Position numbers and translations under genes: made by a program
NCBI RefSeq assembly: GCF_040183065.1
Contig: NC_091131.1
Location: forward strand, 16,866,800-16,930,799
DNA from: Periplaneta americana
Taxonomy: Eukaryota; Arthropoda; Insecta; Blattodea; Blattidae
Length of the DNA: 64,000 bases
Direction of reading: 5' to 3'
Notes under the pieces: generated by a model
The model's input: only the letters and a program-made list of their open reading frames with translations
Database searches by the model: none
What the model was told of the DNA's origin: nothing
Part shown: positions 1-64,000 of the stretch, piece by piece
Layout: every line of letters starts with the position of its first letter
Numbering within the stretch: position 1 is the first letter of the stretch

Positions 1-560
1 CTCCTGTCCAAACGCACGGGGATAGAAAGTTGTCCTTTACACCAGAGATAGAGTTTGAGGAGCTCAACTCAACGCACTCTTCGGCTTTATTGTCACTTCA
101 AGCACTGAGGAATTGTGGCGGCTACAATGTCGGCAGAATAGTGGTTCTTTTTTGGAAGGTCAAAATGCCCGATTTTAGAAATTTTGCCGGTCTCTCCTGT
201 CCAAACGCACGGGGTTAGAAAGTTGTCCTTTACACCAGAGATAGAGTTTGAGGAGCTGAATTCAACGCACTCTTCGGCTTTATCGTCACTTCAATAAGTG
301 AGGAATTATGGCGGCTAGAATGTCGGCATTTTTTTTTTTCGAAAATCAACTTGTGTTCGCGATTCCCGGTTTGAGGCTATCGTGTATCAAGTAAGTCAAG
401 GGGGAATACAGGACCGTATCCCGTCCCTCGGTAGGGTCATTATTCCCGGAATTAGAGACCGAAATACCATAGGTACCGGAAAAAAAAGTGTAGAAAAAAG
501 TGTAGAAAAAAGTGCGGCGGATATGCTGGATTTTCACTCTGGTTACTACTGAGGATACCT
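1..560 (+). repeat. Segment duplicated at 2,967-3,526
   Basis: This stretch recurs almost unchanged 2,966 bp downstream. Both copies share variants not seen in the rest of the array: the sequence CTCAACTCAACGC instead of CTGAATTCAACGC, a TCAATAAGTGAGG variant, a direct T-tract junction after GTCGGCATT, and a doubled GTGTAGAAAAAA. This is a block duplication spanning more than one monomer. Confidence 0.8.
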
Positions 561-3500
561 GGATGCTACAGCTAAAAGGGCGGGCCCCTGGTTCGCTTCG
601 ATCTCCTTGTGTAGAAATATTTCTTTTTTGGATGGTCAAAATGCCCGATTTTTGAAATTTTGCTGGTCTCTCCTGTCCAAACGCACGGGGATAGAAAGTT
701 GTCCTTTACACCAGAGATAGAGTTTGAGGAGCTGAATTCAACGCACTCTTCGGCTTTATTGTCAGTTCAAGCACTGAGGAATTATGGCGGCTAGAATGTC
801 GGCAGAATATTTTATTTTTCGAAAATCAACTTGAGTTCGCGATTCCCGGTTTGAGGCTATCGTGTAACAAGTAAGTCAAGGGGGAATACAGGATCGTATC
901 CCGTTCCTCGGTAGGTTCATTATTCCCGGAATTAAAGGCCGAAATACCATAGGTACCGGAAAAAATTGTAGAAAAAAGTGCGGCGGATTTGCTGGATTTT
1001 CACGCTGGTTATTACTGAGGATACCTGAATGCTACAGCTAAAAGGGCGGGCCCCTGGTTCGCTTCGTTCTCCTTGTGTAGAAAAATTTTTTTTAGGAAGG
1101 TCAAAATGCCCGATTTTTGAAAATTTGCCGGTCTCTCCTGTCCAAACGCACGGGGATAGAAAGTTGTCCTTTACACCAGAGATAGAGTTTGAGGAGCTGA
1201 ATTCAACGCACTCTTCGGCTTTATTGTCCCTTCAAGCACTGAGGAAGTATGGCGGCTAGTATGTCGGCAGAAAGTGGTTTTTTTTTTTCGAAAATCAACT
1301 TGTGTTCGCGATTCCCGGTTTGAGGCTATCGTGTAACAAGTAAGTCAAGGGGGAATACAGGACCGTATCCCGTACCTCGGTAGGGTCATTATTCCCGGAA
1401 TTAGAGACCGAAATACCATAGGTACCGGAAAAAAAAGTGTAGAAAAAAGTGCGGCGGATTTGCTGGATTTTCACGCTGGTTATTACTTAGGATACCTGGA
1501 TGCTACAGCTAAAAGGGCGGGCCCCTGGTTCGCTTCGTTCTCCTTGTGTAGAAAAATTTCTTTTTTGGGAGGTCAAAATGCCCGATTTTTTAAATTTTGC
1601 CGGTCTCTCCTGTCCAAACGCACGGGGATAGAAAGTTGTCCTTTACACCAGAGATAGAGTTTGAGGAGCTGAATTCAACGCACTCTTCGGCTTTATTGTC
1701 ACTTCAAGCACTGAGGAATAATAGCGGCTAGAATGTCGGCAGAATAGTGGTTCTTTTTTGGAAGGTCAAAATGCCCGATTTTTTAAATTTTGCCGGTCTC
1801 TCCTGTCCAAACGCGCGGGGAAAGAAAGTTGTCCTTTACACCAGAGATAGAGTTTGAGGAGCTGAATTCAACGCACTCTTCGGCTTTATTGTCACTTCAA
1901 GCACTGAGGAATTATGGCGGCTAGAATGTCGGCAGAATAGTGGTTTAAACCCTTCCCATTTTTTTTTCGAAAATCAACTTGTGTTCGCGATTCCCGGTTT
2001 GAGGCTGTCGTGTAACAAGTAAGTCAAAGGGGAATACAGGACCGTATCCCGTTCCTCGGTAGGGTCATTATTACCGGAATTAGAGACCGAAATACCATAG
2101 GTACCGGAAAAAAAAGTGTAGAAAAAAGTGCGGCGGATTTGCTGGATTTTCACGCTGGTTATTACTGAAGACACCTGGATGCTACAGGTAAAAGGGCGCG
2201 CCCCTGGTTCGCTTCGTTCTCCTTGTGTAGAAAAATTTCTTTTTTGGAAGGTCAAAATGCCCGATTTTTTTAATTTTGCCGGTCTCTCCTGTCCAAACGC
2301 ACAGGGATAGAAAGTTGTCCTTTACACGAGAGATAGAGTTTGAGGATCTGAACTCAACGCACTCTTCGGCTTTATTGTCACTTCAAGCACTGAGGAATTG
2401 TGGCGGCTAAAATGTCGGCAGAATAGTGGTTCTTTTTTGGAAGGTCAAAATGCCCGATTTTTGGAATTTTGCCGGTCTCTCCTGTTCAAACGCACGGGGA
2501 TAGAAAGTTGTCCTTTACACCAGAGATTTAGTTTGAGGAGCTGAATTCAACGCACTCTTCGGCTTTATAGTCCCTTCAAGCACTGAGGAATTATGGCGGC
2601 TAGTATGTCGGCAGAAAGTGGTTTAAACCCTTCCCATTTTTTTTTTTTTCGAAAATCAACTTGTGTTCGCGATTCCCGGTGTGAGGCTATCGTGTAACAA
2701 GTAAGTCAAGGGGGAATACAGGACCGTATCCCGTTCCTCGGTAGGGTCATTATTCCCGAATTAAAGACCGAAATACCACAGGTACCGGAAAAAAAAGTGT
2801 AGAAAAAATTGCGGCGGATTTGGTGGATTTTCACGCTGGTTATTACTGAGGATACCTGGATGCTACAGCTAAAAGGGCGGGCCCTTGGTTCGATTCCTTC
2901 TCCTTGTGTAGAAAAATTTCATTTTTGGAAGGTGAAAATGCCCTATTTTTGAAATTTTGCCGGCCTCTCCTGTCCAAACGCACGGGGATAGAAAGTTGTC
3001 CTTTACACCAGAGATAGAGTTTGAGGAGCTCAACTCAACGCACTCTTCGGCTTTATTGTCACTTCAAGCACTGAGGAATTGTGGCGGCTACAATGTCGGC
3101 AGAATAGTGGTTCTTTTTTGGAAGGTCAAAATGCCCGATTTTAGAAATTTTGCCGGTCTCTCCTGTCCAAACGCACGGGGTTAGAAAGTTGTCCTTTACA
3201 CCAGAGATAGAGTTTGAGGAGCTGAATTCAACGCACTCTTCGGCTTTATCGTCACTTCAATAAGTGAGGAATTATGGCGGCTAGAATGTCGGCATTTTTT
3301 TTTTTCGAAAATCAACTTGTGTTCGCGATTCCCGGTTTGAGGCTATCGTGTATCAAGTAAGTCAAGGGGGAATACAGGACCGTATCCCGTCCCTCGGTAG
3401 GGTCATTATTCCCGGAATTAGAGACCGAAATACCATAGGTACCGGAAAAAAAAGTGTAGAAAAAAGTGTAGAAAAAAGTGCGGCGGATATGCTGGATTTT

Positions 3501-4914
3501 CACTCTGGTTACTACTGAGGATACCTGGATGCTACAGCTAAAAGGGCGGGCCCCTGGTTCGCTTCGTTCTCCTTGTGTAGAAAAATTTCTTTTTTGGAAG
3601 GTAAAAATGCCCGATTTTTGAAAATTTGCCGGTCTCTCCTGTCCAAACGCACGGGGATAGAAAGTCGTCCTTTACACCAGAGATAGAGTTTGAGGAGCTG
3701 AATTCAACGCACTCTTCGGCTTTATTGTCACTTCAAGCACTGAGGAATTATGGCGGCTAGAATGTCGGCAGAATAATGGTTTAAACACTTCCCATTTTTT
3801 TTTCGAAAATCAACTTGTGTTCGCGATTCCCGGTTTGAGGCTATCGTGTAACAAGTAAGTCAAGGGGGAATACAGGACCGTATCCCGTTCCTCGGTAGGG
3901 TCATTATTCCCGGAATTAGAGACCGAAATACCATAGGTACCGGAAAAAAAAGTGTTGAAAAAAGTGCGGCGGATTTGCTGGAATTTCACGCTGGTTATTA
4001 CTGAGGATACCAGGATGCTACAGCTAAAAGGGCGGGCCCCTGGTTCGCTTCGTTCTCCTTGCGTAGAAAAATTTCTTTTTTGGAAGGTCAAAATGCCCGA
4101 TTTTTTATATTTTGCCGGTCTCTCCTGTCCAAACGCACGTGGATAGAAAGTTGTCCTTAACACCAGAGATAGAGTTTGAGGAGCTGAATTCAACGCACTC
4201 TTCGCCGTTATTGTCACTTCAAGCACTGAGGAATTATGGCGGCTAGAATGTCGGCAGAATAGTGGTTCTTTTTTGGAAGGTCAAAATGCCCGATTTTTGA
4301 AAACTTGCCGGTCTCTCCTGTCCAAACGCACGGGGATAGAAAGTCGTCCTATACACCAGAGATAGAGTTTGAGGAGCTGAATTCAACGCACTCTTCGGCT
4401 TAATTTTCACTTCAAGCACTGAGGAATTATGGCGGCTAGAATGTCGGCAGAATAGTGGTTTAAACCCTTCCCATTTTTTTTTTCGAAAATCAACTTGTGT
4501 TCGCGATTCCCGGTGTGAGGCTATCGTGTAACAAGTAAGTCAAGGGGGAATACAGGACCGTATCCCGTTCCTCGGTAGGGTCATTATTCCCGGAATTAAA
4601 GACCGAAATACCACAGGTACCGGAAAAAAAAGTGTAGAAAAAAGTGCGGCGGATTTGGTGGATTTTCACGCTGGTTATTACTGTGGATAACTGGATGCTA
4701 CAGCTAAAAGGGCGGGCCCCTGGTTCGCTTCCTTCTCCTTGTGTAGAAAAATTTCTTTTTTGGAAGGTGAAAATGCCCTATTTTTGAAATTTTGCCGGCC
4801 TCTCCTGTCCAAACGCACGGGGATAGAAAGTTGTCCTATACACCAGAGATAGAGTTTGAGGAGCTGAATTCAACGCAGTCTTCGGCTTTATTGTCACTTC
4901 AAGCAGTGACCGTT

Positions 4915-5932
4915 CCCATTTTTTTTTTCGAAAATCAACTTGTGTTCGCGATTCCCGGTTTGAGGCTATCGAGTAACAAGTAAGTCAAGGGGGAATACAG
5001 GACCGTATCCCGTTCCTCGGTAGGGTCATTATTCCCGGAAATAGAGACCGAAATACCGTAGGTACCGGAAAAAAAAGTGTAGAAAAAAGTGCGGCGGATT
5101 TGCTGGATTTTCACGCTGGTTATTACTGAGGATACCTGGATGCTACAGCTAAAAGGGCGGGCCCCTGGTTCGCTTCGTTCTCCTTGCGTAGAAAAATTTC
5201 TTTTTTGGAAGGTCAAAATGCCCGATTTTTTATATTTTGCCGGTCTCTCCTGTCCAAACGCACGGGGATAGAAAGTTGTCCTTAACACCAGAGATAGAGT
5301 TTGAGGAGCTGAATTCAACGCACACTTCGGCTTTATTGTCACTTCACGCACTGAGGAATTATGGCGGCTAGAATGTCGGCAGAATAGTGGTTCTTTTTTG
5401 GAAGGTCAAAATGCCCGATTTTTGAAAACTTGCCGGTCTCTCCTGTCCAAACGCACGGGGATAGAAAGTTGTCCTTTACACCGGAGATAGAGTTTGAGGA
5501 GCTGAATTCAACGCACTCTTCGGCTTAATTTTCCCTTCTAACACTGAGGAATTATGGCGGCTAGAATGTCCCATTTTTTTTTCGAAAATCAACTTGTGTT
5601 CGCGATTCCCGGTTTGAGGCTGTCGTGTAACAAGTAAGTCAAAGGGGAATACAGGACCGTATCCCGTTCCTCGGTAGGGTCATTATTCCCGGAATTAGAC
5701 ACCGAAATACCATAGGTACCGGAAAAAAAAGTGTAGAAAAAAGTGCGGCGGATTTGCTGGATTTTCACGCTGGTTATTACTGAGGACAACTGGATGCTAC
5801 AGCTAAAAGGGCGGGCCCCTGGTTCGCTTCGTTCTCCTTGTGTAGAAAAATTTCTTTTCTGGAAGGTCAAAATGCCCAATTTTTTTAATTTTGCCGGTCT
5901 CTCCTGTCCAAACGCACAGGGATAGAAAGTTG
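4915..5932 (+). repeat. Segment duplicated at 16,503-17,520
   Basis: Anchors 4,929 and 5,583 correspond to 16,517 and 17,171, a constant shift of 11,588 bp. Private variants are shared, including a GGAAATAGAG in place of GGAATTAGAG, TTTTTTATATTTTGCC, and a short-cut junction GAATGTCCCATTTT. Its right part (from about 5,390) also resembles 9,400-9,940, which lies in the higher-order unit. Confidence 0.8.
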
Positions 5933-7206
5933 TCCTTACACCAGAGATAGAGTTTGAGGAGCTGAATTCAACGCACTCTTCGGCTTTATTGTCACTTCAA
6001 GCACTGAGGAATAATAGCGGCTAGAATGTCGGCAGAATAGTGGTTCTTTTTTGGAAGGTCAAAATGCCCGATTTTTTAAATTTTGCCGGTCTCTCCTGTC
6101 CAAACGCACGGGGAAAGAAAGTTGTCCTTTACACCAGAGATAGAGTTTGAGGAGCTGAATTCAACGCACTCTTCGGCTTTATTGTCACTTCAAGCACTGA
6201 GGAATTATGGCGGCTAGAACGTCGGCAGAATAGTGGGTAAAACCCTTCCCATTTTTTTTTCGAAAATCAACTTGAGTTCGCGATTCCCGGTTTGAGGCTA
6301 TCGTGTAACAAGTAAGTCAAGGGGGAATACAGGACCGTATCCCGTTCCTCGGTAGGGTCATTATTCCCGGAATTAGAGACCGAAATATCATAGGTACCGG
6401 AAAAAAAAGTGTAGAAAAAAGTGCGGCGGATTTGCTGGATTTTCACGCTGGTTATTACTGAGGACACCTGGATGCTACAGCTAAAAGGGTGGGCCCCTGT
6501 TTCGCTTCGTTCTCCTTGTGTAGAAAAATTTTCTTTTGGAAGGTCAAAATGCCCGATTTTTTTAACTTCGCCGGTCTCTCCTGTCCAAACGAACGGGGAT
6601 AGAAAATTGTCCCTTACACCAGAGATAGAGATTGAGGTGCGGAATTCAACGCACTCTTCGGCTTTATTGTCACTTCAAGCACTGAGGAATTATGGCGGCT
6701 AGAATGTTGGCAGAATAGTGCCATTTTTTTTTCGAAAATCAACTTGTGTTCGCGATTCCCGGTTTGAGGCTATCGTGTAACATGTAAGTCAAGGGGGAAT
6801 ACAGGACCGTATCCCGTTCCTCGGTAGGGTCATTATTCCCAGAACTAGAGACCGAAATACCATAGGTACCGGAAAAAAAAGTGTAGAAAAAAGTGCGGCG
6901 GATTTGCTGGATTTTCACGCTGGTTATTACTGAGGATACCTGGATGCTACAGCTAAAAGGGCGGGCCCCTGGTTCGCTTCGATCTCCTTGTGTAGAAATA
7001 TTTCTTTTTTGGAAGGTCAAAATTCCCGATTTTTTTAATTTTGCCGGTCTCTCCTGTCCAAACGCACGGGGATAGAAAGTTGTCCTTTACACCAGAGATA
7101 GAGTTTGAGGAGCTGAATTCAACGCACTCTTCGGCTTTATTGTCACTTCAAGCACAGAGGAATTATGGCGGCTAGAATGTTGGCAGAATAGTGCCATTTT
7201 TTTTTT

Positions 7207-10069
7207 CGAAAATCAACTTGTGTTCGCGATTCACGGTTTGAGGCTATAGTGTAATAAGTAAGTCAAGGGGGAATACAGGACCGTATCCCGTTCCTCGGTA
7301 GGGTCATTATTCTCGGAATTAGAGACCGAAATACCATAGGTACCGGAAAAAAAAGTGTAGAAAAAAGTGCGGCGGATTTGCTGGATTTTCACGCTGGTTA
7401 TTACTGAGGACACCTGGATGCTACAGCTAAAAGTGCGGGCCCCTGGTTCGCTTCGTTCTCCTTGTGTAGAAAAATTTTCTTTTGGAAGGCCAAATGCCCG
7501 ATTTTTTTAATTTTGTCGGTCTCTCCTGTCCAAACGCACGGGGATAGAAAGTTGTCCTTTACACCAGAGATAGAGTTTGAGGAGCTGAATTCAACGCACT
7601 TTTCGGCTTTATTGTCACTTCAAGCACTGAGGAATTATGGCGGCTAGAATGTCGGCAGAATAGTGGTTTAAACCCTTCCCATTTTTTTTTCGAAAATCAA
7701 CTTGTGTTCGCGATTCCCGGTTTGAGGCTATCGTGTAACAAGTAAGTCAAGGGGGAATACAGGACCGTATCCCGTTCCTCGGTAGAGTCATTATTCCCGG
7801 AATTAGAGACCGAAATACCATAGGTACCGGAAAAAAAAGTGTAGAAAAAAGTGCGGCGGATTTGCTGGATTTTCACGCTGGTTATTACTGAGGATACCTG
7901 GATGCTACAGCTAAAAGGGCGGGCCCCTGGTTCGCTTCGTTCTCCTTGTGTAGAAAAATTTCTTTTTTGGAAGGTCAAAATGCCCGATTTTTGATAATTT
8001 GCCGGTCTCTACTGTCCAAACGCACGGGGATAGAAAGTTGTCCTTTACACCAGAGATAGAGTTTGATGAGCTGAATTCAACGCATTCTTCGGCTTTATTG
8101 TCACTTCAAGCACTGAGGAATTATGGCGGTTAGAATGTCGGCAGAATAGTGGTTTAAACCCTTCCCATTTTTTTTTTCGAAAATCAACTTGTGTTCGCGA
8201 TTCCCGGTTTGAGGCTATCGTGTAACAAGTAAGTCAAGGGGGAATACAGGACCGTATCCCGTTCCTTGGTAGTGTCATTATTCCCGGAATTAGAGACCGA
8301 AATACCATAGGTACCGGGAAGAAAAGTGTAGAAAAAAGTGCGGCGGAGGTGCTGGACTTTCACGGTGGTTATTACTGAGGATACCTGGATGCTACAGTTA
8401 AAAGGGCGGGCCCCAGTTTCGCTTCGTTCTCCTTGTGTAGAAAAATTTCTTTTTTGGAAGGTCAAAATGCCCGATTTTTTAAATTTTGCCGGTCTCGCCT
8501 GTCCAAACGCCCGGGGATAGAAAGTTGTCCTTTACACCAGAGATAGAGTTTGAGGAGCTGAATTCAACGCACTCTTCGGCTTTATTCTCACTTGAAGCAC
8601 TGAGGAATTATGGCGGCTAGAATGACGGCAGAATAGTGTCCCATTTTAAAACCTTCCCAATTTTTTTTTTTTCGAAAATCAACTTGTGTTCGCGATTCCC
8701 GGTTTGAGGCTATCGTGTAACAAGTGAGTCGGGGGGGAATACAGGAATACTGTTAAAAGGGCAGTCCCCTGGTTCGCTTTGTTCTCTTTGTGTAGAAAAA
8801 GTTCTTTTTTGGAAGGTCAAAATGCCCGATTTTTTTAATTTTGCCGGTCTCTCCTGTCCAAACGCTCGGGAATAGAAAGTTGTCCTTTACACCAGATATA
8901 GGGTATGAGGAGCTGAATTCAACGCACTCCTCGGCTTTATTCTCACTTGAAGAACAGAGGAATTATGGCGGCAAGAATGTCGGCAGAATAGTGGTGTTTT
9001 CCATTTTTTTTTCGAAAATCAACTTATGTTCGCAATTCCCGGTTTGAGGCTATCGTCTAACAGGTAAAACAAGGGGGAATACAGGACCGTATCCCGTTCC
9101 TCGGTAGGGTCATTATTTCCGGAATTATAGACCGAAATGCCATAGGTACCGGAAAAGCAAGTGTAGAAAAAAGAGCGGCGGTTCGCTTCGTTCTCCTTGT
9201 GTAGAAAAATTTCTTTTTAGGAAGGTCAAAATGCCCGATTTTTGAAATTTTGCCGGTCTCTCCTTTCCAAACGCACGGGGATAGAAAGTTGTCCTTTACA
9301 CCAGAGATAGAGTTTGAGGAGCTGAATTCAACGCACTCTTCGGCTTTATTGTCACTTCACGCACTGAGGAATTATGGCGGCTAGAATGTCGGCAGAATAG
9401 TGGTTCTTTTTTGGAAGGTCAAAATGCCCGATTTTTGAAAACTTGCCGGTCTCTCCTGTCCAAACGCACGGGGATAGAAAGTTGTCCTTTACACCGGAGA
9501 TAGAGTTTGAGGAGCTGAATTCAACGCACTCTTCGGCTTAATTTTCCCTTCTAACACTGAGGAATTATGGCGGCTAGAATGTCCCATTTTTTTTTCGAAA
9601 ATCAACTTGTGTTCGCGATTCCCGGTTTGAGGCTGTCGTGTAACAAGTAAGTCAAAGGGGAATACAGGACCGTATCCCGTTCCTCGGTAGGGTCATTATT
9701 CCCGGAATTAGAAACCGAAATACCATAGGTACCGGAAAAAAAAGTGTAGAAAAAAGTGCGGCGGATTTGCTGGATTTTCACGCTGGTTATTACTGAGGAC
9801 AACTGGATGCTACAGCTAAAAGGGCGGGCCCCTGGTTCGCTTCGTTCTCCTTGTGTAGAAAAATTTCTTTTCTGGAAGGTCAAAATGCCCAATTTTTTTA
9901 ATTTTGCCGGTCTCTCCTGTCCAAACGCACAGGGATAGAAAGTTGTCCTTTACACCAGAGATAGAGTTTGAGGAGCTGAATTCAACGCACTCTTCGGCTT
10001 TATTGTCACTTCAAGCACAGAGGAATTATGGCGGCTAGAATGTTGGCAGAATAGTGCCATTTTTTTTTT
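7207..10069 (+). repeat. Left higher-order repeat, copy 1 (2,863 bp, six monomers)
   Basis: Six monomer variants in fixed order with anchor spacings 484, 487, 495, 340, 583 and 474 bp. The 340-bp monomer (8,673-9,012) is internally deleted: GAATACAGGA is joined directly to ATACTGTTAAAAGGGC. The 583-bp unit has another deletion, with GAGCGGCGG joined to TTCGCTTCG near 9,172-9,184, plus an extra copy of the roughly 195-bp sub-repeat. The same order and spacings recur exactly 2,863 bp later. Confidence 0.9.
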
Positions 10070-12932
10070 CGAAAATCAACTTGTGTTCGCGATTCACGGT
10101 TTGAGGCTATAGTGTAATAAGTAAGTCAAGGGGGAATACAGGACCGTATCCCGTTCCTCGGTAGGGTCATTATTCTCGGAATTAGAGACCGAAATACCAT
10201 AGGTACCGGAAAAAAAAGTGTAGAAAAAAGTGCGGCGGATTTGCTGGATTTTCACGCTGGTTATTACTGAGGACACCTGGATGCTACAGCTAAAAGTGCG
10301 GGCCCCTGGTTCGCTTCGTTCTCCTTGTGTAGAAAAATTTTCTTTTGGAAGGCCAAATGCCCGATTTTTTTAATTTTGTCGGTCTCTCCTGTCCAAACGC
10401 ACGGGGATAGAAAGTTGTCCTTTACACCAGAGATAGAGTTTGAGGAGCTGAATTCAACGCACTTTTCGGCTTTATTGTCACTTCAAGCACTGAGGAATTA
10501 TGGCGGCTAGAATGTCGGCAGAATAGTGGTTTAAACCCTTCCCATTTTTTTTTCGAAAATCAACTTGTGTTCGCGATTCCCGGTTTGAGGCTATCGTGTA
10601 ACAAGTAAGTCAAGGGGGAATACAGGACCGTATCCCGTTCCTCGGTAGAGTCATTATTCCCGGAATTAGAGACCGAAATACCATAGGTACCGGAAAAAAA
10701 AGTGTAGAAAAAAGTGCGGCGGATTTGCTGGATTTTCACGCTGGTTATTACTGAGGATACCTGGATGCTACAGCTAAAAGGGCGGGCCCCTGGTTCGCTT
10801 CGTTCTCCTTGTGTAGAAAAATTTCTTTTTTGGAAGGTCAAAATGCCCGATTTTTGATAATTTGCCGGTCTCTACTGTCCAAACGCACGGGGATAGAAAG
10901 TTGTCCTTTACACCAGAGATAGAGTTTGATGAGCTGAATTCAACGCATTCTTCGGCTTTATTGTCACTTCAAGCACTGAGGAATTATGGCGGTTAGAATG
11001 TCGGCAGAATAGTGGTTTAAACCCTTCCCATTTTTTTTTTCGAAAATCAACTTGTGTTCGCGATTCCCGGTTTGAGGCTATCGTGTAACAAGTAAGTCAA
11101 GGGGGAATACAGGACCGTATCCCGTTCCTTGGTAGTGTCATTATTCCCGGAATTAGAGACCGAAATACCATAGGTACCGGGAAGAAAAGTGTAGAAAAAA
11201 GTGCGGCGGAGGTGCTGGACTTTCACGGTGGTTATTACTGAGGATACCTGGATGCTACAGTTAAAAGGGCGGGCCCCAGTTTCGCTTCGTTCTCCTTGTG
11301 TAGAAAAATTTCTTTTTTGGAAGGTCAAAATGCCCGATTTTTTAAATTTTGCCGGTCTCGCCTGTCCAAACGCCCGGGGATAGAAAGTTGTCCTTTACAC
11401 CAGAGATAGAGTTTGAGGAGCTGAATTCAACGCACTCTTCGGCTTTATTCTCACTTGAAGCACTGAGGAATTATGGCGGCTAGAATGACGGCAGAATAGT
11501 GTCCCATTTTAAAACCTTCCCAATTTTTTTTTTTTCGAAAATCAACTTGTGTTCGCGATTCCCGGTTTGAGGCTATCGTGTAACAAGTGAGTCGGGGGGG
11601 AATACAGGAATACTGTTAAAAGGGCAGTCCCCTGGTTCGCTTTGTTCTCTTTGTGTAGAAAAAGTTCTTTTTTGGAAGGTCAAAATGCCCGATTTTTTTA
11701 ATTTTGCCGGTCTCTCCTGTCCAAACGCTCGGGAATAGAAAGTTGTCCTTTACACCAGATATAGGGTATGAGGAGCTGAATTCAACGCACTCCTCGGCTT
11801 TATTCTCACTTGAAGAACAGAGGAATTATGGCGGCAAGAATGTCGGCAGAATAGTGGTGTTTTCCATTTTTTTTTCGAAAATCAACTTATGTTCGCAATT
11901 CCCGGTTTGAGGCTATCGTCTAACAGGTAAAACAAGGGGGAATACAGGACCGTATCCCGTTCCTCGGTAGGGTCATTATTTCCGGAATTATAGACCGAAA
12001 TGCCATAGGTACCGGAAAAGCAAGTGTAGAAAAAAGAGCGGCGGTTCGCTTCGTTCTCCTTGTGTAGAAAAATTTCTTTTTAGGAAGGTCAAAATGCCCG
12101 ATTTTTGAAATTTTGCCGGTCTCTCCTTTCCAAACGCACGGGGATAGAAAGTTGTCCTTTACACCAGAGATAGAGTTTGAGGAGCTGAATTCAACGCACT
12201 CTTCGGCTTTATTGTCACTTCACGCACTGAGGAATTATGGCGGCTAGAATGTCGGCAGAATAGTGGTTCTTTTTTGGAAGGTCAAAATGCCCGATTTTTG
12301 AAAACTTGCCGGTCTCTCCTGTCCAAACGCACGGGGATAGAAAGTTGTCCTTTACACCGGAGATAGAGTTTGAGGAGCTGAATTCAACGCACTCTTCGGC
12401 TTAATTTTCCCTTCTAACACTGAGGAATTATGGCGGCTAGAATGTCCCATTTTTTTTTCGAAAATCAACTTGTGTTCGCGATTCCCGGTTTGAGGCTGTC
12501 GTGTAACAAGTAAGTCAAAGGGGAATACAGGACCGTATCCCGTTCCTCGGTAGGGTCATTATTCCCGGAATTAGAAACCGAAATACCATAGGTACCGGAA
12601 AAAAAAGTGTAGAAAAAAGTGCGGCGGATTTGCTGGATTTTCACGCTGGTTATTACTGAGGACAACTGGATGCTACAGCTAAAAGGGCGGGCCCCTGGTT
12701 CGCTTCGTTCTCCTTGTGTAGAAAAATTTCTTTTCTGGAAGGTCAAAATGCCCAATTTTTTTAATTTTGCCGGTCTCTCCTGTCCAAACGCACAGGGATA
12801 GAAAGTTGTCCTTTACACCAGAGATAGAGTTTGAGGAGCTGAATTCAACGCACTCTTCGGCTTTATTGTCACTTCAAGCACAGAGGAATTATGGCGGCTA
12901 GAATGTTGGCAGAATAGTGCCATTTTTTTTTT
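10070..12932 (+). repeat. Left higher-order repeat, copy 2 (2,863 bp)
   Basis: Spacings 484, 487, 495, 340, 583 and 474 bp are identical to copy 1, with nearly identical sequence, including all private variants and both deletion junctions. The near identity shows recent amplification compared with the divergence among the six monomers inside one unit. Confidence 0.9.
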
Positions 12933-15900
12933 CGAAAATCAACTTGTGTTCGCGATTCACGGTTTGAGGCTATAGTGTAATAAGTAAGTCAAGGGGGAAT
13001 ACAGGACCGTATCCCGTTCCTCGGTAGGGTCATTATTCTCGGAATTAGAGACCGAAATACCATAGGTACCGGAAAAAAAAGTGTAGAAAAAAGTGCGGCG
13101 GATTTGCTGGATTTTCACGCTGGTTATTACTGAGGACACCTGGATGCTACAGCTAAAAGTGCGGGCCCCTGGTTCGCTTCGTTCTCCTTGTGTAGAAAAA
13201 TTTTCTTTTGGAAGGCCAAATGCCCGATTTTTTTAATTTTGTCGGTCTCTCCTGTCCAAACGCACGGGGATAGAAAGTTGTCCTTTACACCAGAGATAGA
13301 GTTTGAGGAGCTGAATTCAACGCACTTTTCGGCTTTATTGTCACTTCAAGCACTGAGGAATTATGGCGGCTAGAATGTCGGCAGAATAGTGGTTTAAACC
13401 CTTCCCATTTTTTTTTCGAAAATCAACTTGTGTTCGCGATTCCCGGTTTGAGGCTATCGTGTAACAAGTAAGTCAAGGGGGAATACAGGACCGTATCCCG
13501 TTCCTCGGTAGAGTCATTATTCCCGGAATTAGAGACCGAAATACCATAGGTACCGGAAAAAAAAGTGTAGAAAAAAGTGCGGCGGATTTGCTGGATTTTC
13601 ACGCTGGTTATTACTGAGGATACCTGGATGCTACAGCTAAAAGGGCGGGCCCCTGGTTCGCTTCGTTCTCCTTGTGTAGAAAAATTTCTTTTTTGGAAGG
13701 TCAAAATGCCCGATTTTTGATAATTTGCCGGTCTCTACTGTCCAAACGCACGGGGATAGAAAGTTGTCCTTTACACCAGAGATAGAGTTTGAGGAGCTGA
13801 ATTCAACGCACTCTTCGGCTTTATTGTCACTTCAAGCACAGAGGAATTATGGCGGCTAGAATGTTGGCAGAATAGTGCCATTTTTTTTTCGAAAATCAAC
13901 TTGTGTTCGCGATTCACGGTTTGAGGCTATAGTGTAACAAGTAAGTCAAGGGGGAATACAGGACCGTATCCCGTTCCTCGGTAGGGTCATTATTCTCGGA
14001 ATTAGAGACCGAAATACCATAGGTACCGGAAAAAAAAGTGTAGAAAAAAGTGCGGCGGATTTGCTGGATTTTCACGCTGGTTATTACTGAGGACACCTGG
14101 ATGCTACAGCTAAAAGTGCGGGCCCCTGGTTCGCTTCGTTCTCCTTGTGTAGAAAAATTTTCTTTTGGAAGGCCAAATGCCCGATTTTTTTAATTTTGTC
14201 GGTCTCTCCTGTCCAAACGCACGGGGATAGAAAGTTGTCCTTTACACCAGAGATAGAGTTTGAGGAGCTGAATTCAACGCACTCTTCGGCTTTATTGTCA
14301 CTTCAAGCACTGAGGAATTATGGCGGCTAGAATGTCGGCAGAATAGTGGTTTAAACCCTTCCCATTTTTTTTTCGAAAATCAACTTGTGTTCGCGATTCC
14401 CGGTTTGAGGCTATCGTGTAACAAGTAAGTCAAGGAGGAATACAGGACCGTATCCCGTTCCTCGGTAGAGTCATTATTCCCGGAATTAGAGACCGAAATA
14501 CCATAGGTACCGGAAAAAAAAGTGTAGAAAAAAGTGCGGCGGATTTGCTGGATTTTCACGCTGGTTATTACTGAGGATACCAGGATGCTACAGCTAAAAG
14601 GGCGGGCCCCTGGTTCGCTTCGTTCTCCTTGTGTAGAAAAATTTCTTTTTTGGAAGGTCAAAATGCCCGATTTTTGATAATTTGCCGGTCTCTACTGTCC
14701 AAACGCACGGGGATAGAAAGTTGTCCTTTACACCAGAGATAGAGTTTGATGAGCTGAATTCAACGCATTCTTCGGCTTTATTGTCACTTCAAGCACTGAG
14801 GAATTATGGCGGTTAGAATGTCGGCAGAATAGTGGTTTAAACCCTTCCCATTTTTTTTTTCGAAAATCAACTTGTGTTCGCGATTCCCGGTTTGAGGCTA
14901 TCGTGTAACAAGTAAGTCAAGGGGGAATACAGGACCGTATCCCGTTCCTTGGTAGTGTCATTATTCCCGGAATTAGAGACCGAAATACCATAGGTACCGG
15001 GAAGAAAAGTGTAGAAAAAAGTGCGGCGGAGGTGCTGGACTTTCACGGTGGTTATTACTGAGGATACCTGGATGCTACAGTTAAAAGGGCGGGCCCCAGT
15101 TTCGCTTCGTTCTCCTTGTGTAGAAAAATTTCTTTTTTGGAAGGTCAAAATGCCCGATTTTTTAAATTTTGCCGGTCTCGCCTGTCCAAACGCCCGGGGA
15201 TAGAAAGTTGTCCTTTACACCAGAGATAGAGTTTGAGGAGCTGAATTCAACGCACTCTTCGGCTTTATTCTCACTTGAAGCACTGAGGAATTATGGCGGC
15301 TAGAATGACGGCAGAATAGTGTCCCATTTTAAAACCTTCCCAATTTTTTTTTTTTCGAAAATCAACTTGTGTTCGCGATTCCCGGTTTGAGGCTATCGTG
15401 TAACAAGTGAGTCGGGGGGGAATACAGGAATACTGTTAAAAGGGCAGTCCCCTGGTTCGCTTTGTTCTCTTTGTGTAGAAAAAGTTCTTTTTTGGAAGGT
15501 CAAAATGCCCGATTTTTTTAATTTTGCCGGTCTCTCCTGTCCAAACGCTCGGGAATAGAAAGTTGTCCTTTACACCAGATATAGGGTATGAGGAGCTGAA
15601 TTCAACGCACTCCTCGGCTTTATTCTCACTTGAAGAACAGAGGAATTATGGCGGCAAGAATGTCGGCAGAATAGTGGTGTTTTCCATTTTTTTTTCGAAA
15701 ATCAACTTATGTTCGCAATTCCCGGTTTGAGGCTATCGTCTAACAGGTAAAACAAGGGGGAATACAGGACCGTATCCCGTTCCTCGGTAGGGTCATTATT
15801 TCCGGAATTATAGACCGAAATGCCATAGGTACCGGGAAAGCAAGTGTAGAAAAAAGAGCGGCGGTTCGCTTCGTTCTCCTTGTGTAGAAAAATTTCTTTT

Positions 15901-16072
15901 TAGGAAGGTCAAAATGCCCGATTTTTGAAATTTTGCCGGTCTCTCCTTTCCAACCGCACGGGGATAGAAAGTTGTCCTTTACACCAGAGATAGAGTTTGA
16001 GGAGCTGAATTCAACGCACTCTTCGGCTTTATTGTCACTTCAAGCACTGAGGAATTATGGCGGCTAGAATGT
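12933..16072 (+). repeat. Left higher-order repeat, copy 3 (rearranged, incomplete)
   Basis: Starts as a third copy (12,933-13,417). It then repeats a two-monomer part (13,417-14,374, a 957-bp step) and resumes the unit order with spacings 487, 495 and 340. The last monomer (15,696-16,072) ends at a junction GAATGTCGAAAATC, where the monomer end is fused to the next anchor through the shared bases TCG. Confidence 0.85.
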
Positions 16073-18052
16073 CGAAAATCAACTTGTGTTCGCGATTCCC
16101 GGTTTGAGGCTATCGTGTAACAAGTAAGTCAAGGGGGAATACAGGACCGTATCCCGTTCCTCGGTAGGGTCATTATTCCCGGAATTACAGACCGAAATAC
16201 CATAGGTACCGGAAAAAAAAGAGTAGAAAAAAGTGCGGCGGATTTGCTGGATTTTCACGCTTGTTATTACTGAGGATACCTGGATGCTACAGCTAAAAGG
16301 GCGGGCCCGTGGTTCGCTTCCTTCTCCTTGTGTAGAAAAATTTCTTTTTTGGAAGGTGAAAATGCCCTATTTTTGAAATTTTGCCGGCCTCTCCTGTCCA
16401 AACGCACGGGGATAGAAAGTTGTCCTTTACACCAGAGATAGAGTTTGAGGAGCTGAATTCAACGCAGTCTTCGGCTTTATTGTCACTTCAAGCACTGAAT
16501 CTTCCCATTTTTTTTTCGAAAATCAACTTGTGTTCGCGATTCCCGGTTTGAGGCTATCGTGTAACAAGTAAGTCAAGGGGGAATACAGGACCGTATCCCG
16601 TTCCTCGGTAGGGTCATTATTCCCGGAAATAGAGACCGAAATACCGTAGGTACCGGAAAAAAAAGTGTAGAAAAAAGTGCGGCGGATTTGCTGGATTTTC
16701 ACGCTGGTTATTACTGAGGATACCTGGATGCTACAGCTAAAAGGGCGGGCCCCTGGTTCGCTTCGTTCTCCTTGCGTAGAAAAATTTCTTTTTTGGAAGG
16801 TCAAAATGCCCGATTTTTTATATTTTGCCGGTCTCTCCTGTCCAAACGCACGGGGATAGAAAGTTGTCCTTAACACCAGAGATAGAGTTTGAGGAGCTGA
16901 ATTCAACGCACACTTCGGCTTTATTGTCACTTCACGCACTGAGGAATTATGGCGGCTAGAATGTCGGCAGAATAGTGGTTCTTTTTTGGAAGGTCAAAAT
17001 GCCCGATTTTTGAAAACTTGCCGGTCTCTCCTGTCCAAACGCACGGGGATAGAAAGTTGTCCTTTACACCGGAGATAGAGTTTGAGGAGCTGAATTCAAC
17101 GCACTCTTCGGCTTAATTTTCCCTTCTAACACTGAGGAATTATGGCGGCTAGAATGTCCCATTTTTTTTTCGAAAATCAACTTGTGTTTGCGATTCCCGG
17201 TTTGAGGCTGTCGTGTAACAAGTAAGTCAAAGGGGAATACAGGACCGTATCCCGTTCCTCGGTAGGGTCATTATTCCCGGAATTAGAGACCGAAATACCA
17301 TAGGTACCGGAAAAAAAAGTGTAGAAAAAAGTGCGGCGGATTTGCTGGATTTTCACGCTGGTTATTACTGAGGACAACTGGATGCTACAGCTAAATGGGC
17401 GGGCCCCTGGTTCGCATCGTTCTCCTTGTGTAGAAAAATTTCTTTTCTGGAAGGTCAAAATGCCCAATTTTTTTAATTTTGCCGGTCTCTCCTGTCCAAA
17501 CGCACAGGGATAGAAAGTTGTCCTTTACACCAGAGATAGAGTTTGAGGAGCTGAACTCAATGCACTCTTCGGCTTTATTGTCACTTCAAGCACTGAGGAA
17601 TTGTGGCGGCTACAATGTCGGCAGAATAGTGGTTCTTTTTTGGAAGGTCAAAATGCAGGATTTTTGAAATTTTGCCGGTCTCTCCTGTCCAAACGCACGG
17701 GGATAGAAAGTTGTCCTTTACACCAGAGATAGAGTTTGAGGAGCTGAATTCAACGCACTCTTCGGCTTTATTGTCACTTCAAGCACTAAGGAATTATGGC
17801 GGCTAGAATGCCGGCAGAATAGTGGTTTAAACCCTTCCCATTTTTTTTTCGAAAATCAACTTGTGTTCGCGATTCCCGGTTTGAGGCTATCGTGTAACAA
17901 GTAAGTCAAGGGGGAATACAGGACCGTATCCCGTTCCTCGGTAGGGTCATTATTCCCGGAATTAGAGACCGAAATACCATAGGTACGGGAAAAAAAAAGT
18001 GTAGAAAAAAGTGCGGCGGATTTGCTGGGTTTTCACGGTGGATATTACAGAG

Positions 18053-20880
18053 CATACCTGGATGCTACAGCTAAAAGGGCGGGCCCCTGGTTCGCTTCGA
18101 TCTCCTTGTGTAGAAAAATTTCTTTTTTGGATGGTCAAAATGCCCGATTTTTGAAATTTTGCTGGTCTCTCCTGTCCAAACGCACGGGGATAGAAAGTTG
18201 TCCTTTACACCAGAGATAGAGTTTGAGGAGCTGAATTCAACGCACTCTTCGGCTTTATTGTCAGTTCAAGCACTGAGGAATTATGGCGGCTAGAATGTCG
18301 GCAGAATATTTTATTTTTCGAAAATCAACTTGAGTTCGCGATTCCCGGTTTGAGGCTATCGTGTAACAAGTAAGTCAAGGGGGAATACAGGATCGTATCC
18401 CGTTCCTCGGTAGGTTCATTATTCCCGGAATTAAAGGCCGAAATACCATAGGTACCGGAAAAAATTGTAGAAAAAAGTGCGGCGGATTTGCTGGATTTTC
18501 ACGCTGGTTATTACTGAGGATACCTGAATGCTACAGCTAAAAGGGCGGGCCCCTGGTTCGCTTCGTTCTCCTTGTGTAGAAAAATTTTTTTTAGGAAGGT
18601 CAAAATGCCCGATTTTTGAAAATTTGCCGGTCTCTCCTGTCCAAACGCACGGGGATAGAAAGTTGTCCTTTACACCAGAGATAGAGTTTGAGGAGCTGAA
18701 TTCAACGCACTCTTCGGCTTTATTGTCCCTTCAAGCACTGAGGAAGTATGGCGGCTAGTATGTCGGCAGAAAGTGGTTTTTTTTTTTCGAAAATCAACTT
18801 GTGTTCGCGATTCCCGGTTTGAGGCTATCGTGTAACAAGTAAGTCAAGGGGGAATACAGGACCGTATCCCGTACCTCGGTAGGGTCATTATTCCCGGAAT
18901 TAGAGACCGAAATACCATAGGTACCGGAAAAAAAAGTGTAGAAAAAAGTGCGGCGGATTTGCTGGATTTTCACGCTGGTTATTACTTAGGATACCTGGAT
19001 GCTACAGCTAAAAGGGCGGGCCCCTGGTTCGCTTCGTTCTCCTTGTGTAGAAAAATTTCTTTTTTGGGAGGTCAAAATGCCCGATTTTTTAAATTTTGCC
19101 GGTCTCTCCTGTCCAAACGCACGGGGATAGAAAGTTGTCCTTTACACCAGAGATAGAGTTTGAGGAGCTGAATTCAACGCACTCTTCGGCTTTATTGTCA
19201 CTTCAAGCACTGAGGAATAATAGCGGCTAGAATGTCGGCAGAATAGTGGTTCTTTTTTGGAAGGTCAAAATGCCCGATTTTTTAAATTTTGCCGGTCTCT
19301 CCTGTCCAAACGCACGGGGAAAGAAAGTTGTCCTTTACACCAGAGATAGAGTTTGAGGAGCTGAATTCAACGCACTCTTCGGCTTTATTGTCACTTCAAG
19401 CACTGAGGAATTATGGCGGCTAGAACGTCGGCAGAATAGTGGGTAAAACCCTTCCCATTTTTTTTTCGAAAATCAACTTGAGTTCGCGATTCCCGGTTTG
19501 AGGCTATCGTGTAACAAGTAAGTCAAGGGGGAATACAGGACCGTATCCCGTTCCTCGGTAGGGTCATTATTCCCGGAAATAGAGACCGAAATAACATAGG
19601 TACCGGAAAAAAAAGTGTAGAAAAAAGTGCGGCGGATTTGCTGGATTTTCACGCTGGTTATTACTGAGGACACCTGGATGCTACAGTTAAAAGGGTGGGC
19701 CCCTGTTTCGCTTCGTTCTCCTTGTGTAGAAAAATTTTCTTTTGGAAGGTCAAAATGCCCGATTTTTTTAACTTCGCCGGTCTCTCCTGACCAAACGCAC
19801 GGGGATAGAAAGTTGTCCCTTACACCAGAGATAGAGATTGAGGTGCTGAATTCAACGCACTCTTCGGCTTTATTGTCACTTCAAGCACTGAGGAATTATG
19901 GCGGCTAGAATGTTGGCAGAATAGTGCCATTTTTTTTTTCGAAAATCAACTTGTGTTCGCGATTCCCGGTTTGAGGCTATCGTGTAACATGTAAGTCAAG
20001 GGGGAATACAGGACCGTATCCCGTTCCTCGGTAGGGTCATTATTCCCAGAACTAGAGACCGAAATACCATAGGTACCGGAAAAAAAAGTGTAGAAAAAAG
20101 TGCGGCGGATTTGCTGGATTTTCACGCTGGTTATTACTGAGGATACCTGGATGCTACAGCTAAAAGGGCGGGCCCCTGGTTCGCTTCGATCTCCTTGTGT
20201 AGAAATATTTCTTTTTTGGAAGGTCAAAATTCCCGATTTTTTTAATTTTGCCGGTCTCTCCTGTCCAAACGCACGGGGATAGAAAGTTGTCCTTTACACC
20301 AGAGATAGAGTTTGAGGAGCTGAATTCAACGCACTCTTCGGCTTTATTGTCACTTCAAGCACAGAGGAATTATGGCGGCTAGAATGTTGGCAGAATAGTG
20401 CCATTTTTTTTTCGAAAATCAACTTGTGTTCGCGATTCACGGTTTGAGGCTATAGTGTAACAAGTAAGTCAAGGGGGAATACAGGACCGTATCCCGTTCC
20501 TCGGTAGGGTCATTATTCTCGGAATTAGAGACCGAAATACCATAGGTACCGGAAAAAAAAAAGTAGAAAAAAGTGCGGCGGATTTGCTGGATTTTCACGC
20601 TGGTTATTACTGAGGACACCTGGATGCTACAGCTAAAAGTGCGGGCCCCTGGTTCGCTTCGTTCTCCTTGTGTAGAAAAATTTTCTTTTGGAAGGCCAAA
20701 TGCCCGATTTTTTTAATTTTGTCGGTCTCTCCTGTCCAAACGCACGGGGATAGAAAGTTGTCCTTTACACCAGAGATAGAGTTTGAGGAGCTGAATTCAA
20801 CGCACTCTTCGGCTTTATTGTCACTTCAAGCACTGAGGAATTATGGCGGCTAGAATGTCGGCAGAATAGTGGTTTAAACC
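18053..20880 (+). repeat. Mosaic block joining copies of about 551-1,930 and 5,995-7,680
   Basis: Anchors 18,319, 18,788 and 19,467 match 820, 1,289 and 1,968 at a shift of 17,499 bp. Beyond about 19,200 the better match moves to 6,261, 6,733 and 7,207 (now 19,467, 19,940, 20,413), a shift of 13,206 bp. The switch falls within a shared monomer that carries AATAATAGCGGC and GGGGAAAGAAAG, where the two sources are nearly identical. That is the expected pattern for unequal exchange or conversion between array blocks. Confidence 0.75.
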
Positions 20881-23800
20881 CTTCCCATTTTTTTTTCGAA
20901 AATCAACTTGTGTTCGCGATTCCCGGTTTGAGGCTATCGTGTAACAAGTAAGTCAAGGGGGAATACAGGACCGTATCCCGTTCCTCGGTAGGGTCATTAT
21001 TCCCGGAATTACAGACCGAAATACCATAGGTACCGGAAAAAAAAGAGTAGAAAAAAGTGCGGCGGATTTGCTGGATTTTCACGCTGGTTATTACTGAGGA
21101 TACCTGGATGCTACAGCTAAAAGGGCGGGCCCCTGGTTCGCTTCCTTCTCCTTGTGTAGAAAAATTTCTTTTTTGGAAGGTGAAAATGCCCGATTTTTGA
21201 AATTTTGCCGGTCTCTCCTGTCCAAAAGCACGGGGATAGAAAGTTGTCCTTTACACCAGAGATAGAGTTTGAGGAGCTGAATTCAACGCACTCTTCGGCT
21301 TTATTGTCACTTCAAGCACTGAGGAATTATGGAGGCTAGAATGTCGGCAGAATAGTGGTTTAAATCCTTCCCTTTTTTTTTTTTTTTTTTTCGAAAATCA
21401 ACTTGTGTTCGCGATTCCCGGTTTGAGGCTATCGTGTAACAAGTAAGTCAAGGGGGAATACAGGACCGTATCCCGTTCCTCGGTAGGGTCATTATTCCCG
21501 GAATTAGAGACCGAAATACCGTAGGTACCGGAAAAAAAAGTGTAGAAAAAAGTGCTGCGGATTTGCTGGATTTTCACGCTAGTTATTACTGAGGATACCT
21601 GGATGCTACAGCTAAAAGGGCGGGCCCCTGGTTCGCTTCGTTCTCCTTGAGTAGAAAAATTTCTTTTTTGGAAGGTCAAAATGCCCGATTTTTGAAATTT
21701 TGCCGGTCTCTCCTGTCCAAACGCACGGGGATAGAAAGTTGTCCTTTACACCAGAGATAGAGTTTGAGGAGCTGAATTCAACGCACTCTTCGGCTTTATT
21801 GTCACTTCAAGCACTGAGGAATTATGGCGGCTAGAATGTTGGCAGAATAGTGCCATTTTTTTTTTTCGAAAATCAACTTGTGTTCGCGATTCCCGGTTTG
21901 AGGCTTTCGTGTAACAAGTAAGGCAAGGGGGAATACAGGACCGTATCCCGTTCCTCGGTAGGTTCAATTTCCCGGAACTAGAGACCGAAATACCATAGGT
22001 ACCGGAATAAAAAGTGTAGAAAAAAGTGCGGCGGATTTGCTCTATTTTCACACTGGTTATTACTGAGGATACCTGGATGCTACAGCTAAAAGGGCGGGCC
22101 CCTGGTTCGCTTCGTTCTCCTTGTGTAGAAAAATTTCTTTTTTGGAAGGTCAAAATGCCCGATTTTTGAAATTTTGCCGGTCTCTCCTGTCCAAACGCAC
22201 GGGGATAGAAAGTTGTCCTTTACACCAGAGATAGAGTTTGAGGAGCTGAATTCAACGCACTCTTCGGCTTTATTGTCACTTCAAGCACTGAGGAATTATG
22301 GCGGCTAGAATGTTGGCAGAATAGTGCCATTTTTTTTTCGAAAATCAACTTGTGTTCGCGATTCCCGGTTTGAGGCTATCGTGTAACAAGTAAGTCAAGG
22401 GGGAATGCAGGACCGTATCCCGTTCCTCGGTAGGGTCATTATTCCCGGAATTAGAGACCGAAATACCATAGGTACCGGAAAAAAAAGTGTAGAAAAAAGT
22501 GCGGCGGATTTGCTGGATTTTCACGCTGGTTATTACTGAGGATACCTGGATGCTACAGTTAAAAGGGCGGGCCCCAGTTTCGCTTCGTTCTCCTTGTGTA
22601 GAAAAATTTCTTTTTTGGAAGGTCAAAATGCCCGATTTTTTTAATTTTGCCGGTCTCGCCTGTCCAAACGCCCGGGGATAGAACGTTGTCCTTTACACCA
22701 GAGATAGAGTTTGAGGAGCTGAATTCAACGCACTCTTCGGCTTTATTCTCACTTGAAGCACTGAGGAATTATGGCGGCTAGAATGTCGGCAGAATAGTGT
22801 CCATTTTAAACCCTTCCCATTTTTTTTTTTTTTCGAAAATCAACTTGTGTTCGCGATTCCCGGTTTGAGGCTATCGTGTAACAAGTGAGTCGGGGGGGAA
22901 TACAGGAATACTGTTAAAAGGGCAGTCCCCTGGTTCGCTTTGTTCTCTTTGTGTAGAAAAAGTTCTTTTTTGGACGGTCAAAATGCCCGATTTTTTTAAT
23001 TTTGCCGGTCTCTCCTGTCCAAACGCTCGGGAATAGAAAGTTGTCCTTTACACCAGATATAGAGTGTGAGGAGCTGAATTCAACGCACTCTTCGGCTTTA
23101 TTCTCACTTGAAGAACTGAGGAATTATGGCGGCAAGAATGTCGGCAGAATAGTGGTATTTTCCATTTTTTTTTCGAAAATCAACTTATGTTCGCAATTCC
23201 CGGTTTGAGTCTATCGTCTAACAAGTAAGACAAGGGGGAATACAGGACCGTATCCCGTTCCTCGGTAGGGTCATTATTCCCGGAATTACAGACCGAAATA
23301 CCATAGGTACCGGGAAAAAAAGAGTAGAAAAAAGTGCGGCGGATTTGCTGGATTTTCACGCTGGTTATTACTGAGGATACCTTGATGCTACAGCCAAAAG
23401 AGCGGGCCCCTGGTTCGCTTCGTTCTCCTTGTGTAGAAAAATTTCTTTTTTGGAAGGTCAAAATGCCCGATTTTTGAAATTTTGCCGGTCTCTCCTGTCC
23501 AAACGCACGGGGATAGAAAGTTGTCCTTTACACCAGAGATAGAGTTTGAGGAGCTGAATTCAACGCACCCTTCGACTTAATTGTCACTTCAAGCACTGAG
23601 GAATTATGGCGGCTAGAATGTCGGCAGAATATTTTATTTTTCGAAAATCAACTTGTGTTCGCGATTCCCGGTTTGAGGCTATCGTGTAACAAGTAAGTCA
23701 AGGGGGAATACAGGACCGTATCCCGTTCCTCGGTAGGGTCATTATTCCCGGAATTAGAGACCGAAATACCATAGGTACCGGAAAAAAAAGTGTAGAAAAA

Positions 23801-25078
23801 AATGCGGCGGATTTGCTGGATTTTCACGGTAGTTATTACAGAGCATACCTGGATGCTACAGCTAAAATGGAGGGCCCCTGGTTCGCTTCGTTCTCCTTGT
23901 GTAGAAAAATTTCTTTTTTAGGAGGGTCAAAATGCCCGATTTTTGAAATTTTGCCGGTCTCTCCTGTCCAAACGCACGGGGATAGAAAGTTGTCCTTTAC
24001 ACCAGAGATAGAGTTTGAGGAGCTGAATTCAACGCACTCTTCGGCTTTATTGTCAGTTCAAGCACTGAGGAATTATGGCGGCTAGAATGTCGGCAGAATA
24101 GTGGTTCAAACCCTTCCCATTTTTTTTTCGAAAATCAACTTGTGTTCGCGATTCCCGGTTTGAGGCTATCGTGTAACAAGTAAGTGAAGGGGGAATACAG
24201 GATCGTATCCCGTTCCTCGGTAGGGTCATTATTCCCGGAATTAGAGACCGAAATACCATAGGTACCGGAAAAAAAAGTGTAGAAAAAAGTGCGGCGGATT
24301 TGCTGAATTTTCACGGTAGTTATTACAGAGCATACCTGGATGCTACAGCTAAAAGGGCGGGCCCCTGGTTCGCTTCGTTCTCCTTGTGTAGAAAAATTTC
24401 TTTTTTGGAGGGTCAAAATGCCCGATTTTTTAAATTTTGCCGGTCTCTCCTGTCCAAACGCACGGGGATAGAAAGTTGTCCTTTACACCAGAGATAGAGT
24501 TTGAGGAGCTGAATTCAACGCACTCTTCGGCTTTATTGTCACTTCAAGCACTGAGGAATAATGGCGGCTAGAATGTCAACTTGAGTTCGCGATTCCCGGT
24601 TTGAGGCTATCGTGTAACAAGAAAGTGAAGGGGGAATACAGGATCGTATCCCGTTCCTCGGTAGGTTCATTATTCCCGGAATTAGAGGCCGAAATACCAT
24701 AGGTACCGGAAAAAAAAGTGTAGAAAAAAGTGCGGCGGATTTGCTGGATTTTCACGCTGGTTATTACTGAGGATACCTGAATGCTACAGCTAAAAGGGCG
24801 GGCCCCTGGTTCGCTTCGTTCTCCTTGTGTAGAAAAATTTCTTTTTTGGGAGGTCAAAATGCCCGATTTTTGAAATTTTGCCGGTCTATCTTGTCCAAAC
24901 GCACGGGGATAGAAAGTTGTCCTTTACACTAGAGATAGAGTTTGAGGAGCTGAATTCAACGCACTCTTCGGCTTTATTGTCACTTCAAGCACTGATTAAT
25001 TATGGAGGCTAGAATGTCGGCATTTTTTTTTCGAAAATCAACTTGGGTTCGCGATTCCCGGTTTGAGGCTATCGTTTA
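20881..25078 (+). repeat. Inner end of the left satellite array, non-periodic monomers
   Basis: Anchors at 20,897, 21,392, 21,867, 22,339, 22,834, 23,174, 23,642, 24,129 and 25,032. Monomers 22,339-23,642 repeat the 495-340 motif of the higher-order unit in a more diverged form. A truncated monomer at about 24,576 lacks the T-tract and the start of the anchor (GAATGTCAACTTGAG). One T-tract near 21,373-21,391 is unusually long. No higher-order periodicity is visible here, which fits an array edge. Confidence 0.8.
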
Positions 25079-25080
25079 AC

Positions 25081-25198
25081 AAGTAAGGCAAGGGGGAATA
25101 CAGGACGGCATCCCGTTCCTTGGTAGCGCCATTTTTTCCGGAGTTATTGGCAATATCGATTAACGGAATGTGTACTTTTATTCCCCCTTGACTTACTT
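25081..25198. repeat. Satellite inversion point, left arm (hairpin)
   Basis: AAGTAAGGCAAGGGGGAATA at 25,081-25,100 is matched by its near-perfect reverse complement TATTCCCCCTTGACTTACTT at 25,179-25,198, with about 78 bp between. This is where the '+' array flips to a '-' copy. The mirror site in the other arm is 50,599-50,716. Confidence 0.85.
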
Positions 25199-25575
25199 CG
25201 GATACAATAACATCAAAATGGCAATCTCAAACACAAACTGATTATCAAGAAAAAATTCTTCTATTGCTACAACATTCTCGCCTCCATATCTCCGCCTTAT
25301 GTGTATATAGAACAAAGTTGATAAATGCGGCGAATAGGTCTCGACGAACTGTATGAGTAGTGTAAAATGCAACCTTGTGTCCCCTGGCATATGGACGGTA
25401 GGGGCCGTGAAATTTAAAAAACGTGGTAATTTTTGCCTTCCAAAACAGAATTTTCTCTACACAAGTAGAACGTAGGTGCTCACAGACCCGTCCTTTTCAC
25501 TGTAGCAACAACGCATGTTTACTAATATTTACGAATAAAATCCAGCAAATCCCTAGCACTTTTTTGTAGTGTTGT
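25179..25575 (-). repeat. Diverged satellite copy, inverted, outer end of the left low-copy block
   Basis: Reads as the reverse complement of a monomer from TATTCCCCCTTGACTTACTT to AATCCAGCAAATCC...GCACTTTTTT, but is much more diverged than any array monomer. It has ACTTACTTCGGATACA where array copies have ACTTACTTGTTACACG, and GCATATGGACGGTAG where they have GCGTTTGGACAGGAG. Both differences are shared with the other inner copy at 29,828-30,236, so the two form their own subfamily. Homology stops near 25,575 and low-copy DNA begins. Confidence 0.85.
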
Positions 25576-25789
25576 GATCTTGAGCTGGCCATTGTTTCTT
25601 CCCTTGCAGTGAGGGAATTCTTCTTGACAATGATTGTTGTTTGCCATTAGGTGCAATTGTCAGTAAAAAAAAGTGGCCGCACTCGTGAACAGCGAATATT
25701 TTCTAAGTCCACTACGGGTCACAGCGATGTTGCACGATGCGTGTGCTTTTGGATGCAGTTCCAGAACAATGAAATCATTCTATTATATG

Positions 25790-25851
25790 TGTCTCTTAGA
25801 CCAGTGATAGAGTGCTCGCTTAGTGATTCGAAGGTTGTGAGTTCGGGCCCA
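25790..25851 (+). pseudogene. tRNA-like sequence (decayed tRNA or SINE head), left arm
   Basis: TAGACCAGTGATAGAGTGC resembles the internal A-box/D-arm of a tRNA. GAAGGTTGTGAGTTCGGGCC, about 20 bp further on, resembles the B-box/T-arm. Spacing fits a tRNA without a long variable arm. The T-stem does not pair (GTGAG against CCATT) and the anticodon stem is imperfect, so this is not a working tRNA gene. A Pol III-type promoter relic at the head of a SINE-like repeat is the best reading. A 51-bp tandem repeat follows 20 bp downstream. Confidence 0.4.
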
Positions 25852-25868
25852 TTTAATGTTTTCATTTT

Positions 25869-26218
25869 ATTTTTTAATCGTTCTTTAGCAATATTAATAC
25901 GACATTATTGAAATTATCATTTTTATTCTGTTATCATTCTTTATCGATATGAATAATATTCAAGTTATATATATTTTATCGCTCTTTTAGCGATATAATA
26001 TTCAAGTTATAATTTGTTATATTTTGGTATCGTTCTTTAGCGACATGAATAATATTCAAATTACCATTTGTATTCTGTTATCGTTCGTTTGCAATATATC
26101 TAATATTCAAATTATCATTGTATTCTATTATCGTTCGTTAACGATATAAATAATATTCAAATTATCATTTGTATTCTGTTATCGTTCGTTACCGATATAA
26201 ATAATATTGAAATTATCT
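25869..26218 (+). repeat. 51-bp tandem repeat with an internal hairpin, left arm
   Basis: About seven copies begin near 25,878, 25,936, 25,978, 26,030, 26,081, 26,131 and 26,182. The best conserved have period 50-51 bp. Each has a short dyad of the type ATCGTTCGTTAACGAT followed by AATAATATTCAAATTATC. The last three units are the most regular. The block directly follows the tRNA-like head and has a mirror copy in the other arm. Confidence 0.75.
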
Positions 26219-26606
26219 TCGAAATTTTGGCAATTAGTGTTGTTTTTGCCTCATCTCGAATCTCCTTTGTTGTAGTTTTTAAAAAATATATAATTTGTAC
26301 TTTGTGTACCTTATACCATCTGCAGCGTCTCTTTCTTCTATTTCACATTTTCTGACACTTATTATCATTGCGACGGACAAAATGTAGATTTGAAATTGGG
26401 CAAAAGACTTCATTTAGTTACCAAGTCCAAGTTCAAAATTGTGGTATGTTCGAAACTGAGACTATTATTTTGAATTGAATGTAATTATTTAATTCCATGA
26501 TTATAGTTATATATTCTAATGTGGGATGTGTTTGGAATGTTTGATTTTCCAGTTATGAATATTTTTCCTTTGGCATTCTTCATTTGCTTTGTCTTGTTCA
26601 TGTATT

Positions 26607-26816
26607 TCATGATGTCTTTGTTGCATTGTTGATTTGAAACATAGAGATATTAGAGCCATAACATTGCTTATGTTTGCAGGCTGATTCCTCGGGTAGATGG
26701 TAGTATGTCGCTGGATTGCCTGACAGTGATGTTTCGTTCATGTCGCATACTGGTGTGATCAAATTTGCAGCACTGTCCTCGTGACATGCTACAGCTGGAC
26801 ACGTAACAAGTTGCAA
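26607..26816 (-). other. Uncharacterised 69-codon ORF, left arm; coding status doubtful
   Basis: An ATG-to-stop reading frame of 69 codons starting MQLVTCPAVACHED, with five cysteines and no family I recognise. The mirror copy in the right arm (48,928-49,137) keeps the same length with one amino-acid change (Tyr to Cys). Because the arms are highly similar throughout, this does not by itself show selection. No promoter, splice signals or partner gene are evident. Confidence 0.12.
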
Positions 26817-27674
26817 TGTGAGGAGAAGGCAAGAGTGAGTGGTTTAGTTAAATAATACAAGTTAATTTCATGAAGTGTATTAAACATCTTAATTGCAGTA
26901 TAGATACGAGTATGTGTAATATGTATAAAGGAATAGAGGAAAAATAATTCTTAACAATAAGAGGAGACATACTGTAAACTGCATAAAAGCTAATTTCATT
27001 GTCAATGATTTTCAGTATCCATCAAGTTACAAGTGTTAATAGGAGGCTCACAGTATAAAATGTTGACGTCATTAGGATTAGTATTTCGTAAAGAGGTGTT
27101 GAAGGAATAGATGATGGAGATGCAATGTGTTATGAATAACCTTCAAAATAGTGACTATATCATTACGTGAGTGGTGTTATAAGTATATTAAGGAATGTAG
27201 AAACAGGATATATTTAAGTCTATTTTAACAAAAGAATGTTTGTATAATGTTGATATTTTTTTAAATGTACAGTAGATTTCAATATAAATGTTTGACTATG
27301 CCTGTATACTTTGTATTTTATGACAATAAAGTTTAAGCGGAAGGAATATACTTTTGATTGTATCTTTCAACATTCTAAGTGTATTATGCATTTTACAGAG
27401 ACCCCAGAAATGACCAGGACCAAGAGGAGAACCGTCAGCCGCTAGGTGCCCTGGGTATTGCATCCACTTGCACCGAACAGTGAGGTCTGATACCGCTAGT
27501 CATGGCCCCACTCGCCGTCCTGGACCCACCGCAGGATGTGCCTACGAGTTTTGTCCCATGCAAATAGTGTGCGACGCCAGCAGATGGAAAAGAGAGCAGC
27601 AAATCGCTGAAGCCCTTTTGAATATGTATGATGAGTAAAGATAGCGAAAAGCCGATAGTGGATTGTAATCCAGT

Positions 27675-27872
27675 GTAATACCACAATCTAGTGATTATGT
27701 ATAGTCATGAAGCTTGAGTTGTGAGGGTGCTAGGAACAGTAGACTGTGCTGGTAGTATTTCCCATTGTCTGTAATGAGGCGATATTAGCGATCCTAGTGG
27801 CTAGCAACTATCTATGGACGCATATTTACTACGTATTGAGCTTCGTGACTATATACTAGACTGTGGTAATAC
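27675..27872. repeat. Short inverted repeat (about 40-bp arms), left arm
   Basis: GTAATACCACAATCTAGTG and the following bases to 27,715 are matched, as an imperfect reverse complement, by 27,836-27,872 (TTGAGCTTCGTGACTATA...GTGGTAATAC). About 120 bp lie between. Only one arm of this hairpin exists in the right half of the palindrome (about 48,025-48,067). The structure could be a small MITE-like element or a local fold-back duplication. Confidence 0.7.
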
Positions 27873-28357
27873 TAAATGTCATTGATTTTCTTATATCTAT
27901 ATACATATATACATAATTTGAATTGGTAATGGAAATTATGGGAAAATGGCTGAACGGATTTTAATAAATGACCCCTCATTTTGAAGCTTGGAACTCAAAG
28001 TTTTTCAGAAAAATAGTAGTTTTCAGTGAAATGTCACATTTTCAGCATAATTTTCCTATTTTCCAAAATCCATCTGTCGTCAGTTTTGAGAACTAGCTAA
28101 TTGCTTTTCAGAATAAAACATAACACACACTACAGTAAACAATATTACACGAAGACCATGATCTGCAAGAATGCTGACATATTTAGAGCTCAATTAAATT
28201 GGTTATTAAAAACTTAACTTACTAAAAATAATTTACAGGTTCGATTCTGTGGTGTGTAATTTTCTGGGTACAGTTGTGTATTGGATATTAAAAACTACAA
28301 AACTTGAGGTGGTTTGATGACATTATTACCATTAGAAATGAAATATTATTATAGCTA
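27722..28357. other. 636-bp segment present only in the left arm
   Basis: Comparing arms, the left reads GAAGCTTGAGTTG then 636 bp then ATGCCATGATG. The right arm, read in reverse complement near 48,014-48,034, joins these flanks directly. No target-site duplication is visible at the joint, so a deletion from the right arm is as likely as an insertion in the left. The segment includes ATGGCTGAACGGATTTTAAT near 27,945, a kind of sequence I associate with dispersed repeats in arthropod genomes, though this is from memory only. Confidence 0.75.
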
Positions 28358-29198
28358 ATGCCATGATGTAACTTTTTCATTAATTATACATATTAATGCT
28401 ATATTAATGATATGAAAGTGAAATGTTTTGGGGTTATATAAGTAGATGTAGAGAATATCTTAAATTAGACCTTCATTTCTATAATTTACTTAGTGGCGGC
28501 TATTAAGTAATATATATAACTACAAAACTTACTTAAGATAATATTCTTATAAAAAATCAAATATTTTTATACTTAATAATCAAGTGGGGTTGGGTCTTTT
28601 TCATATACTTAATGGCGGTGTGATGTAGATATTTATATGCGTCATTCTCTTCAATATTGACTCTAGAGAGCGTAAAAAATTACAGTGCCTAAGGAAAGAG
28701 CAAAAGATATTACTTAGTGATAAAATAAGAGATCTACAAAATGTTATAGTTTCCCGATAATTTCTGCAAGATCTCTTAGCAAGATAAAATGATTTTGCCC
28801 TCTACATTTCAAGCTCTACATGCAGCAGCCATACCAATTGTTCGAAAGCATAGCAAACCTGACTTTTTTTAACTTTCACTTAGAATCCACAATAACATGA
28901 AATAGCTATTTCTTTACCCCCACATAAAAACCCACTGATCATCCTGACATTGTTACTTGCATTTTCGAGTTGAAACTCAAAAACTGAAAGTGTATAGATT
29001 AAAAAAAAAGTATTTGGATAAAAAAAAAACATTCAGAAGGAGTATGTTTCATTATTATGGAAGCAAATAACTTTCAAAATGGCTGGTATTCTTCATTGGA
29101 AATAAATCTGGAAAATTTTTATTCGAACGTCTAATGAACTTAGTATGCAGCATTTGCTGCACAAGCCACTAGTGTCTCCATAATATCATTTTTTTTTT

Positions 29199-29762
29199 GT
29201 TATAATTGAGGCGGAAACTCTTCACCCAATGCCATGACCAAACCATGAACAAACCTACAATATTATGCCATTAACAACCCTATAAATGATAAATCATAAA
29301 CTAGGTCGCGAAATAAGCCTTAAGTAATAGAACCGTGTTTTGGTTGCAACCAAAGTTGGACATAGAGACCAGATGCCTCTTAACATTCGACAGTCAATAG
29401 TCAGTCGGTGAGACAGTTAAGTAATTGAACCGTTACTAGCAAGATGTCATCAATTCGACAAGAAGGCTTTATCCTCCCCTAAGGAAGAAACTTGGACTTT
29501 AATTCGATGGAATCAGGAGAAGAGTTCTCGCCTCCCAATGGCAGACGCCATTGGCAGAGACCAATTATATTTTGTAAGTAGAATCACATTAGTCATTTTA
29601 CAACTTTAATAAATGATATTGCTATGAATTTGACTTCAATCACTAAAGTGAAGACTTCAAAATTACGAATACCTTCACTACATTTGCAAGTAGGAAATCC
29701 CACCTTAATCCTTAATAGTTCTATTTTTTAGAATAGTGGTGTCAGAATCCTGATAGCATAAC
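29199..29762 (+). mobile_element. Possible LTR-retrotransposon relic (LTR plus primer-binding-like site), left arm
   Basis: TGTTAT at 29,199 and ATAACA near 29,757 form short inverted ends. An AATAAA lies at 29,608-29,613. TGGTGTCAGAA at 29,737-29,747 has the TGG start expected of a tRNA primer-binding site and would suit a tRNA-Leu/Ser-type primer. There is no second LTR, no gag/pol sequence and no clear target-site duplication. This is a weak call based on short motifs and could be coincidence. A mirror copy lies at 46,619-47,184. Confidence 0.2.
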
Positions 29763-29827
29763 ATAGAGCATAATTGGGGAATAATCAGGTATGATGAATA
29801 CAGTAATCTCCCGTCGAATTTCCATCT

Positions 29828-30236
29828 GCCTTGTCCGAAGTAAGTTAATGAGGAATAGGTACAACACCGCATCCGCTCCTCGATAAGGCCATTATTTCAG
29901 GAGATTAGAGACTGAAATATTTTATGTGGGGGAAAAAAATAAGTCTACAAAAAAGTCCAACGGATTTTCTCGATTTTATAGGTGAATATTAGCAAACATG
30001 TGGGGATGCTACAGTAAAAGAGCGTGTCTCTGAGCCCCTTTGTTCTCCTTGTGCAGAGAAAAATCTGCTTTTGAAAGTCAAAATGACCATTTTTTTTTTA
30101 ATTTTGCCGGCCTCTACCGTCCATATGCCTGGAGGCAGAGGGTTGTCCCTCACATTACAGATAGACTTCGAGGGGCTCTATTCGCCGCACTTATCAGCTT
30201 TGTTCTCACTGCACTTACCGGAGAGTTTATAAATTA
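29828..30236 (+). repeat. Diverged satellite copy, inner end of the left low-copy block
   Basis: A '+'-orientation satellite relative, running from GTCCGAAGTAAGTTAATGAG through GGCCATTATTTCAGGAG, AACGGATTTTCTCGATTTTA and CTACCGTCCATATGCC to CGCCGCACTTATCAGC. It shares TCCGAAGTAAG and CCGTCCATATGCC with the inverted copy at 25,179-25,575, against GTAACAAGTAAG and CTGTCCAAACGC in array monomers. With that copy it brackets the low-copy DNA as inverted repeats of about 400 bp. Confidence 0.85.
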
Positions 30237-30585
30237 AATTAAACTAATTTAAAATATAGTGAAATAAATCCATAAGAATTAAATTGAAATAAATTAAATT
30301 ATAATAAAATATATGAAATAACATACAATAAACTAAAATAGAATAACAAAACTGCAAATAAATTGGAGTAAATTAAATTAAAATAAATGACAACAAAATA
30401 AATAAAATTAATTAAGTTAAATTAATTTAACTTAATTGAAAATAATTAAATTAAATCGAAACAAAATAAATTAAATAAATAGAATAAAATGAATTAAAAT
30501 GAAATAGATTAAAATAAATGAAAATTAAACAAAAAAATTAAATAAAATAATTTAATATAAATAAAATTGAATTGAAATAAATGAA
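30237..30585. repeat. AT-rich simple-sequence spacer, left arm
   Basis: Nearly pure A/T with degenerate AAATAAATTAAA-type units, A-rich on the + strand. It has no coding or structural signal. The mirror copy at 45,873-46,146 is T-rich and somewhat shorter. Confidence 0.85.
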
Positions 30586-32577
30586 AGGATTACCTGTGTA
30601 ATCCACACACAGAATTGGATTACCTATGTAATCCACACAGAATTGGAATACCTATGTAATTCCTATGGAATCCACACAAAGAATTGGATTACCTATATAA
30701 TCTACACACACACAGAATTGTATTACATGTGCAATCCAGAGACAGAACTGAATTACATATGTATTCCACACACACAGAATTGGATTACATTTGCATTGCA
30801 CACACAGAATTGGATAAGCTATGTAATCCACACACAGAATTGGATTACCTATGTAATCCACATACAGAATTGGATTACCATTCTAATCCAGACAGAATTG
30901 TATTAGATACAGTATGTAATCCACACAAAGAATTGGATTACATATGCAATCCACACACAGAATTGAATTACCTATGTAATCCACACACAGAATTGGATTA
31001 CCAATGTAATCGACACAGAATAGAAATACCTATGGAATCCACACAAAGAATTGGCTTAGCTATATAATCTACACATAGAATTAGACTATTTATGTAATCC
31101 ACACACACAGAATTGTATTACATGTGCAATCCAGAGAGAAAATTGAATTACATATGTAATCCACACGTACAGCATTGAATTACCTATGTAGTCCACACAG
31201 AATTTGATTATCTATGTAATCCATACACAGAATAGGATTACCAATGTAATCCACACACAGAATTGGATTACCTGTGTAATCCACACACATAGAATTGGAT
31301 TACCTACGTAATCCACACACAGAATTGGATTACCCATGTAATCCACACACAGAATTGGATTACATATGTATTCCACACACAATTGGATTGCCTATGCAAT
31401 GCACACACAGAATTGGATTATCTATGTAATCCACACACAGAATTGGATTACCTATGTAATCCACACACAGAATTGGATTACATATGCAGTGCACACACAG
31501 AATTGGATTACCTTTGTAATCCACACACAGAATTGAATTACATATGTAATCCACACATACAGCATTGAATTACGTATGCAATGCACATACAGAATTGCAT
31601 TACCTATGTAATCCACACAAAACTGGATTACCTATGTAATCCACACACAGAATTGGATTACCTGTGTAATCCACACACACACAGAATTGGATTACCTATG
31701 TAATCCACACATACAGCATTGAATTACATATGCAATGCACACACAGAATTGGATTATCTATGATACCCACACGCAGAATAATATTACCAATGTAATCCAC
31801 ACACAGAATTGGATTACCTGTGTAATCCATACACATAATTGGATTACCTATGTAATCCACGCACAGACTTGGATTACCTATGTAATCCATACACAGAATT
31901 GGATTACATATGTATTCCACGCACAGAATTGGATTACCTATGTAATCCACACACAGAATTGGATTACCTATGTAATCCACACATACAGCATTGAATTACA
32001 TATGCAATGCACACACAGAATTGGATTATATATGTAATCCACACACAGAATAGGACTACCAATGTAATCAACACACAGAATTGGATTACCTGTGTAATCC
32101 ACACACACAGAATTGGATTACGTATGTAATCCACACACAGAATTGGATTACCTATGTAATCCATACACAATTGGATTACATATGTATTCCACGCACAGAA
32201 TTGGATTACCTATGTAATCCAACACAGAATTGGATTACCTATGTAATCCGCACACAGAATTGGATTACATATGTAATCCAAACGCAGAATTGGATTACAT
32301 ATGTAATCCACACACAGAATTTGATTACATATGCAATGCACACACAGAATTAAATTACCTATGTAATCCACACACAATCGGATTGCCTATGTAATCCACA
32401 TACAGAATTGAATTACCTATGTAATCAAGACACAGAATAGGATTACTTATGTAATCCACACACAGAATTGGATTACCTATGTAATCCACGCACAGAATTG
32501 CATTACATATGCAATATATTCACAGAATTGGATTACCTATGTAATCAACACACAGAATTGGATTACATATGTAATCC
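30586..32577 (+). repeat. 30-bp minisatellite with palindromic core, left arm (about 66 units)
   Basis: The unit is close to CACACAGAATT followed by GGATTACCTATGTAATCC. Period is 30 bp and exact over long runs, for example 31,441-31,530. Each unit has a dyad GGATTAC-NNNN-GTAATCC, and the variant GGATTACATATGTAATCC is a perfect 18-bp palindrome. Several units carry the variant CATACAGCATTGAATTAC (near 31,170, 31,560, 31,707 and 31,985). Small indels of CA or ACAC change the spacing. Stop-free stretches of 60-150 codons here come from repeat composition. Confidence 0.95.
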
Positions 32578-32578
32578 A

Positions 32579-35500
32579 AAACCCGGATTTCGAGTCCCAA
32601 ACTCCGTGTTTCGCCTCCCAAACACCGGGTTCCGGGTACAAAACTCCAGGTTCCTTTCCCAAACTCTGGGTTCCAGTCCCAAACTCCGCGTTCCCATTCC
32701 AAATTCCGGGTCGAAAACTCCAGGTTCCTGTCCCAAACTCCGGGTTACCGTCCCACACTACGGTTTCCGGTCCCAAACTCCGGCTTCCGGTCCCAAATTC
32801 AGGTCTCCGGATCCAAACCTCCGTGTTACGGGTCACAAATTCTGGGTTCCGGGTTACAAACTCCGGGTTCCGGTTCCCAATCTCCGGGTTCCGATTCCCA
32901 AACTCTGGGTTCCGGTCTAAAACACCGGGTTCCGGTTCCCAAATTCCGGGTTACGGTGTCAAACTCCGGGTTTCGGAGCCCAAACTCCGGGCCACAAATT
33001 CGGGGTACCAAACTCCAGGATCCGGTTCCCAAACTCCGGGTATCGATTCCCAAACTCCATGTTCCCGGCCACATTCTCCGGGTTCCGGGTGTCTAACTCC
33101 GAGTTCCGGTCCCAAACACCGGGTTCCGCTACCCAAACTCCGGGTTCCAAGTCCAAAACTCCGGATTCCGGTCACAAACTCCGGGTTCCGGTAACCAAAC
33201 TCCTGGATGCAGGTCCCAAACTCCGGGTTCCGATTCCAAACTCCAGGTCCAAACCCTAGGTTCCTGTACAAAACTCCGGGTTCCGGGACCCAAACTCTGG
33301 GTTCCGGTTCCGAACTCCTAGTTCCGGTACCAAACTCCAGTTTCCGGTCCGAAGCTCCGGGTTCCGGTCCGAAACATCGGGTTCCGGTTACCAACTTCCG
33401 TGTCCCGGGTCCCAAACTCTGGGTTCTCGTCCAGAACTCCGGGTTCCGGTAACACACTCCGGTTTCCGGTCACAAACTCGGGTTCCGGTCCCAAATTCCG
33501 GGTTACGGTTCCAAACCTCCGGGTTCCGGGTTACAATCTCCGGGTTCCGGTTCCCAAACTCCTTGTTCCGTTTCCCAAACTCCTTGTTCCGGTTCCCAAA
33601 CTCCAAGTTCCGGGTCCCAAACTCTGGGTTCCTGGATCCCAAACACCGAGTTCCGGTCCCAAAATCCGGGTTCAGGTTTCAAACTCCGGCTTCCGGTACC
33701 CAAACTCCGCATTCCAGGTCCCAATCTCCGGGTTCCGGTTACAAACTCCGGGTCCAAACCCTAGTTTCCTTTACCAAACACTGGGTTCCGGGTGCCAAAC
33801 TCCTAGTTCCGCTACCAAACTCCGGGTTCCGTTCCGAAACTCCGGGTTCCGTTCCGAAACTCCGGGTTCCGGGTCCCAACTTCCGGCTCCCGGTTCCCAA
33901 AATTCTGGGTTCTCATCCCGAACTCCGGGTTCCCGTCCCACACTCCGGGTTCCGGTCCAAAACTCCGGGTTGCGGTCCCAAATTCCGGGCTACGGTTCGA
34001 AACCTCAAGGTTCCGGGTCACAAATTCTGGGTTACGGGATATGAACTCTGGGTTCCGGTTCCCAAACTACTTGTTCAGTTTCCAAAACCCCGGGTTACGG
34101 TCTCAAACTCCGGGTTCCTAAACCAAACATTGGGTTCCAGTCCCAAAATCCTAGTACAGCTAACAAATTCCGGGTTCCGGTCCGAAACTCCGGATTCCGC
34201 TTCCCAACTTCCGTGACCCAAACTCTGGGTTCTCGGCCCGAACTCCGGGTTCCGGTCCCACACTCCGATTTCCTGTCTCAAACTCCGGGTTCCGATCCAA
34301 ATTCCGGGCTACGGTTCCAATCCTCAGGGTTGCGGGTTACAAAATCCGGGTTCCGGTACCAAAACTCCTTGTTCCGGTTCCCAAACTCCGGGTTCCGGTC
34401 TCAAACTCCGGGTTCCGCTACACAAATTCCGGGTTCCAGGACACAAACTCTGGGTTCCAGTTCTAAAATCCGGGTTCCGGACTCAAACTCCGGGTTCCGC
34501 TACCCAAAGCTCAGGGTTCCGGTCCCAAACTCCGGGTTCAGGTTTCAAATTCCGGGTTCCGGTACCAAAACTCCGGATTCAAGGTCCCAATCTCCGGGTT
34601 CCTTTACCAAACTCCGGGTTCCGGGTCCCAAAATGTGAGTTCCGGTCCCAAACTCGTAGTTCCGCTACCATACTCCCGGTTCCGGTCCGAAACTCCGGGT
34701 TCCGGGTCCCAAATTCCGACTCCCTGGTCCCAAAATTCTGGGTTCTCGTCCCGAACTCCGGGTTCCGGTCCCACACTCCGGTTTCCGGTCCAAAAGTCCG
34801 GGTTCCGGTCCCAAACCTCAGGGTTCCGGGTCACAAATTCTGGGTTCCGGGATACGAACTCCGGGTTCCGTCTCCCAAATTATTTGTTCCGGTTCCCAAA
34901 CTCCGGGCTCCGGAACCAAACTTTGGGTTCCACTAACAAAATCCTAGTACAGCTAACAAACTCCGGGTTCCGGTCCGAAACTCCGAGTTCCGCTTCCGAA
35001 CTTCCGGGTCCTGAGTCCCAAACTCCTGGTTCCGGGCCCACACTCCGATTTCCTGTCCCAAACTCCGGGTTCCGGTGCAAATTGCGGGCTACGGTTCCAA
35101 TCCTCAGGGTTCCGGGTCACAAAATCCGGGTTCAGATACCAAAACTCCCTGTTCCGGTCTCAAACTCCGGGTTCCGGTCCCAAACTTCGGGTTCTGGTCA
35201 CAAACTCCGGGTTCCGCTACACGAACTCCGGGTTCTAGGACACAAACTCTGGGTTCAAGTCCTAAAATCCGGGTTCCGGACTCAAACACCGGGTTTCGTT
35301 AACCAAACTCCGGGTTCCAGGTCCCAAACTCCGGGTCCAAACCCTAGGTTCCTGTACCAAACTCCGAGTTCCGGTCCCAAACTCATAGTTCCGATACCAA
35401 ACTCCGGGTTCCGGTCCGAAACTCCGGTTCCAAACCACCTGGTTACGGGTCACAAGTTCTGGGTTAAAATCTCCAGGTTCCGGTTCCCAAACTCCTTGTT

Positions 35501-37944
35501 CCGGCACCCAAACTCAAACTCCAAGTTCCGGGTCCCAAACTCCGGGTTCAAGGAACCAAAATCCGGGTTCCGGTCCCAAAATCCGGGTACCGGTTACAAA
35601 CTTCGGGTTCCGGTACGAAAATTCCGGATTCCAGGTCCCAATCTCCGGGTTCCGGTTCCAAACTCCGGGTTTAAACCATAGGTTCCTTGACCAAACTCCG
35701 GGTTCCTCGATCCGAAACCCCGGGTTCCGGTACCCAAACTCCGGATTCCAGGTCCCAATCTCCGGGTTCCAGTCTCAAACTCCGGGTTCCGGGCCCAAAC
35801 TCTGGGTAATTCCTAGTTCCGGTACCAAACTCCGGGTTCTGGTCCGAAACTCCGAGTTCCGGTTCCCAACTTCAGGGTCCCGGGTCCCAAACTCTGGCTT
35901 CGTCACAAACTCCGGGTTCCGGTCCAAATTTCGGGGAACGGTTCCAGACCTCAGGGTTCCGGGTCACAAATTCTGGGTTCCGTGTTACAAACTCCGGGTT
36001 CCGGTGCCCAAACGCCTTGTTCCGGTTCCCAAACACCGGGTTCCGGTCTCAAACTCCGGGTTTAAGTTACAGAACTCCGGGTTCTGCTACCCAAACTCCT
36101 GGTTCCAGGACCCAAACTCCGGGTTCCGGTACTAAAATCCGGGTTCAGGTCTCAAAATCCGGGTTTCGGTACCCTAACTCTGTTCCACGTCCCAAACTCC
36201 GGGTTCCGGTTGCAAACTCCGGTTCCAAAACCTAGGTACCTGTACCAAACTCCGGGTTCCGGTCGGAAACTCCGGGTTCCTGGTCCCAACTTCCGGCTCC
36301 CGGGTCCCAAAATTCTGGGTTCTCGTCCCGAACTCCGGGTTCCGGTCCCACGCTCCGGTTTCCGGTCCCACTCTCCGGGTTCCGCTCCCAAATTCCGGGC
36401 TACGGTTCCAAACCTCAGGGTTCCGGGTCACAAATTCTGGGATTTGGGATACGAACTCCGGGTTCCTTTTCCCAAACTACTTGTCCCGTTTCCTAAACTC
36501 CGGGTTCCGGTCTCAAACTCCGTATTCCGGAACCAACCTTTGGGTTCAAGTCCCAAAATCCTAGTACAGGTAACAAACTCCGGGTTCCGGTCAGAAACTC
36601 TAGGTTCTGCTTAACAAACATCCGGGTCCAGGGTCCCAAACTCTGGGTTCCCGTCCCAAACTCCGGGTTCCGGTACCACACTACGGTTTCCTGTCCCAAA
36701 CTGCGGTTCCCTTTCCCAAACTCCGGGTTCCGGTTGCAAACTCCGGTTCCAAAACATAGGTACCTGTACCAAACTCCGGGTTCCGGTTCCCAACTTCCGG
36801 ATCCCGGGTCCCAAACTCCGGGTTCTCGTCCCCAACTCCGGGTTCCGGTCCCACACTCCGGTTTCCGGTCCCAAACTCCGGGTTGCTGTCCAAAATTGCG
36901 GGCTACGGTTCCAAACCTGAGGGTTCCGGGTCACAAATTCTGGGCTCCGGGTTAGAAACTCCGGGTTCCGGTTCCCAAACTCCAGGTTCCAGTCCCAAAC
37001 TCTGGGTTCCGGCCCCAAACTCTGGGTTCCGGCCCCAAACTCCTAGTTCCGGTACCAAACTCCGGGTTCCGGTCCGAAACTCCGGGTTCCGGTCCGAAAC
37101 TCCGGGTTCCGGTCCCACACTCCGGTTTCCGCTCGCACACTCCGGTTTCCGGTCCCAAACTCCGGGTTCCGGTCCAAATTCCGGTCTACGGTTCCAAACC
37201 TCAGGGTTCCGGGTCACAAATTCTGGGTTCCGGGTTACATACTACGGGTTCCGGTACCCAAACCTTTTGTTCCGGTTCTCAAACTCCGGGTTCCGGTACC
37301 AAACTCCGGGTTCCGCTACCCAAACTCCGGGTTACAGGACCCAAAATTCGGGTTCCGGTCCTAAAATCCGGGTTCCGGTCTCAATCTCCGGATTTCGGTA
37401 CCCAAACTAAGGGGTTCCAGGTCCCAAACTCCGGGTTCCGGTTCCAAACTCTGGGTCCAAACCTTGTTCCTGTACCAAACTCCGGGTACCGGTCCCAAAC
37501 TCATAGTTCCGGTATAAACTCCGGGTTCCGGTCCGAAACTCTGGTTCCGGTCCGATCCTTCGGGTTCCGGTTGCCAACTTCTGGGTCCCGGGTCCCAAAC
37601 TCTACGTTGTCCTCCCGAACTCCGGGTTCCGGTACCACACTCCGGTTTCCAGTCCAAAACTCCGGGTTCCGGTCAAAATTCCGGGCTACGGTTCAAAATC
37701 TCCGGGTTCCGGGTCACAAATTCTGGGTTCCGTGTTAAAACTCCGGGTTCCGGCTCCCAAACACCTTGTTGTTTCGCAAACTCCGGGTTCCGGGTCAAAA
37801 TCTCCTGGTTCTACTACACAAACTCCGGGTTCCAGGAACCAAACTCCGACATCCGGTCCCAAAATCCGGGTTCCGGTCTCAAACTGTGGGTTTTGGTGCG
37901 CAAACTCCGGTTCCTGTATACCAAAATACGGGTACGGGATATAA
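32579..37944 (+). repeat. 20-bp CCGG-rich minisatellite, left arm (about 265 units)
   Basis: The consensus is close to CAAACTCCGGGTTCCGGTCC with period 20 bp. Units are substituted and have one- or two-base indels, so register drifts. The consensus has no stop codon in any of the six frames. Because 20 is not a multiple of 3, any frame cycles through all three phases. That explains the long open stretches, including 348 codons at 34,635-35,681, without invoking a gene. Most units have two CCGG sites. Confidence 0.95.
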
Positions 37945-39781
37945 TTCCAAATATAATCTCCAAAAAAAATTAAAAAACAAATTATCAAATAAAAATTTAA
38001 AAAAATTTAAAAAAATTTTCAAAAAAAGTTATCAAAATTTATAAAAACCAAATTAAAGATATTAAAAAACAATTAAAAAGCATTGTCAAAAAGAATTAAA
38101 AAATAATTTTCAAAAAAAGTAAAAATAAAATAATGAAATGTCCAAAAAAATAATTTTACAAAAGGAAATTTTGAAGAACTAATTTTTTGAAAAAAAAAAT
38201 CTTCAAGAAAATTTTTCAAAAAAAGTCGAAAAAATTTTCAAAGCATCGAAACAATTTTTTTTTATTAAAAAAAATGTCCAAAAATAAATAAAAACAATTT
38301 TCAAAAAAATTAAAAAAAAAATTTGGAGAAATTAAAAAAAAATTGAAGATATTTTTAAAAAAAATTTGAAATAATTTTCAAAAATTTTTTCTAAATTCCA
38401 AAAAAATTATGAAAAAATTTTTTTCATTAAATTTTTGAAAACAAATAAAAAAAAATTAACAATATAGTATCGAATAAAATATTTCTCCAATAAAAGGATT
38501 GAAAAAAAATTCTCCAAAATAATTTTTGAAAAAATTTTTGAAAAAAAAAGAACGAAAAAATAATTTTTCAAAAAAAAAATTTGAAATAATAATTATTCAC
38601 AAAAAAAAAATAAAAAAATTTTATTAACAAAAAAATATTTTTAAAAATTTTGAAAAAAATTATTTACAAAAAAATTTAAAAAAAATTTCAGAAAAAAATT
38701 TGAAATTTTTAATTTTTTTTAATTTATATTTTCAAAAAAATTATGAAATTATATTTAAAAAAAATTTAAAAATTTTTTCACGGTTTTTATTTCCAGAAAG
38801 AAATTGAAATAAAAATTCTCCAAAAAAAATTTTGTAAAAATAATTTTTTGAAAAACATTTTTTGATACAGGATTTTTTGAAAATCTTTTTTTTAATTTTT
38901 TTAAAATAATTTTTTAGGAATTTAAAAAAAAGTTTCCAAAAATATTTTAAAATTAAAAAAAAAAAATTAAAAAAAAAATTTTTTTTCAAAAATCTTTTTT
39001 TCAGAATATTTTTGGCGAAATTTTACTTCAATTTCCATTTGGAAAAAATTTTTTTGAAAATATTTTTAAAATTTTTTTGAAAATAACCAAAAAATTATTT
39101 TGAAAATATTTTTTTAATTTTTTGAAAAATTTCCTTTTTCATTTTTGTGGAATTAAAAAATAGTTCTTGAAAAACATTTCCAAAAAAATAAAAAAAAAAA
39201 CAAAAAAAATTTTCAAAATTTTTTAAATTTTTTTTGTTTGAAAATTTTTTTTGTATTCTTTTGTAAACAATTTTTTTTCAAAATATTTCGAAAAAAATTT
39301 CTTTGATAAAAAAAATTTTTCTAATTATTTTAAATAAATTTAAAAATTTTTTTTTTTGAAAAATTATTTTTTCAAAATATTTTTTTTTCAATAATTTTTT
39401 GGAATTTAAAAAATTTCTTTTTTTGAAAAATTACTTGTTGAAATATTTTTTCAAATTTTTTTTGAAATTACTTTTTCAAAAATTTTTTTGAAAAAAAAAA
39501 AATTTTGATATTTAAAAAAATTTTTTTGACAATTTTTTTTAATATTTGACATAATTTTTTTTTAATTATTTCTTCAAAATTTTTTTGAAAAATTATTTTT
39601 TGGGCATTCCATTTTTTAATTCCTTAATACTGTTATTGAAATTTTTAAAAATCTTTTTAACTTCGTTTTTATATCTTTCGATAATTTTTTTGAACATTTT
39701 TTCTTGACTTTTTTAAAAAATTTTTTGTTAGTTTTTGTTTAATAATTTATATATTTTTTAATTTTCTTGTAGAATATGTTG
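37945..39781. repeat. A/T-rich centre of the palindrome
   Basis: About 1.84 kb of almost pure A/T with no gene. The + strand is A-rich from 37,945 to about 38,700, mixed to about 39,000, then T-rich to 39,781, as expected of a decayed inverted repeat. The outer edges still match: GATATAATTCCAA at about 37,938 and its reverse complement TTGGAATTATATC near 39,779. The true symmetry point lies near 38,860 but cannot be fixed to the base, because the sequence is too simple. Confidence 0.85.
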
Positions 39782-42700
39782 GAATTATATCTGGAACCCG
39801 GAGTTTGGTATACTGGAACCGGAGGTTGGGATGAGGATCCCGGAGTTTGGGAACCGGAACCCGGAGTTTGGGACCTGGAACCCGGAGTTTGGGGACCGGA
39901 GCCCGGAGTTAGAGACCCGTAACCCGAAGAATGTAGCTGGGAACATGGATTTTAATAATCGGTACCCGGAGTTTGGGAACCGGAGCCAGGAGTTCGGTAC
40001 CGGGAATTTTTGGCCCGGTGTTTGAGACCCGAACCCGGAGTTTTAGACCAGATCCCGGAACCCGGAGTTTTATACCGGACCCCGGAGTTAGGGAACCGGA
40101 TCACGGAGTTTGGGAACCGGAACCCGGAGTTTGTAACAGAACCCAGAATTTCTGACCCGGAACCCGGAGGTTTGGAACCGTAGACCGGAATTTGGGACCG
40201 GAACCCGGAGTTTGGGACCGGAAACCGGAGTGTGGAACCGGAACCCGGAGTTTTGGGACGATAACCCAGTGTTTGGGACCCGGGTCCCGGAAGATGGGAA
40301 CCGGAACCCATAGTTTCGGAACGGAACCCGGAGTTTCGGACCGGAATCCGGAGTTTAGTACCGGAACTAGGAGTATAGGACCGGAACCCGGATTTTAGGA
40401 CCAGAACCCGGAGTTTGGATAGTGGAACCCGGACTTTGGGACCGGAACCCGGAGTTTGGGACCCGGTACCCGGAGTTTGAGACCGGAACCCTGAGTTTGG
40501 GAACCGGAACAAGAAGTTTGGGAATCGGAACTCGAAGTATGTAACCCGGAACCCAGAATTTGTGACCTTGATCCCGGAGGTTTAGAACTGTACTCCTGAA
40601 TTCGAGACCGGAACCCGGAGTTTGGGACCGGAAACCGGAGTGTGGGACCGGAACCTGGAGTTTGGGACGAGAACCCGGAGTTTGGTACCCGGGACCCGGA
40701 AGTTTGGAACCGGAACCCGGAGTTTCGGAACGGAACCGGGAGTTTGGTACCGGAACTAATAGTTTGGTACCGGTACCGAGAGTTTGGGACCCGGAACCCG
40801 GAGTTTGGTAAAGGAACATAGGGTTTGGATCAGGAGTTTGGAACCGGAACCCGGGAAATTGGGATCTGGAACCCGGAGTTTGGGTACCGGAACCTGGAGT
40901 TTGGGACCGGAACCCGGATTTTGGGACCGGAACCCGAATTTTGGGACCGGACCCCGGAGCTTGGTTCCTGGAACCCGGAGTTTGGTTCCGGGAACCCGGA
41001 GTTTGTGTAGCAGAAACCGGAGTTTGGGAACCGGAACCCGGTGTTTGAGACCGGAACCATGAGTTCGGGACCAGAACCCAGAATTTGGAACCCGGGATCT
41101 GGAACCCGAAGATTCGGACCGGAACCCGGAGTTTGGTGCCGGAACTATGACTTTGGGACCGCAACCCGGAGTTTGGTACAGGAACATAGTTTGGACCCGG
41201 AGTTTGGAACCGGAACCCGGAGTTTGGGAAAGGTAACCCGGAGTTTGGATATGGAAACCCGGAGTTTGAGACCGGAACCCGGATGTTTGGACCGTAACCC
41301 TGAGTTTTGGTCCTGGAACCCGGAGTTTGTGTAGCTGAACCCGGAGTTTGTGACCGAAACCCGGAGTTTGGGACCCGAAACCCGGAGTTCGAGAACCGGA
41401 ACAAGGAGTTTGGGAAGCGGAACCCGGAGTTTGTAAGCCGTAACCCAGAATTTGTGATCCGCAACTCTAAGGTTTGGAACCGTAGCCCGGAATTAGGGGA
41501 ACCGGAATCGGAGTTTGGGACCGGAACCTAGAGTTCGGGACGAGAACCCAGAGTTTGGGACCCAGGACCAGGAAGTTGGGGACCGTCACCCGGAGTTTCG
41601 GACCGGAACACCGAGTTTCGGACCGGCACGCCGAGTTTCGGACCGGCACGCCGAGTTTCGAACCGGAACCCGGAGTTTGGTACCGGAACTAGGAGTTTGG
41701 GACCGGAACCCAGAGTTTTGGACCCGGAACCCGAAGTTTAGTAAAGGAACCTAAGGTTTGGATCCGAAGTTTGGAACCGGAACCCGGAGATTTGGACATG
41801 GAATCCGGAGTTTGGTACCGAAACCCGGAGTTTGAGACCGGAACCCGGGTTTTAAGGCCGGAACCCGGAGTTTAGATCCTGGTACCCGGAGTTTGTGTAG
41901 CGGGACCCGGAGAATGTGACCGGAACCCGGAGTTGGGACCCGGAAGCCGGAGTTTGAGACCGGAACACGGAGTTTGGGAGGAACAAGGAGTTTGGGAACC
42001 GGAACCCGGAGTTTGGGACCCGGAAACCAGTATTTGTGACCCGGAACCCTGAGGTTTGGAACCGTAGCCCAGAATTTGGGACCGGAACCCGGAGTTTGGG
42101 AACGGAACCCGGAGGTAGGGAGCAGAAACCGGAGTTTGGGTCCGGAACCCGAGTTCTGGGCGAGAACCCAGAGTTTGGATCCCGGGACACGGAAGTTGGG
42201 ACCCGGAACCCGGAGTTTCGGATCGGGACCCGGAGTTTCAGACCGGAACCCGGAGTTTGGTACTGGAACTAGGAGTTTGGGACCGGAACCAAGTGCTTGG
42301 AACACGGAACCCGGAGTTTGGTAAAGGAACCTAGGTTTTGGACCCAGAGCGTGGACCGGAACCCGGAGTTTGGGTCCTGGAAACCGGAGTTTGAGTAGCG
42401 GAACCCGGATTTCGGACCCGTAACCCGGAGTTTGGGACCCGGAACCCGGCGTCTGAGACCGGAACCTGGAGTTTGGAAACCGGAATTTGTGACCCGGAAC
42501 CCTGAGGTTTGGAATCGTGGCCCGGAATTTGGGACCGGTACCCGGAGTTTGGGACCGGAAGACGGAGTTTGGGGCAGAAACTGGATTTTGGGACCGGAAC
42601 CCGGGTTCGGGACGAGAACCCAGAGTTTGGGACCGGGGACCCGGAAGGTGGGAGCCGGAACCCGGAGTTTCGGATCGGGACCCGGAGTTTCAGAACGGAT

Positions 42701-43628
42701 CCCGGAGTTTGGTGCCGGAACTAGGAGTTTGGGACCGGAACCAAGAGTTTGGAACCCGGAACCCGGAGCTTGGTAAAGGAACCTAGATTTTGGACCAAGA
42801 GTTTGGAACCGGAACCCGGAGTTTGGGTCCTGGAAACCGGAGTTTGAGTAGCGGTACCCGGTGTTTGGACCCGGAACCCGGAGATTGGGACCCGGAACCC
42901 GGAGTTTGGGACCCGGAACCCGGCGTTTGAGACCGGAACCTGGAGTTTGGGAACCGGAACAAGTAGTTTGGGAACCGGAACCCGGAGTTTGTAACCCGGA
43001 ACCCAGAATTTGTGACCCGGAACCCGGAGGTTTGGAACCGTAGCCCGGAATTTGGGACCGGAACCCGGAGTTTGGGACCGGAACCCGGAGTTTGGTTAGA
43101 GGAACCCGGATTTTGGGACCGTAACCCGGAGTTTGGGACCAGAACTCGGAGTTAGATACCCGGAACCCAGAGAATGTGGCCGGGAATATGGAGTTTGGGA
43201 AGCAGTACCCGGAGTTTGGAAACCGGAATTTGTGGTCCGGAGTTTGGGCACCGAAACCATGAGTTTGCGACCGGAACCCGGAGTTTTATATTGTAACCCG
43301 GAATTTGGGAACCGGAACCCGGTGTTATAGACCGGAAACCGGAGTTTGGGAACCGGAACCATGAGTTTGGGAACCGCAACCCTGAGTTTGTAACACGGAA
43401 CCCAGAATTTGGTACCCGTAAACCGGAGTTTGGGACCGGAAACCGGAGTGTGGGACGGTAACCCGGAGTTTGGGACAGGAACCTGGAGTTTTCGACCCGG
43501 AATTTGGAATGGGAACGCGGAATTTGGGACTGGAACCCAGAGTTTGGGAAAAGAACCTGGAGTTTTGGACCCCGAACCCGGTGTTTGGGAAGCGGAACAC
43601 GGAGTTTGGGACTCTAAATCAGGATTTT
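39782..43628 (-). repeat. 20-bp CCGG-rich minisatellite, right arm (about 190 units)
   Basis: Reverse complement of the left array, reading GGACCGGAACCCGGAGTTTG. It is about 1.5 kb shorter than its partner, so unit number has changed since the arms formed. Stop-free stretches, including 365 codons on the minus strand at 40,367-41,464, have the same compositional cause as in the left array. The outer end (43,565-43,628) repeats in mirror form the variant units found at 32,580-32,640. Confidence 0.95.
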
Positions 43629-45872
43629 GGATTACATACGTAATCCAATTCTGTGTGTTGATTACATAGGTAATCCAATTCTGTGAATATATTGCATATA
43701 TAATGCAATTCTGTGTGTGGATTACATAGGTAATCCAATTCTGTGTGTGGATTACATAAGTAATCCTATTGTGTCTGTATTACATAGGTAATTCAATTCT
43801 GTATGTGGATTATATACGCAACCCCATTGTGTGGATTACATAGGTAATTTTATTATGTGTGTGCATTGCATATGTAATCAAATTCTGTATGTGGATTACA
43901 TATGTAATCCAATTCTGTGTGTGGATTACATAGGTAATCCAATTCTGTGTGTGGATTACATAGGTAATCAAATTCTGTGCGTGGAATACATATGTAATCC
44001 AATTCTGTGTGTGGATTACATAGGTAATCCAATTCTGTGTGTGGATTACATAGGTAATCCAATTGTGTGTGTGGAATACTTATGTAATCCAATTCTATGT
44101 GTGGATTACATGGGTAATACAATCTGTGTGTGGATTACACAGGTAATCCAATTCTGTGTGTGTGGATTACACAGGTAATCCAATTCTGTGTGTGGATTAC
44201 ATTCGTAATCCTATTCTGTGTGTGGATTACATAGATAATCAAATTCTGTGTGGACTACATAGGTAATTCAATGCTGTATGTGTGGATCACATATGTAATT
44301 CAATTTCTCTCTGGATTGCACATGTAATACAATTCTGTGTGTTGGATTACATAAATAGTCTAATTCTATGTGTAGATTATATAGCTAATCCAATTCTTTG
44401 TCAGGATTCCATAGGTATTTCTATTCTGTGTCGATTACATTGGTAATCCAATTCCGTGTGTGGATTACATAGGTAATTCAATTTTGTGTGTGGAATGCAT
44501 ATGTAATCCAATTCTGTGTGTGGATTACAAACTATATCTGATACAATTCTGTGTGGATTAGAATGGTAACCCAATTCTGTATGTGGATTACATAGATTAT
44601 CCAATTCTGTATGTGGATTACATAGGTAATCCAATTCTGTGCGTGGAATACATATGTAATCCAATTCTGTGTATGGATTACATAGGTAATCCAATTCTGT
44701 GCGTGGATTACATAGGTAATCCAATTCTGTGTGTATGGATTACACAGGTAATCCAATTCTGTGTGTGGTTTACATTGGTAATCCCATTCTGCGTGTGGGT
44801 ATCATAGATAATCCAATTCTGTGTGTGCATTGCATATGTAATTCAATGCTGTATGTGTGGATTACATAGGTAATCCAATTCTGTGTGTGGATTACACATG
44901 TAATCCAATTCTGTGTGTGGATTACATAGGTAATCCAGTTCTGTGTGGATTACATAGGTAATCCAATTCTGTATGTGCATTGCATATGTAATTCAATGCT
45001 GTATGTGTGGATTACATATGTAATTCAATTCTATGTGTGGATTACATAGGTAATCCAATTCTGTGTGTGCACTGCATATGTAATCCAATTCTGTGTGTGG
45101 ATTACATAGGTAATCCAATTGTGTGTGGATTACATAGATAATCCAATTCTGTGTGTGCACTGCATATGTAATTTAATGCTGTATGTGTGGATTTCACAGG
45201 TAATCCAATTCTGTGTGTGGATTACATAGGTAATCCAATTGTGTGTGTGGAATACATATGTAATCCAATTCAGTGTGTGGATTACATGGGTAATCCAATT
45301 CTGTGTGTGGATTACATAGGTAATCCAATTCTGTGTGTGTGTGGATTACACAGGTAATCGAATTCTGTGTGTGGATTACATTGGCAATTCTATTCTGTGT
45401 GTGGATTACATAGATAATCAAACTCTGTGTGGACTACATAGGTAATTCAATGCTGTATGTGTGGATTACATATGTAATTCAATTTTCTCTCTGGATTGCA
45501 CATGTAATACAATTCTGTGTGTGTGGATTACATAAATAGTCTAATTCTATGTGTAGATTATATAGCTAATCCAATTCTTTGTGTGGATTCCATAGGTATT
45601 TCTATTCTGTGTCGATTATATAGGTAATCCAATTCTGTGTGTGGATTACATAGGTAATTCAATTTTGTGTGTGGATTGCATATGTAATCCAATTCTGTGT
45701 GTGGATTACATACTATATCTGATACAATTCTGTGTGGATTAGAATGGTGATCCAATTCTGTATGTGGATTACATAGGTTATCCAATTCTGTGTGTGCATT
45801 GCATAGGTATTCCAATTCTGTGTGGATTACATAGGTAATCCAATTCTGTGTGTGGATTACACAGGTAATCCT
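43629..45872 (-). repeat. 30-bp minisatellite with palindromic core, right arm (about 74 units)
   Basis: Reads as GGATTACATAGGTAATCC followed by AATTCTGTGTGT, the reverse complement of the left array. It is about 250 bp longer than its partner. Variant landmarks such as AATGCTGTATGTGTGG recur (near 44,270, 44,845, 44,997 and 45,178). The inner boundary GGATTACACAGGTAATCCTT mirrors the left array start. Confidence 0.95.
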
Positions 45873-46146
45873 TTCATTTATTTCAATTCAATTTAATTTA
45901 TATTAAATTACTTTATTTTAATTTTTTTGTTTCATTTTCATTTATTTTAAACTATTTCATTTTAATTAAATGTATTTTAATTCATTTTATTCTATTTAAT
46001 TTAATTTACTCCAATTTATTTGCAGTTTTGTTATTCTATTTTAGTTTATTTTATGTTATTTCATATATTTTATTATAATTTAATTTATTTCAATTTAATT
46101 CTTATGGATTTATTTCACTTTATTTTAAATTATTTTAATTTAATTT
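45873..46146. repeat. AT-rich simple-sequence spacer, right arm
   Basis: T-rich on the + strand, mirror of 30,237-30,585 but about 75 bp shorter. Nothing else is visible in it. Confidence 0.85.
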
Positions 46147-46149
46147 ATA

Positions 46150-46551
46150 AACTCTCTGGTATGTGCAGTGAGAACAAAGCTGATAAGTGCGGCGAATAGA
46201 GCCCCTCGAACTCTATCTGTAATGTGAGGGATAACCCTCTGCCTCCAGGCATATGGACGGTAGAGGCCGGCAAAATTTAAAAAAAAAAAATGGTCATTTT
46301 GACTTTCAAAAGCAGATTTTGCTCTGCACAAGGAAAACAAAGGGGCTCAGAGACACGCTCTTTTACTGTAGCATCCCCACATGTTTGCTAATATTCACCT
46401 ATAAAATCGAGAAAATTCGTTGGACTTTTTTGTAGACTTATTTTTTTCCCCCCACATAAAATATTTCAGTCTCTAATCTCCTGAAATAATGGCCTTATCG
46501 AGGAGCGGATGCGGTGTTGTACCTATTCCGCATTAACTTACTTCGGACAAG
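46150..46551 (-). repeat. Diverged satellite copy, inner end of the right low-copy block
   Basis: Mirror of 29,828-30,236. It keeps the subfamily markers CATATGGACGGTAGAGGCCG and AACTTACTTCGGACAAG. Confidence 0.85.
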
Positions 46552-46618
46552 GCGGATGGAAATTCGACCGGAGATTACTATATTCATCATACCTGATTAT
46601 TCGACAATTATACTCTAT

Positions 46619-47184
46619 GTTATGCTATCAGGATTCTGACACCACTATTCTAAAAAATAGAACTATTGAGGATTAAGGTGGGATTTCCTACTTGCAAATG
46701 TAGTGAAGGTATTCGCAATTTTGAAGTCTTCACTTTAGTGATTGAAGTCAAATTCATAGCAATATCATTTATTAAAGTTGTAAAATAACTAATGTGATTC
46801 TACTTACAAAATATAATTGGTCTCTGCCAATGGCGTCTGCCATTGGGCGGCGAGAACTCTTCTCCTGATTCCATCGAATTAAAGTCCAAGTTTCTTCCTT
46901 AGGGGAGGATAAAGCCTTCTTGTCGAATTGATGACATCTTGCTAGTAACGGTTCAATTACTTAACTGTCTCACCGACTGACTATTGACTGTCGAATGTCA
47001 AGAGGCATCTGGTCTCTATGTCCAACTTTGGTTGCAACCAAAACACGGTTCTATTACTTAAGGCTTATTTCGTGACCTAGTTTATGATTTATCATTTATA
47101 GGGTTGTTAATGGCATATTATTTGTAGGTTTGTTCATGGTTTGGTCATGGCATTGGGTGAAGAGTTTCCGCCTGAATTGTAACA
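46619..47184 (-). mobile_element. Possible LTR-retrotransposon relic, right arm
   Basis: Mirror of 29,199-29,762, with TTCTGACACCA as the reverse complement of the primer-binding-like motif. One end has changed (TTGTAACA here against TGTTATAA there), so the short inverted ends are no longer perfect. The same weak support applies. Confidence 0.18.
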
Positions 47185-48927
47185 AAAAAAATGATATTAT
47201 GGAGACACTAGTGGCTTGTGCAGCAAATGCTGCATACTAAGTTCATTAGACGTTGAAATAAAAATTTTCCAGATTTGTTTTCAATGAAGAATACCAGCCA
47301 TTTTGAAAGTTATTTGCTTCCATAATAATGAAACATACTCCTTCTGAATGGTTTTTTTTATCCAAATACTTTTTTTTAATCTATACACTTTCAGTTTTTG
47401 AGTTTCAACTCGAAAATGCAAGTAACAATGTCAGGATGATCAGTGGGTTTTTATGTGGGGGTAAAGAAATAGCTATTTCATGTTATTGTGGATTTTAAGT
47501 GAAAGTTAAAAAAAGTCAGGTTTGCTATGCTTTCGAACAATTGGTATGGCTGCTGCATGTAGAGCTTGAAATGTAGAGGGCAAAATCATTTTATCTTGCT
47601 AAGAGATCTTGCAGAAATTATCGGGAAATTATAAAATTTTGTAGATCTCTTATTTTATCACTAAGTAATACCTTTTGCTCTTTCCTTAGGCACTGTAATT
47701 TTTACGCTCTCTAGAGTCAATACTGAAGAGAATGACGCATATAAATATCTACATCACACCGCCATTAAGTATATGAAAAAGATCCAACCCCACTTGATTA
47801 TTAAGTATAACAATATTTGATTTTTTATAAGAATATTATCTTAATTAAGATTTGTAGTTTTATATATATTATTTAATAGCCGCCACTAAGTAAATTATAG
47901 AAATGAAGGTCTAATTTAAGATATTCTCTACATCTACTTATGTAACCCCAAAACATTTCACTTTCATATCAATAATATAGCATTAATATGTATAATTAAT
48001 GAAAAAGTCACATCATGGCATCAACTCAAGCTTCGTGACTATACATAATCACTAGATTGTGGTATTACACTGGATTACAATCCACTATCGGCTTTTCGCT
48101 ATCTTTACTCATCATACATATTCAAAAGGGCTTCAGCGATTTGCTGCTCTCTGTTCCATCTGCTGGCGTCGCACACTATTTGCATGGGACAAAACTCGTA
48201 GGCACATCCTGCGGTGTGTCCAGGACGGCGAGTGGGGCCATGTCTAGCGGTGCCAGACCTCACTGTTCGGTGCAAGTGGATGCAGTACCAGGGGGCACCT
48301 AGCAGCTGACGGGTCTCCTCTTGGTCCTGGACATTTCTGGTGTCTCTGTAAAATGCATAATACTCTTAGAATGTTGAAAGATACAATCAAAAGTATATTC
48401 CATCCGCTTAAACTTTATTGTCATAAAATACAAAGTATACGGGCATAGTCAAACATTTATATTCAAATATACTGTACATTTTAAAAAATTTCAACATTAT
48501 ACAAACATTCTTTTGTTAAAATAGACTTAAATATATCCTGTTTCTACATTCCATAATAAACTTATAACACCACTCACGTAATGCTATAGTCACTATTTTG
48601 AAGGTTATTCATAACACATTGCATCTCCATCATCTATTCCTTCAACACCTCTTTACGAAATACTAATCCTAATGACGTCAACATTTTATACTGTGAGCCT
48701 CCTATTAACACTTGTAACGTGATGGATACTGAAAATCATTGACAATGAAATTAGCTTTTATGCAGTTTACAGTATGTCTCCTCTTATTGTTAAGAATTAT
48801 TTTTCCTCTATTCCTTTATACATATTACACATACTCGTATCTATACTGCAATTAAGATGTTTAATACACTTCATGAAATTAACTTGTATTATTTAACTAA
48901 ACCACTCACTCTTGCCTTCTACTCACA

Positions 48928-49137
48928 TTGCAACTTGTTACGTGTCCAGCTGTAGCATGTCACGAGGACAGTGCTGCAAATTTGATCACACCAGTCTGCG
49001 ACATGAACGAAACATCACTGTCAGGCAATCCAGCGACATGCTACCATCTACCCGAGGAATCAGCCTGCAAACATAAGCAATGTTATGGCTCTAATATCTC
49101 TATGTTTCAAATCAACAATGCAACAAAGACATCATGA
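48928..49137 (+). other. Uncharacterised 69-codon ORF, right arm; coding status doubtful
   Basis: Mirror of 26,607-26,816 with equal length and one amino-acid difference. No family recognised and no supporting gene structure. Confidence 0.12.
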
Positions 49138-49526
49138 AATACATGAACAAGACAAAGCAAATGAAGAATGCCAAAGGAAAAATATTCATAACTGGAAAAT
49201 CAAACATTCCAAACACATCCCACATTAGAATATATAACTATAATCATGGAATTAAATAATTACATTCAATTCAAAATAATAGTCTCAGTTTCGAACATAC
49301 CACAATTTTGAACTTGGACTTGGTAACTAAATGAAGTCTTTTGCCCAATTTCAAATCTACATTTTGTCCGTCGCAATGGTAATAAGTGTCAGAAAATGTG
49401 AAATAGAAGAAAGAGACGCTGCAGATGGAGTAAGGTACACAAAGTACAAATTATATATTTTTAAAAAACTACAAAAAAGGAGATTCGAGATGAGACAAAA
49501 ACAACACTAATTGCCAAAATTTTGAG

Positions 49527-49924
49527 GATAATTTGAATATTATTTATATCGGTAACGAACGATAACAGAATACAAATGATAATTTGAATATTATTTATAT
49601 CGTTAACGAACGATAATAGAATACAAATGATAATTTGAATATTATTTATATCGTTAACGAATGATAACAGAGTACAATGATAATTTGAATATTAGTTATA
49701 TTGCAAACGAACGATTACAGAATACAAATGGTAATTTGAATATTATTCATGTCGCTAAAGAACGATAACAAAATATAACAAATTATAACTTGAATATTAA
49801 TTATATCGCTAAAAGAACGATAAAATATATATAACTTGAATATTATTCATATCGATAAAGAATGTTAACAGAATAAAAATGATAATTTCAATAATGTCGT
49901 ATTTATATTGCTAAAGAACGATTA
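49527..49924 (-). repeat. 51-bp tandem repeat with an internal hairpin, right arm
   Basis: Mirror of 25,869-26,218, reading GATAATTTGAATATTATTTA and ATCGTTAACGAACGAT. About seven copies with the same order of regular and degenerate units. Confidence 0.75.
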
Positions 49925-49947
49925 AAAAATAAAATGAAAACATTAAA

Positions 49948-50009
49948 TGGGCCCGAACTCACAACCTTCGAATCACTAAGCGAGCACTCTATCACTGGTC
50001 TAAGAGACA
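49948..50009 (-). pseudogene. tRNA-like sequence (decayed tRNA or SINE head), right arm
   Basis: Mirror of 25,790-25,851. The A-box-like and B-box-like parts are unchanged between the arms. Confidence 0.4.
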
Positions 50010-50223
50010 CATATAATAGAATGATTTCATAGTTCTGGAACTGCATCCAAAAGCACACGCATCGTGCAACATCGCTGTGACTCGTAGTGGACTTAGAAAA
50101 TATTCTCTGTTCACGAGTGCGGCAAATTTTTTTATTGACAATTGCACCTAATGGCAAACAACAATCATTGTCAAGAAGAATTCCCTCACTACAAGGGAAG
50201 AAACAATGGCCAGCTCAAGATCA

Positions 50224-50618
50224 CAACACTACAAAAAAGTGCAAGCGATTTACTGGATTTTATTCGTAAATATTAGTAAACATGCGTTGTTGCTACAGTG
50301 AAAAGGACGGGTCTGTGAGCACCTACGTTCTACTTGTGTAGAGAAAATTCTGTGTTGGTAGGCAAAAATTACCACGTTTTTTAAATTTCACGGCCCCTAC
50401 CGTCCATATGCCAGGGGACACACAGTTGCATTTTACACTACTCATACAGTTCGTCGAGACCTATTCGCCGCATTTATCAACTTTGTTATATATACACATA
50501 TGGCGGAGATATGGAGCGAGAATGTTGTAGCAATAGAAGTATTTTTTCTTGATAATCAGTTTGTGTTTGAGATTGCCATTTTGATGTTATTGTATCCGAA
50601 GTAAGTCAAGGGGGAATA
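50224..50618 (+). repeat. Diverged satellite copy, outer end of the right low-copy block
   Basis: Mirror of 25,179-25,575, reading in '+' satellite orientation from GCAAGCGATTTACTGGATTT to CCGAAGTAAGTCAAGGGGGA. It keeps the subfamily markers TATCCGAAGTAAG and CCGTCCATATGCC. Confidence 0.85.
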
Positions 50619-50716
50619 AAAGTACACATTCCGTCAATCGATATTGCCAATAACTCCGGAAATAATGGCGCTACCGACGAACGGGATGCGGTCCTCTATT
50701 CCCCCTTGCCTTACTT
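50599..50716. repeat. Satellite inversion point, right arm (hairpin)
   Basis: AAGTAAGTCAAGGGGGAATA at 50,599-50,618 faces its near-perfect reverse complement TATTCCCCCTTGCCTTACTT at 50,697-50,716. Mirror of 25,081-25,198. Confidence 0.85.
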
Positions 50717-52179
50717 GTTACACGATAGCCTCAAACCGGGAATAGCGAACACAAGTTGATTTTCGACATTGTTCGTTTCGACATTCCAGCCGCCAAAATT
50801 CCTCAATGCTTCAAGTGAGAATAAAGCAGAAGAGTGCGTTGAATTCAGCTCCTCAAACTCTATGTCTCGTGTAAAGGACAACTTTCTATCTCCGTGCGTT
50901 TGGACAGGAGACACCGGCAAAATTTAAAAAAATCGGGCATTTTTACCATTCAAAAAAAAAAAAATTCTCCACACAAGGAGAACGAAGCGAAGCAGGGGCC
51001 CGCCCTTTTAACTGTACCATCCAGGTATCCTCAGTAATAAGCACCGTGAAAATCCAGCAAATCCGCCGCACTTTTTTCTACACTTTTTTTTCCGGTACCT
51101 ATGGTATTTCGGTCTCTAATTCCGGGAATAATGACCCTACCGAGGAACGGGATATGGTCCTGCATTACCCCTTGACTTACTTGTTACACGATAGCCTCAA
51201 ACCGGGAATCGGGAACACAAGTTGATTTTTGAAAACAAAATGGGAAGTGTTTTAATCCACTATTCTGCCGACATTCTAGCCGCCATAATTCCACAGTGCT
51301 TCAAGTGAGAATAAAGACGAAGACTGCGTTGAATTCAGCTCCTCAAACTCTAACTCTGGTGTAAAGGACAACTTTCTATCCCCATGGATTTAGACAGGAG
51401 AGATCGGCAAATTTTAAAAAATCCGGCATTTTGACCTTCCAAAAAAGAAATTTTTCTACACAAGGAGAATGAAGCGAACCAGGTGCCCCCCCTTTTATCT
51501 GTAGCATCCAGGTATCCTCAGTAATAACCACCGTGAAAATCCAGCATATCCGCCGCACTTTTTTCTACACTTTATTTTCCGCTACCTATGGTATTTCGGT
51601 CTCTAATTCCGGGAATAATGACCCTACCGAGGAACGGGGTACGGTCCTGTATTCCCCCTTGACTTACCTTTTACACGATAGCCTCAAACCGGGACTCGCG
51701 AACACAAGTTGATTTTCGAAAAAATATATTCTGCCAACATTCTAGATGCCATAATTCCTCAGTGCTTCAAGCGAGAATAGAGCCGAAGAATGCGTTCAAT
51801 TCAGCTCCTCGAACTCAATCTCTGGTGTAAAGGACAGCTTTCTATCCCCGTGCGTTTGGACAGGAGAGACCGGCAAAATTTAAAAAATCGGGCATTTTGA
51901 ACTTCCAAAAATGAAATTTTTCTACATAAGGGGAACGAAGCGAACCAGGGGCCCGCCCTTTTAACTGCTCCATCCAGGTATCCTCAGTAATAAACACCGT
52001 GAAAATCCAGCAAATCCGCTGCACTTTTTCTACACTTTTTTTTCCGGTACCTATGGTATTTCGGTCTCTAATTCCGGGAATAATGACCCTACCGAGGAAC
52101 GGGATACGGTCCTGTATTAACCCTTGACTTGTTACACGACAGCCTCAAACCGGGAATCGCGAACACAAGTTGATTTTCG

Positions 52180-54789
52180 AAAAAATAATGGGATGGTAAA
52201 CCACTATTCTGCCGACATTCTAGCCGCCATAATTCCTCAGTGCTTCAAGCGAGAATAAAGCCGAAGAGTGTTGAATTCAGCTCCTCAAACTCTAACTCTG
52301 GTGTAAAGGACAAATTTCTATCCCCGTGCGTTTGGACAGGAGAGACTGGCAAAACTTCAAAAATCGGGCATTTTGACCTTCCAAAAAAGAAATTTTTCTA
52401 CACAAGGAGAACGAAGCGAAGCAAGGGCCCTCCCGTTTAACTGTAGCATCCAGGTATCCTCAGTAATAACCACAGTGAAAATCCAGCAAATCCGCCGCAC
52501 TTTCTTCAACACTTTTTTTTCCGGTACCTATGGTATTTCGGTCTCTAATTCCGGGAATATTGACCCTAACGAGGAACGGGATACGGTCCTCTATTCCCCG
52601 AAGAGTGCGTTGAATTCAGCTCCTCTACCTCTATCTTTGGTGTAAAGGACAGGTTTCTATCACCGTGCGTTTGGACAGGAGAGACCGGCAAAATTTAAAA
52701 AATCGGGCATTTTGACATTCGAAAAAAGAAATTTTTCTACACAAGGAGAACGAAGCGAACCAAGGGCCCACACTTTTAACTGTAGCATCCAGATATACAC
52801 AGTAATAACCAGCGTGAAAATCCAGAAAAACCGCCGCACTTTTTTCTACACTTTTTTTTCCGGTACCTATGGTATTTCGAACTCTAATTCCGGGAATAAT
52901 GACCCTACCGAGGAACGGGATACGGTCCTGTATTCCCCCTTGACTTCCTTGTTACACGATAGCCTCAAACAGGGAATCGCGAACAGAAGATGATTTTCGA
53001 AAAAAAATGTGAAAGGTAAACCACTATTCTGCCGGCATTCTAGCCGCCATAATTCCTCAGTGCTTCAAGAGAGAATAAAGCCGATGAGTGCGTTGAATTC
53101 AGCTCCTCAAACTCTATCACTGGTGTAAAGGACAACTTTTTATCCCCGAGCGTTTGGACAGGTGAGACCGGCAAAATTTCAAAAATCGGGCATTTTGACC
53201 TTCCAAAAAAGAAATTTTTCTACACAAGGAGAACGAAGCGAGCCAGGGGCCCGGCCTTTTAACTGTAGCATCCAGGTATCCTCAGTAATAACCACCGTGA
53301 AAATCCAGCAAATCCGCCGCACTTTTATCTACACTTTATTTTCCGGTACCTATGGTATTTCGGTCTCTAATTCCGGGAATAATGACCCTACCGTGGAACA
53401 GGATACGGTCCTGCATTCCCCCTTGACTTACGTGTTACACGATAGCCTCAAACCGGGAATCGCGAACACAAGTTGATTTTCGAAAAAAAAAAAAAAAATG
53501 AGAAGGTAAACCACTATTCTGCCGACATTCTAGCCGCCATAATTCCTCAGTGCTTCAAGTGAGAATAAAGCCGAAGAGTCCGTTGAATTCAGCTCCTCAA
53601 ACTCTATCTCTGGTATAAAGGACAACTTTCTATACCCGTGCGTTTGGACAGGAGAGACCGGCAAAATTTAAAAAATTGGGCATTTTGACCATCCGAATAA
53701 GAAATTTTTCTACAGAAGGAGAACGAAGCGTACCAGGGGCCCGCCATTTTAACTTTTAATATCCAGGTATCCTCAGTAATAACCACCGTGATAATCCAGC
53801 AAATCCGCCGATTTTTTTGATACACTTTTTTTGCGGTACCTATGGTATTTCGGTCTCTAATTCCGGGAATAATGACCCTAACGAGGAACGGGATACGGTC
53901 CTGTATTCCCCGAAGAGTGCGTTGAATTCAGCTCCCCAACCTCTATCTCTGGTGTAAAGGACAGGTTTCTATCCCCGTGCGTTTGGACAGGGGAGACCGG
54001 CAAAATTTAAAAAGTCGGGCATTTTGACATTCGAAAAAAGAAATTTTTCTACACAAGGAGAACGAAGCGAACCAAGGGCCCACACTTTTAACTGTAGCAT
54101 CCAGGTATACACAGTAATAACCTGCGTGAAAATCCAGAAAAACCGCCGCACTTTTTTCTACACTTTTTTTTCCGGTACCTATGGTATTTCGGTCTCTAAT
54201 TCCGGGAATAATGACCCTACCGAGGAACGGGATACGGTCCTGTATTCCCCCTTGACTTCCTTGTTACATGATAGCCTCAAACAGGGAATCGCGAACAGAA
54301 GTTGATTTTCGAAAAAAAATGTGAAAGGTAAACCACTATTCTGCCGACATTCTAGCCGCCATAATTCCTCAGTGCTTCAAGAGAGAATAAAGCCGATGAG
54401 TGCGTTGAATTCCGCTCCTCAAACTCTATCTCTGGTGTAAAGGACAACTTTCTATCCCCGTGCGTTTGGACTGGAGAGACCGGCAAAATTTCAAAAATCG
54501 GGCATATTGACATTCCAAAAAAGAAAATTTTCTACACAAGGAGAACGAAGCGAACCAGGGGCCCGCCTTTTAACTGTAGCATCCAGGTATCCTCAGTAAT
54601 AACCACCGTGAAAATCCAGCAAATCCGCCGCACTTTCTTCTACACTTTTTTTTCCGGTACCTATGGTATTTCGGTCTCTAATTCCGGGAATAATGACCCT
54701 ACCGAGGAACGGGATACGGTCCTGTATTAACCCTTGACTTGTTACACGACAGCCTCAAACCGGGAATCGCGAACACAAGTTGATTTTCG
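52180..54789 (-). repeat. Right higher-order repeat, copy 1 (2,610 bp)
   Basis: Anchor spacings 820, 483, 829 and 478 bp. Both long units contain a fused junction CTATTCCCCGAAGAGTGCG or CTGTATTCCCCGAAGAGTGC, where the middle of a monomer is missing (near 52,595 and 53,910). The unit is unrelated in order to the 2,863-bp unit of the left array. Confidence 0.9.
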
Positions 54790-57397
54790 AAAAAATAATA
54801 GGATGGTAAACCACTATTCTGCCGACATTCTAGCCGCCATAATTCCTCAGTGCTTCAAGCGAGAATAAAGCCGAAGAGTGTTGAATTCAGCTCCTCAAAC
54901 TCTAACTCTGGTGTAAAGGGCAAATTTCTATCCCCGTGCGTTTGGACAGGAGAGACCGGCAAAATTTCAAAAATCGGGCATTTTGACCTTCCAAAAAAGA
55001 AATTTTTCTACACAAGGAGAACGAAGCGAAGCAAGGGCCCTCCCGTTTAACTGTAGCATCCAGGTATCCTCAGTAATAACCACAGTGAAAATCCAGCAAA
55101 TCCGCCGCACTTTCTTCAACACTTTTTTTTCCGGTACCTATGGTATTTCGGTCTCTAATTCCGGGAATAATGACCCTAACGAGGAACGGGATACGGTCCT
55201 CTATTCCCCGAAGAGTGCGTTGAATTCAGCTCCTCTACCTCTATCTTTGGTGTAAAGGACAGGTTTCTATCACCGTGCGTTTGGACAGGAGAGACCGGCA
55301 AAATTTAAAAAATCGGGCATTTTGACATTCGAAAAAAGAAATTTTTCTACACAAGGGGAACGAAGCGAACCAAGGGCCCACACTTTTAACTGTAGCATCC
55401 AGGTATACACAGTAATAACCAGCGTGAAAATCCAGAAAAACCGCCGCACTTTTTTCTACACTTTTTTTTCCGGTACCTATGGTATTTCGGTCTCTAATTC
55501 CGGGAATAATGACCCTACCGAGGAACGGGATACGGTCCTGTATTCCCCCTTGACCTCCTTGTTACACGATAGCCTCAAACAGGGAATCGCGAACAGAAGA
55601 TGATTTTCGAAAAAAAATGTGAAAGGTAAACCACTATTCTGCCGGCATTCTAGCCGCCATAATTCCTCAGTGCTTCAAGAGAGAATAAAGCCGATGAGTG
55701 CCTTGAATTCAGCTCCTCAAACTCTATCACTGGTGTAAAGGACAACTTTTTATCCCCGAGCGTTTGGACAGGTGAGACCGGCAAAATCTCAAAAATCGGG
55801 CATTTTGACCTTCCAAAAAAGAAATTTTTCTACACAAGGAGAACGAAGCGAACCAGGGGCCCGGCCTTTTAACTGTAGCATCCAGGTATCCTCAGTAATA
55901 ACCACCGTGAAAATCCAGCAAATCCGCCGCACTTTTATCTACACTTTATTTTCCGGTACCTATGGTATTTCGGTCTCTAATTCCGGGAATAATGACCCTA
56001 CCGTGGAACAGGATACGGTCCTGCATTCCCCCTTGCCTTACGTGTTACACGATAGCCTCAAACCGGGAATCGCGAACACAAGTTGATTTTCGAAAAAAAA
56101 AAAAAAATGAGAAGGTAAACCACTATTCTGCCGACATTCTAGCCGCCATAATTCCTCAGTGCTTCAAGTGAGAATAAAGCCGAAGAGTCCGTTGAATTCA
56201 GCTCCTCAAACTCTATCTCTGGTATAAAGAACAACTTTCTATACCCGTGCGTTTGGACAGGAGAGACCGGCAAAATTTAAAAAATTGGGCATTTTGACCA
56301 TCCGAATAAGAAATTTTTCTACAGAAGGAGAACGAAGCGTACCAGGGGCCCGCCATTTTAACTTTTAATATCCAGGTATCCTCAGTAATAACCACCGTGA
56401 TAATCCAGCAAATCCGCCGATTTTTTTGATACACTTTTTTTGCGGTACCTATGGTATTTCGGTCTCTAATTCCGGGAATAATGACCCTAACGAGGAACGG
56501 GATACGGTCCTGTATTCCCCGAAGAGTGCGTTGAATTCAGCTCCCCAACCTCTATCTCTGGTGTAAAGGACAGGTTTCTATCCCCGTGCGTTTGGACAGG
56601 GGAGACCGGCAAAATTTAAAAAGTCGGGCATTTTGACATTCGAAAAAAGAAATTTTTCTACACAAGGAGAACGAAGCGAACCAAGGGCCCACACTTTTAA
56701 CTGTAGCATCCAGGTATACACAGTAATAACCTGCGTGAAAATCCAGAAAAACCGCCGCACTTTTTTCTACACTTTTTTTTCCGGTACCTATGGTATTTCG
56801 GTCTCTAATTCCGGGAATAATGACCCTACCGAGGAACGGGATACGGTCCTGTATTCCCCCTTGACTTCCTTGTTACATGATAGCCTCAAACAGGGAATCG
56901 CGAACAGAAGTTGATTTTCGAAAAAAAATGTGAAAGGTAAACCACTATTCTGCCGACATTCTAGCCGCCATAATTCCTCAGTGCTTCAAGAGAGAATAAA
57001 GCCGATGAGTGCGTTGAATTCCGCTCCTCAAACTCTATCTCTGGTGTAAAGGACAACTTTCTATCCCCGTGCGTTTGGACTGGAGAGACCGGCAAAATTT
57101 CAAAAATCGGGCATATTGACATTCCAAAAAAGAAAATTTTCTACACAAGGAGAACGAAGCGAACCAGGGGCCCGCCTTTTACTGTAGCATCCAGGTATCC
57201 TCAGTAATAACCACCGTGAAAATCCAGCAAATCCGCCGCACTTTCTTCTACACTTTTTTTTCCGGTACCTATGGTATTTCGGTCTCTAATTCCGGGAATA
57301 ATGACCCTACCGAGGAACGGGATACGGTCCTGTATTAACCCTTGACTTGTTACACGACAGCCTCAAACCGGGAATCGCGAACACAAGTTGATTTTCG
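54790..57397 (-). repeat. Right higher-order repeat, copy 2 (2,608 bp)
   Basis: Spacings 820, 483, 828 and 477 bp, nearly identical in sequence to copy 1, with both fused junctions kept (near 55,205 and 56,519). Confidence 0.9.
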
Positions 57398-58695
57398 AAA
57401 AAATAATGGGATGGTAAACCACTATTCTGCCGACATTCTAGCCGCCATAATTCCTCAGTGCTTCAAGCGAGAATAAAGCCGAAGAGTGTTGAATTCAGCT
57501 CCTCAAACTCTAACTCTGGTGTAAAGGGCAAATTTCTATCCCCGTGCGTTTGGACAGGAGAGACCGGCAAAATTTCAAAAATCGGGCATTTTGACCTTCC
57601 AAAAAAGAAATTTTTCTACACAAGGAGAACGAAGCGAAGCAAGGGCCCTCCCGTTTAACTGTAGCATCCAGGTATCCTCAGTAATAACCACAGTGAAAAT
57701 CCAGCAAATCCGCCGCACTTTCTTCAACACTTTTTTTTCCGGTACCTATGGTATTTCGGTCTCTAATTCCGGGAATAATGACCCTAACGAGGAACGGGAT
57801 ACGGTCCTCTATTCCCCGAAGAGTGCGTTGAATTCAGCTCCTCTACCTCTATCTTTGGTGTAAAGGACAGGTTTCTATCACCGTGCGTTTGGACAGGAGA
57901 GACCGGCAAAATTTAAAAAATCGGGCATTTTGACATTCGAAAAAAGAAATTTTTCTACACAAGGGGAACGAAGCGAACCAAGGGCCCACACTTTTAACTG
58001 TAGCATCCAGGTATACACAGTAATAACCTGCGTGAAAATCCAGAAAAACCGCCGCACTTTTTTCTACACTTTTTTTTCCGGTACCTATGGTATTTCGGTC
58101 TCTAATTCCGGGAATAATGACCCTACCGAGGAACGGGATACGGTCCTGTATTCCCCCTTGACTTCCTTGTTACATGATAGCCTCAAACAGGGAATCGCGA
58201 ACAGAAGTTGATTTTCGAAAAAAAATGTGAAAGGTAAACCACTATTCTGCCGACATTCTAGCCGCCATAATTCCTCAGTGCTTCAAGAGAGAATAAAGCC
58301 GATGAGTGCGTTGAATTCCGCTCCTCAAACTCTATCTCTGGTGTAAAGGACAACTTTCTATCCCCGTGCGTTTGGACTGGAGAGACCGGCAAAATTTCAA
58401 AAATCGGGCATATTGACATTCCAAAAAAGAAAATTTTCTACACAAGGAGAACGAAGCGAACCAGGGGCCCGCCTTTTAACTGTAGCATCCAGGTATCCTC
58501 AGTAATAACCACCGTGAAAATCCAGCAAATCCGCCGCACTTTCTTCTACACTTTTTTTTCCGGTACCTATGGTATTTCGGTCTCTAATTCCGGGAATAAT
58601 GACCCTACCGAGGAACGGGATACGGTCCTGTATTAACCCTTGACTTGTTACACGACAGCCTCAAACCGGGAATCGCGAACACAAGTTGATTTTCG
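57398..58695 (-). repeat. Right higher-order repeat, half copy (1,298 bp)
   Basis: Only spacings 820 and 478 are present, so the internal 483+829 part is missing. The sequence around 57,930-58,211 matches the second long unit of the full copies at its end. This is the expected product of unequal exchange between the two long units. Confidence 0.85.
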
Positions 58696-61311
58696 AAAAA
58701 ATAATGGGATGGTAAACCACTATTCTGCCGACATTCTAGCCGCCATAATTCCTCAGTGCTTCAAGCGAGAATAAAGCCGAAGAGTGTTGAATTCAGCTCC
58801 TCAAACTCTAACTCTGGTGTAAAGGACAAATTTCTATCCCCGTGCGTTTGGACAGGAGAGACCGGCAAAATTTCAAAAATCGGGCATTTTGACCTTCCAA
58901 AAAAGAAATTTTTCTACACAAGGAGAACGAAGCGAAGCAAGGGCCCTCCCGTTTAACTGTAGCATCCAGGTATCCTCAGTAATAACCACAGTGAAAATCC
59001 AGCAAATCCGCCGCACTTTCTTCAACACTTTTTTTTCCGGTACCTATGGTATTTCGGTCTCTAATTCCGGGAATAATGACCCTAACGAGGAACGGGATAC
59101 GGTCCTCTATTCCCCGAAGAGTGCGTTGAATTCAGCTCCTCTACCTCTATCTTTGGTGTAAAGGACAGGTTTCTATCACCGTGCGTTTGGACAGGAGAGA
59201 CCGGCAAAATTTAAAAAATCGGGCATTTTGACATTCGAAAAAAGAAATTTTTCTACACAAGGAGAACGAAGCGAACCAAGGGCCCACACTTTTAACTGTA
59301 GCATCCAGGTATACACAGTAATAACCAGCGTGAAAATCCAGAAAAACCGCCGCACTTTTTTCTACACTTTTTTTTCCGGTACCTATGGTATTTCGGTCTC
59401 TAATTCCGGGAATAATGACCCTACCGAGGAACGGGATACGGTCCTGTATTCCCCCTTGACCTCCTTGTTACACGATAGCCTCAAACAGGGAATCGCGAAC
59501 AGAAGATGATTTTCGAAAAAAAATGTGAAAGGTAAACCACTAATCTGCCGGCATTCTAGCCGCCATAATTCCTCAGTGCTTCAAGAGAGAATAAAGCCGA
59601 TGAGTGCCTTGAATTCAGCTCCTCAAACTCTATCACTGGTGTAAAGGACAACTTTTTATCCCCGAGCGTTTGGACAGGTGAGACCGGCAAAATCTCAAAA
59701 ATCGGGCATTTTGACCTTCCAAAAAAGAAACTTTTCTACACAAGGAGAACGAAGCGAACCAGGGGCCCGGCCTTTTAACTGTAGCATCCAGGTATCCTCA
59801 GTAATAACCACCGTGAAAATCCAGCAAATCCGCCGCACTTTTATCTACACTTTATTTTCCGGTACCTATGGTATTTCGGTCTCTAATTCCGGGAATAATT
59901 ACCCTACCGTGGAACAGGATACGGTCCTGCATTCCCCCTTGACTTACGTGTTACACGATAGCCTCAAACCGGGAATCGCGAACACAAGTTGATTTTCGAA
60001 AAAAAAAAAAAAAAAAATGAGAAGGTAAACCACTATTCTGCCGACATTCTAGCCGCCATAATTCCTCAGTGCTTCAAGTGAGAATAAAGCCGAAGAGTCC
60101 GTTGAATTCAGCTCCTCAAACTCTATCTCTGGTATAAAGGACAACTTTCTATACCCGTGCGTTTGGACAGGAGAGACCGGCAAAATTTAAAAAATCGGGC
60201 ATTTTGACCATCCGAATAAGAAATTTTTCTACAGAAGGAGAACGAAGCGTACCAGGGGCCCGCCATTTTAACTTTTAATATCCAGTATCCTCAGTAATAA
60301 CCACCGTGATAATCCAGCAAATCCGCCGATTTTTTTGATACACTTTTTTTGCGGTACCTATGGTATTTCGGTCTCTAATTCCGGGAATAATGACCCTAAC
60401 GAGGAACGGGATACGGTCCTGTATTCCCCGAAGAGTGCGTTGAATTCAGCTCCCCAACCTCTATCTCTGGTGTAATGGACAGGTTTCTATCCCCGTGCGT
60501 TTGGACAGGGGAGACCGGCAAAATTTAAAAAGTCGGGCATTTTGACATTCGAAAAAAGAAATTTTTCTACACAAGGAGAACGAAGCGAACCAAGGGCCCA
60601 CACTTTTAACTGTAGCATCCAGGTATACACAGTAATAACCTGCGTGAAAATCCAGAAAAACCGCCGCACTTTTTTCTACACTTTTTTTTCCGGTACGTAT
60701 GGTATTGCGGTCTCTAATTTCGGGAATAATGACCCTACCGAGGAACGGGATACGGTCCTGTATTCCCCCTTGACTTCCTTGTTACACGATAGCCTCAAAC
60801 AGGGAATCGCGAACAGAAGTTGATTTTCGAAAAAAAATGTGAAAGGTAAACCACTATTCTGCCGACATTCTAGCCGCCATAATTCCTCAGTGCTTCAAGA
60901 GAGAATAAAGCCGATGAGTGCGTTGAATTCCGCTCCTCAAACTCTATCTCTGGTGTAAAGGACAACTTTCTATCCCCGTGCGTTTGGACTGGAGAGACCG
61001 GCAAAATTTCAAAAATCGGGCATATTGACATTCCAAAAAAGAAAATTTTCTACACAAGGAGAACGAAGCGAACCAGGGGCCCGCCTTTTAACTGTAGCAT
61101 CCAGGTATCCTCAGTAATAACCACCGTGAAAATCCAGCAAATCCGCCGCACTTTCTTCTACACTTTTTTTTCCGGTACCTATGGTATTTCGGTCTCTAAT
61201 TCCGGGAATAATGACCCTACCGAGGAACGGGATACGGTAATGTATTCCCCCTTGACTTACCTGTTACACAATAGCCTCCATCCGGGACTCGCGAACTCAA
61301 GTTGATTTTCG
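58696..61311 (-). repeat. Right higher-order repeat, copy 3 (2,616 bp)
   Basis: Spacings 820, 483, 831 and 482 bp, with the same order and junctions (near 59,112 and 60,427). It is slightly longer mainly through a longer A-tract near 60,000-60,017. Confidence 0.9.
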
Positions 61312-64000
61312 AAAAAAAATGGGATCCACTATTCTGCCGACATTCTAGCCGCCATAATTCCTCAGTGCTTCAAGTGAGAATAAAGCCGAAGAGTGTTGAA
61401 TTCAGCTCCTCAAACTCTAACACTGGTGTAAAGGACAAATTTCTATCCCCGTGCGTTTGGACAGGAGAGACCGGCAAAATTTCAAAAATCGGGCATTTTG
61501 ACCTTCCAAAAAAGAAATTTTTCTACACAAGGGGAACGAAGCGAACCAAGGGCCCGCCCTTTTAACTGTACCATCCAGGTATCCTCAGTAATAACCACCG
61601 TGAAAATCCAGCAAATCCGCCGCACTTTTTTCTACCCTTTTTTTCCGGTACCTGTGGTATTTCGGTCTCTAATTCCGGGATTAATGACCCTACCGAGGAA
61701 CGGGATACGGTCCTGTATTCCCCCTTGACTTACTTGTTACATATTAGCCTCAAGCCGGGAATTGCGAACACAAGTTGATTTTCGAAAAAAAAAAATGGGA
61801 AGGGTTTAAACCACTATTCTGCCGACATTCTAGCCGCCATAATTCCCCAGTGCTTCAAGTGAAAATAAAGCCGAAGAGTGCGTTGAATTCAGCTCCTCAA
61901 ACACAATCTCTGGTGTAAAGGACAGGTTTCTATCCCCGTGCGTTTGGACAGGAGAGACCGGCAAAATTTCAAAAATCGGGCATTTTGACCTTCCAAAAAA
62001 GAAATTTTTCTACACAAGGAGAACGAAGCGAACCAGGGGCCCGCCCTTTTAACTGTAGCATCCAGGTATCCTCAGTAATAACCACCGCGAAAATCCAGCA
62101 AATCCGACGCACTTTTTTCAACACTTTTTTTTCCGGTACCTATGGTATTTCGGTCTCTAATTGCTGGAATAATGACCCTAACGAGGAACGGGATGCGGTC
62201 CTGTATTAACCCTTGACTTACCACTTACACGATAGCCTCAAACCGGGACTCGCGAACACAAGTTGATTTTCTGCCAACATTCTTGCCGCCATAATTCCAC
62301 AGTGCTTCAAGCGAGAATAAAGCCGAAGAGTACGTTGAATTCAGCTCGTCAAACTCTATCTCCGATATAAAGGACAACTTTCTACCCCCGTGCGTTTGGA
62401 CAGGAGAGACGGCCAAATTTAAAAAAATCGGGCATTTTGACCTTCCAAAAAAGAAATTTTTCTACACAAGGAGAACGAAGCGAACCAGGGGCCCGCCCTT
62501 TTAGCTGTAGCATCCAGGTATCCTCAGTAACAACCACCGTGAAAATCCAGCAAATCCGCCGCACTTTCTTCTACACTTTTTTTTCCGGTACCTATGGTAT
62601 TTCGGTCTCTAATTCCGGGAATAATGACCCTAACGAGGAACGGGATACGGTCCTGTATTCCCCCTTGACTTACTTGTTACACGATAGCCTCAAACCGGTA
62701 ATCGCGAACACATGTTGATTTTCGAAAAAAAAAAAAAATGGGAAGGGTTTAAACCACTATTCTGCCGACATTCTAGCCGCCATAATTCCTCAGTGCTTGA
62801 AGTGACAATAAAGCCGAAGAGTGCGTTGAAATCAGCTCCTCAAACTCTATCTCTGGTGTAAAGGACAACTTTCTATCCCCGTGCGTTTGGACAGGAGAGA
62901 CCGGCAAAATTTAAAAAATCGGGCACTTTGACCTTCCAAAAAAGAAATTTTTCTACACAAGGAGAACGAAGCGAACCAGGGGCCCGCTCTTTTAGCTGTA
63001 GCATCCAGGTATCCTCATTAATAACCACCGTGAAAATCCAGCAAATCCGCCGCACTTTCTTCTACACTTTTTTTTCCGGTACCTATGGTATTTCGGTCTC
63101 TAATTCCGGGAATAATGACCCTACCGCGGAACGGGATACGGTCCTGTATTCCCCCTTGACTTACTTGTTACACGATAGCCTCAAACCGGGAATCGCGAAC
63201 ACAACTTGATTTTCGAAAAAAAACCACTATTCTGCCGACATTCTAGCCGCCATAATTCCTCAGTGCTTGAAGTGACAATAAAGCCGAAGAGTGCGTTGAA
63301 TTCAGCTCCTCAAACTCTATTTCTGGTGTGAAGCACAACTTTCTATCCCCGTGCGTTTGGACAGGAGAGACGGGCAAAATTTCAAAAATCGGGCATTTTG
63401 ACCTTCCAAAAAAGAAATTTTTCTACACAAGGAGAACGAAGCGGACCAGGGGCCCGCCCTTTTAGCTGTAGCATCCAGGTATCCTCAGTAATAACCACCG
63501 TGAAAATCCAGCAAATCCGCCGCACTTTCTTCTACACTTTTTTTTCCGGTACCTATGTTATTTCGGTCTCTAATTCCGGGAATAATGACCCTACCGAGGA
63601 ACGGGATACGGTCCTGTATTCCCCCTTGACTTACTTGTTACATGTTAGCCTCAAGCCGGGAATTGCGAACACAAGTTGATTTTCGAAAAAAAAAATGGGA
63701 AGGGTTTAAACCACTATTCTGCCGGCAATCTAGCCGCCATAATTCCCCAGTGCTTCAAGTGAGAATAAAGCCGAAGAGTGCGTTGAATTCAGCTCCTCAA
63801 ACACAATCTCTGGTGTAAAGGACAGGTTTCTATTCCCGTGCGTTTGGACAGGAGAGACCGGCAAAATTTCAAAAATCGGGCATTTTGACCTTCCAAAAAA
63901 GAAATTTTTCTACACAAGGAGAACGAAGCGAACCAGGGGCCCGCCCTTTTAGCTGTAGCATCCAGGTATCCTCAGTAACAACCACCGTGAAAATCCAGCA

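What the first reader, a model, noticed from the sequence alone, without database searches (positions are those of the whole stretch)
25081..50716. Giant nested palindrome with diverged arms
A 25.6-kb mirror structure sits inside outward-facing satellite arrays, so the whole 64-kb window is palindromic in layout. The arms differ by scattered substitutions, a 636-bp indel and different minisatellite lengths, so this is a real old duplication or two loci, rather than one read folded back. Large palindromes with similar arms are known from sex chromosomes and amplified regions, where arm-to-arm gene conversion acts. Here the content is purely repeats.
Basis: partly seen in the sequence, partly recalled or inferred. 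Interest (0 to 1): 0.8.

Follow-up and report, generated by a model that had tools for sequence, protein, structure and literature searches.

The report
Satellite arrays mirrored around palindrome centres
In a cockroach genome, long stretches of a repeated DNA sequence reverse direction at an elaborate palindromic centre, and the same kind of centre recurs at other places in the genome, with its two halves usually kept alike at each place.

Summary
The palindrome is real and belongs to a dispersed family; it is not a one-off duplication. The window is C15:16.87-16.93 Mb of a 3.23-Gb genome whose COX1 is 99% identical to Blattinae cockroaches. A ~486-bp satellite (38,690 tag matches at up to 2 mismatches, 0 in control) runs outward on both sides of a nested inverted module: junction, degenerate inverted satellite, block X, ~30-bp and ~20-bp minisatellites, AT-rich core, mirror. 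A junction tag marks 37 places on 9 contigs; 22 of 37 form 11 pairs 15-36 kb apart. C8 and C3 loci show the same order. In X, arms within three loci are 98.6-100% alike, versus 89-91% between loci. In 8 of 9 loci the two arm ends are sisters. So arms are homogenised locally, most likely by gene conversion (inferred); the inner parts escape it at the two loci tested. Closest known: Tribolium macro-dyad satellites and the satellite-seeding foldback transposon Tetris. Function is undemonstrated; a centromere role is disfavoured by several loci per contig.

The parts
1..25146 (+). Left array of the ~486-bp satellite (main periods 441-487 bp; the repeat finder also reports 193- and 339-bp periods), on the + strand
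25129..25158 (+). Inversion-junction tag (near-palindromic), left, 1 mismatch to the tag
   Evidence: coordinates converted
25136..25568 (-). Degenerate inverted satellite copy just inside the junction (65-73% to the array monomer)
25652..26217 (.). Repeat also found at C6:115.34 Mb (89%), containing the 51-bp tandem array 25906-26217
26295..27332 (+). Block X, left: non-tandem, recurs as inverted pairs elsewhere
27722..28357 (+). 636 bp present in the left arm only (deletion in the right arm)
27892..29173 (.). Dispersed interspersed repeat inside the arm (listed genome copies mostly 89-92% identical)
29838..30208 (+). Second degenerate satellite copy (72-73%)
30229..30586 (.). AT-rich TAAAT-type run, left
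30587..32578 (+). 30-bp minisatellite, left
32579..37938 (+). 20-bp GC-rich degenerate minisatellite, left; in-register similarity to the right copy only in about the outer 200-450 bp
37945..39790 (.). AT-rich core, A-rich left half and T-rich right half; self-complementarity 0.865 vs control mean 0.798, maximum 0.816
39791..43612 (-). 20-bp minisatellite, right
43628..45871 (-). 30-bp minisatellite, right
45872..46148 (.). AT-rich TTTAA-type run, right
46169..46543 (-). Degenerate satellite copy, right counterpart of 29838-30208
48412..49449 (-). Block X, right (98.6% to the left copy)
49527..49937 (.). 51-bp tandem array, right (longer than on the left)
50323..50618 (+). Degenerate inverted satellite copy, right
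50639..50668 (-). Inversion-junction tag, right, 0 mismatches
50651..64000 (-). Right satellite array, opposite orientation; continues about 81 kb beyond the window to an insertion

Best explanation
The window holds the inversion centre of a satellite macro-dyad: a ~486-bp satellite array of several hundred kb that reverses orientation at a nested palindrome (junction, inverted degenerate satellite, X, ~30-bp array, ~20-bp array, AT core, mirror). Shown: the module recurs on other contigs; arms within a locus resemble each other far more than arms of other loci; and at the two loci tested the in-register similarity stops inside the 20-bp arrays. Inferred: after an ancestral palindromic module spread together with satellite, ectopic recombination between the inverted arms of each locus (gene conversion, possibly with inversion of the centre) keeps the outer arms alike, while the degenerate minisatellites and AT core form an old spacer that escapes conversion. 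No host function is needed to explain it; a role in heterochromatin structure is possible but undemonstrated.
For: Recurrence: the junction tag gives 50 matches (0 in the reversed control), collapsing to 37 junctions on 9 contigs, with 11 pairs 15-36 kb apart (pairing limit 70 kb); in 10 of 11 pairs the best strand is + on the left and - on the right, in one (C12) it is ambiguous. X alone shows 11 inverted pairs, the window's included, among 40 scored of 648 candidates. The order of parts is the same at C8:7.44 Mb, read in full, and at C3:192.8 Mb, where flanks and core were read and the minisatellites placed by search. Satellite faces outward on both sides in 7 of 8 other loci whose two ends were fetched. 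Homogenisation: in X, arms within a locus are 0.986, 1.000 and 0.999 alike, between loci 0.891-0.913; in 8 of 9 loci the two arm ends are sister branches. Spacer: at C8 the 21-bp arrays are in register and near-identical for 1.2 kb, then the signal stops, with a fainter in-register match again beside the core.
Against: Recent re-formation of each palindrome would also make arms alike. 15 of 37 junctions have no partner within 70 kb at up to 2 mismatches. At C1:30.6 Mb the fetched right end is truncated or replaced and is not sister to the left. Within the C15 satellite, the best non-local match of a monomer lies on its own side in 198 of 209 left and 164 of 180 right monomers, so satellite beyond the arms is not being exchanged freely now. 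A stretch whose listed matches are all on one strand also occurs (C1:204.11-204.15 Mb, capped list). Old symmetry of the centre is uneven: the C15 core is above its control but only weakly so by windows, the inner C15 arrays show none, and the C10 core is not above control (0.794 vs mean 0.783, maximum 0.823).
Confidence: 0.72

Rival explanations
1. Each locus descends from a foldback DNA transposon whose terminal inverted repeats contained tandem repeats that then expanded into satellite arrays (the Tetris model), with X, minisatellites and AT core as inner and middle domains. This is about origin and could hold together with arm conversion.
For: Dispersed copies with inverted arms rich in tandem repeats, and satellite related to arm sequence (degenerate satellite copies inside the arms). 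Passages of PMC4079207 describe such an element seeding satellite arrays.
Against: No outer terminal repeat or target-site duplication was found at the one outer edge read: the right edge of the C15 array decays through about 83% then 72% satellite pieces into other repeats. DNA just outside gave 40 scored of 19,424 candidates, copies of another dispersed repeat, none adjoining a family locus (a weak test). No transposase match in the three arm ORFs tested.
Confidence: 0.3
2. Palindromes are re-formed recently and independently at each locus (hairpin or template-switch inverted duplication of one arm).
For: Arms almost identical within loci; inverted duplication is an established mutation type (recalled).
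Against: Re-formation should make the centre as alike as the arms; instead similarity falls towards the centre at C15 and C8. The same ordered module at three loci would have to be rebuilt each time.
Confidence: 0.13
3. A centromere-like element of fission-yeast layout: AT-rich core flanked by inverted and outer repeats.
For: Layout resembles it (fission-yeast layout is recalled); AT cores also at C8, C10 and C3.
Against: Several paired loci on one contig (four on C9). 29 of 33 loci on the 7 contigs of known length lie in the outer quarters and 0 of 33 in the middle 30%; one further locus found later, C5:138.46 Mb, lies at 0.70 of its contig. A CENP-B-box-like pattern (recalled) had 0 matches in the window, but 0.79 were expected by chance, so that says little.
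Confidence: 0.04
4. Assembly artefact: one arm assembled twice by folding.
For: Such errors happen in repeats (general knowledge).
Against: Arms differ by substitutions, a 636-bp deletion and array lengths; the same module appears at independent loci with locus-specific variants on both arms.
Confidence: 0.03

Closest known systems
Macro-dyad symmetries of Tribolium satellites (PMC13081366; abstract and passages seen)
   Same: Satellite arrays reverse orientation at conserved inversion sites, giving palindromes of many kilobases at many loci.
   Different: There the inversion site is a diverged subunit or short segment and the longest dyad annotated was 75 kb. Here the centre is an ordered module of at least six parts, with junction pairs 15-36 kb apart (X pairs up to about 65 kb) and arrays of roughly 95 kb or more per side at C15 and C8. 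Their arrays are putatively pericentromeric; here loci lie mostly towards contig ends.
Tetris foldback transposon and TIR-220 satellite of Drosophila virilis (PMC4079207; abstract and passages seen)
   Same: Inverted arms with internal tandem repeats related to satellite arrays; no coding capacity found; dispersed.
   Different: Tetris inverted repeats are up to 1.7 kb, with target-site duplications in complete copies; here no outer ends or duplications were found, and satellite lies outside the nested module.
Ape sex-chromosome palindromes (PMC11168930; passages seen)
   Same: Long inverted arms kept alike, often with a spacer.
   Different: Those include gene-bearing palindromes and were screened to be under 80% repeats; these are embedded in satellite, without coding matches, and on several contigs.
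Fission-yeast-type regional centromere (recalled, no call)
   Same: AT-rich core within inverted and outer repeats.
   Different: Several per contig and no centromere evidence.

Membership tests
Satellite macro-dyad symmetry (Tribolium type) | Satellite array reverses orientation | tested here: met
Satellite macro-dyad symmetry (Tribolium type) | Inversion site conserved across loci | tested here: met
   37 junctions with the tag at up to 2 mismatches, 0 in the reversed control
Satellite macro-dyad symmetry (Tribolium type) | Pericentromeric location | tested here: inconclusive
   29 of 33 loci in outer quarters of 7 contigs, but centromeres are unmapped here
Satellite macro-dyad symmetry (Tribolium type) | Hairpin or cruciform formation in vivo | not testable with these tools
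   needs experiment
Foldback transposon (Tetris type) | Long inverted arms with internal tandem repeats | tested here: met
Foldback transposon (Tetris type) | Target-site duplication at outer ends | tested here: inconclusive
Foldback transposon (Tetris type) | Transposase in an autonomous relative | tested here: inconclusive
   no Pfam match at cut-off for 3 arm ORFs (one sub-threshold match, E 0.064); no genome-wide transposase search done
Gene-converting palindrome | Arms of one locus closer to each other than to paralogous arms | tested here: met
   8 of 9 loci; X at 3 of 3 loci
Gene-converting palindrome | Arms under 80% repeats (screen of PMC11168930) | tested here: inconclusive
   no repeat annotation was run; my sum of the listed parts is about 81% of 25129-37938, more if satellite is counted
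Regional centromere | One active site per chromosome | tested here: not met
   four paired loci on C9, two on C4; activity itself not measured
Regional centromere | CENP-A occupancy | not testable with these tools
   needs experiment

The most novel reading that the evidence does not exclude
The nested centre is a cis-acting seed: its AT core and flanking degenerate minisatellites act as a breakage or replication site from which satellite is amplified outwards in both directions, so that arrays are born as dyads and spread with their centre.
Probability: 0.12. Interest if true: 0.85.

Novelty: new variant of a known kind. Interest (0 to 1): 0.55.

Why it matters
How satellite arrays arise, spread and stay symmetric is an open question. 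Here each locus carries its own internal control: two arms plus inner parts that are not homogenised. Many loci in one genome would let conversion, re-formation and transposon origin be told apart. If the conversion reading holds, palindrome arm homogenisation is not limited to gene-bearing sex-chromosome palindromes.

Tried and rejected
My early note called the loci mobile foldback elements. I moved that to a rival because satellite of the local subfamily lies outside both ends and reverses there, and no outer end was found. Coding or RNA function of X: no Rfam match at gathering score in 24900-50800, no Pfam match at cut-off for 3 arm ORFs, and conservation of X across three loci without a sharp block (0.60-0.96 per 50 columns), so dropped; a faint splice- and AATAAA-like look is by eye only. 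Distal position as a clue to function: the dispersed repeat inside the window's arm is also distal (13 of 13 on the same contigs) while COX1 fragments are not (14 of 30), so the bias is not specific to palindromes. Core self-complementarity at C10 was not above control. Paper searches. One search ('cockroach', 'satellite DNA', 'Blattella', 'satellitome', at least 3 of 4) listed 8 papers, none by title on a cockroach satellitome; subscription journals are mostly not held. Galileo papers were seen in the listing only. PMC13427858 was looked at by a find only: it cites the Tribolium paper.

Counts: the tree used 20 rows (9 loci with both ends, 2 with one end); C1:30.6 Mb right is not sister and is the miss in 8 of 9. 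The four C9 loci group together, but the two C8 loci do not clearly do so. The 33 loci were compiled by hand, only on contigs of known length, and include loci seen only by a 20- or 30-bp array; C5:138.46 Mb came later and is not in it. The lists are capped (18, 40, 39 and 40 candidates scored). The monomer test used the 389 monomers with matches of at least 425 bp only.
Full report
Host and place. The window is G000:C15:16866800-16930799 of a 3.23-Gb genome in 91 contigs. Its COX1 is 99% identical to Blattinae cockroaches.

Anatomy. Outside to inside on the left: ~486-bp satellite on + (1-25146), a near-palindromic junction (25129-25158), a degenerate inverted satellite copy (25136-25568), a repeat also found on C6 (25652-26217), block X (26295-27332), a dispersed repeat (27892-29173), a second degenerate satellite copy (29838-30208), an AT-rich run, the 30-bp array (30587-32578), the 20-bp array (32579-37938) and the AT core (37945-39790). 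The right side mirrors this, except that 636 bp including the left end of the dispersed repeat is deleted there. On the left, satellite is unbroken to the edge of what was read (C15:16.767 Mb) and spot samples show it at 16.50 Mb but not at 16.35 Mb. On the right it runs to 17.012 Mb, is interrupted by a hAT-like insertion, and decays by 17.021 Mb.

The module recurs. X finds 11 inverted pairs, the window's included, among 40 scored of 648 first-look candidates; most are 12-35 kb apart, C10:4.11/4.18 Mb about 65 kb. Arm ends pair likewise, as do several 20-bp arrays and 30-bp arrays. C8:7.434-7.460 Mb, read in full, has satellite, inverted satellite copy, X, 28-bp array, 21-bp array, AT core and mirror; arms are 97.7% alike over 9.36 kb, and spot samples still show satellite about 100 kb to the left and 105 kb to the right. 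At C3:192.795-192.817 Mb, flanks and core were read and the minisatellites placed by search; the order is the same, with arms 98.6% alike over 7.47 kb. The junction tag gives 50 matches (control 0), collapsing to 37 junctions on 9 contigs; 22 of 37 form 11 pairs 15-36 kb apart. Ten of 11 pairs read + left and - right; the C12 pair is ambiguous because the tag nearly matches its own reverse complement. Fifteen junctions are unpaired at this stringency; C1:30.6 Mb, for one, has a second arm seen. A satellite tag matches 17,532 times on + and 21,158 on - at up to 2 mismatches (control 0). At ~480 bp each that is about 18-19 Mb (my arithmetic), so about one tagged junction per thousand tagged satellite copies.

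Arms evolve together at each locus. In X the two arms are 0.986 (C15), 1.000 (C8) and 0.999 (C3) alike, while loci are 0.891-0.913 alike. In a tree of arm ends, 8 of 9 loci have their two ends as sisters with at least 99/98 support; in the ninth (C1:30.6 Mb) the fetched right end is truncated or replaced. The four C9 loci group together, which suggests spread along a chromosome; the two C8 loci do not clearly group. If one ancestral palindrome had simply dispersed, arms within a locus would be as different as loci are. So these loci have been homogenised, or re-formed, since dispersal.

Conversion or re-formation. At C8 the 21-bp arrays match in register almost perfectly for 1.2 kb and then stop; beside the core a fainter in-register match reappears (200-bp window score 138 vs 85 for paralogous units; outer 100 bp of the core 72 vs 23). 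At C15 the in-register match is lost within about the first 200-450 bp of the 20-bp arrays and does not reappear in the inner array. Alike outside and unlike inside fits conversion on an old palindrome better than fresh duplication, but fast-mutating minisatellites could contribute. The satellite beyond the arms is not exchanged freely at C15: best non-local matches are on the same side in 198 of 209 and 164 of 180 monomers.

What it is not. A centromere is unlikely: several loci per contig, and none of 33 loci in the middle 30% of 7 contigs. The distal bias is shared by one dispersed repeat, 13 of 13, but not by COX1 fragments, 14 of 30. A mobile element is not excluded; the Tetris precedent is close, but at the one outer edge read no end or target-site duplication was found.

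Verdict. A new variant of satellite macro-dyad symmetry, distinguished by an elaborate, recurrent inversion centre and by locus-wise concerted evolution of its arms. Function remains undemonstrated.

Noticed in passing
C15:17011717-17013912 (L027:918-3113): Insertion in the right satellite array with an open reading frame of 530 aa (Pfam DUF659) and, by eye, an 8-bp target duplication; hAT-like (that label is recalled).
   Followed up: partly
G000:C74 and C75: A second COX1 without in-frame stops under the standard code, in ~8.3-kb tandem units, unlike the insect mitochondrial copies; perhaps a symbiont or contaminant.
   Followed up: no
G000:C8:14.65-14.68 Mb and C1:196.81-196.86 Mb: 30-bp arrays in direct orientation, four copies spaced ~10 kb (C8) and ~15 kb (C1), so this minisatellite also occurs outside palindromes.
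   Followed up: no
G000:C49:96573-105437 and C3:202686822-202695785: Near-duplicate palindromic 30-bp arrays on a small contig and a chromosome-size contig; perhaps the other haplotype.
   Followed up: no
G000:C5:197585557-197587224: A 30-bp array ends exactly at the contig end (contig length 197587224), perhaps an assembly break.
   Followed up: no
G000:C1:65774-113237: Satellite array whose listed matches are all on one strand, within 0.12 Mb of the contig start.
   Followed up: no
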